From: Acidobacteriota bacterium
GTDB taxonomy: Bacteria > Actinomycetota > Actinomycetes > Actinomycetales > Microbacteriaceae
Assembly: GCA_019351995.1 (NCBI GenBank)
Contig: JABBOD010000010.1
Location: 1-64,000 of the forward strand
Direction: 5' to 3'
Length of the DNA stretch: 64,000 nt
This document shows positions 1 through 64,000 of the stretch, piece by piece (the stretch's first letter is position 1; the number at the start of each line of letters is the position of its first letter). The notes beneath the pieces are model-generated. The model was not told the origin of the DNA. It worked only from the letters and a program-made list of their open reading frames with translations, and did no database searches. A program made the position numbers and the translations under genes.

Positions 1-33
1 CAGCACCGTTCCGGCACCATTCCAGCACCACCG
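1..33. repeat. imperfect 11-bp tandem repeat at window edge
   Basis: Three consecutive 11-mers share the core GCACC: CAGCACCGTTC, CGGCACCATTC and CAGCACCACCG. The array may begin before the window. No function is evident; it could be the tail of a repetitive coding region. Confidence 0.4.
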
Positions 34-104
34 GGTAGCTTCCCTGCGCGTTGTCAGCGTTTACTTGTGCTCATCAGGCACCATTTCAGTCGGGAGGAGA
101 CCCG

Positions 105-683
105 ATGAAACGCTTTCTGCTCGGCGTGACCGCCCTGTTCGTGGTCGGCTCCGCCGTGGTCGGCGGCGCCCTGTTCGTCGCGCAGCGGATCGCCGCGAAC
201 AGTTCCGCGCCGGCGGCGATGGCTCTCCCGATCACCTGCCCTCCGGCCGCTCCCGTGAAAGTGGGCAGCGTCTCCGTGCCTGCCGGACCGATCGCCGGCT
301 TCTGTCAGGATCGGCTCGTCAACGCCGCCCACATCATCAACGCGGCCCGGGCGCTCGGGATCGGGGAACACACCCAGGCCATCGGCGTGATGACCGCGAT
401 GGGGGAGTCCGGACTGGTCAATCTCGCCCACGGCGATGCGGCCGGAGCCGACAGCCGCGGCCTGTTCCAGCAGCGCGCCAATGGCGCGTGGGGTTCCCTC
501 ACCGACCGGATGACGCCGTACACCGCCGCCTACAACTTCTTCACCACTCTGGTCACCATTCCCTCCTGGAAGACGCTGACCCCCACCGAGGCCGCACATG
601 CCGTTCAACACAACGCCGACCCCGGCTACTACACGAAGTACTGGAATGACGCCGTCACCATCGTGACCGCTCTGACCCGCTGA
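105..683 (+). CDS. secreted or membrane-anchored lysozyme-like protein
   Basis: A 192-residue protein with one N-terminal hydrophobic segment (about residues 5-27) and no other membrane span, so it is probably exported and anchored. Residues about 80-190 carry a GESGL...DSRGLFQQR...WG pattern. Actinobacterial lysozyme-like and transglycosylase-type domains fused to NlpC/P60 or M23 proteins share this pattern, with the Glu of GESGL as a catalytic candidate. No peptidase domain follows, so this is the stand-alone module. The ATG at 105 is chosen because GGGAGGAG lies just upstream; an in-frame start at 51 lacks a ribosome site. The family is recognised by pattern only, and cell-wall activity is inferred. 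Confidence 0.7.
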   Translation: MKRFLLGVTALFVVGSAVVGGALFVAQRIAANSSAPAAMALPITCPPAAPVKVGSVSVPAGPIAGFCQDRLVNAAHIINAARALGIGEHTQAIGVMTAMGESGLVNLAHGDAAGADSRGLFQQRANGAWGSLTDRMTPYTAAYNFFTTLVTIPSWKTLTPTEAAHAVQHNADPGYYTKYWNDAVTIVTALTR

Positions 684-720
684 ACCGGCGGCCGAAGCCG
701 GGAGCGGGATGCGGCGGAGT

Positions 721-2082
721 TCAGCGACGCAGCGACGCGGTCTTCGCCTGAAGGTGTGCGCGCTCGGCTCTCGTCGGCGCGAGTGCGGCGGCACGGGCGT
801 AGAAACCGCGGGCCTCCTCGTCCCGTCCCAGGCGCTGCAACAGGTCAGCCCTCGCCGCCGGGAGCAGGTAATAGCCGTCGAGCGAGCCGGATGCGGCGAT
901 CGCCTCGACGAGCCGAAGCCCCGGCTCTGGCCCGTCGGCCATCGCGACGGCGACCGCTCGATTCAGCTCCACCATCGGTGACGGCATCACGGCGGCCAGC
1001 TGACCGTAGAGCCGGGCGATCTGCGCGAAATCGGTGTCATCCGCGGATCCCGCCACCCCGTGCTGGGCGGCGATCCTCGCCTGCAGGTAATAGCGGCCGG
1101 CCGGTTCGCCGCGATCTGCCAGCTCTGACGTGACCCCGTTCAACAGGCTCACCGCCTCGGCGATCGCGTCGTGATCCCACCGCGAACGGTCCTGGACATC
1201 CAGCGGAACGATCATCCCCTCCCCGTCGACACGTGCGCGATCGCGGGAGCTGTTCAGCAGCATGAGCGCGAGAAGCGCCACGCTCTCCGAACGGTCACCG
1301 GCGGCATCGACCACCCCGTCGGCGTCCACCAGGTGCACGAGCAGCCGCGTGAGCCGGACAGCCTCCGCTTCCAGTGCCGTGTCGATCAGCCCCTCCGGCC
1401 GCGCGCTCGAATACCCCGCGTTGAACAGCAGGTACAGCACGGCGAGCACCCCCGTCATCCGCTCGTGCAGCAGTTCGCGCGGGGGAACGCGATACGGGAT
1501 GCCGGCATCCGCGATCTTGGCGCGCGCCCGAACCAGTCGCTTCGCCATCGTGGGCTCGCTCACCACGAAGGAGCGCGCGATCGTCTCCACGCTCATGCCC
1601 GCGACGGTACGCAAGGTCAGCGCGACACGGGCATCCATCGAGAGCGCGGGATGACAGCAGGTGAAGATGAGGCTGAGGCGGTCATCGACCCGCCCATCAT
1701 CGAACCGCCCGTCTTTGACCTGTCGGTCGTCGAACATCGACTCCTCCTCCCTCGCAACGTCGCCCGCCGGTGCCGAATCCCCCGCACCCGGTTCGTGGGC
1801 GATGCGCAGCACAGCACGACGTTCAGCGGCAGAACGCCGCAGCAGGTCGATGGCACGGTTCTTCGCCACCGTCGTCAACCATGCGCCGGGATTGCGGGGC
1901 ACGCCCTCGGTCGGCCACGCTCGGAGAGCGCGGACCGCCGCATCCTGCAGGCTGTCCTCGGCCAGTTGCCAGTCGCCGGTGACGCGCACGATGGCGGAGA
2001 CGATACGAGCCGACTCCGCCGCGAACACGGCGTCGACCGTCGCCGCGATGTCGGCGGCGTCCGTCACAGATTCAGCGGCCAT
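721..2082 (-). CDS. ECF42-type RNA polymerase sigma factor (DUF6596)
   Basis: A 453-residue sigma-70 family factor. Region 2 lies at about residues 10-80 (core AEDSLQDAAVRALRAWP). Region 4 lies at about 150-200, with a helix-turn-helix ending EPTMAKRLVRARAKI. A long DUF6596/TPR-like extension follows and roughly doubles the length of an ordinary ECF factor. This layout is typical of the ECF42 group, which has no anti-sigma factor and normally pairs with YciI/DGPF proteins. The next gene upstream is exactly such a protein, and the two reading frames overlap by 19 bp. The ATG at 2082 gives a standard N-terminus; longer in-frame extensions are arginine-rich shadow sequence. The inducing signal is unknown. 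Confidence 0.9.
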   Translation of the reverse strand: MAAESVTDAADIAATVDAVFAAESARIVSAIVRVTGDWQLAEDSLQDAAVRALRAWPTEGVPRNPGAWLTTVAKNRAIDLLRRSAAERRAVLRIAHEPGAGDSAPAGDVAREEESMFDDRQVKDGRFDDGRVDDRLSLIFTCCHPALSMDARVALTLRTVAGMSVETIARSFVVSEPTMAKRLVRARAKIADAGIPYRVPPRELLHERMTGVLAVLYLLFNAGYSSARPEGLIDTALEAEAVRLTRLLVHLVDADGVVDAAGDRSESVALLALMLLNSSRDRARVDGEGMIVPLDVQDRSRWDHDAIAEAVSLLNGVTSELADRGEPAGRYYLQARIAAQHGVAGSADDTDFAQIARLYGQLAAVMPSPMVELNRAVAVAMADGPEPGLRLVEAIAASGSLDGYYLLPAARADLLQRLGRDEEARGFYARAAALAPTRAERAHLQAKTASLRR

Positions 2083-2399
2083 ATCGGTCGGATCTCGATC
2101 GCGCCGTGACGCGCCATCGTGTGTCGGGAGGCGATGTCGATGGCCTCGTCGAGGTTGTCGCACTCCAGGATGTCGTAGCCGGCGATCCATTCCTTCGTCT
2201 CGAGGTATGGCCCGTCGGTGAGGCTCAGCTCGCCGTCCCGGACCCGGACCGTTGTCGAATCGGCGGGTGGACGCAGGCGGTCGCCCCCTCGAGTGACACC
2301 GCGGCGCTCGATCTCGGCGACCCAGTCGACGATGCTCCTGTCATCGTCTGGCAGTTCGGGCGCGGTCGCGTCGGTGTAGATCAGCAGCATGTACTGCAT
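2064..2399 (-). CDS. YciI family protein (DGPF domain)
   Basis: A 111-residue YciI-like protein starting MQYMLLIYTD and containing the family signature DGPYLETKEWIAGYDILE. Members are small ferredoxin-like-fold proteins. Their enzymatic role is largely unproven, and many sit beside ECF42 sigma factors as presumed targets or modulators. Here the 3' end overlaps the sigma-factor start by 19 bp, so the two are probably translationally coupled. The start at 2399 is the first Met before the conserved QYMLLIY strand; the upstream in-frame sequence (to 2447) looks non-coding. Confidence 0.88.
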   Translation of the reverse strand: MQYMLLIYTDATAPELPDDDRSIVDWVAEIERRGVTRGGDRLRPPADSTTVRVRDGELSLTDGPYLETKEWIAGYDILECDNLDEAIDIASRHTMARHGAIEIRPIWPLNL

Positions 2400-2582
2400 G
2401 GTGTGTCCTCTCGTCAGGCTCAATCGGGACCTCTCGGTCACTGTCACCGCTTCGACGAACGCGCTACCGTCAGCAGGACACCGCGTGGACTGTCCACCTC
2501 GATGTCCTCACCGGTGGCGCTGGATCGTCGCATGATGAGACCACAGAACGAGACAGACCACCACCCCGAAAGGCGCTCCCGC

Positions 2583-2957
2583 ATGAAGATGAGGCTCGAA
2601 CTCGTGCCCCTGCCCGTCGTCGACGTCGAGCGGAGCAAGCTCTTCTACACCGAGGTGATCGGCTTCGAACTCGACCACGATGTGCAGCCCGGCAACGGAA
2701 TGCGGATCGTGCAACTCACCCCGCCGGGGTCGGCCTGCTCCGTCGTGATCGGAACGGGGATGGGGGGAGACCCGGCCGACGGAACGGTGAACGGGCTGCA
2801 TCTGGTGGTGGATGACCTGATCGCCGCCCGCGAGGAGCTTCGCGGCCGAGGGGCGGACGTCAGCCCGATTCAGGACATGGGTGGTGTCTTCTATGCCTAC
2901 TTCAGCGACCCGGACGGGAACTCCTGGGCGCTCCAACAGCTGCCCGTCAGGTCGTGA
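2583..2957 (+). CDS. VOC family (glyoxalase/bleomycin-resistance fold) protein
   Basis: A 124-residue single-domain VOC protein with the beta-alpha-beta-beta-beta pattern. It begins with VPLPVVDVERSKLFYTEVIG and ends with the typical YFSDPDGNSWALQQ. The C-terminal Asp/Asn region and an internal Glu are the usual metal-site neighbourhood, but the substrate cannot be predicted. The ATG at 2583 matches the family start; a longer frame from 2106 is rejected. It is divergent from the YciI/sigma unit and converges on the potassium channel gene with an 11-bp overlap of 3' ends. Confidence 0.85.
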   Translation: MKMRLELVPLPVVDVERSKLFYTEVIGFELDHDVQPGNGMRIVQLTPPGSACSVVIGTGMGGDPADGTVNGLHLVVDDLIAAREELRGRGADVSPIQDMGGVFYAYFSDPDGNSWALQQLPVRS

Positions 2958-3726
2958 ACTCGACGCCCGTTCGCCTCGACTGGTCCCGCTCCGCCCGCTC
3001 CATCCGCTCCGACCGCTCCGCCATCATCGCCGTCAACGTCTCCAGCTGAGCGTTGACCTGCGACAGCTGTGCGCGCAGGTCCACCTCGGACTTCTCTTCG
3101 ACGGCCTCAACGCGGTTGCCGAGAGCCTCGATCATCCACGCGGCGAGCGAACCGGCGACAACCGCGATGAGCGCGATGCCGCCGATCATCAACCCGACGC
3201 CCACCAGGCGGCCGACCCAGGTGATCGGGTAGTAGTCGCCGTACCCGACTCCCGCAATCGTCACCGCCGCCCACCAGAGGGCATCGCCGATGTTCCTGAT
3301 GTTCGCGTGCGCCTGGTTCTGTTCGGCATCCAGCACGGCAAGCGCGGCGGAATAGCAGAGCAGGATGGTGCCGCCGAACGCGTAGCTCAGCACGCGACCG
3401 CGCAGGGCCCGGCCGGCAACCCGGTGCGTGAGTTTGAGCACCGAGAGCAGCCGCATCAAGCGCAACGGCCGCAGCATCGGCAGCGCCAGGATCGCCAACT
3501 CGTGCAGGTTGCGCACGAACCAGCTCCCGCGCCGCTCGGCCAACAGCAGGCTCACCAGGTAGTCGACGACGAAGCAGCCCCACGTGATCCAGATGATCAG
3601 GTCGTAGATTCCGGCCCGCGAGTCCGGGACGTCCTGGATCACCTGCATCGAGAACGTGACCAGGAACACCACCGCCGCGGCAGCGAGCGGCCACTCGCTG
3701 TACTTGTGCCAGGTCTGCGCCGTCAT
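2947..3726 (-). CDS. voltage-gated-like potassium channel
   Basis: A 259-residue ion-channel protein. A voltage-sensor-like half (about residues 12-110) contains an arginine-rich S4-type stretch around LRPLRLMRLL. The pore half follows, with the selectivity filter TIAGVGYGDYYP (about residues 155-167), close to the canonical TVGYGD. The last ~45 residues are rich in Glu, Gln, Arg and Met and look like a coiled coil that could aid tetramer assembly. K+ selectivity follows from the GYGD filter; gating is inferred. It is monocistronic, and its 3' end overlaps the VOC gene by 11 bp. Confidence 0.88.
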   Translation of the reverse strand: MTAQTWHKYSEWPLAAAAVVFLVTFSMQVIQDVPDSRAGIYDLIIWITWGCFVVDYLVSLLLAERRGSWFVRNLHELAILALPMLRPLRLMRLLSVLKLTHRVAGRALRGRVLSYAFGGTILLCYSAALAVLDAEQNQAHANIRNIGDALWWAAVTIAGVGYGDYYPITWVGRLVGVGLMIGGIALIAVVAGSLAAWMIEALGNRVEAVEEKSEVDLRAQLSQVNAQLETLTAMMAERSERMERAERDQSRRTGVEFTT

Positions 3727-3825
3727 GGCGACACGGTAGTACGTGACGCATTTCGTGCGTGTGACGAGTCTCGACAGGCGCGCGGAGGCTGCTCGACCCG
3801 AATCGGGGCTGGGAGCGAGTAGTAG

Positions 3826-4620
3826 CTAGTAGTAGATGGGGCCGGGCACGCCGCCGCCGGCCGCGATCGCGTCGCCGGTGATCGCGATGCTGCGCGGCGA
3901 TGCCAGGAAGACCACCACATCCGCCACCTCGCTCGCGTCGATGACGCGGTGGATCGAGTTGGTCGCCATCCCCTCCTCGAGCGCCTCGACGGTGGTGCCC
4001 TGTGCCGCGGCGGTCGCCGCGAGCCGCTCGGTCAGCGCCGCGGTGCGGGTGAGCGCGGGATGCACGACCGTCACGTTGATGCCCTGCGGTCCGAGTTCGT
4101 CGGCAAGGTTCTTCGTCAGGGCGGAGACCCCCACGTTGCGGATCGTCTGCGTCACCGAACCCGCGTTGCGTGCACCGAGCCCGCTGACGTTGATGATGCG
4201 ACCCCAGCCGTTCTCGATCATGTGCGGGGCGGCGGCGCGCGCCGTGCGCAGGTAGCCGAGCACCTTGGTCTCAAAATGACCGCGGACCAGCTCATCGGTG
4301 GTCTCGAGGCCGGTCTTGTTCATGTCGGCGGTCCAGGCTGTCGCCGCGGTGTTCACCAGGATGTCCACCCCGCCGAGCCGGGCGACCGCCTCCGCGACCA
4401 TGGCTCGCACCGAGTCGTCGTCGCCGGTATCCGCCTGGATGCCGATCACCTGCCGGCCGGTCTCTGCCGCCAGCTGCGCGGCCGTCTCGACGATGCCGGC
4501 ACGGCGTCCGGAGATCGCGACATCCGCGCCCTCGCGAGCGAGCCCCCGCGCGACGGCCAGGCCGATGCCCGCGCCACCCCCCGAGACGATGGCGCGCTTA
4601 CCCGCGAGCTGCAGATCCAT
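3826..4620 (-). CDS. SDR family protein lacking the YxxxK catalytic pair
   Basis: A 264-residue Rossmann-fold protein of the short-chain dehydrogenase/reductase superfamily. It has a nucleotide-binding SGGGAGIG near residue 14, a VNTAA segment in place of NNAG, and the INVSG strand. The helix that normally carries YxxxK is recognisable from the following ALTKNLADELG. By alignment the Tyr and Lys positions are Gln and Asn (QTIRN). Ordinary SDR proton-transfer chemistry is therefore doubtful. It may be a divergent subfamily with another mechanism or a binding protein. It lies just downstream of the CHAP gene on the same strand with a 9-bp gap, so the two may be co-transcribed. Confidence 0.8.
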   Translation of the reverse strand: MDLQLAGKRAIVSGGGAGIGLAVARGLAREGADVAISGRRAGIVETAAQLAAETGRQVIGIQADTGDDDSVRAMVAEAVARLGGVDILVNTAATAWTADMNKTGLETTDELVRGHFETKVLGYLRTARAAAPHMIENGWGRIINVSGLGARNAGSVTQTIRNVGVSALTKNLADELGPQGINVTVVHPALTRTAALTERLAATAAAQGTTVEALEEGMATNSIHRVIDASEVADVVVFLASPRSIAITGDAIAAGGGVPGPIYY

Positions 4621-4629
4621 CGGCCGCGA

Positions 4630-5985
4630 TCAGGCCGGCGGAGCGTAGAGGTAGTACGCGTCGCCCGGGTTGATGACGCGGGTGCTGTAGGCGTGGGGCG
4701 TCCAGTTGTACTCCTCGATGAGCACCTGTCCGTTGTCGAGAATCCCGTTGACGTAGGCGACATGGTTCGTGCCGAACCAGGCGACGGATCCGGGTTTCGG
4801 CGTTGTCCCGGTCGGCCAGCCGTGGGCCAGCCATGCGGCCTTCCACTGCGAGCCGTCGCCGCCGTTGGGCGTGAGCTTGCTCCACGTCCACTTGAACGGA
4901 GCGTGCGTGGTGCCGGCGTCGCGGTTGAGACGCCACGCGACGAAGTCCACGCACTCGCGGTAGTAGTAGCCGAGCGGGGAGAGACCGCCACCCTGGTTGC
5001 GCGACAGCTCCGCGTACCAGGGGTAGTCGTCGCCCTTCTGCATCGCCCCGGACTGCAGGTACGCCGCGATGTTCTGTTGGCGCATCGCAGTCGCATACAG
5101 CGACTTGAGAGCCGTCGCGCTGGTGGCGGTGTAGCCGTCCCGCGAGATCGAGGCGGTCGTCGTGGTCGCGGCGGCGGCGCTCACCGCGAGCTTCTGCGTG
5201 CGCACGGCGGCCGTCTCCGTCAGCGACGACGCGTTGTTGTCGGCGTACGCCGGCAGGGCGAGCACGGTGAACAGTCCAGCGACCAGCACCATCACGCCAG
5301 CGCCGGTGATGCGCTGCCGCAGCGACTTGCGCTGGGATGCCGACCTGGCGGTCCTGGGGGCCACCGCGGTGCGTTCGCGGACGGGCCGACTCTCGCGTGG
5401 CAGACCGCTCACGGCATCCCGGCGAGCTCGACGCGCATCGACGCGCGCGACGGTCGGGTTCACACTGCCCAGTGGAACACTCTGGGAGGCTCCGAACCCG
5501 AACAACGAGGCGACGTCGAACTGCTGGGTCGCTGCCCCGCCCACCGTCGACATGGCCGGGGCGGATGACCCGGGCGCAACGGTCACGGCGCGCGCGGAAC
5601 TCGACCCCGGTGCGGCCGGTGCCGCCGAGGCGGCCAGTTCGGCGACGATGTCGGCAACCGCCATCGCCTGGGTCGCTTCGAGCGAACCCGGGCGCGGTGC
5701 GGGAGCCGCGGGCTCCACCAAAGCGGGAATCACCGCCCGGTCCAGCGTGGAACTCGCCGAGCCCTGGATGGCGGAGGCCTGCGCCGCGTACCCGCCCGCC
5801 GCCCTCATCTCCCGCCGGGACAGATACACCGGGGCGGAGGCCGCCGAGGAGTCGGCGAAGTCGGGAGTCGAGGTCATGAGAAAATCGGGTTCACCGACGA
5901 CCGACGGTGCGAACGCTGGTTCTGAGTCGTTCGTCTGACCGCCGAAGAGAAATGCCACACCATCTGGCATCTCGCGTTCCGTCAT
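4630..5985 (-). CDS. membrane-anchored CHAP-domain cell wall hydrolase
   Basis: A 451-residue protein in three parts. The first ~225 residues are Ala/Ser/Pro-rich and presumably cytoplasmic. One transmembrane segment (about 228-248) ends in LALPAYA. A linker with ISRDGYTATS leads to a C-terminal CHAP domain (about 330-450). The CHAP nucleophile is the Cys of RECVDFVAW and the His is in NHVAYV. CHAP enzymes are amidases or endopeptidases that cut peptidoglycan. GGAGG lies 4 nt before the ATG at 5985. The ISRD motif recurs in the NlpC/P60 gene at 7102-7794. The long N-terminal region is unusual for this family and may hold regulatory contacts. Confidence 0.88.
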   Translation of the reverse strand: MTEREMPDGVAFLFGGQTNDSEPAFAPSVVGEPDFLMTSTPDFADSSAASAPVYLSRREMRAAGGYAAQASAIQGSASSTLDRAVIPALVEPAAPAPRPGSLEATQAMAVADIVAELAASAAPAAPGSSSARAVTVAPGSSAPAMSTVGGAATQQFDVASLFGFGASQSVPLGSVNPTVARVDARRARRDAVSGLPRESRPVRERTAVAPRTARSASQRKSLRQRITGAGVMVLVAGLFTVLALPAYADNNASSLTETAAVRTQKLAVSAAAATTTTASISRDGYTATSATALKSLYATAMRQQNIAAYLQSGAMQKGDDYPWYAELSRNQGGGLSPLGYYYRECVDFVAWRLNRDAGTTHAPFKWTWSKLTPNGGDGSQWKAAWLAHGWPTGTTPKPGSVAWFGTNHVAYVNGILDNGQVLIEEYNWTPHAYSTRVINPGDAYYLYAPPA

Positions 5986-6249
5986 AAAGCCTCCGGGTGT
6001 GCGACCCGACCGAGCCTAAAGCAGAATTCGGCAATTGTCACGTTGGGATAACGGACCGCAACACAGCGGTCACACGGGCCATCGAGCCGAGAAATGGTCA
6101 TTCCCAAAACGATTACGCCAACCGGATCCGCACATCCCCGCGTCGGCGTGATGGCTCGTCGGGATGGCCCGCGGGACGGCACGACGGGACGGCTCCCGCG
6201 AAATCCGCGGAAGACGCGGAAGACGGGGAACCCGCTGAACCCGCCCGCG

Positions 6250-6747
6250 TCAGGCAGCCGGCGCCAGGAACTCTTCCCACTGCGGCTGCGTCCGTTCGAC
6301 GCCGCGCACCAACCAGGCCGTGCCGTGCGGCGCGCGCGGGACGTACCGCAGCGACCATCCCATCTCCTGCGGCGTGCGGTCGCCCTTCACGTTGTTGCAA
6401 CGCAGGCAGCAGGCGACCAAGTTCTCCCAGCTGTCGGCGCCGCCACGGGAGCGCGGGATGACGTGATCGATCGTGGATGCCGAACCTCCGCAATACGCGC
6501 AGCGCTGGGAATCACGGCGCAGAACCCCGCGGCGCGACACCGGGACGGCACGGCCATTCGGAATCCGCACGTAGCGCCGCAGCAGGATCACCGACGGACG
6601 ATCCCACTCCCCCGACGCGCTCAGCACAGGATGCTCCTCATCGCTCGCGACGATCGACGCCTTGCCGTCGAGCACCAGCACGATGGCCCGTTTGAAAGAC
6701 ACGACGGCGAGCGGCTCGTAGCCGGCATTGAGTACCAGGGTTCGCAC
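6250..6747 (-). CDS. HNH endonuclease family protein
   Basis: A 165-residue protein common in actinobacterial chromosomes. The first ~80 residues (MRTLVLNAGYEPLAVVSFKR) form a conserved N-terminal domain. The C-terminal half holds a zinc-stabilised HNH motif: CAYC, then the STIDHVIPRSRGG core, then CCLRC. The His of TIDH and the Asn of ENL fit the HNH signature. The substrate and role are unknown; conservation outside phages suggests a housekeeping or repair nuclease. The start is 79 nt past a strong terminator that follows a 33-codon reading frame, an arrangement that could be a leader-controlled attenuator. Confidence 0.88.
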   Translation of the reverse strand: MRTLVLNAGYEPLAVVSFKRAIVLVLDGKASIVASDEEHPVLSASGEWDRPSVILLRRYVRIPNGRAVPVSRRGVLRRDSQRCAYCGGSASTIDHVIPRSRGGADSWENLVACCLRCNNVKGDRTPQEMGWSLRYVPRAPHGTAWLVRGVERTQPQWEEFLAPAA

Positions 6748-6825
6748 AGGGGCTCCTCTCGAGTCGCCCGCACGGCTTGCGGGCTGTCGATTCCCCGGTG
6801 TCAGCGGGATGTCAGGAGGAGCAGA

Positions 6826-6859
6826 CCAAAAAAGGCGCCGTCGCGAACGACAGCGCCTT
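6826..6859 (-). terminator. intrinsic terminator between smORF and HNH gene
   Basis: On the minus strand a 12-bp stem (one G-U pair) with the tetraloop TTCG is followed by a run of six T (plus-strand A run at 6828-6833). The stem starts at the stop codon of the 33-codon reading frame. This is the best rho-independent terminator in the window. Confidence 0.85.
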
Positions 6860-6959
6860 ACTCACCCGGAGCGTGACAGTGCACGACCGGCCGAATGCTG
6901 TGCCGTATGAAGACGATCGCGCGCGCATCCGTGGTGGGGATGCTGCTCGAGTTCCACAT
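6858..6959 (-). CDS. 33-residue small protein or leader peptide
   Basis: A 33-codon frame from ATG (6959) to TAA (6858-6860). Its product begins MWNSSSIPTTDARA and ends VVHCHAPGE. A GGAGAG ribosome site lies just before the ATG, and the stop codon touches the base of a strong intrinsic terminator. Site, start, stop and terminator fit so closely that chance is unlikely. The HNH gene starts beyond the terminator, so the frame could be a leader peptide that controls readthrough, or an independent small protein. I do not recognise the family; no signal peptide or membrane segment is visible. Confidence 0.6.
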   Translation of the reverse strand: MWNSSSIPTTDARAIVFIRHSIRPVVHCHAPGE

Positions 6960-7101
6960 GGGCTCTCCCGAAATCCGTTGATACCGAGAGTCCCAGACTA
7001 ACCCCGAGCAAATAACAACGGTGTTACATCGCGGTGAACCCTCGGTGCGAGCACCAAGAAGCTCACCGCAACCGCGGCAAGGTGTGCCAACGAGCGAGAC
7101 C

Positions 7102-7794
7102 TCAGATGCCGTAGCGAACGAACCAGTGCGCCGGGGTGTAGATCGGGCGGATCTGCACCACCATGCCCGGCGCGGGGGCATCGATCATCATGTTGCCCCC
7201 GAGGTAGATGCCGATGTGACCGCCGCCATCCATCACGACCAGGTCGCCGGGGAGCGCATCGGCGGGCGAAATCTGCGCTCCGCCCGATCCTTGACGACCC
7301 GCGGAGTGCGGAAGCGCGACGCCGAACTGGGCGTAGACGAACTGGGTGAACCCCGAGCAGTCGAAACCGGCCGGTGATGCGCCACCGAACACGTAGCGCA
7401 CGCCCTGGTACTGCTCGGCGACCGCGACCACCTGAGCGAGGCTGAAGCGCGGGTACGGCGGGTTCGCGAGATAGTCGCGCACGCTCGGGCCGGAGTAGCG
7501 GACCGCCGCGAGAGTCGCCTTAGCCGCTGCACGCGCCAACTCGGCCTGAGAGGTCGCGGTGAAGGTGTCCCGCGAGATCGCCAGGTCGGCGGTGCCATCG
7601 GCGAGGGCCATCTGCGAGTCGGTCGCCTTCAGATGCTGGATCTGAGCCGTGGCATCCGCGCCCTCGCTGGACGTGGAGCGCGCGGCGTAGGCCGGGAGGG
7701 CAACGGTGGCGAAGATGGCCGGGACGACGAGCGCCACGACGGCCAGGCTCACGGCCGGGGACATCCTGCGTTGATTCGAATTACCTGAGAACAA
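7102..7794 (-). CDS. secreted NlpC/P60 peptidoglycan endopeptidase
   Basis: A protein of about 230 residues. The N-terminal export or anchor segment runs MSPAVSLAVVALVVPAIF... and ends LPAYAA. A linker with ISRDTFTATS precedes the C-terminal NlpC/P60 domain (about the last 115 residues). The catalytic Cys is in GFDCSGFTQFVY and the His in GGHIGIYLGG. The family cleaves stem-peptide bonds. I prefer the TTG start at 7794 because AGGAG lies 7 nt upstream; an ATG at 7839 is in frame but has no ribosome site, and a third option is ATG at 7764. The ISRD linker motif is shared with the CHAP protein, which suggests common partners or localisation. Confidence 0.88.
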   Translation of the reverse strand: MFSGNSNQRRMSPAVSLAVVALVVPAIFATVALPAYAARSTSSEGADATAQIQHLKATDSQMALADGTADLAISRDTFTATSQAELARAAAKATLAAVRYSGPSVRDYLANPPYPRFSLAQVVAVAEQYQGVRYVFGGASPAGFDCSGFTQFVYAQFGVALPHSAGRQGSGGAQISPADALPGDLVVMDGGGHIGIYLGGNMMIDAPAPGMVVQIRPIYTPAHWFVRYGI

Positions 7795-7992
7795 AGAGAA
7801 GATCTCCTGCGCCTCGGCCGGCCTCGGGTGCCGCCCCATCCCTGTCGTATGTCACGACGCGCGGCAGAGGATGGGTGAACGAGACGCCCTGCCGTGCGGC
7901 CTCCGGTCGGGTTATCTGATCGAGAGGACTCCGCCACCATACGCGAGGGTTAGTGCTTCCGCCAGTTGGCCACCCCCAGATGTGGGAATCTG

Positions 7993-8685
7993 CTACGCCG
8001 CCACATAGACGTGGATGGCGACCTCGCTCGGCAGCTCGAGCCCTTCGCCGTGGCCATCCACCTGGATCAGCACGTAGGAACCCGCGGCCGAGATGGTGGC
8101 TTCCGCCCCCGGGATCACGCCCGCCGCGAGAAGCTGCTGCAGAAGTTCCGGCTCGAACTGCACCGGTTCGCCGAGCCTCCTGATCGTGCCATGCACCGGC
8201 CCGGACTCGCCGCGAACCCGGTTGACGAGGTTGATCACGCCCTCGAGAAAGGGGCGAGCCAGCGGATCGCCGAGCTCATCGAGCGCCGGGATCGGGTTTC
8301 CGTACGGCGACTCCGTCGGGTGGTCGAGCAACTCGAGAAGTCGGCGCTCCACCTGCTCGCTCATGACATGCTCCCAGCGGCATGCTTCGTCGTGCACGTA
8401 GGCCCAGTCGAGTCCGATCACGTCGGCGAGCAGACGCTCGGCGAGGCGATGCTTGCGCATGACGTGCAGTGCACGGGTCCGCCCATCGGTCGTGAGCGCG
8501 AGGTGCCGATCGCCTTCAACGGTCACCAGCCCGTCGCGCTCCATCCGGCCGATGGTCTGCGACACGGTGGGACCGGAGTGACCGAGCCGCTCCGAGATGC
8601 GAGCACGCAGCGGAGTGATGCCCTCTTCTTCGAGGTCGAGGATGGTCCGCAGGTACATTTCCGTCGTGTCGACGAGATCGGTCAT
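7993..8685 (-). CDS. ideR: DtxR/IdeR-type iron-dependent repressor
   Basis: A 230-residue metalloregulator. The N-terminal winged helix (residues 1-73) carries SGPTVSQTIGRMERDG. The metal-binding and dimer domain (about 74-140) includes VMRKHRLAERLL and HDEACRWEHVMSE, which supply the His, Cys and Glu ligands of the two metal sites. A C-terminal SH3-like domain follows a Pro-rich linker. Length and motifs match actinobacterial DtxR/IdeR rather than MntR. It normally represses siderophore and uptake genes when Fe(II) is ample. It is divergent from serC across an 87-bp gap. Confidence 0.93.
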   Translation of the reverse strand: MTDLVDTTEMYLRTILDLEEEGITPLRARISERLGHSGPTVSQTIGRMERDGLVTVEGDRHLALTTDGRTRALHVMRKHRLAERLLADVIGLDWAYVHDEACRWEHVMSEQVERRLLELLDHPTESPYGNPIPALDELGDPLARPFLEGVINLVNRVRGESGPVHGTIRRLGEPVQFEPELLQQLLAAGVIPGAEATISAAGSYVLIQVDGHGEGLELPSEVAIHVYVAA

Positions 8686-8760
8686 CGTTCACTCCCAGGT
8701 GGCCATCGGACTGCGCCAGCCTACCGGGACGGGGATGCGGCAGCCCGATCCGGTCACCCG

Positions 8761-9879
<1,119 letters not shown>

Positions 9880-9907
9880 CCGATCGGGTACCCACGAAGC
9901 CACCGGA

Positions 9908-9913
9908 TATGCT
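9908..9913 (+). promoter_or_regulatory. -10 box of DUF2530 gene, leaderless
   Basis: TATGCT is followed by exactly 6 nt and the ATG at 9920, with no ribosome site between. Confidence 0.55.
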
Positions 9914-9919
9914 CAGCCC

Positions 9920-10156
9920 ATGCGGTTGTGGCTGAAGGACTCGGAGCGTCGTCCCGACCCGACGCCGGTGACCACCGATGACCGCAAAGCCGTTCTCGTC
10001 GGCCTCGTGCTCTGGCTGATCGCCCTCGGCGGTCTACTGCTGTTTCTTCGCCCGCTGCTTGCGGACGGGCGCGGCTGGTGGCTCTGGGCTGCCCTCATCG
10101 GCCTCGGCCTCGGGCTCGTCCTGCTCGTCTACGTGCACCGGCGCCGAAACAGCTAG
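9920..10156 (+). CDS. DUF2530 family small membrane protein
   Basis: A 78-residue protein with a charged N-terminus (DSERRPDPTPVTTDDRKAV) and two hydrophobic helices (about residues 25-45 and 52-71), ending in HRRRNS. The pattern matches DUF2530, an uncharacterised actinobacterial membrane family. Its last 123 bp lie antisense to the 3' end of the DUF3027 gene, an unusually long convergent overlap for two conserved proteins. Confidence 0.8.
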   Translation: MRLWLKDSERRPDPTPVTTDDRKAVLVGLVLWLIALGGLLLFLRPLLADGRGWWLWAALIGLGLGLVLLVYVHRRRNS

Positions 10157-10714
10157 CGAAGCCGCCGCGAGCGCCTCATCGGACTCGAAGTCGATGCCGT
10201 CGTCCGGATCGTCTCCGAGGTCGTCGTCTCCGAGCTCGTCATCGTCGAGGTCGTCGTCGTCGAGGTCGTCATCCTCGAGGTCGTCATCGTCGGGCTCGTC
10301 ATCCGAGTCGTCGTCGCTGTCATCGTCATCGGCGTCGTCATCCGCGTCGTCGTCGATGTCTTCGTCATCGGCGTCTTCGCCCGCGGCCAACTCGCCCGCC
10401 GCGATCGCGGCTTGGGCGGCCTTGTAGTCCTCCAGCCGATCCGCCCACGGCACCCAGTCCGGCGCCAGCAGGGAGCCATCGCCCGGCATCAGCTCGGCCT
10501 CCAGCACGGTCGGCTCCTCGCCGGGCAGCGTCGCGAGGCTGACCGTCCAGTTCCAGTCCGGATAGCCGGGCATCGCGGAGGCGAAAAGGACGGTGCTGAT
10601 GCCGTCATCGCCCGAGGACTCCGAGACCAACTCGCCCACATTCGCGGCCACGGTGATCTCGAGGAGCGCGGCGTGTGCCAGAGCGGCGAGAGCAGACGGA
10701 CTCGTGCCTGTCAT
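10034..10714 (-). CDS. DUF3027 family protein with Asp-rich tract
   Basis: A 226-residue protein. The first ~95 residues (TSPSALAALAHAALLEIT through DWVPWADRLEDYKAAQAA) match actinobacterial DUF3027, of unknown function. A very acidic tract of Asp with some Glu follows (about residues 112-180), then a Pro/Ala tail ending in basic RKQRAKKQQ. The start at 10714 gives the conserved N-terminus; extensions to 10831 run into the cold-shock gene. It lies 10 bp downstream of the cold-shock gene on the same strand. The acidic and basic tail suggests a nucleic-acid or protein-binding disordered region, which is inference. Confidence 0.82.
   Translation of the reverse strand: MTGTSPSALAALAHAALLEITVAANVGELVSESSGDDGISTVLFASAMPGYPDWNWTVSLATLPGEEPTVLEAELMPGDGSLLAPDWVPWADRLEDYKAAQAAIAAGELAAGEDADDEDIDDDADDDADDDDSDDDSDDEPDDDDLEDDDLDDDDLDDDELGDDDLGDDPDDGIDFESDEALAAASLAVSAPVHVDEQDEPEAEADEGSPEPPAAPVRKQRAKKQQ
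10196..10376 (-). repeat. GAC/GAT codon repeat inside DUF3027 gene
   Basis: About 180 bp of near-tandem GAY codons with GAG, TCC and CTC interruptions encode the acidic tract. It is in frame throughout. Slippage could vary its length between strains. Confidence 0.75.
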
Positions 10715-10724
10715 CGGCACGACC

Positions 10725-11105
10725 TCAGGCATCCAGATCGTCGGCGACCTTGCGAAGAACGGCAGCGATCTTGCCGCCGTGCGACTTGTCGGGATAGCGG
10801 CCGTGGCGCAAACCCGCACCGATCCCGTCAAGCAGCTTCACCAGGTCTTCGACGACGATCGCCATGTCGTCGGCGGAGCGTCGCGACATCTTGCTGAGAC
10901 TGGGAGGAGCATCCAGAACCCGCACCGACAGGGCCTGCGCGCCCTTCTTGCCGTCGGCGATGCCGAACTCGAGCCGGCTGCCGGCACGCACGACGGTGCC
11001 CGCCGGGAGCGCGGAGGCGTGCAGAAAGACCTCCTGGCCATCATCGCCAGCGATGAAGCCGAAGCCTTTGTCTTCGTCGTAGAACTTGACCTTGCCGGTG
11101 GGCAT
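10725..11105 (-). CDS. cold-shock domain protein with C-terminal extension
   Basis: A 126-residue protein. The first ~65 residues form a CspA-type OB fold with the RNA-binding motifs KGFGFI (RNP1) and VFLHAS (RNP2). The remaining ~60 residues (SLSKMSRRSADDMAIVVEDL...) are a helical extension seen in actinobacterial cold-shock proteins and missing from 67-residue CspA. It probably binds single-stranded RNA or DNA. It appears to be the first gene of a unit with DUF3027. Confidence 0.88.
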   Translation of the reverse strand: MPTGKVKFYDEDKGFGFIAGDDGQEVFLHASALPAGTVVRAGSRLEFGIADGKKGAQALSVRVLDAPPSLSKMSRRSADDMAIVVEDLVKLLDGIGAGLRHGRYPDKSHGGKIAAVLRKVADDLDA

Positions 11106-11154
11106 GGGGACCTCTCGTCATGGTGCCGGGCGCATCGAGCCAGCTTCCTGGCCC

Positions 11155-11160
11155 TATCCT
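11155..11160 (+). promoter_or_regulatory. -10 box, leaderless
   Basis: TATCCT is followed by 6 nt and the GTG at 11167; no ribosome site is present. Confidence 0.55.
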
Positions 11161-11166
11161 GGTGCT

Positions 11167-11433
11167 GTGGCTGACAACACACGCGTTCCCTTCAATCGTA
11201 TCGAACGCGCCGCCGCCTTCGCCCTCGCTTCGGTCGGCGGCCTCTCGATCGCCGCGATCCTCGTCGTTTTGGTCGCCCGCATCTCCGGTGTGCGCGACAT
11301 GACCGGTGGCGCATGGCCCGCCGTCGTGTTCATCCCGTTCATCGGACTGCCGATCACCCTCGTCGGAATCATCGCCTTCATCGTCATGCTCGGAGTCCGC
11401 CGCTCGCGGCTCGCGCGAGATGCCGGCGAGTAG
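11167..11433 (+). CDS. small two-span membrane protein
   Basis: An 88-residue protein with two hydrophobic segments: about residues 18-38 (LASVGGLSIAAILVVLVARI) and 50-75 (AVVFIPFIGLPITLVGIIAF). The N-terminus and the tail RRSRLARDAGE are charged. Similar small proteins precede the helicase genes in related genomes; function is unknown. Its 3' end overlaps the next gene by 14 bp, so the two are coupled. The GTG start is chosen for the TATCCT box 6 nt upstream. Confidence 0.65.
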   Translation: MADNTRVPFNRIERAAAFALASVGGLSIAAILVVLVARISGVRDMTGGAWPAVVFIPFIGLPITLVGIIAFIVMLGVRRSRLARDAGE

Positions 11434-13333
11434 CGGCTCCGCCCTCGCGCTCGCGGCCAGGCTGCGTGCGCTCGACGACACCGCGCTCGCGCGCCTCGTG
11501 ACGGATCGCGGCATCCGTCAGCAGGGCATCCGCGATTTCTTCGATCTGGCTGAGGCGCTGCTCGACCGTGCCTCCGTGCAGTCCGCGCTGCAGCGCCTTG
11601 ACCGCCCCACGCTCGCCATGCTGTCCGTCGCGGGGGAACTCGCGAGTTCGGCGGGGGCACCCACCACGGCACAGCTCGCCGACGCTCTCGGTGCCACGGC
11701 CGAGGAGGTCACCGCCCGCACCCGGGTCGGGGTCGCCGCGGGGTTGCTCGGCGAGGAATCCGGCCGCTTCGCGCCGTGGGATGCCGTCGTGGAGCAACTG
11801 GACGCCTGGCCGGCCTTCGGGTTGCCATCGCGTGCCGAGCTGATCGGGGTCACCCCCCCGGCGGCGCTCGAGCCGGTCAGCGAGGCCGACGCCCGGTTCG
11901 TGGACCGCGGGGCGGGCGATCGCGCGTTCGGCACCCTGACCGCGGTGACGGAGCTGGTGCTCGCGCTGGCCGAGGAACCGGCGCGCCAGCTCGCGAAAGG
12001 CGGGGTCGCTCTGCCGGACGGTCGGCGGTTGGCCGCAGTCACCGGGGCCGAGATCGAGCAGATCGATCTGCTGCTGGACATCGCCGCGCGCGCCGGGCTT
12101 GTCACGCTCGAGGGCGCCACCTGGTCACCCAGCGCATCCTCCCCCGCGTGGCTCGCGACCGACAATGTCGAGCGCTGGGCTGCCCTCGCTGCCGCGTGGC
12201 TGGAACTGCTGCCGGATGACCTGCTCGAGGTGCTGAGTCAGCGCGCGCGCGCCGTGTGGGGCGATGGGCTGAGCGACTACATCGCGTGGCTCTATCCGGC
12301 CGGAGGCGACTGGATCCGCGAGCGGCTCACCGCCATCGCGCGCGAAGCCGAGCTGCTCGGACTCACCGGTGGATCCACGCCGTCGACCCCGGGCGCCGCG
12401 CTGCTGACGGCGGGATCGACCGCCAACGGGGTCGCTGCCGCGCGCGCCGCGATGGGCGAGCTGTTCCCACCAGAGGTGTCCCAGGTGTACGTGCAGCACG
12501 ACCTCTCGGTGATCGCCCCCGGACCGCTGGCCGCCGCGATCGACGCGCGGCTGCGCGGCTTCAGCATCGTCGAGGCACGCGGGCTGGCGTTCACCTACCG
12601 GGTGACCGGCGCGAGCATCACCCGCGCGATGATCGCCGGCGAAACGGCGGACGGCATCCGGGAGTTCCTGCGCGGGATCTCGCTCACCGGCATCCCGCAA
12701 CCGCTCGACTACCTGCTGAGCGACACCGCCGCCCGATTCGGCACACTGCGCGTCGGAACACTCGACCCGGGTGCGGCTCCCGCCGAGTCGCGCGCTTTCG
12801 GAATGAGCGCGTACGTGCGCTCGGATGACAGCGCGATCCTGCGTCAGGTCGCCGTCGACCAGGCTCTTGCCCCGCTGGGCCTGAAAGCCGACGACCTCGG
12901 AGCGGACGGGACCCATCGTCTGCTCGCCCGCTTCGACGCCGGCGTCGTGTACTGGACGCTCGCCGATGCGCGCTACCCGGTCGTCGCCGAGGACGCGGAC
13001 GGACGGGTCGTCGAGCTGCGCCGCGAACGCCGCGTGGGCGCCGGCGGGGCGCTCGCCGATGACGCCGCCGCGATCCTGGTGGCGCGCGTTCGCGCGATTG
13101 CGACCACCACCCCCGAGGACACCGGGCAGGCGTGGCTGACGCGTCAACTGGAATCCGCGGTCAAGAACAAGGCGTCGGTGTTCGTGGATGTGCGTCTCCC
13201 CGATGGCAGCGACGTGGAGTACTTCCTGGAGCCGGCCGCCATCGCCAACGGCCGACTGCGCGCCCGCGACCGTCGCGCCGACATCGAACGCACCCTGCCG
13301 CTGTCGTCCATCACGGCGGTGCGCGGAGCCTGA
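11420..13333 (+). CDS. helicase-associated (Helicase_C_3/XPB-like) protein
   Basis: A 637-residue protein without Walker motifs. It opens with repeated helical segments (ALALAARLRALDDTALARLVTDR...). The middle carries a conserved VYVQHDLSVIAPGPL...LRGFSIVEARGLAFTYRVT stretch typical of the Helicase_C_3 family. The C-terminal domain contains VFVDVRLPDGSDVEYFLEPA. It is regularly encoded next to bacterial XPB helicases and is presumed to be a partner or DNA-contacting subunit. The ATG at 11420 lies inside the preceding gene. Confidence 0.82.
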   Translation: MPASSGSALALAARLRALDDTALARLVTDRGIRQQGIRDFFDLAEALLDRASVQSALQRLDRPTLAMLSVAGELASSAGAPTTAQLADALGATAEEVTARTRVGVAAGLLGEESGRFAPWDAVVEQLDAWPAFGLPSRAELIGVTPPAALEPVSEADARFVDRGAGDRAFGTLTAVTELVLALAEEPARQLAKGGVALPDGRRLAAVTGAEIEQIDLLLDIAARAGLVTLEGATWSPSASSPAWLATDNVERWAALAAAWLELLPDDLLEVLSQRARAVWGDGLSDYIAWLYPAGGDWIRERLTAIAREAELLGLTGGSTPSTPGAALLTAGSTANGVAAARAAMGELFPPEVSQVYVQHDLSVIAPGPLAAAIDARLRGFSIVEARGLAFTYRVTGASITRAMIAGETADGIREFLRGISLTGIPQPLDYLLSDTAARFGTLRVGTLDPGAAPAESRAFGMSAYVRSDDSAILRQVAVDQALAPLGLKADDLGADGTHRLLARFDAGVVYWTLADARYPVVAEDADGRVVELRRERRVGAGGALADDAAAILVARVRAIATTTPEDTGQAWLTRQLESAVKNKASVFVDVRLPDGSDVEYFLEPAAIANGRLRARDRRADIERTLPLSSITAVRGA

Positions 13334-13420
13334 GGCGTCCGTCGGTCACCTCCGGAACCGTCGGGGTGCGACGGGCAGGCTCTCGGCGCGCTCGACCAGC
13401 GGCGGCTGATGCCGAGCACG

Positions 13421-13426
13421 TAGGCT
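13421..13426 (+). promoter_or_regulatory. -10 box of XPB helicase gene
   Basis: TAGGCT lies 8 nt before the GTG start. A weak AAGG sits between, so the transcript could be leaderless or very short-leadered. Confidence 0.45.
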
Positions 13427-13434
13427 CGAAGGTT

Positions 13435-15078
13435 GTGAACGGACCCCTGATCGTCCAAAGCGACCGCACTGTGCTCCTCGAAGTCGCGCACCCGCAGGCC
13501 GAGGAGGCACGGCACGAGTTGGCGGTCTTCGCCGAACTCGAGCGGGCCCCCGAGTTCGTGCACACCTACCGCATCACGCGGCTCGGACTGTGGAACGCGC
13601 GGGCGGCCGGGCACACCGCCGAGGCGATGCTCAAGACCCTCGACGACTACGCCAAGTTCCCGGTGCCCCAGTCGGTGTCCATCGATCTCACCGAGACGGT
13701 CGGCCGCTACGGGCGGCTCGTCATCGAACGGGATGCCGACGGCGAACTCATCATCACGGCGACGGATCCCGCGGTGCTCGCCGAGATCACCCGCAGCCCC
13801 AAGGTCGGCCAGTTCCTGGGCGTGAAACGCACCTCCACCGAGTGGACGCTCCTCCCCTGGGCCCGCGGCCAGGTCAAGCAGGAACTGCTGAAGCTCGGCT
13901 GGCCCGCCGAGGACCACGCCGGCTACACCCCCGGCACCCCGCACGAGATCGACCTCAACTCGGCGGGCGGCTGGTCGCTGCGCCCCTACCAGGAGCAGGC
14001 GATCGACAACTTCTTCACCGGCGGCTCTGGAGTCGTCGTGCTCCCGTGCGGCGCGGGCAAGACGCTGGTCGGCGCCGGGGCGATGGCGCGGGCGGACACC
14101 ACCACCCTCATCCTGGTGACCAACACCGTGTCGGCGCGCCAGTGGCGGGCCGAGTTGCTGAAGCGCACCTCGCTGACCGAGGACGAAGTCGGCGAATACT
14201 CGGGCCAGGTCAAAGAGATCAAGCCGGTGACGATCGCGACGTATCAGATCCTCACCGCCAAGCGGAAAGGCGACTACGCCCACCTAGCTCTGCTCGATGC
14301 CCTCGACTGGGGCCTGATCATCTACGACGAGGTGCACCTGCTGCCCGCCCCCGTCTTCAAGCTGACCGCGGAGCTCCAGGCTCGCCGCCGCCTCGGCCTG
14401 ACGGCGACGCTGGTGCGCGAGGACGGCCGGGAGTCCGACGTCTTCTCGCTGATCGGCCCGAAGCGTTTCGATGCCCCGTGGAAGGAGATCGAGGCACAGG
14501 GTTTCATCTCCCCCGCATCCTGCTACGAGGTGCGGATCGATCTGCCGCAGCAGGAGCGCCTGGAGTACGCGGCATCCGCCGACGACGAGCGCTACCGACT
14601 CGCCGCGACCGCTCCGGCCAAACTCGGCGTCGTCAAGGAGCTGGTGGCGAAGCACGACGGCGAGCGCATCCTGGTGATCGGGCAGTATCTCGACCAGATC
14701 GACGAGCTCGCCGTGGCGCTGAACGCGCCCAAACTGACCGGGGCGACCCCGATCGACGAGCGGGAACGGCTGTACCAGGCGTTCCGCGACGGCACCACGA
14801 AGGTTCTCGTCGTCTCGAAGGTGGCCAACTTCTCGGTCGACCTCCCGGAGGCGACGGTCGCGATCCAGGTGTCCGGGTCGTTCGGGTCACGCCAGGAGGA
14901 GGCCCAGCGCCTCGGTCGCCTGCTGCGACCGAAGGAGAGCGGCCTGCCCGCCAACTTCTACACGCTGGTCGCCCGCGACACCGTGGACCAGGATTTCGCC
15001 CAAAACCGCCAGCGTTTCCTCGCCGAGCAGGGTTACAGCTACACGATCCTCGACGCCCACGCGCTCGCGGTCGCCTGA
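13435..15078 (+). CDS. XPB-type DNA repair helicase
   Basis: A 547-residue SF2 helicase of the bacterial XPB family. Residues 1-170 form the DNA damage-recognition-like N-terminal domain. Motif Q is near LRPYQEQAI, Walker A is PCGAGKT, Walker B is the DEVH box, motif III is GLTATL, and motif VI is QRLGRLLRP. Archaeal and mycobacterial homologues unwind 3'-to-5' and are linked to nucleotide-excision repair. Its position 101 bp after the Helicase_C_3 gene supports a functional pair. GTG start; the preceding TAGGCT suggests its own promoter. Confidence 0.92.
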   Translation: MNGPLIVQSDRTVLLEVAHPQAEEARHELAVFAELERAPEFVHTYRITRLGLWNARAAGHTAEAMLKTLDDYAKFPVPQSVSIDLTETVGRYGRLVIERDADGELIITATDPAVLAEITRSPKVGQFLGVKRTSTEWTLLPWARGQVKQELLKLGWPAEDHAGYTPGTPHEIDLNSAGGWSLRPYQEQAIDNFFTGGSGVVVLPCGAGKTLVGAGAMARADTTTLILVTNTVSARQWRAELLKRTSLTEDEVGEYSGQVKEIKPVTIATYQILTAKRKGDYAHLALLDALDWGLIIYDEVHLLPAPVFKLTAELQARRRLGLTATLVREDGRESDVFSLIGPKRFDAPWKEIEAQGFISPASCYEVRIDLPQQERLEYAASADDERYRLAATAPAKLGVVKELVAKHDGERILVIGQYLDQIDELAVALNAPKLTGATPIDERERLYQAFRDGTTKVLVVSKVANFSVDLPEATVAIQVSGSFGSRQEEAQRLGRLLRPKESGLPANFYTLVARDTVDQDFAQNRQRFLAEQGYSYTILDAHALAVA

Positions 15079-15090
15079 GAGTTCAGCCGC

Positions 15091-15156
15091 GAGCGCGGGG
15101 TGCGCCGACGAGCGCGGGGTGCACGCGACCCGCACTCGAGCGCGAACCCCGCGCTC
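15091..15156. repeat. direct and inverted GC-rich repeat after helicase gene
   Basis: GAGCGCGGGGTGC occurs twice (15091-15103 and 15110-15122). Its core returns inverted as ACCCCGCGCTC at 15146-15156. Either left copy can form an 11-bp stem with the right arm, giving two alternative hairpins. There is no T run. It may be a GC-only terminator for the helicase gene. Confidence 0.55.
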
Positions 15157-15178
15157 GCCACACGTGGAGGCGAGCACC

Positions 15179-15184
15179 TAACGT
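15179..15184 (+). promoter_or_regulatory. -10 box of the 15192 gene
   Basis: TAACGT is followed by 7 nt and ATG. GGAG also lies in that gap, so initiation could be leaderless or use this very short site. Confidence 0.45.
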
Positions 15185-15191
15185 GGAGCGC

Positions 15192-15620
15192 ATGACGGGC
15201 AGAGGTGATGACGCGCCGCGTCGCCTGCGCCGTCCGATCGAGCTGCTCGTCGTCACGGCACTCGGGGTCATCGCCGGTGGCGTCGAGATCGTGATCGGGG
15301 TGCTGGTGATTTTCGCCCGCTACCTGCCGAGCGTGGCTCAACTGCACGCGCGGGAAGTGGTCACGCTGCTGGGATCCGGGCTCGTGCTCGTCGGGCTGCT
15401 GACCGCGGCGGTGTCCTGGGGCCTCACTCGGGGAGACCGCTCCGCCCGTGTCATCGTCACCGTTCTGCTCGGCATCGGCATCGTCTTCAACGTCGCCGCG
15501 ATCGTGGCGGACCGAGACGATCTGCTCGTGGGGCTCGTCCCGCTCGTCCTGGCCGTGACGGCGGCCATCGTCATGTGGACGGGACGAACCGCACGCTACT
15601 TTGCGCGCCAAGCCGCTTGA
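15192..15620 (+). CDS. four-span membrane protein, unknown function
   Basis: A 142-residue hydrophobic protein. An Arg-rich start (MTGRGDDAPRRLRR) precedes four predicted membrane helices with short loops. No domain of known function is recognised. The last 50 bp converge on and overlap the P-type ATPase gene. Codon composition is like the neighbours. Confidence 0.65.
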   Translation: MTGRGDDAPRRLRRPIELLVVTALGVIAGGVEIVIGVLVIFARYLPSVAQLHAREVVTLLGSGLVLVGLLTAAVSWGLTRGDRSARVIVTVLLGIGIVFNVAAIVADRDDLLVGLVPLVLAVTAAIVMWTGRTARYFARQAA

Positions 15621-17994
15621 GCACACGTCGATGCACGAAACGCACCACCTCGATCGCGAGCACGCTCCCGACCGACGTCACCAGCACGAGTTGCGCGGCC
15701 GCGACCCCCACATCCACGAACTGCAGGAAGTCGCGCACGACAGGAATCGCGTAGACCGTGATCAGGCCGATCATCATCAGCCCAATCACCGCCGTTTTCA
15801 CCGCGGTCAGCGGTCGCGACAGCACCACGAGCACCCAGATCCCCACCAGGGTGAGCACCAGAGTCGTCGTCGTTCGCAGCTCCTGCGGCCCGATCCCCTC
15901 CGCGAGGGCGACACGCGCGGAGATCGACAGGGCCGTCGTGACGACCACCCCGGCGGGCACGGCGAAACTGAGCGAACGGCGCAGGAAACCCGGCTCGTAA
16001 CGGCTCGCGTTCGGAAGCAGCGCCAGGAAGAAAGCAGGAAGTCCGATCGTCAACCCATCGGTGACCGAAAGCTGGCGCGGCAGGAACGGGAACTCCAGCA
16101 CCAGCACCCCGAAGACGATCGCGAGCCCGATCGCGTAGACGGTCTTGGTGAGGAAGAGCATGGAAACGCGCTCGACGTTCGCGATCACCTGGCGGCCCTC
16201 GGCGACCACCCCGGGAAGACGCGAAAACTGGCCGTCGAGCAGGATCATCCGGGCGACCGCCTTCGTCGCCGCCGCTCCGCTGTTCATCGCGATGCCGACG
16301 TCGGCCTCCTTGATGGCGAGAGCGTCGTTCACCCCGTCGCCGGTCATCGCCACGGTGTAGCCCATCGACTTCAGGGCGATCACCATGCGCTTCTTCTGTT
16401 CGGGGGTGACGCGACCAAAGACGAGATTCTGCTCCAGCACGCTCGTGAGCTGCACGTCATCCTCCGGCAGCTCTCGGGCGTCATAGCCGCTCGGAGCATC
16501 CAGGCCCACCTCCCGGGCGATCGCGGCGACGGTCTCCGGGTTGTCACCGGAGAGGATCCGCACGGCGACGCCCTGTCGACGGAAGTAGGCGAGTGTCGCA
16601 CGGGCGTCGGGCCGAACCCTCTCGCGGAAGGTCAGCACAGCCACGGCAGTCAGTCCCGATGCCAGTACGGCATCGTCGGCCAGGGAGCCATCGGCCCCCG
16701 CGGGAGTGTGCGCGAGCACCAGGGTGCGAAGACCCGACCTCGCCAACTCCTCGGCCTTGGCCGTCATCTCGGGGGCCGCTCCGGGGCGGAACACCACCTC
16801 CGGGGCACCGAGCACCCAGCTTCCTTCCGGCGAGCCACGGCCCTCCGCGAAGCTGACCGCGCTCCACTTGAGCGCCGAGGTGAACGGAATAGTGCCCGTG
16901 GGCACGAGCTCACTCTCCGGGTGATACCGCTCGGCAAGGCAGCTGGCCGTCGCGTTGGCGTCCGGCTGGGCCCCGTACCAGGCGAGTACCTGCTGCCAGC
17001 CCGTGGCGGCATCCAGGGCAAGCGGATACGTCTCGTCGAAGACGATGTCGCCGAGGGTCAGGGTTCCCGTCTTATCGAGGCAGATGAGGTCGACGCGGGC
17101 GAGACCCTCGACGGCGGCAAGCTCCTGCATCAACACCTGCGCACGAGCGAGCCTCACCGCCCCCACGGCGAAGGTGATGCTCGTAATCAGCACGAGTCCC
17201 AGCGGGACCATCGCGACGACGGCCGCAACGGTGCCGACAGCGGCCTGCACCCAGTGCCCCGAGCTGACGGCAACGGCCCAGCCGCCCGCGACGAACATCT
17301 GCGAGTTGAGGATGAGGGCGGCGAGCGGCAGAATCAGCCACGAAATCCAGCGCAGCAAGCGGTTGATCGACGTGCGCAGTTCCGAACTCACCAGAGAGAA
17401 CTTGCGCGCCTCCTGGGCGAAGCGGTTCGAGAACGAGTCGGCGCCGACGCGCGTCGCCGAGGCGATCCCCGAGCCGCCGACCACGATCGAGCCCGACAGA
17501 AGCTGCGCGTCGACGGTCTTCTCGACTGCTCGGGATTCGCCGGTCAACATCGACTCGTCGACCTGCAGCCCGGTGCTCTCCAACACCAGCGCGTCCGCCG
17601 CGATCTGATCTCCGGTGCGGAGCACCAGAACGTCGTCGAGCACCACCGACTCGACCGCGACCTCCTGGGTCGTTCCACCGCGGACCACCCGGACACGGGG
17701 CGCATTCACCAGTGCGAGTCGGTCGAGAGACCGCTTGGCGCGGAACTCCTGGGCCGAGCCGATGATCGCATTCGCGACGGCCGTGAACCCGAACAGGGCA
17801 TCCTGCCAGCGCCCGATCACCATGAGGACCGCGAAACACACCACGATGATCGCATTGAAGCGGGTCAACAGATTGGCCCTCAGGATGCTGCCGATCGACC
17901 GGCTGGACGCCGGAACGAAGGCATTCGACCGACCGTCGGCGAGCCTCTCCACGACGGCGGACTCGCTCAGTCCGTCGAGCGTCGTCGCGACCAT
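15571..17994 (-). CDS. cation-transporting P-type ATPase (CtpE-like)
   Basis: An 807-residue P-type ATPase. The actuator domain has TGES (about residue 153), the phosphorylation site is CLDKTGTLT (about residue 310), and the hinge is TGDGVNDALAIKEADVGIAM. Around ten membrane segments are visible. There are no N-terminal heavy-metal CXXC or His-rich domains. The overall sequence (LLTRFNAIIVVCF, SAQEFRAKRSLD) resembles mycobacterial CtpE, a calcium importer, so Ca2+ or a similar divalent ion is the best guess. It is transcribed alone, and its 3' end overlaps the convergent membrane-protein gene by 50 bp. Confidence 0.88.
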   Translation of the reverse strand: MVATTLDGLSESAVVERLADGRSNAFVPASSRSIGSILRANLLTRFNAIIVVCFAVLMVIGRWQDALFGFTAVANAIIGSAQEFRAKRSLDRLALVNAPRVRVVRGGTTQEVAVESVVLDDVLVLRTGDQIAADALVLESTGLQVDESMLTGESRAVEKTVDAQLLSGSIVVGGSGIASATRVGADSFSNRFAQEARKFSLVSSELRTSINRLLRWISWLILPLAALILNSQMFVAGGWAVAVSSGHWVQAAVGTVAAVVAMVPLGLVLITSITFAVGAVRLARAQVLMQELAAVEGLARVDLICLDKTGTLTLGDIVFDETYPLALDAATGWQQVLAWYGAQPDANATASCLAERYHPESELVPTGTIPFTSALKWSAVSFAEGRGSPEGSWVLGAPEVVFRPGAAPEMTAKAEELARSGLRTLVLAHTPAGADGSLADDAVLASGLTAVAVLTFRERVRPDARATLAYFRRQGVAVRILSGDNPETVAAIAREVGLDAPSGYDARELPEDDVQLTSVLEQNLVFGRVTPEQKKRMVIALKSMGYTVAMTGDGVNDALAIKEADVGIAMNSGAAATKAVARMILLDGQFSRLPGVVAEGRQVIANVERVSMLFLTKTVYAIGLAIVFGVLVLEFPFLPRQLSVTDGLTIGLPAFFLALLPNASRYEPGFLRRSLSFAVPAGVVVTTALSISARVALAEGIGPQELRTTTTLVLTLVGIWVLVVLSRPLTAVKTAVIGLMMIGLITVYAIPVVRDFLQFVDVGVAAAQLVLVTSVGSVLAIEVVRFVHRRVLKRLGAQSSVRFVPST

Positions 17995-18131
17995 GGGTCC
18001 ACCCTAGCCAGCGCGCTCGGGCCGCCAGCGGGACAGTGCGGGGCGCTGCTGCGGCCGGTCCCATCCTCCCGTGCTCCTCGCCGCGCGATGACTCTCAGGA
18101 AGCCCTCAGTGGACGCGCAGACAATGGTCCC

Positions 18132-18824
18132 ATGACCGACGGCCCGAAGATCCTCATCGTCGATGACGAACCCAACATCCGCGACCTCCTCACCACCAGC
18201 CTGCGATTCGCCGGCTTCGCGGTGCGTGCCGTCGGCAATGGCGCCCAGGCGATCTCCGCCGTGCTCGAGGAGGAGCCGGACCTGATCATCCTCGACGTCA
18301 TGCTCCCCGACATGAACGGCTTCGGCGTGACCAAGCGGCTTCGGGCATCCGGCTATACCGCCCCCATCCTCTTCCTGACGGCGAAAGACGACACCGAGGA
18401 CAAGATCACCGGCCTCACCGTCGGGGGCGACGACTACGTCACCAAGCCGTTCAGCCTCGACGAGATCGTGGCGCGCATCAAGGCGATCCTCCGCCGCACG
18501 ATGCACGACGAAGAGGATGCCGTCATCCGCGCCGGCGAGCTCACCATGGACCAGGACACCCACGAGGTCTCCGTCGGTGCCGAGTCGGTGGAACTCAGCC
18601 CGACCGAGTTCAAGCTGCTGCGCTACCTCATGCTGAACCCGAACCGAGTGCTCAGTAAGGCGCAAATCCTCGACCACGTCTGGGAGTACGACTTCAACGG
18701 AGACGCGGGTATCGTCGAGAGCTACATCTCGTACCTGCGCCGCAAGCTCGACCAGCACTCCACGGAGCCGATGATCCAGACCAAGCGCGGATTCGGCTAC
18801 ATGCTCAAGGCCTCCAAGGTCTGA
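18132..18824 (+). CDS. OmpR/PhoB-family response regulator
   Basis: A 230-residue regulator. The receiver domain (1-120) has the acidic pair DDE, the phospho-acceptor Asp in LIILDVMLPDMNG and the Lys of TKPFSLDE. A winged-helix DNA-binding domain (about 130-228) ends YLRRKLDQH...TKRGFGYML. The sequence resembles mycobacterial PhoP and TrcR, but the target cannot be fixed. The kinase gene follows after 26 bp. GACAAT lies 6 nt before the ATG and no ribosome site is seen, so a leaderless transcript is likely. Confidence 0.92.
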   Translation: MTDGPKILIVDDEPNIRDLLTTSLRFAGFAVRAVGNGAQAISAVLEEEPDLIILDVMLPDMNGFGVTKRLRASGYTAPILFLTAKDDTEDKITGLTVGGDDYVTKPFSLDEIVARIKAILRRTMHDEEDAVIRAGELTMDQDTHEVSVGAESVELSPTEFKLLRYLMLNPNRVLSKAQILDHVWEYDFNGDAGIVESYISYLRRKLDQHSTEPMIQTKRGFGYMLKASKV

Positions 18825-18850
18825 CGCGCACCACCCGGAAGGTCCATCCC

Positions 18851-20611
18851 GTGGCGACAGTGCCCGCCTCCTTCGACCGGTGGTGGAACGGCATCTCCCT
18901 GCGCGCCAAGATCACCGGCGTGACGGTGCTGCTGCTCACCTTCGGGCTCGCGGTCGCGGGTGCCGGCACGGTGAGCGTGCTGCGTGGGTACCTGATGGAC
19001 CAGCGCGACAACCTGGTCAACAACTTCTACGCGAACGCGCAGAGTTACCCGGAGGCGAACGTCGCGAGCTGCAAGGTGGCATATCAGCCCAACGGAACCC
19101 TGTTCGCCGTCCTGGACGCCAACGGGAAAGTGCTGTGCTCCAATATCCCCGCCGGCACCGCCTCCCCCGACACCAAGGCGATCACCCTCCCGTGGGTGAT
19201 CGCCCGCGACGCCAACGCCACCACCGAGTTGCCGAAGACGACCATCGCCGACGCAACCGGGAAGTCGCACTGGCGAGTGATCGCGGCCCCGCTGACGGAT
19301 AACACCGTCTATACGACGCTGGTCGTGGGGCTGAGCGTTGACGACGTCGATTCGACGGTGGCCCGCTTCATCCTGATCTTCTTCGGATTCGCGCTCGCGG
19401 TCGTCGTCTTCGGAGCCGCGACCACGCAACTGCTGGTCACCAGCACGTTCGCGCCACTCCGCGATGTGGAGGCAACGGCCGCCCGCTTCGCTGCCGGCGA
19501 CTACAGCCAACGCCTCGGTGGCGCGACGCCCAACACCGAGGTCGGGCGCCTCAACAGGTCGCTCAACACGATGCTCGCTCGCATCGACCGCGCCTTCGCC
19601 GACCGCCAGAGAACTCTCGAACAGATGCGTCGCTTCGTCGGGGATGCCAGCCACGAACTGCGCACCCCCCTGGTCAGCTTGCGGGGCTACGCCGAGCTGT
19701 ACCGGATGGGCGCCATCACCAACCCCGAGGACGTCGCGCAGGCGATGGACCGCATCGAGCGCGAGGCGATCCGGATGGGCACCCTCGTCCAGGACCTCCT
19801 CGAGCTCGCTCGTCTCGATGAGGCGAAACCGCTTCGCTTGGAGCCCGTCGACCTTCTGCCGATCGCCCAGGATGCAGCGCTGGACGCGACGGCGGGCAAC
19901 CCGGGTCGGCGCATCACGGTGGTTGTCGCGCCGTCGGCCCAGGGACCGGGTGACTCGGCGGCGAGCGCCGAGTCGAGAACCGACACGAGTACCCACGCGA
20001 CCGCCGCCGACGGCGAGGCCGGCACGGGCACGGGCACGGGGGCAGTCGTTGAGCCCGCGGCGGTCACCGGATCGCTCCTCCTCACCGGCGCGATCGCCCG
20101 CCTCCGCCGACGTCGACCCCCGCGCGCGGGAGCTGGTTCTGCCGCCAGCCCCCTCCCGGCGACGGTGCCGATCCCGGATGTCGGGCCGATCGTGCTCGCC
20201 GAAGGAGACAAGGTCCGGCAGGTGGTCACGAACCTGATGGGCAACGCGATGCGCTTCACTCCGTCGGACTCCCCGATCGAGCTCGTCGTCGAGGTGGATC
20301 GCGAGGGCGGATACGGGCAGCTGTCGATCGTCGATCACGGAGAGGGCATCCCCCCGCAACTGCGCGAGAAGATCTTCCAGCGCTTCTGGCGCGCCGACAC
20401 CTCGCGCACGCGGGACACGGGCGGGAGCGGGCTCGGACTCGCCATCGTCGCGGGGATCGTGGCGAACCACAACGGGCACGTCGAGATGGTGGAGACTCCG
20501 GGAGGCGGAGCCACGTTCCGCGTCAGCCTTCCTCTCCTCCCCAGCGAACCGGAGACCGAACCACTCTCGGGCGCCGCCGCCGGCCCCACGGAGACGTCAT
20601 CCGCCTCGTAA
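18851..20611 (+). CDS. membrane sensor histidine kinase with disordered insert
   Basis: A 586-residue kinase. The first membrane helix is at about residues 18-42, followed by an extracytoplasmic sensor (about 43-165) and a second helix (about 168-192). A HAMP domain leads to HisKA with phospho-acceptor His268 (DASHELRTPL). The HATPase domain has NLMGNAMRFTP (N box) and GGSGLGLAI (G box). Between the HisKA-proximal strand and the N box sits an insertion of about 85 residues rich in Ala, Gly, Thr and Arg (about 360-443), including RLRRRRPPRA, where most kinases have ~15 residues. GTG start with GGAAGG upstream. It pairs with the adjacent regulator. Confidence 0.9.
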   Translation: MATVPASFDRWWNGISLRAKITGVTVLLLTFGLAVAGAGTVSVLRGYLMDQRDNLVNNFYANAQSYPEANVASCKVAYQPNGTLFAVLDANGKVLCSNIPAGTASPDTKAITLPWVIARDANATTELPKTTIADATGKSHWRVIAAPLTDNTVYTTLVVGLSVDDVDSTVARFILIFFGFALAVVVFGAATTQLLVTSTFAPLRDVEATAARFAAGDYSQRLGGATPNTEVGRLNRSLNTMLARIDRAFADRQRTLEQMRRFVGDASHELRTPLVSLRGYAELYRMGAITNPEDVAQAMDRIEREAIRMGTLVQDLLELARLDEAKPLRLEPVDLLPIAQDAALDATAGNPGRRITVVVAPSAQGPGDSAASAESRTDTSTHATAADGEAGTGTGTGAVVEPAAVTGSLLLTGAIARLRRRRPPRAGAGSAASPLPATVPIPDVGPIVLAEGDKVRQVVTNLMGNAMRFTPSDSPIELVVEVDREGGYGQLSIVDHGEGIPPQLREKIFQRFWRADTSRTRDTGGSGLGLAIVAGIVANHNGHVEMVETPGGGATFRVSLPLLPSEPETEPLSGAAAGPTETSSAS

Positions 20612-20614
20612 CGT
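20609..20614 (+). promoter_or_regulatory. -10 box of WXG100 gene, leaderless
   Basis: TAACGT overlaps the kinase stop codon and lies 7 nt before the ATG at 20622. Confidence 0.5.
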
Positions 20615-20621
20615 CCCGTGC

Positions 20622-20912
20622 ATGACGAGATATCAGGTGGACAGCGAAGCGGTCGTCGCGGCGACCGGAAACGTACGCGCGGCCGTGAGCCGCATCCAAG
20701 CCGAGGTGAGTGGCCTGCACGGGCAACTCGTGAACCTGCAGTCGTCCTGGAGCGGCCCGGCGGCATCCGCATTCCAGAGTGTGGTCAGCGACTGGAGAGC
20801 CACACAGCAGCGAGTCGAGGAGAGTCTGGGGGGCATCAACGCCGGCCTCGCCCGGGCTGGCCAGCTGTACGCGGACGTCGAGCAGCAGAACGCACGGTTG
20901 TTCCTCCGCTGA
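20622..20912 (+). CDS. WXG100 family protein
   Basis: A 96-residue helical-hairpin protein with the central turn SSWSGPAASAF (WXG at about residues 44-46) and long amphipathic helices on both sides, the size and layout of ESAT-6/CFP-10-type proteins. Such proteins are type VII secretion substrates, and this one ends with YADVEQQNARLFLR. No ESX ATPase or membrane component is in the window, so it is an orphan here. It follows the kinase by 10 bp but probably has its own leaderless promoter. Confidence 0.85.
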   Translation: MTRYQVDSEAVVAATGNVRAAVSRIQAEVSGLHGQLVNLQSSWSGPAASAFQSVVSDWRATQQRVEESLGGINAGLARAGQLYADVEQQNARLFLR

Positions 20913-20936
20913 GGCACCGCCGTGGCGATGCACGGA

Positions 20937-20942
20937 TAGCAT
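20937..20942 (+). promoter_or_regulatory. -10 box of RDD gene, leaderless
   Basis: TAGCAT is followed by 6 nt and the ATG at 20949. Confidence 0.55.
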
Positions 20943-20948
20943 CGCGTC

Positions 20949-21551
20949 ATGACCACTGGCAGCATCGATGGGCGCACGGGCCAGCGCCCCTCCTGGCACG
21001 CCGGCGTCCGCATCGTCGCGACGTTGATCGACCTGGCGTGCATGCTGCCGTGGATCGGGGTCGTCGCGGCAGCGGGCGCGGTGCTGTACACGACGGGTGT
21101 GACGCGCGCGGTCGATGACGTCACCGGCAACATCGTCGGGTTCTTCACCGTGATCGTCCCCATTACGATCGCCGCTGCAGGATTCGATGAGTCGGCCCGC
21201 CACGCGACCCCCGGGAAACGAGTGCTGCGATTGCGCGTACTCTCGACCCCTGACGGCCCCGGATTCTCTCGCGCACTGCTACGCAATGGAATCAAGTACG
21301 CCTTCGCCTGGGAACTCGCGCACACCGCGGTCTTCGCCTTGGTCGGCACGACCACCACGACGCCGGTGTGGGTGATCATCGTGCTGGTGGCCGCGTACGC
21401 CATCCCGCTCGTCTCCCTGGGGCTCCTCCTCACAACGGGCCGACCATTGCACGACCGGATCGCGCGAACCTCCGTCGCGGAGATCGCCCCCGAGGCCGAG
21501 CCCAGCACTCAGCCAGAGCGCACACCCTTCTCCGGTTCCGCTTCGGCCTGA
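20949..21551 (+). CDS. RDD family membrane protein
   Basis: A 200-residue protein with four hydrophobic segments. The family signature is seen as RIVATLIDLACMLPW early (the RxxAxxID motif of RDD domains) and HATPGKRVLRLRVLS in the middle. RDD proteins are small membrane proteins; a few act in ion exchange, but most are unassigned. It follows the WXG100 gene by 36 bp. A low-complexity polar tail ends the protein. Confidence 0.78.
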   Translation: MTTGSIDGRTGQRPSWHAGVRIVATLIDLACMLPWIGVVAAAGAVLYTTGVTRAVDDVTGNIVGFFTVIVPITIAAAGFDESARHATPGKRVLRLRVLSTPDGPGFSRALLRNGIKYAFAWELAHTAVFALVGTTTTTPVWVIIVLVAAYAIPLVSLGLLLTTGRPLHDRIARTSVAEIAPEAEPSTQPERTPFSGSASA

Positions 21552-21600
21552 CACGGGCGCTCCGGCACGGCACCTGGGGAGCTCCACGACAACACAACGA

Positions 21601-21635
21601 AGCGGGCGGCCCCTCCAGAGGAGGAACCGCCCGCT
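21601..21635 (-). terminator. groEL terminator hairpin
   Basis: A 9-bp outer stem (AGCGGGCGG with CCGCCCGCT) with a further inner stem of CCTC/GAGG lies 17 nt past the groEL stop. Downstream on the minus strand the sequence is T/G-rich rather than a pure T run. It could also stop the convergent RDD transcript. Confidence 0.65.
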
Positions 21636-21651
21636 GATCGTGGTCTTCGAA

Positions 21652-23384
<1,733 letters not shown>

Positions 23385-23389
23385 GTTTC

Positions 23390-23418
23390 ATTCTGGCACT
23401 CGACATGAGGGAGTGCAA
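23390..23418 (-). promoter_or_regulatory. groEL promoter
   Basis: Reading the minus strand, TTGCAC (23418-23413) and CAGAAT (23395-23390) are separated by exactly 17 bp. The promoter overlaps CIRCE element 2, and element 1 lies immediately downstream. Confidence 0.75.
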
Positions 23419-23419
23419 G
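23393..23419. promoter_or_regulatory. CIRCE element 2 (HrcA operator)
   Basis: CTGGCACTC-N9-GAGTGCAAG lies 8 bp from element 1. It covers the -35 box, the spacer and part of the -10 box, so bound HrcA would block polymerase. Confidence 0.85.
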
Positions 23420-23510
23420 CTGCGCGCGCGGCGGGCGAGGGTCTCGCACCGCCCGCGCAGCACCAGGCGAGCGATCAGGAAGGTGACGGCCGTGCGATCC
23501 CTCTCCGAGG

Positions 23511-23565
23511 GGGCCGCGGCCCGGCATCCGTCGAGCGCAATAATCGGATGCCACGGGCCGCGGCC
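23511..23565. repeat. long near-perfect inverted repeat
   Basis: An 11-bp outer stem (GGCCGCGGCCC) and an 8-bp inner stem (GGCATCCG) are separated by a 2-nt bulge and close a 14-nt loop. There is no T run. It is the only structure in the 273-bp gap between the CIRCE elements and the LytR_C gene, and may end transcription of that gene. I see no gene in the rest of the gap. Confidence 0.7.
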
Positions 23566-23692
23566 ATGACGTCGTTCCGCCCCGCCCAACGGGCCGTCGA
23601 AGACCGAGATTACTGGGATGCGGCTCGCGCAACGCGGAGACTCGCGGTACCGCGCGGTCGATCCGAGTGCACGAATGCCACTCGCGCGCGGG

Positions 23693-24262
23693 CTACTTCG
23701 GCGTGTAGTCGGCGCCGAGCACGATGGTGACCGGTGCTCCGGGGAAGGCGTCGGACAGCTGTACGTCCGCGCCGACCCCGAGCAGGGCCGCAAGACCGCG
23801 GGCCACACCCTCGTAGGCGGCGGAGCTGTAATAGATGACCGTCGTCTTCTCGGTGCGAGTGGTCGAGTTGGCACGCCCCGGATCCGGCCATCCCGCCGCC
23901 TTGATGGCATCGCCCGCCTTGTCCTGCAGGCCTTGGGTGGCGGTGCCGTTCAGGACCGAAATCGTCAGTTTGAGGGACGCCGGCACGGAAGCCGGGTTGG
24001 TGATCGCCTGAGCGGTCGGCGTGGTGGACGGGCTCGGCGTGACCGTCGCGGTGCTTCCGCCCAGGTTCGGCAGCGCGAGTTTGAAGTGCGTGTCGAATCG
24101 GGACAGCCCGAAAAGCCCAGCGGCCACCAGCACGCCGGTCGCGAGCGCCGCCCAGGCGAAACGGATCCAGCCGCGCCCGCGACGTGGCGGGGCTCGGTGA
24201 GCGCCGACGCGGGCGAGGTCGGCGGGAAGGTCGTCGAACTGATCGTGAGGGAAGCTGGCCAT
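23693..24262 (-). CDS. membrane-anchored LytR C-terminal domain protein
   Basis: A 189-residue protein: a cytoplasmic N-terminus (about 1-32), one membrane span (about 33-55), a Thr/Ser/Pro linker, and a LytR_C domain (about 95-189) starting LKLTISVLNGTATQGL and ending APVTIVLGADY. The domain occurs at the end of LytR-CpsA-Psr ligases and alone in actinobacteria; its binding partner is unsettled. It begins directly after the stop of the DUF3263 gene (TAAATG), so the two are translated together. Confidence 0.85.
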   Translation of the reverse strand: MASFPHDQFDDLPADLARVGAHRAPPRRGRGWIRFAWAALATGVLVAAGLFGLSRFDTHFKLALPNLGGSTATVTPSPSTTPTAQAITNPASVPASLKLTISVLNGTATQGLQDKAGDAIKAAGWPDPGRANSTTRTEKTTVIYYSSAAYEGVARGLAALLGVGADVQLSDAFPGAPVTIVLGADYTPK

Positions 24263-24562
24263 TTAGTCGGTCATGTCCTGAGTGGTTGGGGCCGGGGCAC
24301 GGAAGGTGCGCGCGGCACGAGATCGCGTGCGCGCATCACGCAGACGCTGCAGGCGACGGACGAGCAGAGGATCGTGCCGAAGCGCGTCAGGAGAATCAAT
24401 CAGCGCGTACAGCATCTGATAGTAGCGGGCGGCGGGAAGGCCGAACTCCGAGCGGATCGCCGCCTCCTTGGCGCCCATCCGGTCCGCCCAGTCGCGCTCG
24501 AAGGCGAGCAACCGCAGCTCGAGGTCGGCGAGGGGGGCTGTTCCCCGCTGCACATCCGTCAT
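24263..24562 (-). CDS. DUF3263 family protein
   Basis: A 99-residue protein. The core DLELRLLAFERDWADRMGAKEAAIRSEFGL followed by PAARYYQMLYALID is typical of DUF3263, a small actinobacterial family with a helix-turn-helix-like pattern that could bind DNA (inference). The start MTDVQRG at 24562 is preferred over a frame that opens further up. Its stop abuts the ATG of the LytR_C gene, an arrangement often conserved in actinobacteria. Confidence 0.85.
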   Translation of the reverse strand: MTDVQRGTAPLADLELRLLAFERDWADRMGAKEAAIRSEFGLPAARYYQMLYALIDSPDALRHDPLLVRRLQRLRDARTRSRAARTFRAPAPTTQDMTD

Positions 24563-24650
24563 CCGCCACCTCCTGCGTGCACTCAGCGTGATACTAGGTG
24601 CCGGCCCCTGGGAGTTCTGGTTGCCTCGCGGCGCCCACACCGAGATGCGC

Positions 24651-25622
24651 TCAGTCGCTCGCCGAGAGCCACGACACTCGATCGCCGTGCGCGGACGCGT
24701 AGGCGAGGGGTTCGCCGTCGAGCGAGAGCACGAAGGGAGTCGGCTCGGGCGCGCTCATCGCCGTCAGTCGATCCGGGATGCCGGGCACACTCGCCGCGGA
24801 CTCGAACGCGAGCAGGTGGCCCCCCAGTGCGGCGACCGCACCCGGCAGCGCGGCGCGGTCGGGCGGAGGGAGATAGACGGCTGTCCCCAGGCAGGCGACC
24901 ACGAGCGTGAGCCCCGGCGGAACGTCGGCGGCGACCGCGGCGAGCGTCGGAATCGCGTCGCCGGCGACGAGCCGCGGCGGATCGGTGGCGAGAGTCGAGA
25001 TCGCCGCGTGCAGGCGCTCGTGACGGGCCGGGCGGTCGGGCGGAAGAAGGGCATCGAGCCAGCGAACGTGCGCTGCGTCGCGCACGTCGAGGGGCGCCAG
25101 GTCGATGCCGGCACGCCAGGCGATGTTCGGCATCCTCGTCGGGGTCCGCCCCTCGCCGGTTGTCGTCGCCGTCAACAGCGGTGCCCCCTCGCCGAGAATC
25201 GTTCCGCCATCGAAGGAGTATGAGTAGCGATCCACACCGAGGCAGAGACCGGCCGCGGCGCCCAGCTCGAGAAGCGCGATCGGCGCGACGGCGCTGGCCG
25301 TCACCCGATCCAGGCCGAGCAGCAAGGGAATGCAGCGGCCTACCTCGTTGGTCTGCGTGCGACGGGTCGCCGCTGCCGCCGCGACCGACTCCGCATGGGC
25401 GAGCACCCACGCGCGCCAGATCGGGTAAGCCGCGGGCGGAGCCCCGCACCAGGTCGCGGCACTGAACAGCAGAGAAGGCTGGCGGTGCTCGCGGGGGAGC
25501 CCCTCGATCAGCGCGAGCAGTTCGGGGTCCGTCGCCATCCCGCGGGCCCACTCGGTCTGCAGTTCGGAGGTGCCCGCCAACTCGATCGCGGCGCGGGCGT
25601 ACCAGTCAGCGGTCTGGGTCAC
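24651..25622 (-). CDS. DUF2332 family protein
   Basis: A 323-residue protein matching the actinobacterial DUF2332 family: it starts DWYARAAIELAGTSELQTEWARG and contains NEVGRCIPLLLGL, ELGAAAGLCLGVDRYSY and ASAHGDRVSWL. The segment around ELGAAAGL resembles the glycine-rich loop of Rossmann-type methyltransferases, so an SAM-linked role is possible but unproven. GTG start. It is divergent from msrB. Confidence 0.82.
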   Translation of the reverse strand: MTQTADWYARAAIELAGTSELQTEWARGMATDPELLALIEGLPREHRQPSLLFSAATWCGAPPAAYPIWRAWVLAHAESVAAAAATRRTQTNEVGRCIPLLLGLDRVTASAVAPIALLELGAAAGLCLGVDRYSYSFDGGTILGEGAPLLTATTTGEGRTPTRMPNIAWRAGIDLAPLDVRDAAHVRWLDALLPPDRPARHERLHAAISTLATDPPRLVAGDAIPTLAAVAADVPPGLTLVVACLGTAVYLPPPDRAALPGAVAALGGHLLAFESAASVPGIPDRLTAMSAPEPTPFVLSLDGEPLAYASAHGDRVSWLSASD

Positions 25623-25711
25623 AGGTCCATTCTGCGCATGGCGGGAACGTTCGTGGCTCGCGTCCGGTTGAATGGGCGACGAGAAGCTTCCTCCCCCGAA
25701 CGGAGACGATC

Positions 25712-26155
25712 ATGACCGAACCCACCGAAGCCGCGAAGTACCCGGTCGAGAAGACCGAGGAACAGTGGAAGGCCGAGCTCGACCCCGAGCGCTACGCCGT
25801 GCTGCGCGAGGCCGCGACCGAGCGCGCCTGGACGGGTCAGCTGCTGGACGAAAGCCGCTCCGGCCTCTATACCTGCGCGGCCTGCAACGCGGAGCTGTTC
25901 AAGAGCGGGACGAAGTTCGACTCCGGCTGTGGCTGGCCGAGCTTCTACGACTCGGTGAACCCGGATGCTGTTGAACTCATCGAGGACACCTCGCTGGGCG
26001 TCGTCCGCACCGAGGTGCGTTGCGCTGCCTGCGGGTCTCACCTCGGTCACGTCTTCGACGACGGATTCGGCACCCCTACCGGCTTGCGGTACTGCATGAA
26101 CTCGCTGTCGCTCGGCTTCCACGCCGAGCCCTCCGCGGCAGCCACCGCGGAGTGA
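25712..26155 (+). CDS. msrB: peptide-methionine (R)-S-oxide reductase
   Basis: A 147-residue MsrB. The zinc site is made by CAAC and CAAC pairs (about residues 50-53 and 99-102). The catalytic Cys is in LRYCMNSLSL near the C-terminus, and FDSGCGWPSFYDSV is the substrate pocket. It reduces the R epimer of methionine sulfoxide in proteins. The nitroreductase gene starts inside its stop codon (GTGA), so the two form an oxidative-damage operon. Confidence 0.95.
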   Translation: MTEPTEAAKYPVEKTEEQWKAELDPERYAVLREAATERAWTGQLLDESRSGLYTCAACNAELFKSGTKFDSGCGWPSFYDSVNPDAVELIEDTSLGVVRTEVRCAACGSHLGHVFDDGFGTPTGLRYCMNSLSLGFHAEPSAAATAE

Positions 26156-26721
26156 ACCGAGCCACTGCCCCTGTCGCCGAGGCGATGCGGCACCGACACT
26201 CGTTTCCGGCCGTCGGCTCGACGGCCCCCACCACCCGCGAGTTGCTGTCGCTGATCGAAGCGGCGGGGTCCGTCGCCGACCACGGTTCGCTGAAGCCGTG
26301 GCGGATCATCGCCCTGCGCGGCGCCGCCCGCGACCGGGTCGGTGCCGCGATGGCGCGTGCAGCGGGGCTCGAGGGCCCGCCCGCCGAGAGGATGGCGGCC
26401 AAGATGCGGCGTGCCCCGCTGGTGCTCGCCATCGTCGTGTCACCGAAGCCGAGCATCAAAGTCACGGAGTGGGAGCAGGAGGCCGTGGCATCCGGTGTCG
26501 CACATGCTCTGAGCCTGGTGCTCGACGAGGCCGGATGGGGTGTGATGTGGCGGACCGGGGTGCCGGCCCGCTCGCCGGACGTGCACCGAGCACACGAGTT
26601 GGCTCCGACCGAGCGGCTGCTGGGATGGCTCCACGTCGGCGCACGACCGGCGTCGATGCCCTCGTCGAAGCGCGGTCGCCGTCGGCCGTTCGGCGCGAAG
26701 GACTACCTGAGCACGCTCTGA
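26152..26721 (+). CDS. nitroreductase family protein
   Basis: A 189-residue flavin-fold oxidoreductase. It begins with a nitroreductase-like segment (AVGSTAPTTRELLSLIEAAGSVADHGSLKPWRI), where the usual RHSxRxF..pv is reduced. The core VASGVAHALSLVLDEAGWGVMWRTG is typical of the family, and the end KRGRRRPFGAKDYLS is shared with actinobacterial homologues. FMN binding is inferred. GTG start overlaps the msrB stop. Its 3' end overlaps the DMT transporter gene by 19 bp. Confidence 0.82.
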   Translation: MNRATAPVAEAMRHRHSFPAVGSTAPTTRELLSLIEAAGSVADHGSLKPWRIIALRGAARDRVGAAMARAAGLEGPPAERMAAKMRRAPLVLAIVVSPKPSIKVTEWEQEAVASGVAHALSLVLDEAGWGVMWRTGVPARSPDVHRAHELAPTERLLGWLHVGARPASMPSSKRGRRRPFGAKDYLSTL

Positions 26722-27692
26722 CGGCGCCGCGGAACGGACGCGATCACCACCGCCACCAGCGTCAGCGCCGATCCGAGAACCGTGAGCGGCGCGATCGGGT
26801 GCGACTGGACCGGCAGGACCAGATCGAAAAGCACCGCGGTCACGAGTTGGCCAGACAGGACCGCCAATCCCATGAGCAGCACGCCGGTGCTGCGCACGAT
26901 CGCGGCCTGCCCGGCGATGAAGATGGTGCCAACCATCCCGCCCAGATAAAGCCACGGCGAACTCGGGAACTGGGTCGGCCATCCAGAGATCATGGTGTGG
27001 ATGACGGCCGCAACGAGCAGCAGGCCCGCCCCGATCGCGAAGTTGCCGAAGGTGGCGGTGAAAGCGGACTGGGCGATCGCCTTGACCTGTCCGTTGACGG
27101 CCTGCTGCCAACCGACCCCGAGTCCGGCGGCGAACGGCACGAGCAGCACCCAGAGCGGAATGCCGGGTCGCAGCTCACTCGAGGCCGCGAGAGCGACCGC
27201 GGCGAGCGCAAGTCCGGCTCCGATGACACGCTGCGGGGTTACCGCCTTGGCCCGCATGGACCCGAGCCCGCGCCGGTCGATCAGGAGCGAACTGATCGTC
27301 TGCCCCGCAACGACGCCGACCGTGAAGAGGGCGACACCGACCAACCCGACGACCAACGACTGGCCGAGGACGAAAAGCGCCCCCGCCGAACCGCCGACGA
27401 CAAACCACCAGGGGATTCGCCGGGTTCGGACCGCGGATGCCACCCGCACGACCCCGCGGCGCCCCGGTCGCCAGAACAGGCTGGCAATCGCCAGGATCAC
27501 GAACCCGGAGCCGAACGAGATCAGCGCCGCGAGAAACCCGTCACCGAGCTGGGAGCCGAGCTGCCCGTTGATCCGGGACTGGAGCGCAACGAGCACGCCG
27601 GTGCCGAAAGCCGCGAGCAGCAGCAGCGCGAGGCGAAGCGGATGCGCGGCGGCCTCTGGCGGGATCGGTGGCGGCTCCTGGGCGGTGGACAT
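26703..27692 (-). CDS. DMT family transporter (YdcZ/DUF606 type)
   Basis: A 329-residue protein with about ten membrane helices made of two repeated YdcZ halves. FGTGVLVALQSRINGQLGSQLGDGFLAA at the start of the first half returns as FAAGLGVGWQQAVNGQVKAIAQSAFTA in the second. The substrate is unknown for this branch of the drug/metabolite superfamily. It is transcribed alone and ends inside the convergent nitroreductase gene. The next 200 bp (27693-27892) hold nothing I can identify. Confidence 0.85.
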   Translation of the reverse strand: MSTAQEPPPIPPEAAAHPLRLALLLLAAFGTGVLVALQSRINGQLGSQLGDGFLAALISFGSGFVILAIASLFWRPGRRGVVRVASAVRTRRIPWWFVVGGSAGALFVLGQSLVVGLVGVALFTVGVVAGQTISSLLIDRRGLGSMRAKAVTPQRVIGAGLALAAVALAASSELRPGIPLWVLLVPFAAGLGVGWQQAVNGQVKAIAQSAFTATFGNFAIGAGLLLVAAVIHTMISGWPTQFPSSPWLYLGGMVGTIFIAGQAAIVRSTGVLLMGLAVLSGQLVTAVLFDLVLPVQSHPIAPLTVLGSALTLVAVVIASVPRRRQSVLR

Positions 27693-27892
27693 CTCGCCAA
27701 CGCTAGCGGCTGGCCGAGCATCGGGAGACTGAGCGTCGTTTCGCCCTGTTAGCCATCGACATCTCCGTCAGCCGCCCGATTCCGCCGACCTCTCCCGCAC
27801 CGTGCACATCCTCTTCGACGCCATCCGCCACTCAGCCGCACCCCGCTGAACCGGGCGTACGACGAGGGAGGTCGATGCAGACGCGGTCGCCG

Positions 27893-28378
27893 TCAGATTC
27901 CGAGTGTCAACAGCTCTGCCGCGGATGGCTCGCCGGCCGCCAGCGCTAGCGTCTCAAGCCCTCGTTGGACGTCTTGGCGTTGCGAGGAGTTGAGTACGCC
28001 GAGAATCTTCGCGAGTTCGTGCTGACGACGTTGTGTCACCTGGTCGACGAGTTGCGCGCCACGGGGTGTGAGGTCGATGAGGACCTCCCGGCGGCTCTGA
28101 GGGTGGGAGGTCCTTCCCAGCCAGCCGCGCTCCACCATTCGGTCGACGAAGCGGCTGAACGTCGACGGGTTGATGTTCATCCGCTCGGCAAGGACGCCCA
28201 TCCGCAACGGACCTGCGGTGCGGAGCATGACCAGCACACGGAATTGCGGAAGCGTCACCACATCAAGCGCTTCGGCGATCGATCGTGCGACGACCCCGAG
28301 CAACGCACGCGACGCGACCAGTGCGGCCTCGACTGCCGCGTCGTTGGAGTGCAGCTCGCCTGAAGGTGCTGTCGTCAT
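27893..28378 (-). CDS. MarR family regulator 1
   Basis: A 161-residue winged-helix regulator. DNA-recognition helix NPSTFSRFVDRMVERGWL and wing SRREVLIDLTPRG are clear. It is paralogous to the MarR protein at 31082-31582: both share VTLPQFRVLV, STFSR..DRMVE.GW and SRREVLI. It lies downstream of a decayed reductase gene on the same strand, and a 22-bp operator-like site (28799-28820) is upstream of that remnant. It probably controls the surrounding island together with its paralogue; the ligand is unknown. Confidence 0.9.
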   Translation of the reverse strand: MTTAPSGELHSNDAAVEAALVASRALLGVVARSIAEALDVVTLPQFRVLVMLRTAGPLRMGVLAERMNINPSTFSRFVDRMVERGWLGRTSHPQSRREVLIDLTPRGAQLVDQVTQRRQHELAKILGVLNSSQRQDVQRGLETLALAAGEPSAAELLTLGI

Positions 28379-28414
28379 TGACGCCCTCCGCTCATCGTGC
28401 GCGACGATTCCAGC

Positions 28415-28780
28415 CTATGGCCGCCAACGCTCGGCACGGTCGAGCACGACGATCGGCATGTCGGGGTTCGCCTTCCCGTGGGCGATCGCCATGGCTCCGC
28501 GAAGGTGGCGCCATGGCGAAGGATGTCGCGCCCCCATAGGCGATGAGGTGGCGCTGCGAATCCTCCTCGTTGAGGAGAGTCGCCACCGCTCGTCGGGCCC
28601 GAAGTCGCCTGACCGTGACATAGGCGACGCCGTTCGCTTCGAGGTTGCGGGACCACTGGGCTGATCGACCGAATCCCGAGGCGACGATGACCCGATCCGG
28701 CGCGGGTCGATCGACGACCTCGAGCACCGCGAAACGCCGTCGGCTGGACGTCCGCCCACGGTGCTCGAGCAGCAGAAGCC
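28415..28780 (-). pseudogene. remnant of a deazaflavin-dependent nitroreductase-type gene
   Basis: The minus strand encodes a family-like protein in two frames. The first gives LLLLEHRGRTSSRRRF and VASGFGRSAQWSRNLEANG; after a run of five G the other frame continues with SPWRHLRGAMAIAHGKANPD and ends PIVVLDRAERWRP. Removing one G restores a continuous match to F420/quinone-type nitroreductases. The 5' end is also missing: an in-frame TGA lies three codons before WRLLLLEH and no start precedes it. A sequencing error could explain the G run but not the lost N-terminus. Confidence 0.65.
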
Positions 28781-28798
28781 GCCATGTTGCTCAATCGC

Positions 28799-28820
28799 GT
28801 GCACTCATGCAACTATTGCA
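28799..28820 (-). promoter_or_regulatory. MarR-type operator, site A
   Basis: Minus strand: TGCAA-TAG-TTGCA-TGAG-TGCAC. It lies in front of the reductase remnant and MarR 1, and 182 bp before the divergent ClC gene. The rest of the gap to 29001 holds no gene. Confidence 0.65.
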
Positions 28821-29001
28821 GAGACGCAGTAGGCGGCACAGACTTCCCACCGCGGGTCTCGACGTCGAACTGCCACCCGCCTCGTAGCCCGGCCGCCGCC
28901 CGCCCGTGCGAACCGTCGCACCACGGTGAACTGCCGCTACCGATCCCCTTGCCTAAGCCCAGGCGCACCACTCCCCGCATCACGACGACAGAGGAACAAC
29001 A

Positions 29002-30960
29002 TTGACGAACAGCCACGCACAACCTCGAGCACGGTGGATTCTCTCGATCACCGACCGGGTTGCCGGCGGCCTGCGAGGCTCCCGCTTCGGACTGTTCGGA
29101 ATCGCCGTCGTCGTCGGCGTCGCGTCCGGCATCGGAGCGGTGATCTTCAGAAACCTGATTTCCTTCTTCACATGGCTCGTGACCGGTGAATCCGAGTTCG
29201 GACAGGACGGATACGTCGGCAGTTCGCACTTGCCATGGCTCGGTCTCGGCTTCTTCGTGCTCATTCCTATCGTCGGCGGCCTGATCTACGGCCCGCTGGT
29301 CTACCGCTTCGCGCGCGAAGCACGGGGGCACGGTGTGCCCGAGGTGATGATCGCGGTCGCCGAGAACGGCGGGCGCATCCGACCCCAGGTTGCTGCCGTC
29401 AAAGCGCTGGCTTCCGCCGTGACCATCGCCACCGGCGGATCGGTTGGCCGGGAAGGCCCGATCGTGCAAATCGGGTCAGCACTGGCCTCCGGCCTGGGCC
29501 AATGGATTCGGATGCCCGAGAACCGTATGCGCATCCTCGTCGCCTGCGGCGCGGGGGGAGGAATCGCCGCCACCTTCAACGCCCCCGTCACCGGCGTCTT
29601 CTTCGGCGCCGAGATCATCCTGCGCGAACTCTCCGTCGAAGCGATGTTCGCGGTCATGCTCTCGGCGATGGTCGCCGATGCGGTGGCCATCCCTTTTCTG
29701 GGAGATCACGCATTCCTCACCGGGTTCCCCTCGGGAATTGCCCTCCACAACCCGAGCAACTACCTGCTGATCACTGTCCTCGCTGTGCTCGCCGCACTGA
29801 TCGGTCTCCTGTTCAAGACCGTTCTCTACACGATGGAAGACCTCTGGGATCGGATATGGAAGGGCCGCCCCGAATGGGCTCGTCCTGCCGTCGGAGGTCT
29901 TGTTCTCGGCCTCCTCCTCTTGGCGCTGCCACAGATGTATGGAGTCGGCTACCCGGTCATGTTCACCGCCATCAGCGGCGGCTACACGCTCTGGTTCCTC
30001 CTGATCTTGATGGTGGGCAAGATGCTGGCAACCAGCCTCACCCTCGGCATCGGCGGATCAGGAGGGATCTTCGCGCCGTCCCTGTTCATCGGAGTCACCG
30101 CCGGAATGGCATTCGGCATCACGGTCGACAGGGTGTTCGGACCCGCAGCGGGCAGCCCCGCGCTCTACGCTGCCGTCGCCATGGGTGCCGTATTCACCTC
30201 GGCCGCACGGGCACCACTGACTTCCCTGGCCAGCGTCGTTGAAATGACTGGCGACTTCACCCTCACCCTGCCGGTGATGCTGGCCGTTGCGATCGCCACC
30301 GCGGTCTCCCGAGGTCTGAGTTATGGCACGATCTACACCACGAAGCTGTTGCGCCGCGGGCAAGACATCGATCGCGCGGCACCCTGGCGAGCGTTCGCCG
30401 ATCTGAAAGCCTCGGAAGCGATGAGGCCTCTTGGCATCCGACTGGACCTCAACACCGCGCATCGAGGCGAGACCACCGAGCCGGTTACACTCCAGGGTCA
30501 CGTCAAGGTCAATCACGACCCCCAAGCGGTATTCACCACAGAACCGCTGGTCGACGTCCTCCGTCAGGTCCGCGAGTATGGACGCGATGGACTTCCCGTC
30601 CTGTCCGAGGACGGCCGCCACATCGAGGGCTGGATCACCAACCAGTCCGTGCTGGAGAAGGTGACGGAAGAACTCGGGGCACCCGGGCCACAGCTCGAGA
30701 ACGATGAGACAAGCAAAGTCAACGCGCCAGGATCATCGCGGAGCCAGCGCCCCTCCACGCCGCTCACGGGCTACCTCATCGCCGAGGTGACGCTGGCGAC
30801 GGATTCACCCGAGGTCGGCCAGAAGCTCGGCGCCGTGGCGTGGCCGGATGACTACATTCCGGTGTCATTCGTCCGCAGCGGTCGAGTTGGTGACCCGCAA
30901 CCTGGCACCGTATTGAAGGCCGGCGACCGGGTCAACCTACTCGCCCGCAGCGGCGACTGA
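29002..30960 (+). CDS. ClC chloride channel/transporter with CBS region
   Basis: A 652-residue ClC protein. The ion-binding motifs are GHGVPEVM (GxGxP), GGSVGREGPIVQIG (with the gating Glu) and GGIFAPSLFIG. The presence of the gating Glu leaves both channel and H+/Cl- antiporter modes open. About 11 helices span residues 30-440. The last ~200 residues form a cytoplasmic CBS-like and TrkA-C-like region ending AGDRVNLLARSGD. TTG start with GAGGAAC upstream. It is placed between the two MarR genes and may answer acid or ionic stress. Confidence 0.88.
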   Translation: MTNSHAQPRARWILSITDRVAGGLRGSRFGLFGIAVVVGVASGIGAVIFRNLISFFTWLVTGESEFGQDGYVGSSHLPWLGLGFFVLIPIVGGLIYGPLVYRFAREARGHGVPEVMIAVAENGGRIRPQVAAVKALASAVTIATGGSVGREGPIVQIGSALASGLGQWIRMPENRMRILVACGAGGGIAATFNAPVTGVFFGAEIILRELSVEAMFAVMLSAMVADAVAIPFLGDHAFLTGFPSGIALHNPSNYLLITVLAVLAALIGLLFKTVLYTMEDLWDRIWKGRPEWARPAVGGLVLGLLLLALPQMYGVGYPVMFTAISGGYTLWFLLILMVGKMLATSLTLGIGGSGGIFAPSLFIGVTAGMAFGITVDRVFGPAAGSPALYAAVAMGAVFTSAARAPLTSLASVVEMTGDFTLTLPVMLAVAIATAVSRGLSYGTIYTTKLLRRGQDIDRAAPWRAFADLKASEAMRPLGIRLDLNTAHRGETTEPVTLQGHVKVNHDPQAVFTTEPLVDVLRQVREYGRDGLPVLSEDGRHIEGWITNQSVLEKVTEELGAPGPQLENDETSKVNAPGSSRSQRPSTPLTGYLIAEVTLATDSPEVGQKLGAVAWPDDYIPVSFVRSGRVGDPQPGTVLKAGDRVNLLARSGD

Positions 30961-31031
30961 AGGGCACCGCGCGCTGGTGCTCGCAACTTGGCAGTCGAGC
31001 GAGGCGCGCGAGCAAGAGACCGGTGTACTGT

Positions 31032-31053
31032 TGCAACAGTTGCTGTATTGCAT
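31032..31053 (+). promoter_or_regulatory. MarR-type operator, site B
   Basis: TGCAA-CAG-TTGCT-GTAT-TGCAT, 28 bp before the MarR 2 start. It overlaps a perfect 12-bp palindrome, CTGTTGCAACAG (31028-31039). Confidence 0.7.
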
Positions 31054-31081
31054 CTAATCCATCAACGAGGAGAGACTCCCG

Positions 31082-31582
31082 ATGCCCCCGACCCCAGACG
31101 GCACCGTCCCTCACGCCCAACGCGTTGCCCGGAGGTTCGGGACGGCGGAGACGATCACGGCGTCGCGTGCACTCCTCGCAATCGTGGCTCGTTCGATGTC
31201 CGAGGCGCTCGAGCAGGTGACCCTCCCGCAGTTTCGCGTGTTGGTCGTGCTGAGCGGATCAGACCCCGTGCGCATGGGCGCGCTCGCCGCGGAGATGGGA
31301 GCCCTGCCCTCGACTTTCAGCCGCGTCATCGACCGAATGGTCGAGGGCGGCTGGGTCGAGCGGGTGCCGAGTCCCGAGAGCCGCCGGGAGGTGCTGATCA
31401 GACCGACCGCAGCCGGGCAGCAATTGGTACGGCGCGTCACGGAGAGGCGCCGAGACGAGATCGGGCGCGTCCTCGACACGCTTTCGGAAGCGGAGCAGCT
31501 GGCCGTCGGGGAGGCGTTCGCTCTCTTCGCCGATGCCTCAGGCGAACCGCCCCGTCAGGACCTCCTCGCTCTCGGCCTGTAG
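31082..31582 (+). CDS. MarR family regulator 2
   Basis: A 166-residue MarR protein with recognition helix LPSTFSRVIDRMVEGGWVE and wing SRREVLIRPTAAG. It is clearly paralogous to MarR 1 over its whole length (both end LLxLGL/I). GAGGAG precedes the ATG. Site B lies in its own promoter, so autoregulation is likely. The glycosidase gene follows after 40 bp and may be co-transcribed. Confidence 0.9.
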   Translation: MPPTPDGTVPHAQRVARRFGTAETITASRALLAIVARSMSEALEQVTLPQFRVLVVLSGSDPVRMGALAAEMGALPSTFSRVIDRMVEGGWVERVPSPESRREVLIRPTAAGQQLVRRVTERRRDEIGRVLDTLSEAEQLAVGEAFALFADASGEPPRQDLLALGL

Positions 31583-31622
31583 CACCGGTGTTCTGACCAC
31601 CAACGGAAGGGAACGTTCCATT

Positions 31623-33380
31623 GTGACCACGAACTCGAGGTTCCCACTCTTCGTCCTCCGCGACTACGCTGTCGCCGCAGACGGCGAGCGCGGCATGCTC
31701 GTCGGGCCTCGCGGTGATATCGCCTGGCTCTGTGCTCCCCGTTGGGAGTCGGACGCGATCTTCTCCAACCTCATCGGCGGCGGCGGAACCTACGCGGTGA
31801 CACCGGTCGCGGAGTCCTTCGTCTGGGGCGGCGTCTACGAACCCGGTTCGCTGATCTGGCGAAATCGCTGGACCACTCCAGACCAACAGATCGAGTGCCG
31901 CGACGCTCTTGCCTACCCAGGGCGCGCTCGCACCGCGATCATCCTGCGCAAGGTCACCTCCCAGGCGAGAGCGGCCGTGCGCATCGTGCTGGATCCCCGG
32001 GCCTGCTTCGGGGAGCACGGTTTGCGCGATGTGACGAAGCGGAACGGCGTGTGGATCGCTCGCTGCGGTGACCTCTATCTGCGCTGGACCGGCGCCGCTG
32101 AGGCGCGACGTCAGGCCGACGGTTCGCTCGCTTTCACTCTGACAGTGGAGGCCGGAACACCCCGCGACCTGGTGCTCGAAATCTCGGAGGAGCCTCTCGA
32201 AGGCGAGCTGGACGCCGATGAGCTCTGGCGCACGACCGAGATGGCCTGGGATGCCGTGGTTCCGGCCGTCTCAGGCACCCTGGCCGACGACGACGTGCGA
32301 CACTCGCTCGCCATCCTGCACGGGCTCACCACGCACGGGGGAGGAATGGTCGCCGGAGCGACAACGTCGTTGCCGGAGCGGTTCGGCGGCGCGAAGAATT
32401 ATGACTACCGCTACGCCTGGATCCGGGACCAGTGCTACGTCGGTCAGGCCGCCGCGCTGGTCGGCGATCTCCGGCTGTTGGATGACGCGGTCGCGTTCGT
32501 CTCCTCCAGAATCCTGGCCGACGGCGCCGATCTGAAACCGGCATACACGACCGACGGGGGCCCTGTTCCCGATGAGCGACATCTCGATCTGCCCGGATAT
32601 CCCGGAGGAGCCGACAAGGTCGGCAACTGGGTCAACCAGCAGTTCCAGCTCGACTCCCTCGGGGAGGCGCTTCTCCTCTTTGCAGCTGCCGCCCGACAAG
32701 AGCGACTGGATGAGACGGGCTCGGCGGCGGTGGCGGCGGCTGTCGACGTCATCCGGGAGCGCTATCGCACACCCGACGCCGGGATCTGGGAGCTCGAGGA
32801 CGAGTTATGGACCCATTCGCGACTGTCGTGTGTCGCCGGGTTGCGGAAGATCGCGAGCATCTCGACATCATCAGATGCCTCGGGGTGGTCGGTTCTCGCC
32901 GACGAGATCCTCGCCGACATTGGCACGACGAGCCTCCATCCCACCGGCCGCTGGAAGCGAGCGGTGTCGGATGACCGGGTCGATTCCGCCCTACTGATTC
33001 CGGCCGTGCGAGGAGCACTGCCGCCGTCGGATCCGCGTACGATCGCCACGCTTGAGTCGGCTCTGGCGGAGCTCGGCGATTCCGGTTACATGTATCGATT
33101 CCGAATGGACGGAGACGCTCCCTCCCAGGAGGAGGGCGCCTTCCTGCTCAGCGGATTCATGACCAGTCTGGCGCTCCATCAGCAGGGGCGTCACGTCGAG
33201 GCCGCCAGGTGGTTCGAACGCAACAGGGCCGCACGAGGCACGCCCGGGGTCTTCTCCGAGGAGTATGACGTCGGGCAGCGACAGATGCGCGGCAATCTTC
33301 CTCAGGCGTTCGTGCACGCACTGTTCATCGAGGCCGCCGCGACACTTGCGGGAAAGGAAGCGAGCCCCGTCGCCGGCTGA
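31623..33380 (+). CDS. glycoside hydrolase family 15 protein (trehalase/glucoamylase-like)
   Basis: A 585-residue protein. An N-terminal beta-sandwich (about 1-215) contains LVGPRGDIAWLCAPRWESDAIF. The (alpha/alpha)6 barrel follows with YDYRYAWIRDQCYVG, the GH15 substrate-site signature, and EEGAFLLSGF, which carries the catalytic Glu region. Actinobacterial members include trehalases and glucan hydrolases; trehalose cleavage would suit a stress island but is not proven. GTG start at 31623. A perfect palindrome, GGAACGTTCC, lies 3 bp before the start codon (31610-31619). Its 3' end overlaps the convergent hydrolase gene by 56 bp. Confidence 0.85.
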   Translation: MTTNSRFPLFVLRDYAVAADGERGMLVGPRGDIAWLCAPRWESDAIFSNLIGGGGTYAVTPVAESFVWGGVYEPGSLIWRNRWTTPDQQIECRDALAYPGRARTAIILRKVTSQARAAVRIVLDPRACFGEHGLRDVTKRNGVWIARCGDLYLRWTGAAEARRQADGSLAFTLTVEAGTPRDLVLEISEEPLEGELDADELWRTTEMAWDAVVPAVSGTLADDDVRHSLAILHGLTTHGGGMVAGATTSLPERFGGAKNYDYRYAWIRDQCYVGQAAALVGDLRLLDDAVAFVSSRILADGADLKPAYTTDGGPVPDERHLDLPGYPGGADKVGNWVNQQFQLDSLGEALLLFAAAARQERLDETGSAAVAAAVDVIRERYRTPDAGIWELEDELWTHSRLSCVAGLRKIASISTSSDASGWSVLADEILADIGTTSLHPTGRWKRAVSDDRVDSALLIPAVRGALPPSDPRTIATLESALAELGDSGYMYRFRMDGDAPSQEEGAFLLSGFMTSLALHQQGRHVEAARWFERNRAARGTPGVFSEEYDVGQRQMRGNLPQAFVHALFIEAAATLAGKEASPVAG

Positions 33381-34176
33381 ACCGTTCCGCCGCCTCCGAC
33401 TCACGTGGCGTGAGGAACTCCAGGATCGTCGGCCACGCCTCGACGATGCTCGTCGATGGATCCGACCAAGCCGAAGAGGTCCGGCTATGGCTGATCCGGT
33501 GCCGATACCACCTGGCATCCTCGGTATCTCCCGAACTGATGACGAGGGTCGAGGCGTCAACGTCGCCGAGGAGCGCGTGCCAGCCGGAGTCGGCGAGCGC
33601 GCGGTGGTCGAACTCGAGACCTGCCGCGTCGCCGAGTGCCACCCCGTCGAGCATTCGGCCCATTCGATCTGCCGCTCCCGGATGGTCGTCCAATTCTTCG
33701 AGGGGACGCAGGCGCTCGAGGCGTGCGTCGAGGGATCCCCCAGGCGCGGCGAGGCGCTCCCTGGTCGGCGCTGTCGGTTCGACCAACACGAGGCCCTCGA
33801 CCAGGTGCGGGTACCGGCCCGCGAGAGCTGTGGCGTAGAGGGCGCCGACTCCCCAGCCGACGACCCCGATTCGTCCGAAATCGATGGATGACACGGTGCT
33901 CGCGTTCGCCTCGATAGAACGCAGGTACTCATCGATGTCCGAGATCCAGCTCTCGACAGCATCGCCCTCGGGCATCGGATCGCTCCCGCCGTAGCCGGGA
34001 CGGTCCAGCACGATCACACGGACCCCGATTGTGGCCGTCACCGTCGGATCCGGATCGAAACCGCCAACACCGGGGCTCGGATGGCAGAACAGCACCAGGC
34101 GCGTCGCATCGGGATCGCCGAGGCCGGTGACACCCAGACGGCGTCCGTCCCTCAGTTCATGCTGGTGGTGCGTCAT
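33325..34176 (-). CDS. alpha/beta-hydrolase fold protein without nucleophile
   Basis: A 283-residue alpha/beta-hydrolase fold protein. The oxyanion region (CHPSPGVGGFD), the strand VIVLDRPGYGGSDP and the elbow GVVGWGVGALYA are recognisable. The elbow position that should be Ser, Asp or Cys is Gly (GWGVG), so normal hydrolase chemistry is unlikely; a binding or structural role is possible. The ATG overlaps the stop of the upstream SDR gene (ATGA), so the two are coupled. The 3' end overlaps the GH15 gene by 56 bp. The start at 34176 is taken over an upstream Arg-rich extension. Confidence 0.72.
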   Translation of the reverse strand: MTHHQHELRDGRRLGVTGLGDPDATRLVLFCHPSPGVGGFDPDPTVTATIGVRVIVLDRPGYGGSDPMPEGDAVESWISDIDEYLRSIEANASTVSSIDFGRIGVVGWGVGALYATALAGRYPHLVEGLVLVEPTAPTRERLAAPGGSLDARLERLRPLEELDDHPGAADRMGRMLDGVALGDAAGLEFDHRALADSGWHALLGDVDASTLVISSGDTEDARWYRHRISHSRTSSAWSDPSTSIVEAWPTILEFLTPRESEAAERFSRRRGSLPFPQVSRRPR

Positions 34177-35171
34177 GACCGTGCCCGCGCCGTCGTCCCG
34201 ATGAGCAGGACCGCGGCGACGAGGCCGGAGAGCGCGGCGACCGCGCCTCGGCGATGCTGGATGGCCCAGGTCTGAGGAGTAATGCTCCACGCCCGGCCGT
34301 CGAAATCGCCGTGCGCCCCGTGGTCTCCGGGCACCGGCTCATACAGGTTCGGACCGAGCATCGGCGACTTGTCGGACGTGTCCTGCTGCCCGGAGAATCC
34401 CGTCCGGGCCGAGACAAGATCGGAGATCCGGCTCGCGAATCGGTTGCCCAGAATCGTCATCACCGTCGACTCCCCGACCCAGGTGCGCCGTCGCGGACGC
34501 TGCGCCACGTCGGCGACGATCCTCGCGCAGACCTCCGGCTGGTAGATCGGAGGCACGGGCTGCGGATGCGCCGGGAGCGCCGACTTGACCCAGTCGAACT
34601 GCATCGTGTTCATGGCAGGCATATCCACCTGCGAGATTCGCACGCCCGATCGGTCGTGCATCAACTCGCCGAGAACGGACTCGGTGAATCCGGTGATGGC
34701 GTGTTTTGAGGCGCAGTACGCCGCTTGCAAGGGGATCCCGCGGTGTGCCAGAGCCGATCCGACCTGAACGATGTGTCCTCGATCCCGTGGGGCCATCCGG
34801 GTCAGCGCGGCCCGGGTCCCGTTGACGAATCCGATGAAGTCCACGGAGACGGCTCGTTCGAAATCATCGGCGTTCGTCTTCGCGAACTCGCCGAAGACTC
34901 CGACCATCGCGTTGTTGACCCAGAGATCGATCTCGCCAAGTTCGAACTCGATCTCGTCGGCCGCGCCCTCCACCTGGTTGCGGTCCGCAACATCCGTCGA
35001 GATTCCCAGTCCGCGCACGCCAGCAGCCTCGACATCGGCCACAGCCCCGTCCAGCCCGTCCTTCCCGCGCGCGAGGATGGCCACGTCGTAGCCCCTCCCC
35101 GCCAACTCGCGCACGATCGCGCGACCCAGTCCCGCCGTTCCTCCCGTCACCACTGCGACTTTGTTTGACAT
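34173..35171 (-). CDS. SDR oxidoreductase with C-terminal membrane anchor
   Basis: A 332-residue short-chain dehydrogenase. The cofactor motif is TGGTAGLG, VNNAM is present, and the catalytic set is complete: Ser in VQVGSALAHRG and YCASK. A ~75-residue tail follows the catalytic domain and ends in a hydrophobic helix (VAALSGLVAAVLLIG) with a basic end, which would anchor it to the membrane. Substrate unknown. The start MSNKVAVVTGG at 35171 is the natural N-terminus. It shares an ATGA overlap with the hydrolase-like gene. Site C (35229-35250) lies 58 bp upstream. Confidence 0.85.
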   Translation of the reverse strand: MSNKVAVVTGGTAGLGRAIVRELAGRGYDVAILARGKDGLDGAVADVEAAGVRGLGISTDVADRNQVEGAADEIEFELGEIDLWVNNAMVGVFGEFAKTNADDFERAVSVDFIGFVNGTRAALTRMAPRDRGHIVQVGSALAHRGIPLQAAYCASKHAITGFTESVLGELMHDRSGVRISQVDMPAMNTMQFDWVKSALPAHPQPVPPIYQPEVCARIVADVAQRPRRRTWVGESTVMTILGNRFASRISDLVSARTGFSGQQDTSDKSPMLGPNLYEPVPGDHGAHGDFDGRAWSITPQTWAIQHRRGAVAALSGLVAAVLLIGTTARARS

Positions 35172-35228
35172 CCGATCCTTCACTTCTCCTGCGAACCTCG
35201 AGGAGGCTCGTCCCAATGATTGCTCTTA

Positions 35229-35250
35229 CGCAAAGATTGCACACATGCAT
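35229..35250 (+). promoter_or_regulatory. MarR-type operator, site C
   Basis: CGCAA-AGA-TTGCA-CACA-TGCAT between the SDR gene and a divergent small gene. The ATG of the latter (35245) falls inside the site. Confidence 0.65.
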
Positions 35251-35628
35251 AGATTGTCGAAGAGCTCTCAGCAGACCCACAAGCGAAGACTGAGCACACC
35301 CCTAAGTACCGGCCTCGAGACGGCGAGACTCCTCTACGGAGCCGCCCAACTGGTCGCGCCGCGCACCGTTGCCCGAACCGCCCGCACCGAGACCGATCAA
35401 GAGTCGCTTCTGGTGCGCCGAGTCCTCGGAGCCCGGCATCTGGCGCAGGCCGCTCTCCTCATCCGTGGCGATTCGACGGCGCATCGCAAAGGCGCCGTCG
35501 TGGATGCCGCGCACGCGAGCTCGATGATCGCCTGGGCGATCACTCACCGGCGACGTCGTCGGGCTGCGCTCTTGAATGCACTCAGCGCGACATCCTTCGC
35601 CCTCGGCGAGCTTCTGGTGAGCCGTTAG
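35245..35628 (+). CDS. hypothetical protein with hydrophobic segments
   Basis: A 127-residue protein beginning MHRLSKSSQQTHKRR. It contains ARLLYGAAQLVAPRTVART and RRVLGARHLAQAALLIRG, then two moderately hydrophobic helices near the end (ASSMIAWAITHR and LLNALSATSFALGELL). No family is recognised. The ATG sits inside operator site C and has no ribosome site, so the message may be leaderless, or the true start may be a nearby TTG (35254). Divergent from the SDR/hydrolase pair. Confidence 0.55.
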   Translation: MHRLSKSSQQTHKRRLSTPLSTGLETARLLYGAAQLVAPRTVARTARTETDQESLLVRRVLGARHLAQAALLIRGDSTAHRKGAVVDAAHASSMIAWAITHRRRRRAALLNALSATSFALGELLVSR

Positions 35629-35720
35629 ATCCAGCACCTACGGGTCCGTCCTGCGTGACTGCCAAATCCTCCAAGTATCCTGCGAACCCCGGCGAGCACG
35701 TGGACCTATAGTTGCTAACT

Positions 35721-35742
35721 CGCAAAACTTGCATGGCTGCAT
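35721..35742 (+). promoter_or_regulatory. MarR-type operator, site D
   Basis: CGCAA-AAC-TTGCA-TGGC-TGCAT, 124 bp before the first gene of the dehydrogenase operon. Its left half matches site C. The 238-bp gap (35629-35866) contains no gene. Confidence 0.65.
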
Positions 35743-35866
35743 ATTTTGATTTGTTTCGGTGCAGGCAAAGACGTGCGAAAAGGCACTGTCCAGGAGCGTC
35801 CATGAAGCTGTGCACCTTCCCGCCGCGGTTGCGGCCACAGGGATCCTTTAAGCGACGTTGCACAAC

Positions 35867-36598
35867 ATGACGCCGACTCTCCTGGGCGTGGGTGGTTTCC
35901 CGGCCGCACTGACTGCGGTATCCGCCGCCTCGATTGTGATCGGTTTTGCCTGCGCCGTCGGCCTCGCCGTCGACGTAGGTCACCGCCCACAACCCATGCG
36001 CGTCATGTCCGTGGTGTGGCCGCTGACCGCGCTTTTCGGCGGTGTCCCATGGACCGCTTTCTACTACCGCTGGGCCCGTGCGCCCCGACGGGGATCGAAG
36101 GGACCCGAGAGCACCCACCCGCGGATTGTCGCTGTCGCGATCTCGACCAGTCACTGCGGGGCCGGATGCGCGCTCGCAGATCTCGTCGTCGAATGGCTCG
36201 TGTTCGCGGTGCCAGCCCTCGCAGTGGCAGGGGGTCTCGGTCTGATCTTCGATCAGCGGATCTTCGCGAGTTGGGTGCTCGACTTTGTCGCGGCTTTCCT
36301 GATCGGCATTGCCTTCCAGTACGCCGCGATCGCGCCCAGCCGCGGCATCCGTGGCTGGGCGGCCTGGAAAGCAGCCATCCGCGCCGATGCCGCGTCGATC
36401 GCCGCCTGGCAGATCGGCATGTACGGGGCCATGGCGATCGCACAGTTCGCTGTCTTCGGCGTCCTTTTCGGGGGTCAGGCCTCGGTCGCCAGCCCCGAGT
36501 TCTGGTTCGCCATGCAATGGGCGATGATCATCGGCTTCCTGACGGCATTTCCGGTGAACGCCCTGCTCATCCGTCGTGGGACCAAGGAGGCAATGTGA
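35867..36598 (+). CDS. DUF4396 membrane protein
   Basis: A 243-residue protein with six or seven hydrophobic segments. The hallmark STSHCGAGCALADLVVEW lies mid-protein (about residues 88-105); its His and two Cys could bind metal or heme (inference). DUF4396 proteins have no assigned function. It opens a tight operon in which each of the next three genes starts within the stop codon of the one before. A TTG three codons upstream is an alternative start. Confidence 0.78.
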   Translation: MTPTLLGVGGFPAALTAVSAASIVIGFACAVGLAVDVGHRPQPMRVMSVVWPLTALFGGVPWTAFYYRWARAPRRGSKGPESTHPRIVAVAISTSHCGAGCALADLVVEWLVFAVPALAVAGGLGLIFDQRIFASWVLDFVAAFLIGIAFQYAAIAPSRGIRGWAAWKAAIRADAASIAAWQIGMYGAMAIAQFAVFGVLFGGQASVASPEFWFAMQWAMIIGFLTAFPVNALLIRRGTKEAM

Positions 36599-37050
36599 GG
36601 AAGCGCACGATCCGTCGGCCGGTCCGCGGAATCGATCGGATCATCCGCAATGTCCGGCATGGGCGCTTCGAGCGTCTACTGTCCGGCATCACGGCGGCGG
36701 GAGCCGCAGTGACTACCGCCGAGATCTTCTTCGAGCACGATAAGGCCAGCTTCGGCAATCGGTGGATGTGGGCCCCCATCGCGATCGGACCACTCGGAGC
36801 TCTCGCCGGTCTGGCCGGGTACCGCAATCACCGGATGGCGAAGACTCTTCTGCCGGCGGCGTCGCTGGTGATCGTTGCGAACGGGGTGCAGGGCACCGTG
36901 CTGCACGCCCGCGGGATCGGGCAGAAGCCGGGTGGGTGGCGCAACTTCCGTTTCAACATGGAGATGGGGCCGCCGTTGATGGCGCCGCTGCTGGTGACGA
37001 TGGTCGGCGGGATGGGGCTGCTCGCCGCGATCCTCAGGCGCGAGCCGTGA
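36595..37050 (+). CDS. hypothetical membrane protein of dehydrogenase operon
   Basis: A 151-residue protein with a basic start (RKRTIRRPVRGIDRIIRN) and four hydrophobic stretches. A conserved-looking loop contains HARGIGQKPGGWRNFRFNMEMG; the His and the nearby EIFFEHDK could be ligands. No family recognised. GTG start overlapping the DUF4396 stop (GTGA). Its place next to a soluble FAD dehydrogenase suggests it helps form the membrane electron acceptor (inference). Confidence 0.65.
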   Translation: MRKRTIRRPVRGIDRIIRNVRHGRFERLLSGITAAGAAVTTAEIFFEHDKASFGNRWMWAPIAIGPLGALAGLAGYRNHRMAKTLLPAASLVIVANGVQGTVLHARGIGQKPGGWRNFRFNMEMGPPLMAPLLVTMVGGMGLLAAILRREP

Positions 37051-37673
37051 CGCGAGCCGTGCGGTTCCCGGGCTTCAACGTGCGCTCACAGTCGGATCAT
37101 TGGGACGACGCGACACGCGCCGTGATCGTCGGTCGGGTGAACGCCCTCCCCGCCGTGCGATTCTTCACGCCAGCTGAGGAGGCCGCGGCGAAGTGCCTGC
37201 TCGACCAGCTGGTGGATCAGCGAACTGAGCCGGGTTCCCCACGCGTCGACCTGGTGCGCATGGTGGACGCGCGGCTGGCCGAGAAGCAAACCGATGGCTG
37301 GCGCTACGACACGATGCCGCCGGACGGCGCTGCCTGGCAGCAGACCCTGGCAGCCCTCGACGAGGATTCGCAGCGCGATCACGGAGTCGGCTTCGCGCGT
37401 TGCACGTGGGAGGAGCAGCACGCGATGCTCGAAGCGTTTCGCGACGCGGACGACCCGAACTGGCACGGTCTTCCGCGATCGCAGGTCTGGAACCTCTGGA
37501 CCCGGTACGCGGCGACGGCGTTCTACTCGCATCCGGAGCTCTGGAACGAGATCGGCTTCTCCGGGCCCGCCTATCCGCGTGGGTACAAGAACCTCGGCAT
37601 CGACCGGCTCGAGTCCTACGAGGTGCACGACGCCGAACCGGGCGACGATCCGATGGCGGGGGGCACCGAGTGA
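37047..37673 (+). CDS. gluconate 2-dehydrogenase subunit 3 family protein
   Basis: A 208-residue protein of the Gluconate_2-dh3 family (FFTPAEEAAAKCLLDQLVDQ; later FYSHPELWNEIGFSGPAYPRGY). This family is the small chaperone or export subunit of flavin gluconate and sugar dehydrogenases. Those usually carry a Tat signal; here there is none, so the complex probably stays on the cytoplasmic face. GTG start overlaps the previous stop, and its own stop overlaps the start of the large subunit. Confidence 0.85.
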   Translation: MTRAVRFPGFNVRSQSDHWDDATRAVIVGRVNALPAVRFFTPAEEAAAKCLLDQLVDQRTEPGSPRVDLVRMVDARLAEKQTDGWRYDTMPPDGAAWQQTLAALDEDSQRDHGVGFARCTWEEQHAMLEAFRDADDPNWHGLPRSQVWNLWTRYAATAFYSHPELWNEIGFSGPAYPRGYKNLGIDRLESYEVHDAEPGDDPMAGGTE

Positions 37674-39301
37674 GCGACGTCCGGGACCGCAACGAGTCCG
37701 CGTGGTTGCTGACGAAGGACGGGTCGCGGATGCAGCACGGGCTGCGGGAGGACATGCGTCGTTTCGACGACACCGACGAGGTGGATGCCGTCATCATCGG
37801 GGCAGGCGCCGGTGGGGGCACCATGACGCAGCGCCTTGCTCGGCTGGGCTGGAAGATCGTCACCTTCGACGCGGGCCCGTTCTGGGTCCCGGAGGCCGAC
37901 TGGGTCAGCGACGAGGCCGGATCACACAATCTGTACTGGACAGAGCCGCGTCAAATCGGCGGCGGCGATCCTGTTCCGCTCGGCTCGAACAACTCCGGCC
38001 GCGGCGTCGGCGGATCGATGGTGCACTACGCCGGGTACACGCCGCGCTTCCATCCGAGCGACTTCCGCACGATGACCCTCGACGGGGTCGGAGCGGACTG
38101 GCCAATCGCCTACCCGGACCTCAAGCCGTACTACGAGCTGATCGAAGGCGAGCTCCCCGTCTCCGGAGAGCACTGGCCGTGGGGAGATCCGCACGATTAC
38201 CCGTACCGACCCCAGCCGGTCGGCGGCAACGGCGAGCTGTTCCTGCGCGGTGCCCTTGCAGCCGGCATCGAGGCGCACGTCGGCCCAGTCGCCATCTCCA
38301 ACGGACGCTTCGGCAACCGCCCGCACTGCATCTATCGCGGCTTCTGCTTGCAGGGCTGCAAGGTCAATGCGAAGGCCTCCCCGCTCATCACCCATATCCC
38401 GGACGCGCTCGCTCACGGAGCCGAGATCCGTCCGGACTCGATGGTCACCCGAATCGGTATCGACGAGTTGACAGGTCGCGCCACCGGGGTGCATTACATC
38501 CGTGACGGGCTCGAGCGCTTCCAGCGCGCGCGAACTGTGATCGTGGCGGGCTACTCCATCGAGACCCCGCGTCTCCTCCTCAACTCGACGTCGGCGCGCT
38601 TCCCGAACGGGCTCGCGAACGACTTCGACCAGGTGGGCCGCTACCTCATGGTTCAAGGCGCACCCCAGACCGCGGGACGGTTCGAGGCCGAAGTGCGCAT
38701 GTTCAAAGCGCCGCCCCCGGAGGTCAGCAGCGAGCAGTTCTACGAGACCGACCCCCACAAGCCGTACAAGCGCGGATTCTCGATCCAGACCGTTTCACCG
38801 CTGCCGATTACCTGGGCCGAACATGTGATGGCCCAAGGCCGCTGGGGCGGAGAGTTCCGTGACTACATGTCGGACTACGTGCACTGGGCGTGCCTCGGAG
38901 CACTGTGCGAGTTCCTCCCGCAGCCCGACAACCGCGTCACGCTCGCCGACGAGAAGGACCGCCACGGCATGCCGGTCGCGCACTTCTCCTACACCCGGTG
39001 CGACAACGACCGTCAGCTGATGTCCGCCGCCACCGAGGTGATGGAACGGATCCTGAAAGCGGCGGGCGCGGACGAGGTCATGACGATCAACCGCAACGCG
39101 CATCTGGTGGGCGGAGCCCGAATGGCCGCAGACGAGCAGCACGGAGTCGTCGATCGCGACTGCCGGTCGTTCGCCGTGCCGAATCTGATGATCACCGACG
39201 GCAGTGTGCTGCCGACTCAGGGCAGCGCAAATCCGGCCCTCACCATCATGGCCGTAGCGGCCCGCGCCGCGGACCGCCTGATCGACCGACCGATCGACTG
39301 A
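37670..39301 (+). CDS. GMC oxidoreductase, Fe-S sugar/alcohol dehydrogenase large subunit
   Basis: A 543-residue GMC flavoprotein. The FAD motif is AVIIGAGAGGGTMTQRLA-like near residue 40. HCIYRGFCLQGC gives a C-x5-C-x3-C pattern, the spacing of the 3Fe-4S cluster ligands in FAD glucose and gluconate dehydrogenases. The active-site region near the end reads NRNAHLVGGARM and then LPTQGSANPALTIMA. With subunit 3 just upstream it should oxidise a sugar, aldonate or alcohol and pass electrons to a membrane carrier, but no cytochrome c subunit is present. GTG start, GTGA overlap. Confidence 0.87.
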   Translation: MSDVRDRNESAWLLTKDGSRMQHGLREDMRRFDDTDEVDAVIIGAGAGGGTMTQRLARLGWKIVTFDAGPFWVPEADWVSDEAGSHNLYWTEPRQIGGGDPVPLGSNNSGRGVGGSMVHYAGYTPRFHPSDFRTMTLDGVGADWPIAYPDLKPYYELIEGELPVSGEHWPWGDPHDYPYRPQPVGGNGELFLRGALAAGIEAHVGPVAISNGRFGNRPHCIYRGFCLQGCKVNAKASPLITHIPDALAHGAEIRPDSMVTRIGIDELTGRATGVHYIRDGLERFQRARTVIVAGYSIETPRLLLNSTSARFPNGLANDFDQVGRYLMVQGAPQTAGRFEAEVRMFKAPPPEVSSEQFYETDPHKPYKRGFSIQTVSPLPITWAEHVMAQGRWGGEFRDYMSDYVHWACLGALCEFLPQPDNRVTLADEKDRHGMPVAHFSYTRCDNDRQLMSAATEVMERILKAAGADEVMTINRNAHLVGGARMAADEQHGVVDRDCRSFAVPNLMITDGSVLPTQGSANPALTIMAVAARAADRLIDRPID

Positions 39302-39320
39302 AGAAAGAGCGGGAGAACAA

Positions 39321-41153
39321 ATGACTACTGTCAGCAAGTTCGTCATCGAACGGATTCAGGAGTGGGGCGTCACCCGAGTGTTCGGATTCCCCGGTGATGG
39401 CATCGGAGAGTTCGACGGAGCCTTGGGAGCCGCCGACCGCGCCGGTCATGGTTTCGAATACATCCGTCCGACGCACGAGGAGATCTGCTCCCTGATGGCG
39501 ACCGCCCACGCGAAGTTCACCGGTGAGGTCGGAGTCTGCTTCGCAACATCGAGTCCCGGTGCCTTCCACATGCTCAACGGACTGTACGACGCGAAGATGG
39601 ACAATCAACCCGTCGTCGCCGTCGTCGGACAGCAGGGCCTCGCAGCACTGGGCACCTTCACTCAACAGGAAAGCAACCTCGAGCGCACCTTCGCCGACGT
39701 CGCCGCCTATGTGCAGACCATCGTCACCCCCGATCAGGCTCAAGCCGTCGTCGATACGGCATTCCGCACCGCGATCGCTCTGCGCCAACCGACGGTGATC
39801 GTACTGCCGCATGACGTCCAGGGGATGGATGTCGAATCACTCAGCCCCAAGAACTGGGTCTCCCGGTCGAGCGCTGTGCCGCCGTCGACGGCGATCACGC
39901 CCCCGCTCGCTGAGCTGCAGAAGGCAGCAGATCTCATCAACGCCGGAAGGCGGGTAAGCCTGCTTGTGGGCGCCGGAGCGGAAGGAGCGGGCGACGAGGT
40001 CCTCGCCCTGGCCACGCGAATCGGAGCGGGCATCATCACCGCCCTTCGCGGCAAGCAGGTCATCTCCTCGGATGTGCCCTTCCACACGCAGCAACTCGGA
40101 CTTCTGGGGTCCCTCCCGAGCCTGCACCAGATGCAGCGCTGCGACACGTTGGTGATGCTTGGGACCAACTATCCGTACGGGCAGTTCCTCCCTGCCAGCG
40201 GGCAGGCACGCGCTGTCCAGGTGGATCTGAACCCCCAGCAGATGGGGCTCCGCTATCCGACCGAGGTGAACCTGTGGGGCGACGTCAAGGCCACCCTCAC
40301 CGCGTTGCTTCCCCTCATCCACGAGACCACCGATCGTTCCTGGCAAGACGACATCGCGGAGGAAATGGTCGGATGGGAGCGCGAGATGGAAGCTCAGGCG
40401 CTGCTGGAGTATCCGGAAGGCGCCAACCCGCGGCGGGTGTTCCACGAACTCAACCTGCGGCTTCCGGACGACGCAATCGTGACGGCGGACGCCGGGACGA
40501 CCGCCGACTGGTACGGCCACCACATCCGGCTCCGGAAGCAGATGAAAGGCGATCTCTCCGGTCGGCTGGCCACCATGCTCGCGTCGATGCCCTACGCCGT
40601 CGCCGCCAAGTTCGCCTACCCGGAGCGACCAGTCATCTGCACCATTGGCGATGGCGCATTCCAGATGCTCGGCATGAACGAACTGATCACGATCAAGAAG
40701 TACCTCACGCAGTGGCAGGATCCGCAGTTCATCATCATGGTGCTACACAACGATGACCTTGCCCAGGTTTCATGGGAGATGCGCACCGAGGATGGAAACC
40801 CGGTGTGGCGCGGATCTCAAGACATCGAATCGATCGACTACGCAGGCTGGGCCGAGCTCGTGGGATTCCAAGCGATCCGAGTCAGGACCGACGACGAGAT
40901 CGGGCGGGCATGGGATGCCGCATTCGCCCATCACGGGGTCACGCTCATCGATGCGTACGTCAGCAAAGACGTTCCCCCCCTGCCGGCTCACATCACGGCC
41001 GAGTACGCGAAAAACATGGCCCTGGCACTGCTGAAAGGCGACCGCTCCGAGTTCCAGGTGATCCGTGACTCGGCGGAGGCGCTCGCGTCCGAGACCGTCG
41101 AACGGGTCAAGGGTGCCCTGCACCTCGGCCACGACGACCCGCAGAACGACTGA
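39321..41153 (+). CDS. thiamine-diphosphate enzyme, pyruvate oxidase-like
   Basis: A 610-residue ThDP enzyme of the pyruvate oxidase/acetolactate synthase group. The catalytic Glu is in THEEICSLMA (about residue 53), the middle domain binds FAD or nucleotide (LLVGAGAEGAG), and the ThDP motif is GDGAFQMLGMNELITI...N. The tail is longer than in acetolactate synthase. A PoxB-type role, turning pyruvate into acetate and CO2 with electrons to quinone, fits its position 19 bp after the dehydrogenase. The substrate is not certain. GGGAG ribosome site. Confidence 0.85.
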   Translation: MTTVSKFVIERIQEWGVTRVFGFPGDGIGEFDGALGAADRAGHGFEYIRPTHEEICSLMATAHAKFTGEVGVCFATSSPGAFHMLNGLYDAKMDNQPVVAVVGQQGLAALGTFTQQESNLERTFADVAAYVQTIVTPDQAQAVVDTAFRTAIALRQPTVIVLPHDVQGMDVESLSPKNWVSRSSAVPPSTAITPPLAELQKAADLINAGRRVSLLVGAGAEGAGDEVLALATRIGAGIITALRGKQVISSDVPFHTQQLGLLGSLPSLHQMQRCDTLVMLGTNYPYGQFLPASGQARAVQVDLNPQQMGLRYPTEVNLWGDVKATLTALLPLIHETTDRSWQDDIAEEMVGWEREMEAQALLEYPEGANPRRVFHELNLRLPDDAIVTADAGTTADWYGHHIRLRKQMKGDLSGRLATMLASMPYAVAAKFAYPERPVICTIGDGAFQMLGMNELITIKKYLTQWQDPQFIIMVLHNDDLAQVSWEMRTEDGNPVWRGSQDIESIDYAGWAELVGFQAIRVRTDDEIGRAWDAAFAHHGVTLIDAYVSKDVPPLPAHITAEYAKNMALALLKGDRSEFQVIRDSAEALASETVERVKGALHLGHDDPQND

Positions 41154-41160
41154 AACGCCC

Positions 41161-42276
41161 ATGCGGATCGAATCGATCGAACTGCGTTTCTACCAGATCC
41201 CAACCAGCACCGAGGGCGAACCGCAGCCGGAAAGCGACGGAACGGCCGAATGGGACAACACGGGCGTGCTGGTCGTGCACGTCCGTGCCGGCGGCGTGGA
41301 AGGCCTCGGGTATGCCTACACTTCCCCCGCCGCGCTGACCGTCGCACGTGAGACCCTCGCTGGCCTCATCGTGGGCTCGGACCACCTCGCCACGACCAAG
41401 AACTTCTGGCAGATGGTCGCGGCGGTGCGGAACATCGGATGGCCGGGAGTCAGCGCGAGCGCGATCTCGGCGATCGACGTCGCCCTGCACGACCTCAAAG
41501 CCCGCACTCTCGAGGTCTCGTTGCTGGACCTCGAGGGCGCGGCGCGTGATCGTGTCATGGCCTACGGAAGCGGTGGATTCACCAGCTACTCGGTCCCCCA
41601 ACTGCAGCGCCAACTTGCCGCCTGGGCCGCTGAGGGACTGCGGGCCGTGAAAATGAAGGTCGGCACCCATCCCGCCGACGACCCCGCGCGCGTCACCGAC
41701 GCCCGCGCCGCCATCCCGGACACTGTGGAGCTATTCGTCGATGCCAACGGTGCCTACTCGCGGAAGCAAGCGCTCGGCTTGGCGGAACGCTTCGCCCCCT
41801 CGAGGGTGACGTGGTTCGAAGAGCCGGTCTCGAGCGATGATCTGACGGGGCTCCGGATGCTCCGCGATCGCGGTCCCGCGGGGATGCAGATCGCCGCAGG
41901 CGAATATGGCTACCTCCCTGCCTCGTTCCACCGACTACTCGCGACGGGTGCCGTCGACACCCTCCAAGCGGATGCCACGCGATGCGGCGGAGTCACCGGC
42001 TTTCGTCTCGCCGCCGCCATGGCGACCGGCGCCGGCGTCCCCCTCAGCGCGCACACGGCTCCGGCCATCCACGCATCGCTTGCATCGGCTTTACCGAACG
42101 TGGTGCACGTGGAGTACTTCCACGACCATGTGCTCGTCGAAGGCATCCTGTTTGACGGAGTCCCTCGTCTTGACGCTGGCGATCTGGTTCCCGACCGCAC
42201 GGTGCCCGGCCATGGGCTCACCCTCAAAGACGTCGATGCAGAGCCGTACCTGGTCGCCTCCTGGCGAGCGAACTGA
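41161..42276 (+). CDS. enolase-superfamily enzyme (mandelate racemase/muconate lactonizing type)
   Basis: A 371-residue protein with the capping domain (1-120) and a barrel carrying VKMKVG (KxK acid/base lysines), the metal ligands in DANGAY, EEPVSS and AGEYGY, and a C-terminal AHTAPAIHASL. The His-rich end fits a sugar-acid dehydratase or racemase more than a cycloisomerase. Starting 7 bp after the PoxB-like gene, it should act on the same sugar-acid route. It is the last gene of the operon; transposase and integrase debris follow. Confidence 0.85.
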   Translation: MRIESIELRFYQIPTSTEGEPQPESDGTAEWDNTGVLVVHVRAGGVEGLGYAYTSPAALTVARETLAGLIVGSDHLATTKNFWQMVAAVRNIGWPGVSASAISAIDVALHDLKARTLEVSLLDLEGAARDRVMAYGSGGFTSYSVPQLQRQLAAWAAEGLRAVKMKVGTHPADDPARVTDARAAIPDTVELFVDANGAYSRKQALGLAERFAPSRVTWFEEPVSSDDLTGLRMLRDRGPAGMQIAAGEYGYLPASFHRLLATGAVDTLQADATRCGGVTGFRLAAAMATGAGVPLSAHTAPAIHASLASALPNVVHVEYFHDHVLVEGILFDGVPRLDAGDLVPDRTVPGHGLTLKDVDAEPYLVASWRAN

Positions 42277-42300
42277 ACACCCTGCGCCCCGGGCAGGTCA

Positions 42301-42465
42301 AGTCGGACGCAGGAAACCTGGGACAGCCGGGAAGGCATTCGCCTCGCGATCGTTTACTGGATAGAAGCCCGCTACCACCGGCGTCGAGGTCAACGTCGAC
42401 TCGGCAGGTTGACCCCCATCGAGTTCGAGACCATCATGAAAGACCCCGCCAGTCTGGCGGCATGA
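42301..42465 (+). pseudogene. IS3-family transposase 3' fragment
   Basis: One frame gives TWDSREGIRLAIVYWIEARY, then HRRRGQRRLGRLTPIEFE and a stop at 42463-42465. This is the C-terminal end of an IS3-type OrfB integrase core, with the rest of the gene and the terminal repeats missing. Confidence 0.75.
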
Positions 42466-42471
42466 GGAAAC

Positions 42472-42898
42472 GAGTCAACCAAAGGCTCAGCATTCCCGAA
42501 AGCCCCGAACGGTGCCACTCCTCGACGATGCGGGGAAGGTCGTCCAACCGCTCTCAGATCGAGGACCGGACGAGATCCTGTTCTCGAACGCTTCGGACGG
42601 CATGCGGTTGCTGTCGAACTGGCGTCGAGCCACCAACTGGCCTCGATACGGCCGGGGCCGCCGCGTGCACGACCTCCGCCACACTGCGGCGACGATGTGG
42701 ATCCAGAACGGTGTCGACATCAAGACCGTTCAGAACTGGCTCGGGCACGCTTCCGCGAAGCTGACGCTCGACACCTACGCGCATGACATGGGAACGAACG
42801 CCGACATCGCCTCGATCACCCTGATGAACACCGCTCTCAGTCCAAACGGGGTACGCGGGGTAAGCGCACAGAAAGCTGGGAATGACAAAGTAGTCTGA
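42472..42898 (+). pseudogene. phage-type tyrosine integrase 3' fragment
   Basis: About 130 codons of the C-terminal catalytic domain remain. They show RTVPLLDDAG, then the HDLRHTAATMWIQNG box (His and Arg), the LGHASAKLTLDTYAH box (His and the nucleophile Tyr), and a tail. The N-terminal DNA-binding part and the first catalytic Arg are gone. It lies 21 bp before tRNA-Thr, a common integration target, and is probably what is left of an integrated element. Confidence 0.8.
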
Positions 42899-42919
42899 AA
42901 GCCCGGGAATCCGGGGCGC

Positions 42920-42993
42920 GCCCTGTTAGCTCAGTTGGCCAGAGCACCGCTCTTGTAAAGCGGGGGTCGTCGGTTCGAATCCGACACGGGGCT
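42920..42993 (+). tRNA. tRNA-Thr (anticodon TGT)
   Basis: A 74-nt cloverleaf. The acceptor GCCCTGT pairs with ACGGGGC with one G-U, the D arm is GCTC...GAGC, and the anticodon stem loop CCGCT-CTTGTAA-AGCGG reads TGT. The T arm contains GGTTCGAATCC. CCA is not encoded. Confidence 0.93.
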
Positions 42994-43022
42994 CTTTGAA
43001 AATAGCCGGTCAGAGGCCGGTT

Positions 43023-43570
43023 TCAGCCTTGGAGCTGCGCACCCGAGTAGTTCTTCGTCGCGCCGCCCGTGGTCGTCACGGTGACGTGACCCGTGATGGC
43101 CCCGTTGGGGTTGGTGGTGGGTCACCAGGCGGTCCAGGTCCCGTCCTCGACGGTCGCGACGAAAGTCTTGCCCGAGTCCGCAATCGACACGGACGCGACG
43201 TCGGCGCCAGCCGGTCCCTCGACGTAGGTCAATCCGCTGGCGCCATCGCCAAGGCTGCCGGCGCTGTCGACGGCGATCTCGTCGAGTCCGACCGGCTTCG
43301 GCGAGGTCGCCGGGTCGCCGATGGTCTCCGACAGCCCCTTCGCGTCGGAACCGTCGAGGCCATGCACCAGGTCTGCCCGGCAGACGCCGTACGAGTCCTG
43401 CCGATGGCGGTCAGGGTCCCCGCCCAGCTGGCCAGAGAAGCTGCCGACAGCGGACCGGTTGCCGACAGCGACCCGCAGCGGGTGGTGAGCACAGCTCCTG
43501 CAGTCGCAACGCCGAGCGCCAGGACTGCCGCCGCGATCCCCACGAGTTGCCGGGGGGACGGGGGCGGTGC
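43023..43570 (-). pseudogene. decayed single-span membrane protein
   Basis: Minus-strand fragments in different frames read as one protein. A membrane helix (GIAAAVLALGVATAGAVL) is followed, after a frame change, by DSYGVCRADLVHGLDGSDAK and onward to DGTWTAW. A TGA then interrupts before PTTNPNGAITGHVTVTTTGG and a final stop at 43023. A TGG-to-TGA change would restore the last join. At least one frameshift and one nonsense change are present. The function was probably that of a secreted or anchored protein paired with the sigma factor. Confidence 0.65.
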
Positions 43571-43574
43571 AACG

Positions 43575-43953
43575 GTGCGGGATGAACGAGCGTCGACGTT
43601 TCACCCGGGTGAGGCGCATGGCGCAGCGAGCTCGGGTGACCCCGAGGACGATGGCGGCATCGGGCGCGCTGAGATCGTCCCAGACATGGAGAGCGAGCAC
43701 TTCCTGATCCACAGGACCGAGTGCCCGCCACGCGGCCGACAGGTCGATCAGCTGCACTGCGGCAGCGAAGTCGTCGATTTCCGAGGGGGCTGGGACCCAA
43801 CCCCTGCCGCCACGTTCTGCTGCCGCTGCACGCCTCGGCGACGATGTCATCCGCAACGAGCGGATGAGCGCGACGGCGCACGAAGCGCAGCACGTCCGGA
43901 TACGTCGCTTCGTACATCGCGGTGAAGCCGGCTGACGATTGGAGGGACATCGA
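43575..43953 (-). pseudogene. decayed ECF sigma factor
   Basis: The minus strand starts MSLQSSAGFTAMYEATYPDV and continues LRFVRRRAHPLVADDIVAEA, a normal region 2 opening. The frame then changes, and region 4 appears as AWRALGPVDQEVLALHVWDD with VTRARCAMRLTRVKRR. About 45 residues that normally join regions 2 and 4 are missing, so an internal deletion as well as a frameshift is likely. Confidence 0.7.
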
Positions 43954-43985
43954 ACCTCTCTCTGCTCGCGGAAACACTCATACAT

Positions 43986-44191
43986 GTCCGGCCGCTCCGC
44001 GACTGCAACACCATCACCCGATGACTTCTCTCCTTTCAGAGGCCCGTCGTCTCCCTCCGTCCTCCGACGCAGAGCGCCCGAGCATCCTCATCAGAAACTG
44101 CCGTGTCCCACCGCCACGTCGCTCGTTCCGACCTCCGGCGCGGCTCCTTCATGGCATTCTCCTGTGAGCTCCAGATCTTTCAATGTGGATA
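43986..44191. other. gap without a recognisable gene
   Basis: This part of the 346-bp space before ctaD shows no coding frame, RNA gene or repeat I can support. The regulatory site begins at 44192. Confidence 0.5.
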
Positions 44192-44213
44192 TGCAACAGT
44201 TGCACGAGTGCGA
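44192..44213 (+). promoter_or_regulatory. MarR-type operator, site E
   Basis: TGCAA-CAG-TTGCA-CGAG-TGCGA, 87 bp before ctaD. Two more TTGCA words follow at 44218 and 44229. Confidence 0.65.
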
Positions 44214-44299
44214 TTGTTTGCATGTCGGTTGCACATGATCTTTGTATGTTGGTTGAGCATGACTCGCGGGAGTGATCCGCGCGAGAGTCGGAGGAACCC

Positions 44300-46048
44300 T
44301 TGACAGGTCCGATCGGGTCGCTGGAGAGCTCGGGTCGGCCTGACCTGAGTCAGCCCATCTCGCGTAGCGCGCGTCCTCTGGGCAATGTGGTCGTCCGGTG
44401 GATCACCACGACCGACCACAAGACGATCGGGTACCTGTACCTGATCACCTCGTTCCTCTATTTCTGCATCGGCGGCGTGCTCGCGCTTGTCATGCGTGCC
44501 GAGTTGTTCACCCCCGGCCTCGACGTGGTGCAGTCGAACGAGCAGTACAACCAGCTGTTCACGATGCACGGCACGATCATGCTGCTGCTGTTCGCGACAC
44601 CGCTCTTCGCCGCCTTCGCGAATGTGGCGATGCCACTGCAGATCGGCGCCCCCGACGTCGCGTTCCCGCGCCTGAACGCTTTTGCGTACTGGCTCTACCT
44701 GTTCGGCTCGATCATCACGGTGAGCGGGTTCTTCACGGCGGGAGGAGCGGCAGCGTTCGGCTGGACGGCGTATGCGCCGCTGTCTGACACGACCTTCACG
44801 CCCGGCCTCGGCGGCAACCTCTGGGTCTTCGGCCTGGCGCTGACCGGGTTCGGCACGATCCTGGGTGCGGTGAACTTCATCACCACGATCATCACGATGC
44901 GCGCACCCGGGATGACGATGTTCCGGATGCCGATCTTCACCTGGAACATCCTGGTCACCTCGATCCTGGTTCTCGTCGCGTTCCCGGTGCTGGCCGCCGC
45001 GCTGTTCGCGTTGGGCGCCGACCGGGTCTTCGGCTCGCATCTGCTGGATCCTGCCAACGGTGGCACGATCCTGTGGCAGCACCTGTTCTGGTTCTTCGGG
45101 CACCCCGAGGTGTACATCATCGCGCTGCCGTTCTTCGGCATCATCTCCGAAGTGCTGCCGGTGTTCAGCCGCAAGCCGATCTTCGGCTACAAGACCCTCA
45201 TCTACGCCACCATCGCCATTGCGGCGCTGTCGGTCACGGTGTGGGCGCACCACATGTACGTCACCGGTGCGGTGCTGCTGCCGTTCTTCTCCCTCATGAC
45301 GATGCTGATCGCGGTGCCGACCGGGGTGAAGATCTTCAACTGGATCGGCACGATGTGGCGAGGGTCCGTGACCTTCGAAACCCCGATGCTGTGGGCGATC
45401 GGCTTCCTGGTCACCTTCACCTTCGGCGGTCTGACCGGTGTCATCCTCGCCTCCCCACCGCTGGACTTCCACCTCTCCGACAGCTACTTCGTCGTGGCGC
45501 ACTTCCACTACGTCGTGTTCGGCACGGTGGTGTTCTCGATGTTCTCCGGCTTCTACTTCTGGTGGCCCAAATGGACCGGCAAGATGCTGAACGAGCGACT
45601 GGGCAAGATCCACTTCTGGTTGCTGTTCATCGGCTTCCACACCACCTTCCTGATTCAGCACTGGCTCGGCGTGATCGGCATGCCGCGCCGCTACGCGAGC
45701 TACCTGCCCACCGACGGCTTCACCTGGATGAATCAGCTCTCCACCTTCGGAGCCGCGATCCTCGGTGTGTCGATGCTGCCGTTCCTGGCCAACGTCTACG
45801 TCACCGCACGTCGCGGAGTGAAGGTCACCGTCGACGACCCGTGGGGCAACGGACGCTCGCTCGAGTGGGCGACATCCTGCCCGCCACCGCGCCACAACTT
45901 CACCTCGATCCCGCGCATCCGTTCCGAATCGCCGGCATTCGACCTCCACCACCCCGAGCTCGGCGTCCCCATCGGGACCGGTCCGTTCACGGACATACCC
46001 GCCACGCGGGTCGTCAAGGTCGGCGATGGAGGCTCACCGAGCAGCTAG
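44300..46048 (+). CDS. ctaD: cytochrome c oxidase subunit I (orphan copy)
   Basis: A 582-residue heme-copper oxidase subunit I with twelve helices. The heme a/a3 and CuB ligands are seen in [35 protein letters not shown] and [11 protein letters not shown]. The proton-channel Glu precedes VYII (HPEV), which marks an A-type oxidase. No subunit II, III or heme-synthesis gene lies nearby, so this copy must use subunits encoded elsewhere. TTG start with GGAGGAA 5 nt upstream. Site E in its promoter suggests MarR control. Confidence 0.93.
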
Positions 46049-46059
46049 CGCCGCCGGAC

Positions 46060-46074
46060 GGGACCTTCGGCCCT
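46060..46074 (+). promoter_or_regulatory. Dos-like box 1
   Basis: GGGACCTTCGGCCCT, 49 bp before the PNPOx gene. It is identical to the reverse of the box at 48540-48554. Confidence 0.7.
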
Positions 46075-46123
46075 TCGGCTGAGCCCCTGCTGCGGAGAGG
46101 ATGGTCAACGGCGAGGAGAGCAG

Positions 46124-46549
46124 ATGACCGACAACGCCATGATCGTCCAGCTGAGCGACGAGGAATGCTGGCGCTTGCTGGCGAGTGAGCGGATCGGGCG
46201 GGTCGCGATCAGTTCGGGCCGTGGTCCTCAGATCTTTCCGGTCAATCACGTGGTTCAGGATCGCCTGATCATCTTCCGCAGCGGACCCGGGGAGAAGGTC
46301 GCCGAGTCGTGGTCGCATCCCCGCGTGGCGTTCGAGGTCGACGGTCGGGACGGCAACGAGTTCTGGAGCGTCGTCGTCGACGGCCCCACGGAGATCCGCG
46401 CGGAGGACGATCCGGTCGTGCGCGATGCTCTGCAGTCGTTGGTGTCGTTCCACCCCTCCGAGAAGCACATGGCGATCACCATCGCCGCCGACCAAATCAG
46501 CGGACGTCGGTTCCAGCCGAAGACCCCCGCCGGCCTCTGGGGAAGCTGA
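46124..46549 (+). CDS. PNPOx-fold (pyridoxamine phosphate oxidase-like) protein 1
   Basis: A 141-residue split-barrel protein. It begins LSDEECWRLLASERIGRVAI and contains FPVNHVVQDRLIIFRS and HPRVAFEVDG, the flavin-binding pattern of the family, and ends with RRFQPKTPAGLWGS. Such proteins bind FMN, F420 or heme, and several lie in the mycobacterial DosR regulon. It is similar in length and sequence to the gene at 55428. GGAGAG ribosome site; a Dos-like box is upstream. Confidence 0.85.
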   Translation: MTDNAMIVQLSDEECWRLLASERIGRVAISSGRGPQIFPVNHVVQDRLIIFRSGPGEKVAESWSHPRVAFEVDGRDGNEFWSVVVDGPTEIRAEDDPVVRDALQSLVSFHPSEKHMAITIAADQISGRRFQPKTPAGLWGS

Positions 46550-46631
46550 CCACGGAAGCCGAGCTCGCGCGGCCAACCGTCGGGGGGCGCGACCGCCGGA
46601 CGTGACGGGCTCCCCCGAACCGGTCACCCCG

Positions 46632-47252
46632 CTACCGGAGGGCGACGAAGGCCTCGAGTCCGATCGCGAGGAAGCAGAACACGGTCGCGGGGAGCACCCA
46701 CGGGGTGAAGGCATGCCCCGCGCGTCGCAGACGCGCGCCGAACACCCCGTCGGCGGCGTTCCGGGCGGTGACCAGCAGGAACAGCGGGATGACCATCGAC
46801 CAGGTGAGCATGCACCAGGGGCAGAGGGCCCGAAGCACCCAGATGCTCTCGACCGAGAGCCAGATGGTGAAGACCATCGCCCCCGCGACACCCAGGTTGA
46901 AGAGAATCCAGTACCAGCGGGCGAATCTCGCACCCGCGAGCAGGGAGACTCCGACGGCGATCGGGGCGACCCAGACGGCAAGACCGAAGATCGAGTTCGG
47001 GAATCCGAGGATGGACCCCTGCCAGGAATCAAGCCCCTTTCCGCACTGCACAAGGACGCTGATGTTGCAGTTCAAAACCGCGTTGGGATGCCGGTACAGC
47101 TCGATCTTGTCCAGGGTCAGCGCGAAGGCCGCCCACCAACCGACGGCGCCCGAGACGATGAGGGCAATGGCGAAGCCGAGGGGAGCACGGACAGCGGGGG
47201 GCCTGCTCGACTCGGTGGTGGGACCCCGGTCCGACGCGACGGACGCCGTCAT
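46632..47252 (-). CDS. vitamin K epoxide reductase family protein
   Basis: A 206-residue membrane protein with five hydrophobic segments. The active-site pair is Cys144/Cys147 (LCPWCMLTW), and the loop cysteines are in LNCNISVLVQCG. Bacterial VKOR reoxidises DsbA-like proteins and passes electrons to quinone. A DsbA-like gene lies at 59247-60200 and is a plausible partner. The start overlaps the BON gene stop (ATGA). It ends the USP-BON-VKOR unit. Confidence 0.92.
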   Translation of the reverse strand: MTASVASDRGPTTESSRPPAVRAPLGFAIALIVSGAVGWWAAFALTLDKIELYRHPNAVLNCNISVLVQCGKGLDSWQGSILGFPNSIFGLAVWVAPIAVGVSLLAGARFARWYWILFNLGVAGAMVFTIWLSVESIWVLRALCPWCMLTWSMVIPLFLLVTARNAADGVFGARLRRAGHAFTPWVLPATVFCFLAIGLEAFVALR

Positions 47253-47575
47253 CGGTGCTCCGTTCGATGCGGGGCGTCGGGGATGACGGACGCGGCGGGC
47301 CCGAGTTGCCCGACTTCGTCAAACGGCCGCACGCGGATGTCATTGTGAACGGATCCGAGGCCGCCGAGCGACTCGGCAACTTCGGAGCACATCAACCGCT
47401 CCGAGTGAGTCTCGACCCAACCGGTCAGACGAATGCGTCCATGGTCCACGGCGACGGTCACATCGTCGATGGCCATGAGGGTTGTCCCGGCGAGCCGACG
47501 AGCGATGCTTCGCTCGAGTCGCCGATCCGATGACGACGGCTCCGCTCGCGAGGTCCGCGCAGGGTTGATCGGCAT
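47249..47575 (-). CDS. BON domain protein
   Basis: A 108-residue protein with one BON domain (about residues 18-88): RRLERSIARRLAGTTLMAID, then VAVDHGRIRLTGWVETHSER and GSVHNDIRVRPF. BON domains bind membranes or other macromolecules; there is no signal peptide, so this one is cytoplasmic. Translationally coupled on both sides (TGATG with the USP, ATGA with VKOR). BON-domain proteins often sit with stress proteins in actinobacteria. Confidence 0.85.
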   Translation of the reverse strand: MPINPARTSRAEPSSSDRRLERSIARRLAGTTLMAIDDVTVAVDHGRIRLTGWVETHSERLMCSEVAESLGGLGSVHNDIRVRPFDEVGQLGPAASVIPDAPHRTEHR

Positions 47576-48447
47576 CAGGCCGACTCGTGAACGCGGTCAT
47601 TGTCGGCAACAGCCAGGTGACGGTCTGCGCGGCCGACGAGGCACACCGGTGTCGACGAGTGGTGCAGCACTCCCATCGAGGTCGACCCGACGACCATCGC
47701 TCCGACGGGTCCACGACCGTGGGTGCCGACCACGATCATCGATGCGGTGCGACCGACCTGCACGAGTGCGGCGGCGGGCAGAGATTCGGTCAGCTGTTCG
47801 ACGATCTCGAGTTCCGGGAACCGGGTCGCGACGTCGCGACCCGCGTGTGCCAGAAGCTCCCGATGCCACGCGCGATCTCGAGGACGCCCGACCACGAGCG
47901 CCTGGAGCGCATCGAGGGATGCGGGAGGCAACCGCCACGCGTGCAGCATCCGCAACTCGCGCCGGCCACTCGCCGCCTCGCGCGCGGCGAACTCGATCGC
48001 TGCCGCCGAACTGCCATCCGCTTCCATCCCGACGAGCACAGGTCCCGCCAGGTGGAGCCCCTCCCACTCGACCGGAATCACCACCGTCGGGCATGCGGCC
48101 CCGGCGGCGATCCGGACAGGGAGGGAACCGGTCAATGCCGCTCGGAGGGGCCGAGCACGGTGTGATCCGATCACGAGCAGATCCGCGCTCTCCGACCAGT
48201 GCTGCAGCAGAGGCGCAATCGGTCCTTCGGGAACCGTCACCCGAACGTCGGTCTCCGGCGCGGCGGCAAGGATCACCGAACGCAACGAGCCGAGGCGGTC
48301 GTGGGCCGAGTCCGGGTTCGACCCCAGCGCGTCCAGGACGGTCACGAGGTCGACGGACACCTCTCGGGACCGCGCTCGAATCGCGACCCAGGCGACGGCT
48401 GTCGCGCTTGCCGCCTCCGCGTCGACACCGACGACGATCTTCTCCAT
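47575..48447 (-). CDS. universal stress protein, tandem UspA domains (USP 1)
   Basis: A 290-residue protein with two UspA domains. The first runs MEKIVVGVDAEAASATAVAW to VIGSHRARPLRAALTGSLP; the second starts LVGMEADGSSAAAIEFA and has the ATP signature VVGTHGRGPVGAMVVGSTS. Both keep the G-2x-G-9x-G(S/T) pattern, so ATP binding is likely. The start at 48447 is supported by AAGGAGAATCTG. Dos-like box 2 lies 93 bp upstream. It leads the operon with BON and VKOR. Confidence 0.92.
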   Translation of the reverse strand: MEKIVVGVDAEAASATAVAWVAIRARSREVSVDLVTVLDALGSNPDSAHDRLGSLRSVILAAAPETDVRVTVPEGPIAPLLQHWSESADLLVIGSHRARPLRAALTGSLPVRIAAGAACPTVVIPVEWEGLHLAGPVLVGMEADGSSAAAIEFAAREAASGRRELRMLHAWRLPPASLDALQALVVGRPRDRAWHRELLAHAGRDVATRFPELEIVEQLTESLPAAALVQVGRTASMIVVGTHGRGPVGAMVVGSTSMGVLHHSSTPVCLVGRADRHLAVADNDRVHESA

Positions 48448-48539
48448 CAGATTCTCCTTGCGATCCCCGCCCATCCGGAGGGGGCACGACGGCGCTAACG
48501 ATCCTGCGTTCAGCGTGCCCGTGGGTGGATCGGGATCCC

Positions 48540-48554
48540 AGGGCCGAAGGTCCC
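48540..48554 (-). promoter_or_regulatory. Dos-like box 2
   Basis: Minus strand GGGACCTTCGGCCCT, 93 bp before USP 1; identical to box 1. Confidence 0.7.
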
Positions 48555-48616
48555 GCGGCACGGCCGACCGGAGTGCCGGCCCATTCCCCTGCGCCGGCCC
48601 GGGAGTGGCATCACCG

Positions 48617-51600
48617 TCACCTGGCGCGCGCCTCGGTGCGAGATCGCAACTCGATCACGTCGTCATCCGGATGGCGATCCGTGAGGCGGTGCGTGACGAG
48701 AACCACGAAGCGATCGGATGCTGCGGCCCGAAGGTCGGCCATCATGGCGGCAGCCGTTGCCTCATCCAGATGTGCGGTCGGCTCGTCGAGCAGGAGGATC
48801 TCCGCCCGACCGAGAAGAGCCCGTGCGACGGCGAGCCGCTGCCGCTCCCCGCCAGACAGGGAGCCTCCTGACACCCCGACACGGGTGTCGAGCCCCTCGG
48901 CCGATCTCGCCAGAAGCGGGCCGAGCCCGACTCGGTCGAGAACGGCCAGCAGCTCGGAATCCTCTGGCCGGTCATCGTGGTCTCGAGCCAGAAGGAGATT
49001 GCCCCGAATCGTCGAGTCGAAGACATGGGCTTCCTGCGGCGCCCAGGCGATCCGGCGCCGCCAGTCCGATTTCGTGACGGTGGTCAGGGACATGCCATCC
49101 ACGAGGATGTGGCCGGAGCTCGGCCGCAGTGCCCCGAGCAACAGAGTCAGGAGCGTGGTCTTTCCCGAGCCCGACGGGCCGTCGACGATCAGCCAGCGGC
49201 CTCTCGGGATCTCCCCGGTGACGTCGTGGAAGACGGGCAAAGGTGCATCCGGCCACTGCGCGGCCAGGGAGTCCAAGTGGACGGAGTCGATCCGGTCGGA
49301 GATCGACCGGTCGGCCGACTCGGCCGGCGCTGCGACCAGGAACGGTCGAAGGTGAGCGAGGACCGCCCGGAGCGCCGGTGCTCGCTGGATCCCGCCGAAC
49401 AGTTCGGTGAGCGGGTCGAGGGACGCGAGCACGAGCAGCGAGACGACGGCAACCGTCTCCGCCGAGGCGGACGCTGACGCCCCGGCGCTCATGCTCCATG
49501 CCGGGAGCAGAATGGCCAACCCCGCGGTTCCCCACGACATCACCGCGGCGCCCAGACCGGCGGACCAACTCGCCCGACGGTCGAGTTCCGCGAGCCGATG
49601 GTCTGCAGCGCCGAACTCCCGCAACACCCTCGGTCCGAGTCCGTTCGAGCGCAGATCGGAGGCGGCATCCGCGAGCGACGCGGTGACCACGACGAGCTGG
49701 CCCCGTGCCGCGATACGCTCGGCGCCCGCCGCGCGCTCCGCACGCCGAGAGAGGAGAACCGCGCTGATCGCCACCCCGGTGAGCACGACCGCGACGAGCG
49801 GAGCGGCGGCAGGATCGACGAGGGCGACCGTCACGATCACGCCCACCATCGACAGCGCTCCGACGAGGATCGACACGACAACGCGCGGCAGCAGCTCGCG
49901 GAGCGTGTCGAGGGAGGTGACCAGGTAGTCGATGGCTCCGCCACCTTCGCGAAGCCGTCGTGCTCCCGCACCGCGGGCCGCGATCGCCGCCCAGACCCGC
50001 AACCGAATCGCGTCGGAGGCGGCGAACACGGCGCTGTGAGTGACCAGCCGTTCCGCGTAGCGCGCCACCGATCGACCCAGTCCGAAGAAGCGCACACCGA
50101 CGATGGCGACGAGCAGGTACATGATCGCCGGGTGTTCGGCGGCCCGGACGATGAGCCACGCCGACACCGAGGTCAGCGCCAAACCGAGCGCGGTCGCGAT
50201 CACGCCGAGTCCGATCGCCAACGCCCACCGCCAGGCGGCGGCACGGAACAGGGCGACGAGCGTCGGGGCGGCGGCGGTCGGAGTCATCTCGGGGGCGCGC
50301 GTGTTCGCCGGCGCGGGCGGTTCCGGCGCTGCCGGAGCCACGGGGCGAGCAGCGGATGCCCGCTCGTTCACGGGCGCGGGGATCGCGACAATCCGGTCGG
50401 CCAGCTCGATCACGGCGGGATCGTGGGTGACGACGATGGTGACAACCGCTGGGGGAAGCGAGCGGAGCGCCTCGATCACCCTCGCGACGTTCTCCTCGTC
50501 CAGGTGCGCGGTGGGCTCGTCGAGCAGGAGGGTTGTCGCCCCCGCGTCGACCCGGAGCAGCGCACGGGCGATCGCGAGCCGTCTCGCCTCACCGGGGCTC
50601 AGTTCGGAGGGCCGGGACTCGGCCAGTGCACCCAAGCCCAGCGACGCCATCGCCGCATCCACATCGCTGTCGAGACCGGCCGCGAGTTCCAACTCGGTCC
50701 GCACCGTCGTGCCGAAGAAGGCGGGGGCCTGCGCGGCGACGGCCATGCGCAGGGGATCGACACCGCGGATTCGGCCTGACACCCTCGACCCCGAGCCGAG
50801 GTCGTCGGCGATCGCCGCCAACAGAGTGGACTTCCCGGCACCGCTCGCTCCCACGACGGCCGTCACCGCTCCGCGGGGGAACGTGGCGCTGAGCTGTCGA
50901 AGCGCGGGTTCGGAGCGGTCGTCGTAGCTGACGGCGAGATCGCTGACGACCACCTGGTCGGCGAATGTTCCACCCAGCCGGGCCGGCACATCCATCACCA
51001 GCTGCTTCACGCGACGCAGGGCCGCGGTTCCGTCCTGCGCGGCATGGAACGCCGTGCCGACCTCGCGAAGCGCTCCGAAGCAGTCCGGTGCGAGCAACAG
51101 CACGAGCAGCGCGGTGCCGAGATCGACATTTCCCGACAACAGCCGGATCCCGAGCGTGACCGCCACCAGAGCGACCGAGAGCGTGGCGATGAGCTCGAGG
51201 GCGAGGGCGGAGAGGAACGCCACTCGCAGCGCCGTCGAGGTGCGCCGACGGAGCTCGCGTTGGATGCCGTCGAGCGCCCGGCTCTGCTCCTCGACGCGGC
51301 CGAGCCCGACGATCACGGGAAGGCCTCTGGCCAGCTCGACCAGATAGTTCGCCAGGCGGCTGAGTTCGCCCGCCGCGGCATCCGTGCGATCTCGGGTGTG
51401 CATCCCGATCAGGATCATGAACAGGGGGACCAGCGGCAGCGCCAGCGCCACGATCAGCGCGCTCAGCCAATCGACCGAGAGGATCCTGGCCCCCAGCACC
51501 ACGGGCACCACCACCGCGGAGATCGCGGCCGGGATGACCGAGCCGAAGTAGTCGTCGAGATCGTCCAAGCCGGTGGTTGCGAGAACGGCCACCTCGCCGG

Positions 51601-51928
51601 AATCCGCTCCCCCGCGCAGAGCTCGTTCTGCCACCTGCGTCCGAAGGCGGGACTTCTCCCGGATCGCGTGTCGCACCGAGATCGTTCCGATCGCCCAGCT
51701 CGACCCGGCCCGAAGCAGCACACCGACGGCCCCGATGACCGTCGCCTCCCGCCACCCGCCGGTTCCGTTGGCGATGGCGGCGATGGACCCGGCGAGCGAC
51801 TCGGCGATCAGAACAAAGGCGACGGCTCTGATGACGCTGAGAGCACCGATGACGGCGAGGGTGCGGATGCCTCCCGGGCCGAAGCCTGCTTCGAACAGTC
51901 GACCGCCGAGGCGCCGAAGCGCGGTCAC
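48617..51928 (-). CDS. cydDC: fused CydD-CydC ABC exporter
   Basis: An 1103-residue protein that joins CydD (about 1-530) and CydC (about 575-1103), each with six membrane helices and an ATPase domain. Walker A motifs are GASGAGKST and GPSGSGKTT, the signatures LSPGEARR and LSGGERQR, and each half has LLLDEPTAHLDE. A Pro/Ala-rich linker (PAAPEPPAPANTRAPE) separates the halves. CydDC exports thiols or handles heme and is needed to assemble cytochrome bd. The GTG at 51928 overlaps the cydB stop (GTGA); an open frame reaching 52621 is a shadow of cydB. Confidence 0.93.
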   Translation of the reverse strand: MTALRRLGGRLFEAGFGPGGIRTLAVIGALSVIRAVAFVLIAESLAGSIAAIANGTGGWREATVIGAVGVLLRAGSSWAIGTISVRHAIREKSRLRTQVAERALRGGADSGEVAVLATTGLDDLDDYFGSVIPAAISAVVVPVVLGARILSVDWLSALIVALALPLVPLFMILIGMHTRDRTDAAAGELSRLANYLVELARGLPVIVGLGRVEEQSRALDGIQRELRRRTSTALRVAFLSALALELIATLSVALVAVTLGIRLLSGNVDLGTALLVLLLAPDCFGALREVGTAFHAAQDGTAALRRVKQLVMDVPARLGGTFADQVVVSDLAVSYDDRSEPALRQLSATFPRGAVTAVVGASGAGKSTLLAAIADDLGSGSRVSGRIRGVDPLRMAVAAQAPAFFGTTVRTELELAAGLDSDVDAAMASLGLGALAESRPSELSPGEARRLAIARALLRVDAGATTLLLDEPTAHLDEENVARVIEALRSLPPAVVTIVVTHDPAVIELADRIVAIPAPVNERASAARPVAPAAPEPPAPANTRAPEMTPTAAAPTLVALFRAAAWRWALAIGLGVIATALGLALTSVSAWLIVRAAEHPAIMYLLVAIVGVRFFGLGRSVARYAERLVTHSAVFAASDAIRLRVWAAIAARGAGARRLREGGGAIDYLVTSLDTLRELLPRVVVSILVGALSMVGVIVTVALVDPAAAPLVAVVLTGVAISAVLLSRRAERAAGAERIAARGQLVVVTASLADAASDLRSNGLGPRVLREFGAADHRLAELDRRASWSAGLGAAVMSWGTAGLAILLPAWSMSAGASASASAETVAVVSLLVLASLDPLTELFGGIQRAPALRAVLAHLRPFLVAAPAESADRSISDRIDSVHLDSLAAQWPDAPLPVFHDVTGEIPRGRWLIVDGPSGSGKTTLLTLLLGALRPSSGHILVDGMSLTTVTKSDWRRRIAWAPQEAHVFDSTIRGNLLLARDHDDRPEDSELLAVLDRVGLGPLLARSAEGLDTRVGVSGGSLSGGERQRLAVARALLGRAEILLLDEPTAHLDEATAAAMMADLRAAASDRFVVLVTHRLTDRHPDDDVIELRSRTEARAR

Positions 51929-52947
51929 CGCTTGATCGCGGGCTCGAAGTCGTGTGCCGCCGGCAGGGAGGCAGGACTCACGCGCTTGCGGAAGATCCAG
52001 TAACTCCAGGCCTGATACACGAGGACGACGGGAAGCGCGCAGCAGGCCACGATGGTCATCACTCCCAGCGTGTAGTCGCTGCTCGAGGCATTGCTCACGG
52101 TCAGGTCGAATGCGGGGTTGATCGTGGAGGGAAGAACCACCGGATACACCGCCGCGAAGATCGCCGCGGCACCGAGCGCCAGGAAGACGGCGAATCCGAT
52201 GAACGCTCGACCCTCCTGCCCTCGACGAGCGGCAAGCCAGCCGAGAACGACGGCGACGACCGCCGCAGCGACCAGGCTCCACGACACGACACCACCGGTC
52301 TGGAACTGCACCAGAAGAACCCAGCCGACGATCGGCAGCAGCGCGATCGGAGCCCAGGTGACCACGATGCGTCCGGCACGTGCCCGCACGGGCCCGTCGG
52401 TCTTGAGCGCGAGGAAGGTCGCCGCGTGGATGAGGCAGAACCCCACGACGGCGAGTCCACCCAGAACGGCGGCCGGGGTCAGCCAGACGAACGGGCCGCC
52501 GACGCGGTTGCCCGCCGCATCCAGTGGCAGTCCGGTGGTCGTCAGGGCGAGCGCCGCGCCGATCCCGAACGCGACCACGAACGATCCGAGCCCGAGCGCC
52601 AGATCCCAGGCGCGGCGCCACCGATCGCTGTCACGCTTGCCGCGGTACTCGATCGCCACGGCGCGGAAGATGAGCCCGAGCAGAACGAGCACCAGGGGCA
52701 CGTACAGCGTCGAGAACAGTGAGGCGTACCAGAACGGGAACGCGGCGAAGATGGCAGCGCCGGCCGTGATCAGCCAGACCTCATTGCCGTCCCACACCGG
52801 GCCGATGGTGTTGAGCATGACGCGTTTGCTCGGCTCGTCTTTGGCGGTGATCAGCATGTGCATGCCGACGCCGAGATCGAAACCTTCGAGCAGCAGGTAG
52901 CCGATCCAGAGCAGAGCGATCGCGATGAACCAGATGTTGGAGAGCAT
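51925..52947 (-). CDS. cydB: cytochrome bd oxidase subunit II
   Basis: A 340-residue membrane protein starting IWFIAIALLWIGYLLLEGFD, the CydB signature, with eight or nine helices and the conserved TIGPVWDGNEVWLI. It pairs with CydA to form the high-affinity quinol oxidase used at low oxygen. It lies 33 bp after cydA and overlaps cydDC, making one cydA-cydB-cydDC operon. Confidence 0.96.
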   Translation of the reverse strand: MLSNIWFIAIALLWIGYLLLEGFDLGVGMHMLITAKDEPSKRVMLNTIGPVWDGNEVWLITAGAAIFAAFPFWYASLFSTLYVPLVLVLLGLIFRAVAIEYRGKRDSDRWRRAWDLALGLGSFVVAFGIGAALALTTTGLPLDAAGNRVGGPFVWLTPAAVLGGLAVVGFCLIHAATFLALKTDGPVRARAGRIVVTWAPIALLPIVGWVLLVQFQTGGVVSWSLVAAAVVAVVLGWLAARRGQEGRAFIGFAVFLALGAAAIFAAVYPVVLPSTINPAFDLTVSNASSSDYTLGVMTIVACCALPVVLVYQAWSYWIFRKRVSPASLPAAHDFEPAIKR

Positions 52948-52980
52948 GTGCGGGTCCTTGTCCTGTGTCGTCGGGGAAAC

Positions 52981-54555
52981 TCAGTAGGCGAACGCGAGCA
53001 CGTCGTGGCCGCTGGAGTCGTCGGCGTCCGGTTCATCGGGTGCACCGAGCTCCGGCATCGCCGAGGCGATTCCTCCTCGCACGTACTTCACGAGGAGCGC
53101 CACCTCGACCACGAGAAGGGCCAGGTAGACCAGTCCGAGCGAGATCAGCGAGAAGAGCAACTCACCCGAGGTGGTGCCCGGCGAGACGGCCGCCGCCGTG
53201 AACATGAAGACACCATCGATGCCCCCCGGCGTCGGGTTCGGTGCCACGACGAACGGCTGCCTGCCGAGTTCGGTGAACACCCATCCGGTGGCGCTTGCCG
53301 CGAAGGGAGAGAGGATGCCCAGCAGCGCCAAGCGCATGATCCACTTCGATCGCGGGACGGTTCCCTTGCGGGTGAGCCAGAGCGCGACCACGGCGGCGAA
53401 CGCGGCGAGGGCGCCGAACAAGATCATCAGCCGGAACGCCCAGTATGTGACCGCCATGATCGGCACGTACTGGATCGGGGTGCCGGCGGCCGCCCCGTAG
53501 ATCGCCGTGTCGTTGGGGACCGTGGTGCCGTACTTCTGCTGGTACTGCGGGAGCAGATCGTTCACCCCGGTGACGGTGGTGGTGAAGTTGCCGTTCGCCA
53601 GGAACGAGAGCAGGCCGGGGATCTCGATCACGCCGACAACGTTCTTGCAGTCACGGGATCCGACGTCGCCGATCGACAGCACCGAGAAGCCCGTGCCTGT
53701 CTGGCAGGCGGCCTCGGCGGCGGCCATCTTCATGGGCTGCTGCTGGAACATCAACTTGCCCTGCAGGTCTCCGGTGACCGCGACGAGCCCGAAGCCGACG
53801 ATCGCGACCACCGCGCCGATGCGCAACGAGGTCAGCCAGACACGGTGGTCCGCTGCGTCGCGGCCACGGATCGCGGGCGCTTCGCCGACGATGACGCGCT
53901 TGTCGGCGCCCACCGTGTCGATCCCGTCATGCCGGCGACGCCACAGGTGGTACCACGAGATCCCGAGCAGGAAACCGCCGGCGACCGAGAGGGAGCCGAC
54001 GAGGGTGTGCGAGTAGGCGGCGAGCGCCGTGTTATTGGTCAGCACCGCCCAGATGTCGACAAGCTGCGGCCGGCCGTTGACCAGCTTGACCCCGACCGGA
54101 TGCTGCATCCACGAGTTCGCCACGATGATGAAGAAGGCGGAGAGCCATGATCCGATCACCGCGGCGTAGAGAGTGGCCAGGTGGATGCGCTTAGGCAACC
54201 GTCCCCAGCCGAAGATCCACAGACCGAGGAAGGTCGACTCGACGAAGAACGCCAGCAGCCCCTCCATCGCGAGCGGAGCGCCGAAGACGTCGCCGACGAA
54301 CCGGGAATATGCACTCCAGGCCATCCCGAACTGGAACTCCTGCACGAGGCCGGTTGCCACTCCCAGGATGAAGTTGACGAGGAAGAGCTTCCCCCAGAAC
54401 TTGGTCATCCGCAGGTAGCGCTCATTGCCTGTGCGCACGTACATCGTCTGGAAGAGCACAACCACCGGGCCGAGCCCGAGGGTGAGTGGCACCAGGAGGA
54501 AGTGATAGACGGTCGTGATGCCGAACTGCCAGCGGGCGATGTCGAGTGGATCCAA
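52981..54555 (-). CDS. cydA: cytochrome bd oxidase subunit I
   Basis: A 524-residue quinol oxidase subunit. Heme ligands are the early His in VYHFLLVPLTLG, His in YSHTLVGSLSVAG, and Met in YWAFRLMILFG. GRQPF in the quinol region is present, and the Q loop is of the short type (no long insert). TTG start with AAGGAGC 11 nt upstream. It is divergent from USP 2, and the shared 154-bp promoter region has two Dos-like boxes, which fits induction at low oxygen. Confidence 0.96.
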   Translation of the reverse strand: MDPLDIARWQFGITTVYHFLLVPLTLGLGPVVVLFQTMYVRTGNERYLRMTKFWGKLFLVNFILGVATGLVQEFQFGMAWSAYSRFVGDVFGAPLAMEGLLAFFVESTFLGLWIFGWGRLPKRIHLATLYAAVIGSWLSAFFIIVANSWMQHPVGVKLVNGRPQLVDIWAVLTNNTALAAYSHTLVGSLSVAGGFLLGISWYHLWRRRHDGIDTVGADKRVIVGEAPAIRGRDAADHRVWLTSLRIGAVVAIVGFGLVAVTGDLQGKLMFQQQPMKMAAAEAACQTGTGFSVLSIGDVGSRDCKNVVGVIEIPGLLSFLANGNFTTTVTGVNDLLPQYQQKYGTTVPNDTAIYGAAAGTPIQYVPIMAVTYWAFRLMILFGALAAFAAVVALWLTRKGTVPRSKWIMRLALLGILSPFAASATGWVFTELGRQPFVVAPNPTPGGIDGVFMFTAAAVSPGTTSGELLFSLISLGLVYLALLVVEVALLVKYVRGGIASAMPELGAPDEPDADDSSGHDVLAFAY

Positions 54556-54628
54556 GGTGGTACTGCTCCTTCGTCAGGGTGCGTGGGGCGTCTTCCCCTT
54601 ACGGTTCCGGAGCGAGGGCGACGACGGC

Positions 54629-54643
54629 AGAGCCGAAAGTCCT
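54629..54643 (-). promoter_or_regulatory. Dos-like box 3
   Basis: Minus strand AGGACTTTCGGCTCT, 74 bp before cydA; one mismatch to the RGGACYTTCGGCCCT core. Confidence 0.6.
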
Positions 54644-54660
54644 ACGCGTCGTCGCCGAGC

Positions 54661-54675
54661 GGGACTTTCGCCCTT
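54661..54675 (+). promoter_or_regulatory. Dos-like box 4
   Basis: GGGACTTTCGCCCTT, 35 bp before USP 2. It has the GGGACTTTCG half and a shifted right half. Confidence 0.55.
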
Positions 54676-54709
54676 GTCGTTCGCCTGCACGGCGGGCAAT
54701 CCTGATGCG

Positions 54710-55372
54710 ATGAGCGCTGTCGCCCCGGATGCGGGCACCACGAAGCCGGTCCGGTTCGCCACCTCAGACGCCGGCACGACGGCGACAGCAGCGAGTTGGG
54801 CGGCACGATGGATTCCCGACTCGGGGATCACCGATCTCCTCATCGTCTGCGCGCCGACGGTCGACGACGCGCTCCACGCAGCCGAACAGGCTGGTGGGAC
54901 GGTGGTCGTCGTCCCCGCGGACTGGGTCGAGAACAACGGACCGATCGTCGTCGCCACGGGACATGACCTGGACTCGGATGCCGCGATCACCCCCGCCATC
55001 GCGCTCGCTCGTCGCCACGCGGTGCCGCTCGTCCTCCTGCATGTGTGGGGGATGCCGGGGACCGGCACCGTGACGATGCCGCCGGACCCGTACGGCGTCG
55101 GCTCGATCCCCGTCGGGCAGGCCGCCGCGCTGGAACTGCTCACCGAACGGCAACGTCACCTGCATCCGGGGCTGGTGTTCACCAGCGAGGTCCGGCAGAG
55201 CACTCATGTCGCCCCGGAAATCGTCGCCGCGGCATCCACGGCCTCCGCGATCGTGGTCGGTCGAGGTGGCCGCCACGCCCGGCATCCGCAGCTCGGACAC
55301 ACCGCGCGCGAACTCATCACGCGGAGCCCCTGTCCCGTCGTGATCGCGCCGAACCCGACGACGCGCCGCTGA
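54710..55372 (+). CDS. universal stress protein-like protein (USP 2)
   Basis: A 220-residue protein. The last ~140 residues form a UspA domain: IVVATGHDLDSDAAITPAIA, LVLLHVWGMPG, and ASAIVVGRGGRHARHPQLGH before CPVVIAPNP. The first ~75 residues are a reduced domain without the nucleotide signature. The G-2x-G-9x-G(S/T) pattern is imperfect, so ATP binding is uncertain. Divergent from cydA, with Dos-like box 4 close upstream. No strong ribosome site is seen at the ATG. Confidence 0.82.
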   Translation: MSAVAPDAGTTKPVRFATSDAGTTATAASWAARWIPDSGITDLLIVCAPTVDDALHAAEQAGGTVVVVPADWVENNGPIVVATGHDLDSDAAITPAIALARRHAVPLVLLHVWGMPGTGTVTMPPDPYGVGSIPVGQAAALELLTERQRHLHPGLVFTSEVRQSTHVAPEIVAAASTASAIVVGRGGRHARHPQLGHTARELITRSPCPVVIAPNPTTRR

Positions 55373-55377
55373 ACATC

Positions 55378-55392
55378 AGGACTTTCGACCCT
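55378..55392 (+). promoter_or_regulatory. Dos-like box 5
   Basis: AGGACTTTCGACCCT. Its centre lies about 43 bp before the predicted leaderless start of the PNPOx gene at 55428, a good position for an activator. Confidence 0.7.
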
Positions 55393-55414
55393 CCCGTCGG
55401 TCGATCGGGCACCG

Positions 55415-55420
55415 TACGCT
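55415..55420 (+). promoter_or_regulatory. -10 box of PNPOx 2, leaderless
   Basis: TACGCT is followed by 7 nt and ATG, with no ribosome site. Confidence 0.55.
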
Positions 55421-55427
55421 GTGGTGC

Positions 55428-55853
55428 ATGAGCGCGTCAGGATCGCCAGAGGCCCACTCAGCCGACACCGAGATCCTCGATGATGCCGGCTGCTGGCGAC
55501 TGCTCGGGGCCGAGGGAATCGGCCGCCTGGCGATCTCCACCGAGAGCGGGGTGGACATCTTCCCCATCAACTACCTGACGTCCAACGGAGTTGTCTTCTT
55601 CCGATCGGCACCCGGCACCAAGATCATCGAACTCACGCGAGACCCTCGCGTGGCCTTCGAGGCGGACGGACAGACGTTTCTCGCCCGCTGGAGCGTCGTC
55701 ATCCGGGGGAAAGCTCGGCGGCTCGCCTCGGACGACGAGATCGAGGGATCCGGCGTCAGCCTGCTGACTGCCTGGCAACCGGGCGACAAGTTCAACTACT
55801 TCGAGATCCGTCCCGACGTGATCAGCGGGCGATTCATCCGACCCCGGACCTGA
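55428..55853 (+). CDS. PNPOx-fold protein 2
   Basis: A 141-residue paralogue of the protein at 46124: CWRLLGAEGIGRLAISTESG, FPINYLTSNGVVFFRS and DPRVAFEADG match it region by region, and the end is GRFIRPRT. The split barrel probably binds a flavin or F420. It has its own Dos-like box and leaderless promoter, and converges on USP 3 across 21 bp. Confidence 0.86.
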   Translation: MSASGSPEAHSADTEILDDAGCWRLLGAEGIGRLAISTESGVDIFPINYLTSNGVVFFRSAPGTKIIELTRDPRVAFEADGQTFLARWSVVIRGKARRLASDDEIEGSGVSLLTAWQPGDKFNYFEIRPDVISGRFIRPRT

Positions 55854-55874
55854 GTCGCCGTCGCGGAGCAATCG

Positions 55875-56756
55875 CTAAGACTGCTCGCGTTCGGGAGTGA
55901 GCGTCGGAACGGGGCCGACCAGCGCGTTGCTTTCGACGGGTCGAGCGACCAAGACCGGAGCATTCACGTTCAGGAGCACCTCATGCGTCACAGAGCCGAA
56001 CGGCGAACGGCTCGCCTCGAGCGAGCCCGGCCCCAGCACCAGGAGCGCTCGATCGCGCGCGCTGTCGAGCAGTGCCTCGGCGGGGGGGCGACCCGTCACA
56101 CGAGATCTGATCTCGAGTTGCGGGCAGCGGGATCGCGCGTGCTCCATCGCGAACGTCACCGCGAGTCCTGATCGTCCCGGTCCGGACGCGGCGACCTCAG
56201 TGGGGCTCGCCGACTGCACCAGCAAGAGCTCCTCGCCGCGGACGGAGGCCTCAGCCGCCGCGGTGTGCGCAACGGCGCCAGCGGTCTGCACGCGATCGAT
56301 GCCGGCCACCACCCCGCGGCGGAACCGCAGGTCGATGTCGGGAATGACCGCGACGGTGCACTGGGCCGCGAGCGCGATCTGAACGCTTCGGGATCCGAGC
56401 ACTCTCCCGCGCAAGAATCCTGTCTTTCCGGTTCCGATCACCAGGACATCGCCGCGACGGACGAACCTCGCGAGCGACCACGCGACGCCACCGTTCAGAA
56501 GAGCGACAGAGACGGGGATCTCCGGAAGAGCCTCCGTGACCCGGGCAAGAGCCTCCGCGACGAGGTGCGCACCGCGTCGCGACTCGAACTCCTTGTCGTC
56601 GTCGCCGCTGACTCCCGCTTCCTCCTCGTCGTCGACATGGGCGAGAACGACGGGGGCAGGAGTTTGTCGAGCCCGTGCGATCGTCCATCGCAGGGCGGCC
56701 GCACTCGGCGCCGATCCGTCGATTCCCACCACATAGCGCTCCGTCACGTCGACCAT
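55875..56756 (-). CDS. universal stress protein, tandem UspA domains (USP 3)
   Basis: A 293-residue protein with two UspA domains: VVGIDGSAPSAAALRWTIAR and VIGTGKTGFLRGRVLGSRSV in the first, then GVVAGIDRVQTAGAVAHTAA and VLGPGSLEASRSPFGSVTHE in the second. The first keeps the ATP pattern; the second is looser. Start ATG at 56756. It is divergent from the devS-like kinase gene and shares the promoter with box 6, as an Rv3134c-type USP precedes devR-devS in mycobacteria. Confidence 0.9.
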   Translation of the reverse strand: MVDVTERYVVGIDGSAPSAAALRWTIARARQTPAPVVLAHVDDEEEAGVSGDDDKEFESRRGAHLVAEALARVTEALPEIPVSVALLNGGVAWSLARFVRRGDVLVIGTGKTGFLRGRVLGSRSVQIALAAQCTVAVIPDIDLRFRRGVVAGIDRVQTAGAVAHTAAAEASVRGEELLLVQSASPTEVAASGPGRSGLAVTFAMEHARSRCPQLEIRSRVTGRPPAEALLDSARDRALLVLGPGSLEASRSPFGSVTHEVLLNVNAPVLVARPVESNALVGPVPTLTPEREQS

Positions 56757-56802
56757 GCCTTCCCTCGGAAGTAAGTCTCGGATGCCGCTCGAGCATCCGG
56801 GG

Positions 56803-56817
56803 AGGGCCATTGGTCCC
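56803..56817 (-). promoter_or_regulatory. Dos-like box 6
   Basis: Minus strand GGGACCAATGGCCCT: the half-sites GGGAC and GCCCT are kept and the centre differs. It lies between USP 3 and the sensor kinase. Confidence 0.6.
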
Positions 56818-56867
56818 ATGGGCGGCGATACACTCGCCATTAACAGACCCCGATGAGGAGCGACGTC

Positions 56868-58571
56868 GTGGCCGAATCGCCCGCCCCCGATGAGTACTTG
56901 GACGCGCCACGATCCGAGTTCGAACGCACCATCGAAGATCTCGTCGAGAGCGCTCAGAAGGTGCTCGCGACTCAGGGTCGGTTGCGCAATCTGCTTCAGG
57001 CAAACCGAATCGTCGTCGAAGAACTCGAAATCGAGCAGGTGCTGCGGCGGATTGCTCACGCGGCGGTCTCGCTGGTCAATGCCGATTACGGAGCCCTCGG
57101 CGTGATCGCCCCCGACGGGCATCTCGAGCAGTTCATCCACGTCGGGATTTCCGAGGAGGACGCGGTCGCCATCGGACATCTCCCCGAGGGTCACGGACTG
57201 CTCGGAGCGGTGATCGAGGAGGGGGCGGCGATTCGGCTCGAGCACCTCGATGACGACCCCCGGTCGGTGGGATTCCCGGCACACCATCCCCAGATGGACG
57301 GATTCCTCGGGGTGCCGATCCGCGTCCGCGGCGAGGTCTTCGGAGACCTCTACCTGACCAATCGCGGGGGTGGGAGATTCACGCGGGAAGACGAGGAACT
57401 CGTCACCGCGCTCGCCGCAACCGCGGGGATCGCCATCGAGAATGCGCGACTCTTCGATGAATCCCGGCGCCGACAGCGCTGGAGTGCCGCCCTCGCCGAC
57501 GTCACCTCGGCCTTGCTGTCCGGCGAATCGGACAACGTTCTCGGGATTGTCGCTGATCGGGTCGCCTCCGTGATCGACTCGGACCTGGTGTGCGTCGTCG
57601 TCCCGGATGGCAATGACGACCTCGTCATCGAGGCCGCTCGTGGTGAGGGCTCACTCGAGTTGCTCGGCCAGCGCTATCACGCGGAATCGAGCCTGGTCGG
57701 GAAGGCCCTGGACAGCGGCCAGGTCGCATCGACACTCCGGCAATCAACCCGCCCCGAGCTTCACCATGAGCCCGACCTCGGGCCGACCGTCGCCATCCCG
57801 CTGGTCGCGTTCGGGCGCCCACTCGGCGCACTGACGATCTCGCGCAAGGACTTCAGCGCCCGGTTCACGGCCGCCGACCTGGAGATGGCGGCAGACTTCG
57901 CGGTGCAGGCCAGCGTGGCGATCGAACTGGCGCGCGGCCGAGCCGATCGCCAGAAGCTCGAACTCGTCGAAGACCGCAACCGGATCGCGCGCGACCTGCA
58001 CGACCACGTGATCCAACGGCTGTTCGGTTCCGGCCTCAGTCTGCAGGCCATCGCGTCCGCGTCGCCCGACCCGATCCAGCTCAGAATCGGCGAACAGGTG
58101 GACGCCATCGACGCCGCGATCTCGGAGATCCGCACCGCGGTGTTCACCCTGACCTCGCGATCCTCCGACGCACCGGCACTGCGTCACCGGATTCTCGACA
58201 TCGTCGCCGACGCGTCCCCCGGCTTGGCTCGCGCACCTCGCCTGAGTTTCGGGGGTCCTGTCGATCTCCTCATCGACGGTGAGCTCGCCGACGATGTGGT
58301 CGCGGTCGTGCGCGAAGGGCTCGCGAACGTGATCCGCCACTCCGGGGCCGAGACCACGGATGTCTCGATCACGGTGGATGACGAGCTGGTCGCCGTCATG
58401 ATCGACGACGATGGGCGCGGTCTCCCCTCGGGCTCACGTCGAGCCAGCGGGACGAAGAACCTCGCGGACCGGGCCACCGTCCGCGGCGGCAAACTCACGC
58501 TCTCCACCCGCGGCAGCGGCGGCACCCACCTCCACTGGACGGCTCGGTTACCTCAGAAGGAATCTTCATGA
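56868..58571 (+). CDS. devS: DevS/DosS-like GAF sensor histidine kinase
   Basis: A 567-residue soluble kinase: GAF-A (about 50-190), GAF-B (about 215-355), HisKA_3 with phospho-acceptor His378 in RDLHDHVIQRLFGSGLSLQ, and a HATPase domain ending HLHWTARLP. GAF-A contains GFPAHHPQM (His139/His140); as I recall, the heme ligand of mycobacterial DosS/DosT lies in this same GFPxHHP segment, so a heme-based O2, NO or redox sensor is likely. GTG at 56868 is chosen for GAGGAG 7 nt upstream; ATG at 56853 is the alternative. It overlaps devR by 4 bp. Confidence 0.9.
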   Translation: MAESPAPDEYLDAPRSEFERTIEDLVESAQKVLATQGRLRNLLQANRIVVEELEIEQVLRRIAHAAVSLVNADYGALGVIAPDGHLEQFIHVGISEEDAVAIGHLPEGHGLLGAVIEEGAAIRLEHLDDDPRSVGFPAHHPQMDGFLGVPIRVRGEVFGDLYLTNRGGGRFTREDEELVTALAATAGIAIENARLFDESRRRQRWSAALADVTSALLSGESDNVLGIVADRVASVIDSDLVCVVVPDGNDDLVIEAARGEGSLELLGQRYHAESSLVGKALDSGQVASTLRQSTRPELHHEPDLGPTVAIPLVAFGRPLGALTISRKDFSARFTAADLEMAADFAVQASVAIELARGRADRQKLELVEDRNRIARDLHDHVIQRLFGSGLSLQAIASASPDPIQLRIGEQVDAIDAAISEIRTAVFTLTSRSSDAPALRHRILDIVADASPGLARAPRLSFGGPVDLLIDGELADDVVAVVREGLANVIRHSGAETTDVSITVDDELVAVMIDDDGRGLPSGSRRASGTKNLADRATVRGGKLTLSTRGSGGTHLHWTARLPQKESS

Positions 58572-59230
58572 CAACACGGGTCTTCCTCGTCGACGACCAC
58601 GAGATCGTCCGCCGAGGCATCGCCGAGATCATCGACGCCGAGAGCGACCTCGAAGTGGTCGGCGAATCCTCCACGGTCCACCACACACTCGGCAGGGTCG
58701 CCGCGACGCTGCCCGACGTGGTCGTGCTCGATGTGCGCCTGCCCGACGGCAACGGCATCGACCTGTGCCGCAGCATCCTGTCGGCCTACCCCGAGATCCG
58801 CTGCATCATGCTGACCGCCTACGACGATGACCAGGCCAGCTATGCCGCCGTGCTGGCGGGTGCGGCTGGCTACGTGCTGAAAGACATCCGGGGCCAGAAG
58901 CTCATCGAGGGAATCCGAGCGGTCGCCTCGGGGCGGCGCCTGATCACGCGCGCCGTGAGTGAAAAGGTCATCGACTCGCTCGCGAGCCCCTCGACGCCGA
59001 CCCAGGACCCGGAGCTCACCCTGCGTGAACGACAGGTGCTGCAACTCATCGCCGACGGACTCACGAATCGCCAGATCGGCGAGCGACTCGAACTCGCCGA
59101 GAAGACGGTGAAGAACTACGTATCCGGGTTGCTCGCCAAGCTCGGAATGGAACGGCGAACCCAGGCAGCGGTCTACGGCGCCAAGCTCGACACGTCGGTG
59201 GGGAAGACCGCACACGACGTTCGGGAATGA
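58568..59230 (+). CDS. devR: DevR/DosR-like response regulator
   Basis: A 220-residue NarL/LuxR-type regulator. The receiver has phospho-acceptor Asp55 (VVVLDVRLPDGNG) and Lys in GYVLKDI. The DNA-binding domain contains LTLRERQVLQLIADGLTNRQ and the strongly DosR-like AEKTVKNYVSGLLAKLGMER followed by RTQAAVYGA. It starts within the devS stop codon (ATGA). It is the natural candidate to bind the six Dos-like boxes in this island. Confidence 0.93.
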   Translation: MTTRVFLVDDHEIVRRGIAEIIDAESDLEVVGESSTVHHTLGRVAATLPDVVVLDVRLPDGNGIDLCRSILSAYPEIRCIMLTAYDDDQASYAAVLAGAAGYVLKDIRGQKLIEGIRAVASGRRLITRAVSEKVIDSLASPSTPTQDPELTLRERQVLQLIADGLTNRQIGERLELAEKTVKNYVSGLLAKLGMERRTQAAVYGAKLDTSVGKTAHDVRE

Positions 59231-59246
59231 ATCGCTGGCCGCGGAA

Positions 59247-60200
59247 CTAGTTCGTCGGAGTCGGAGTCGGAATCGGAGACGGCGACGCTGTCGCGTTCTG
59301 GGTGAAGCTGTTGCCGGCGATCTGCTGCACGAACTGCGCGAACTCGTTCGGGTCGAAGCCGGTCGTGTACGTGAACTGGTTGCCGTTGACGATCACGGTC
59401 GGCGTGACGGTGATCGATTTGACGTTCGAGTTCGGAATCGGCCCGTTCAACGCGCGTGTGGTGGCCGCCTCGACCCAACTCCGGAATCGTCGGTCCTTGA
59501 TGCAGGTGGCGACCTGACCGAGGTCGCCGACGCCGGCTTTGCCCGCCCGAGCGACGAGTTGCGCATCGGTGAGCCCCGGCGAGCCCTCCTTGGGCTGATC
59601 CACAAAGAGGGCGTCGTTGAAGTCGAAGAACGCGTTCGGCGAAAACTCGGCAACGCAGGCTGCGGCGTTCGCGGCACGAAGCGAGTACTGGGTCCCCTCC
59701 GACTTCGTCGTGAGGATGGCGATCGGATGGATCTCGACCGTCGCCGCCCCTGACTTGATCCAGGCCCGCAGTTGGTCGCTGTTATTGCGCTCGAACGTGC
59801 CACAGTTCGGGCACAGATAGTCGACGTAGATCTTGATATCGAGCACCGCGGCGGGATTCGTCTGCGAGGGGATCGGCTTCGCGTTAGGCGGGATCGCCGT
59901 GGTCGGGACCGCCTTGAAGCCCTGGCCGATCTTGATGCCGTCGCTGAGCATGTTGAGCGGACCACGCGTCGTTGGAGTCACGAAACTGAGGATGATCAAG
60001 GTCACCGCGACCACGACGACCGCAATCCCGCCCACGATCGAACCACGCAGCGCCCAGCGGCGACGACGATCCTGCTTGCGGTGCAGATTGCGCAGCTCGC
60101 GGGCACGCTCGCGGGCGCCTTCGCGCACCTCGCTCCGGCCAGTTGGTGTGTCTTCGGGTATCCCGGCGGGAGGAAGGCCGCTCATCGGGCCGTCACTCAT
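59247..60200 (-). CDS. membrane-anchored DsbA-like thioredoxin-fold protein
   Basis: A 317-residue protein with a basic cytoplasmic N-terminus (RARELRNLHRKQDRRRR), one membrane helix (about 52-75) and an extracytoplasmic DsbA-type domain. The redox motif is Cys130-Pro-Asn-Cys133 (DYLCPNCGTFE), and the cis-Pro region is VTPTVIVNGNQF. A Ser/Pro/Thr tail ends the protein. It should form or shuffle disulfides in exported proteins and is a likely partner of the VKOR at 46632-47252. Confidence 0.9.
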   Translation of the reverse strand: MSDGPMSGLPPAGIPEDTPTGRSEVREGARERARELRNLHRKQDRRRRWALRGSIVGGIAVVVVAVTLIILSFVTPTTRGPLNMLSDGIKIGQGFKAVPTTAIPPNAKPIPSQTNPAAVLDIKIYVDYLCPNCGTFERNNSDQLRAWIKSGAATVEIHPIAILTTKSEGTQYSLRAANAAACVAEFSPNAFFDFNDALFVDQPKEGSPGLTDAQLVARAGKAGVGDLGQVATCIKDRRFRSWVEAATTRALNGPIPNSNVKSITVTPTVIVNGNQFTYTTGFDPNEFAQFVQQIAGNSFTQNATASPSPIPTPTPTN

Positions 60201-60464
60201 CGATCCTCGTTCTCAGTGGGTCAAGCGGCGCAAAACTATCTCATCGCCCGCGCAGGATGCGAATCGAGCGCCACGTGAACGCTACTCAGACAGCCTGAGA
60301 GGGTCCCGGACGCGGAGCGCGGACCCCTTTGGGGGGACAACTCAGGTGCGCTTCGTGACCCCCGGTGCCATACTGACAAGTGGCCGTCGGTGTCCCCCAC
60401 CAATGGCCTTCCATTCACTACGGATCGTCCGGCACGTACCTGCCGGTGAAGGAGTTCTCGAACC

Positions 60465-61574
<1,110 letters not shown>

Positions 61575-61592
61575 CACTCACACCACACCACG

Positions 61593-61626
61593 CTGCCGCG
61601 GCATCCCCTCCCGGATGTCGCGGCAG
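61593..61626. terminator. terminator-like hairpin after ABC ATPase gene
   Basis: A 14-bp stem (one G-U pair), CTGCCGCGGCATCC with GGATGTCGCGGCAG, around a 6-nt loop. No T run. It lies between the convergent ATPase and E2 genes and may serve both. Confidence 0.65.
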
Positions 61627-61690
61627 TGCTGTGTTGCGCCCCCTCCACCCCCGCGATAGCTCCAGCTACCGCAGGGGGGAGCGGCGGGAG

Positions 61691-62974
61691 CTAGAGCAGC
61701 AGCGAAACGGGATGCTCGACCCGACGCACGAAGGCGGCCATCCACTCGGCGGCAACAGCGCCGTCGATCACACGATGGTCGGCCGACAGCGTGACGGTCA
61801 TCACGTTGCCGACGGCCAGCTGACCGTCGTCGACGACCGGCCGCTGCTTCGCGGCACTGACCGCGAGGATGCCAGCCTGCGGCGGATTGAGGATCGCCGA
61901 GAACTCGTCGACCCCGTACATGCCGAGGTTGGAGATCGAGAAGCTGCCCCCCTCGAGCTCCTCCTGGCGGAGTTTGCCCGCGCGAGCACGCTCGGCCAGT
62001 TCCGCGATGGAGGCGCTGAGGGCGGTCAGGCTCGCGGTCTCGACCGAGCGCAGCACCGGCGTGAGCAGACCGCCTTCGACCGCGACCGCGACCGCCAGAT
62101 CGACGGCGTCGAAGCGACGGATGTGGTCGCCTCCCCAGATCGCATTGGCCGCCGGCACGTCGGTGAGCGCGCCGGCCACCGCCTTGATCACGAAGTCGTT
62201 GACCGAGACCTTGCGGCCGGCCGCCTCGTTGACCTCGGTGCGCAACGCGAACAGACGATCCACTCGGACATGGGCGGTGACGTAGAAGTGCGGCACCGTC
62301 GTTTTGCTTTCGGTGAGCCGGCGGGCGATGGCTCGGCGCATCGCCGTGAGGGGGACGTCGGTGAAGTCGGCCCCACCCGAGACCGGTGGCTGAGCAGTGA
62401 CCGCCGACGGCGCAGCGGGGCGCGCGTTCTCCAGGTCGCGGCGCACGATCCGTCCGCCTGGTCCTGTCCCGGTCATACCACTGAGCTCGAGTCCGCGCTC
62501 ACGCGCCAGACGGCGAACGATCGGGCTCGCGAACAGCCGCCCGCTCTGCGCAGCCGGAGGGTGAGATGCGCGCTCCGCCGGCGAACTCGCGAGCGGCGCG
62601 TCGGTCCGCGGAGCCGAAGGATCCGGAGCCGAAGGGGCAGCCACCGACGCAGCAGCAGGAGCAGATGCCGAAGAGGCCGCGCCCTCGGCGATGCCCGCCG
62701 CGATCAGCGCGGGTCCGACAGCTTCTGGGCCTTCACCCTCCGCCAGGATGATGGCGATCGGCTCGCCAACGGCCAGATTGTCGCCCGCCTGCGCGATCAG
62801 CTTGCCGACCGTTCCTGCGATCTCGGCGGCGTACTCCACGACGGCCTTCTCGGTCTCGATATCGGCGAGGGGTTCGCCGACCGCGACGGTCTGCCCCTCG
62901 CTGACCGACCACGCCTGGATCGCGGCCTCCGTTGCCGAGGCCAGCACCGCCGGCATCCGGATGACGGTGGCCAT
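61691..62974 (-). CDS. 2-oxoacid dehydrogenase E2 (dihydrolipoyl acyltransferase)
   Basis: A 427-residue E2. The lipoyl domain (1-80) has the lipoyl-lysine in DIETEKAVVEY. An Ala/Pro/Ser linker leads to the E3-binding domain (ASPIVRRLARERGLELSGM), then the catalytic acyltransferase domain with DHRVIDGA near the C-terminus. Single lipoyl domain. The start at 62974 overlaps the E1 stop (TGATG), so the genes are coupled. The 2-oxoacid (pyruvate, branched-chain or acetoin) cannot be fixed. Confidence 0.92.
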   Translation of the reverse strand: MATVIRMPAVLASATEAAIQAWSVSEGQTVAVGEPLADIETEKAVVEYAAEIAGTVGKLIAQAGDNLAVGEPIAIILAEGEGPEAVGPALIAAGIAEGAASSASAPAAASVAAPSAPDPSAPRTDAPLASSPAERASHPPAAQSGRLFASPIVRRLARERGLELSGMTGTGPGGRIVRRDLENARPAAPSAVTAQPPVSGGADFTDVPLTAMRRAIARRLTESKTTVPHFYVTAHVRVDRLFALRTEVNEAAGRKVSVNDFVIKAVAGALTDVPAANAIWGGDHIRRFDAVDLAVAVAVEGGLLTPVLRSVETASLTALSASIAELAERARAGKLRQEELEGGSFSISNLGMYGVDEFSAILNPPQAGILAVSAAKQRPVVDDGQLAVGNVMTVTLSADHRVIDGAVAAEWMAAFVRRVEHPVSLLL

Positions 62975-64000
62975 CAGCTCTTCCCCTCGGAGTTGCGGCC
63001 CATCGCCGCACGAACGGCCTCCAGCCCCACGACGACCTCCTCGGTCTTCGCGATCGCGGCCCGCTCGAGCACCTTCGAGATGCTCGGCGACGCCTCCCCG
63101 CCGGTGACGCGCTGGATCGGCTGATCGAGCCAGTCGAAGAAGCGGCGCTGCAGTTCGTCGGACAGCCACGCGCCGTACGACGTGCCGCGAGCGCCCTGCT
63201 CGACGATCAGCACCGCATTGGTCTTCTTGATGCTCGCGCCGATCGTGCCCCAGTCGATGGAGGCTCGATCCAGCCAGCGCAGGTCGATCAGTTCGCCGTC
63301 GATGCCGGTCTGTTCGATCGCCTCCAGGGAGTGGTGGACCATCGAGAGATAGCTGATCACCGTCACCTCGGAACCGGCGCGGCGGATCGCCGCCTTTCCC
63401 GGCGGCAGGATGTAGTCGAGATCGCCGTCCGGAACGGTGTCGGCCAGCGGATACAGGTCGACGTGCTCGATCACGAGCACCGGATCCTGCAGCGCAAGGG
63501 CGGCGTTCATGAGGCCCACGTAGTCGGCCGCGCTCGAGGGAGCCACGATCCGCCAGCCGGCGCTCGTGGCGAAGATGCCCGCCGGGTCCATCAGATGCTG
63601 CGATCCGTAGCCGGACCCCATCGCCACCTTCGTGCGCAAGACGAGCGGCATGTCGTTATCACCGCCGAACATGTGACGCGCTTTCGCGATCTGGTTGAAC
63701 ACCTGGTCGGCGGCAACCCACATGAAGTCGGGATACATGAACTCGACGACGGGACGGTAGCGTCCGTCGAGCGCCATCCCGCCGGCCAGGCCGACGAAGG
63801 CGTTCTCGCTGATGGGGGTGCCGATCACCCGGTCGGGGCCGTACTTCGCGGCGAGCCCCTTGGTGGCACCGTTCGTTCCGCCGTTCAGTCGGTGCACGTC
63901 TTCCCCCATCACGACGATGCGGGGGTCGGTTGCCATGCGGCGGTCCATCACCGCGGCAACGGCATCCACGAACTTGATGGCACGCGTGCCTCCGGCGAGC
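62974..64000 (-). CDS. 2-oxoacid dehydrogenase E1, beta region (partial)
   Basis: The frame stays open to the window edge, so the 5' part is outside. The visible ~341 residues are a transketolase-like beta region: MGEDVHRLNGGTNGATKGLA, GTPISENAFVGLAGGMALDG and PVVEFMYPDFMWVAADQVFN, then the C-terminal domain with LIDLRWLDRASIDWGTI. Reading continues upstream as LAGGTRAIKFVDAVAAVMDR without a ribosome site at the GTG (63969), which suggests an alpha-beta fusion rather than a separate E1-beta gene. Coupled to E2 by TGATG. Confidence 0.85.
   Translation of the reverse strand, partial: LAGGTRAIKFVDAVAAVMDRRMATDPRIVVMGEDVHRLNGGTNGATKGLAAKYGPDRVIGTPISENAFVGLAGGMALDGRYRPVVEFMYPDFMWVAADQVFNQIAKARHMFGGDNDMPLVLRTKVAMGSGYGSQHLMDPAGIFATSAGWRIVAPSSAADYVGLMNAALALQDPVLVIEHVDLYPLADTVPDGDLDYILPPGKAAIRRAGSEVTVISYLSMVHHSLEAIEQTGIDGELIDLRWLDRASIDWGTIGASIKKTNAVLIVEQGARGTSYGAWLSDELQRRFFDWLDQPIQRVTGGEASPSISKVLERAAIAKTEEVVVGLEAVRAAMGRNSEGKS

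Follow-up and report, generated by a model that had tools for sequence, protein, structure and literature searches.

What holds five similar short sequences together at one locus, next to two genes for MarR-type regulators, and which protein reads them? The sequence-only reading of the window (the whole analyzed stretch of 64,000 nucleotides) saw five near-identical 22-bp sites of a MarR regulon. Its coordinates are correct (28799 on the minus strand; 31032, 35229, 35721 and 44192 on the plus strand) and the constant spacers are present at all five sites. A genome-wide pattern search finds exactly five matches to the 22-bp motif in the 2.88-Mb genome, all of them in the window, and no match to the reversed control pattern. 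The regulon is thus confined to this locus in this genome, and the motif does not recur broadly at unrelated loci there. The pattern was built from the five sites, hence their perfect match is circular. Non-circular support comes from the absence of the motif elsewhere in the 2.88 Mb and from the recurrence of the element at MarR promoters of genomes that were fetched by MarR homology, not by the motif. With up to two mismatches the window holds 12 matches against 1.01 expected from shuffles. Several of these 12 are the same palindromes on the opposite strand.

Across the family, the 22-bp pattern matches in 43 of 299 genomes. We rejected it as a cross-species marker: many of these matches are one conserved, seemingly unrelated sequence (CGCAAYTTTTGCATCATTGCGC), hence by itself the pattern is unspecific across species.

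The 22 bp turn out to be only part of the element. At full length it is a palindrome of 31 bp, RTGYA-N4-TGCAA-CWR-TTGCA-N4-TRCAY, composed of two 14-bp dyads (RTGYA-N4-TGCAA and its mirror image) that are 3 bp apart and have their centres 17 bp apart. "Near-identical" is too strong a description, since the five 31-mers agree pairwise at 17-22 of 31 positions. The spacing is tightly defined. With a spacer of 4, the outer arm matches at least 4 of 5 positions on 38 of 62 sides; any other spacer from 0 to 12 gives at most 5 of 62. A gap of 3 between dyads occurs in 16 of 45 cases and other gaps from 0 to 11 in none, which points to two adjacent palindromes at fixed spacing. The outer arms of 13 core-selected sites score 7.46 of 10 (null 3.53, sd 0.41).

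The five putative operators divide the locus as follows. Each is a training site of the scoring matrix, and matrix counts are partly circular in general, as 23 of the 34 matches in close loci are training sites. Operator A (28799..28829, matrix score 33.7) is the 31-bp twin dyad formed by the site at 28799 and its missing arm. It lies between the gene for a CLC chloride channel/exchanger with CBS and TrkA_C domains (29002..30960, plus strand) and a decayed ORF upstream of MarR1. The distance to the CLC start is 172 bp and that to MarR1 420 bp, hence A is better assigned to CLC than to MarR1, with which it had been paired. A nitroreductase identity for the ORF behind site A is not supported. 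Operator B (31023..31053, score 34.0) lies 28 bp before MarR2, and its left arm GTG-TACTGT contains a TANNNT -10-like hexamer. The ORF of a GH15 glycoside hydrolase with a trehalase-like N-domain (31533..33380, plus strand) overlaps the end of MarR2, which suggests that GH15 is probably part of the MarR2 transcript.

Operator C (35220..35250, score 26.5) is flanked by a small ORF and, at 48 bp, by a divergent gene for an SDR-family oxidoreductase (34173..35171, minus strand), downstream of which an alpha/beta hydrolase is encoded (33325..34176, minus strand). The open frame of the small protein (35161..35628, plus strand, no Pfam match) overlaps operator C, so its true start is probably the TTG at 35254 or the ATG at 35245, which falls within C. 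Operator D (35712..35742, score 25.6), with TATAGT adjoining its left edge, lies 115 bp before a plus-strand operon. This operon encodes a DUF4396 protein (35858..36598), a small membrane-like protein without Pfam match (36595..37050), a gluconate 2-dehydrogenase subunit 3 family protein (37047..37673, scanned as 36969-37673), a GMC oxidoreductase (37670..39301, scanned as 37400-39301), a thiamine-pyrophosphate (TPP) enzyme (39321..41153; NCBIfam PRK08273 above cut-off, next best models pyruvate oxidases) and an enolase-superfamily (MR/MLE) protein (41161..42276). Behind it, also on the plus strand, follow an integrase remnant (the C-terminal part of a tyrosine recombinase, 42488..42898) and a tRNA-Thr (TGT; 42920..42994). 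The window contains no exact repeat of the final 20-40 bases of this tRNA of the kind that might mark island ends.

Sites A-D and both MarR genes occupy about 14.9 kb, and neither of two congeners continues into this segment from either side. Operator E (44183..44213, score 31.2) lies outside the segment, beyond the tRNA-Thr, and 86 bp before a second copy of ctaD for subunit I of an aa3 cytochrome oxidase (44300..46048, plus strand); behind ctaD stands a gene for a pyridoxamine-phosphate-oxidase-like protein (46124..46549, plus strand). Scanning with a sigma-70 consensus yields no promoter at any of the sites A-D, the counts for sigma-70 promoters and for terminators do not exceed those of shuffles (2 vs 1.4 and 4 vs 6.5), and the sigB-like promoter pattern GTTT-N14-18-GGGTA has no match in the window.

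The candidate readers are MarR1 (27893..28378, minus strand, 161 aa) and MarR2 (31082..31582, plus strand, 166 aa). The MarR domain PF01047 scores 65.1 and 55.0 bits in them (curated Pfam cut-off 24.6). The MarR fold is clear from Pfam. Both proteins have zero cysteines and thus no reactive cysteine for an OhrR-type thiol switch. They are 48% identical overall; their recognition helices have STFSR..DRM in common and their wings SRREVLI. The proposal that they share their recognition helices is right for the STFSR..DRM core and wrong for its flanks (NPSTFSRFVDRM vs LPSTFSRVIDRM). In the tree, where many forks are weak, the two are grouped in 0% of 200 bootstrap trees, which suggests old paralogs or genes that arrived separately. 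Taking everything together, we think it likely that the five sites are operators of repressors of an Rv1404-related MarR subclade, which MarR2, and probably also MarR1, would bind. The proposed MarR-type operator, a prediction from sequence, is supported by the core at close MarR promoters.

How firm is the link between operator and MarR? The core (at least 9 of 10) occurs in the region -400 to +20 of 9 of 25 close MarR orthologs, whose loci were fetched by MarR homology, against 0.19 expected. Four family genomes from genera outside the matrix training, those examined out of five newly sampled ones with a match, all have a match scoring 15 or more no farther than about 600 bp from the MarR gene. 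An unrelated control of 27 distant proteobacterial loci (460 kb), retrieved from named genomes with an alignment of the two proteins, gives no matrix match. A motif produced by chance or composition might be suspected in a pattern derived from these very sites, but it has practically no credence left: the reversed control, the excess at orthologous promoters and the four new genomes already refute it. The sites might instead be targets of a different regulator carried along on the island, the linkage to MarR being incidental. The assignment to MarR is made from sequence, and 16 of the 25 close MarR promoters do not pass the strict test for the core; by eye, L103 and L111 have no visible site and L101, L109 and L114 degenerate or single-dyad sites. 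Sites in the family also lie near MarRs with other helices, namely STLTR (G705), STMSR (L120), STVSR (L131) and SNATR (L127), hence the link between helix and operator is not strict. We nevertheless regard another regulator as very improbable, given that the sites occur in MarR promoters of many genera, are palindromes of the kind bound by MarR dimers, and lie within 15 kb of a MarR at 21 of 24 places in 12 genomes (chosen for carrying the MarR, mostly with the site already seen).

Two further doubts concern how, and by whom, the operators would be read. For the 31-bp operator, two dimers are most likely, judging from its layout. Alternatively, the central TGCAACWGTTGCA dyad could seat a single dimer, with the RTGYA/TRCAY arms outside it being wing or -10 box contacts of the same repressors. 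The central 13 bp are indeed the best conserved stretch and stand nearly alone upstream of MarR in locus L152, a core-only site equally compatible with a central dimer and with two dimers. Moreover, a hexamer resembling a -10 box often overlaps one of the outer arms: among the 23 of 44 MarR promoters with a site, TGTANNNT occurs on the upstream side in 8 and on the downstream side in none. However, both outer arms are conserved and keep a constant spacer, L101, L109 and L114 show (by eye) lone 14-bp dyads that lack the central core, and dyads of the form TTGCG-N4-CGCAA occur in a sister group of MarRs (L127, L129). AesR is also reported on two side-by-side palindromes, for which its authors, in the excerpts of PMC13413800, suggest one homodimer and then a pair. 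A single central dimer is therefore possible but doubtful. We give a similarly modest chance to MarR2 as the only user of the operators, with MarR1 a bystander that has another target. An own-promoter site exists solely at MarR2, MarR1 is 420 bp from its nearest site, and the two are ungrouped in the tree. Yet MarR1 retains the STFSR core and the SRREVLI wing, and among 29 non-family loci, matches scoring 15 or more at up to 500 bp from a MarR occur only with STFSR or TTFTR helices (L145, L146, L147). Use of the sites by both MarRs is plausible on these grounds.

In the mechanism we propose, MarR2 and probably also MarR1 would bind operators A-E with two dimers per 31-bp operator, one on each 14-bp dyad. 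In autoregulated promoters the operator would extend from roughly the -10 box to roughly +20, and bound repressor would thus block RNA polymerase. Without a signal the island would be silent. A small ligand rather than a thiol oxidant, we guess, would release the repressors, and CLC, MarR2-GH15, SDR-hydrolase, the DUF4396/GMC/TPP/enolase operon and the second ctaD copy would come on together. MarR2 would be autoregulated. From the gene content and one distant relative, we guess that the likely role is to withstand ionic, acid or osmotic stress of a sort that puts a load on the terminal oxidase as well.

The regulon seems to travel as a block, since at 21 of 24 places the sites stay within 15 kb of the repressor gene. 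In other genomes, the genes that follow the sites most closely include CLC, CtaG, a Na+/H+ antiporter and ABC ATPases, and GH15-SDR lies behind sites in two class-level genomes. The MarR subclade occurs in a minority of genomes of one family, Microbacteriaceae judging by two plasmid records, and in a few other families of the class. Two relatives have a further paralog that lost the recognition helix and wing and kept the dimer ends (L093:638-1108; L102:3-449, also L140); upstream of it stands a site that resembles the operator (matrix score 35.0, and a weak 13.4). It is conceivable, though unlikely, that the locus is a mobile cassette in which two old MarR paralogs reading the same twin-dyad operators form a two-input switch, with homo- or heterodimers per half. 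The helix-less paralog could then be an operator-controlled anti-repressor that makes the switch bistable.

The locus is a well-supported further case of a local MarR regulon, a known sort of system and not a new one. What we add is an exact candidate operator for this MarR subclade, of which we found no description among the literature matches listed. Nor did we find there a system with such an operator or gene content (the subscription literature lies mostly outside), any literature on MarR with DUF4396, or anything relevant on MarR with GMC content or with CLC. If our reading is right, one local switch joins a GMC/TPP enzyme operon and a terminal oxidase with the transport of chloride and protons.

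The most similar locus lies on a plasmid of Frondihabitans sp. PAMC 28766 (NZ_CP014514.1), which carries a MarR ortholog with an operator (matrix score 35.2) and, beside it, CLC, GH15, GMC/GlucDH3, the small membrane protein and ctaD fragments. It differs in being plasmid-borne, in having ctaD in pieces and in a MarR gene that overlaps a cytochrome oxidase assembly gene (by annotation). This region is most likely the same record as G284:C2 (L095) and hence not an independent case. MalR of Corynebacterium glutamicum is likewise an actinobacterial MarR stress regulator with a palindromic motif; according to the excerpts of PMC6536590 that motif is AT-rich with 66 peaks, whereas here there are five sites, all local.

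Among solved structures, the best relative of either MarR by a wide margin is Rv1404 of Mycobacterium tuberculosis (PDB 2nyx; E 7e-31 and 1e-28), matched with 110 and 103 bits against 46 and 51 bits for the next best solved chain. Rv1404 is reported as an acid-stress regulator of Rv1405c, and its target adjoins the regulator gene as here (excerpts of PMC13002591). In contrast, its recognition helix is PSATGR and not PSTFSR, and all six MarRs of this type among the 29 non-family loci lack a matrix match scoring 15 or more in the surrounding 500 bp. For Rv1404 the reported target is a methyltransferase, unlike this island's gene set; no methyltransferase gene stands beside the regulators among the island proteins scanned.

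AesR of C. glutamicum resembles the present system as an autoregulated actinobacterial MarR with two side-by-side palindromes; dsbA and ccdA genes are among its neighbours. In the excerpts of PMC13413800 its consensus is ACTATG-N3-CATAGTCGACTA-N7-TAGTCG, as opposed to RTGYA-N4-TGCAA-N3 here, and its deletion mutant differs in that genes for aromatic degradation, stress, resistance and the envelope are also altered. The earlier claim that no such system has been described therefore goes too far: Rv1404 is the closest solved relative, and AesR is a described MarR on twin palindromes.

All five 22-bp sites proposed by the sequence-only reading (YGCAA-N3-TTGCW-N4-TGCRH) are present in the window at the positions given there, without a single mismatch, and they are the only matches in the 2.88-Mb genome (reversed control 0). 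The proposed pattern covers only part of the element. Aligning the five sites with their flanks reveals an additional arm that had been missed, giving the 31-bp operator RTGYA-N4-TGCAA-CWR-TTGCA-N4-TRCAY at 28799, 31023, 35220, 35712 and 44183 (sites A to E). Any two of the 31-mers agree at 17-22 of 31 positions. Allowing up to two mismatches, the 31-bp pattern finds seven places genome-wide: the five sites plus C39:10279 and C46:7281, which look like chance matches (reversed control 0).

Since this pattern was built from the sites themselves, we retested it on genomes selected by MarR homology. A homolog of MarR1 (27893-28378, minus strand) at E 1e-12 or better occurs in 43 of 299 family genomes. 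We fetched 40 regions around the better homologs, 25 of which hold close orthologs (at least 130 bits). The core TGCAA-CWR-TTGCA, matched at 9 or more of 10 positions, lies within -400 to +20 of the start in nine of these 25 (0.19 expected) and is absent there from the other 16. The same holds for one of nine mid-distance MarRs (0.02 expected) and three of seven far ones (0.04 expected).

We built a 31-bp weight matrix from 28 training sites: the five of the window and 23 in the close loci. At a score of at least 15 it matches only the five sites in the window (50 column-permuted matrices average 0.00). In the 25 close loci it finds 34 matches, including the 23 training sites (permuted 0.12); a further 6 lie in the other 15 loci (0.02) and 5 in 12 class-level loci (0.04), and 27 unrelated loci have none (0.12). 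Three matches in five plasmid loci (0.04) duplicate sites from L095 and L102, loci on these very plasmids. For an out-of-training test further family genomes were sampled, five of which had a match; we examined four, all from genera unused for the matrix, and left out G760, a distant match. In all four a match of at least 15 lies no more than about 600 bp from the MarR gene (G734 26.1, G693 31.2, G682 16.2, G705 26.4). The site is on the start side of MarR in G734 and G693 and between MarR and CLC in G705. In G682 it follows the MarR gene, and its letters are identical to those in the genus-mate L107.

The regulon appears to be local. In 12 genomes picked for carrying the MarR, mostly with a site already seen, a relaxed 31-bp pattern finds 24 places. 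Of these, 21 lie no more than 15 kb from the MarR gene and three farther away (in G226, G153 and G090). The reversed control gives 4 places over 14 genomes, these 12 and two congeners that lack the MarR; the pattern itself occurs once in congener G130 and not in congener G066. Similarity of both congeners to the window runs to 27,708-27,710 and resumes at 42,619-42,659. The intervening stretch of about 14.9 kb, which holds sites A-D and both MarRs, is thus continued from neither side in either congener. In G066 both flanks lie on one contig around a different insert of about 1.8 kb, by reading ArsR- and cation-efflux-like; in G130 they are on different contigs, which makes its empty site less certain. 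Single genes of the segment have relatives elsewhere in the genus, for example the TPP gene (77% DNA identity, G066), and on a Frondihabitans plasmid a similar set of genes occurs together with the operator. That record and one of a Cnuibacter plasmid are the basis for naming the family Microbacteriaceae. The right edge falls inside an integrase remnant that adjoins tRNA-Thr (42488-42994 for the two together). The remnant's retention in the congeners, together with the different insert in G066, suggests an insertion hotspot.

The first test of the outer arms used 29 sites picked by a score that itself included the outer arms, and was therefore redone with sites picked by the core alone. In 13 such sites the outer arms match at 7.46 of 10 positions, against a null of 3.53 (sd 0.41). 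Across 31 core sites from the window and the 25 loci, an outer arm with at least 4 of 5 matches stands at spacer 4 on 38 of 62 sides, and at any other spacer from 0 to 12 on at most 5. Of 45 dyads of 14 bp (RTGYA-N4-TGCAA or its mirror), 16 are paired with a partner at gap 3, and none at any other gap between 0 and 11. The central dyad could instead be the binding unit, a reading favoured by one site, in L152, which consists of the core only. Read by eye, single 14-bp dyads occur at L101, L109 and L114, and TTGCG-N4-CGCAA dyads, perhaps a second operator type, precede genes of a sister MarR group with an SNATR helix (L127:9906-9936 and upstream in L129). Both favour the 14-bp dyad as the unit, and we lean towards two dimers on each operator.

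Among 44 MarR promoters surveyed, 23 have a site scoring at least 13 between -330 and +40. The gene-facing upstream arm contains TGTANNNT in 8 of the 23, the downstream arm in none. Site B has the version GTGTACTGT, and at site D TATAGT adjoins the operator. Repressor binding there would occlude the -10 box. No promoter is seen at sites A-D by a consensus sigma-70 scan; hence it is the -10-like hexamer by itself that points to this coverage.

The claim that MarR1 and MarR2 (31082-31582, plus strand) share their recognition helices holds for the helix core STFSR; the wing segment SRREVLI is likewise common to both, and over the alignment the proteins are 48% identical. The bootstrap (200 trees from 44 rows, with many weak forks) groups the two in 0% of cases, and of the two only the MarR2 promoter contains an operator. 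The simplest reading is that the two putatively share the sites. Both lack cysteine, an argument against a thiol switch. About 400 bp between operator A and MarR1 (28392-28790, minus strand) read like a decayed gene; the portion scanned in frame matches no Pfam family, and no PDB match is convincing.

Two other MarR paralogs, L093:638-1108 and L102:3-449 (both plus strand; the latter the same gene as L140:24999-25412), keep the dimer ends and have lost the recognition helix and wing. The helix is absent only in these two among 44 aligned MarRs and the four from G734, G693, G682 and G705. They pair in the tree (96/94) and in the alignment, and an intact MarR is found no more than about 10 kb from each. 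Upstream, one has an operator-like site of matrix score 35.0, the other a weak one (13.4) about 370 bp away. They are possible anti-repressors.

Among 29 loci returned from outside the family, the MarRs that have a match of at least 15 no farther than 500 bp away carry STFSR or TTFTR helices (L145 20.0, L146 23.0, L147 16.0). None was found there for SSFSR (L149), STLTR (L148), PSATGR of the Rv1404 type (0/6), STAMR (0/10), STATR or STATQ (0/5), and STTGR or SSTGR (0/3). Inside the family sites also lie near STLTR (G705, 26.4), STMSR (L120, 23.3), STVSR (L131, 21.6) and SNATR (L127, 20.4), and no site is visible at STFSR-type L103 and L111. The rule from helix to operator is not strict. By eye, most of the Rv1404-type loci examined (L150, L151, L153, L154, L156, L158) have a different upstream element resembling ATAGTAT-N3-TAGGAAATA, perhaps their operator.

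We listed 33 called ORFs as nearest neighbours of sites, at distances up to 400 bp. A Pfam scan of 10 found CtaG (L092, L097), a Na+/H+ antiporter (L092), ABC ATPases (L092; L097 with a CBS domain; L102 of MalK type), a penicillin-binding protein (L097) and an aminotransferase (L105), and no match for two. CLC stands behind sites in several loci, and nine of the 25 close loci hold a CLC of at least 45% identity. GH15-SDR operons with sites occur in L174 and L176, two genomes at class level. The MarR-SDR-GH15-TPP-enolase neighbourhood exists on a Rhodococcus plasmid, with no operator match of at least 15. The window CLC (29002-30960, plus strand) keeps GREGP and, aligned to 1kpl, has isoleucine at the position of the ClcA inner proton glutamate. 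This protein may therefore function as a channel and not as an exchanger.

A second ctaD (44300-46048, plus strand) lies downstream of site E; its protein is 96% identical to that of the other copy (C61:93154-94824). The genes share 98.6% DNA identity over 44,380-45,989 (1,610 bp), and their first 80 bases and promoters do not align. This suggests recent gene conversion of the coding part, with the window copy keeping its own regulated promoter. Farther on lies an msiK cis-regulatory RNA (RF01747; 60402-60457; 58.5 bits, gathering score 33).

Judged by gene content, the picture fits ion, pH and osmotic balance plus the terminal oxidase, and other stresses may fit as well. We regard an acid, ionic or osmotic role as tentative, rather possible than probable. 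Rv1404 of Mycobacterium tuberculosis is an acid-stress regulator, according to papers that cite the original work.

The literature text searched, with subscription papers mostly outside its coverage, contains no exact match to the operator core TGCAACTGTTGCA, and the top matches listed describe no island of MarR with DUF4396, GMC and CLC. MarR repressors that control their own gene and local targets belong to a known kind. One known MarR case with two palindromes, and in this like the 31-bp twin-dyad operator, is AesR of Corynebacterium glutamicum (PMC13413800).
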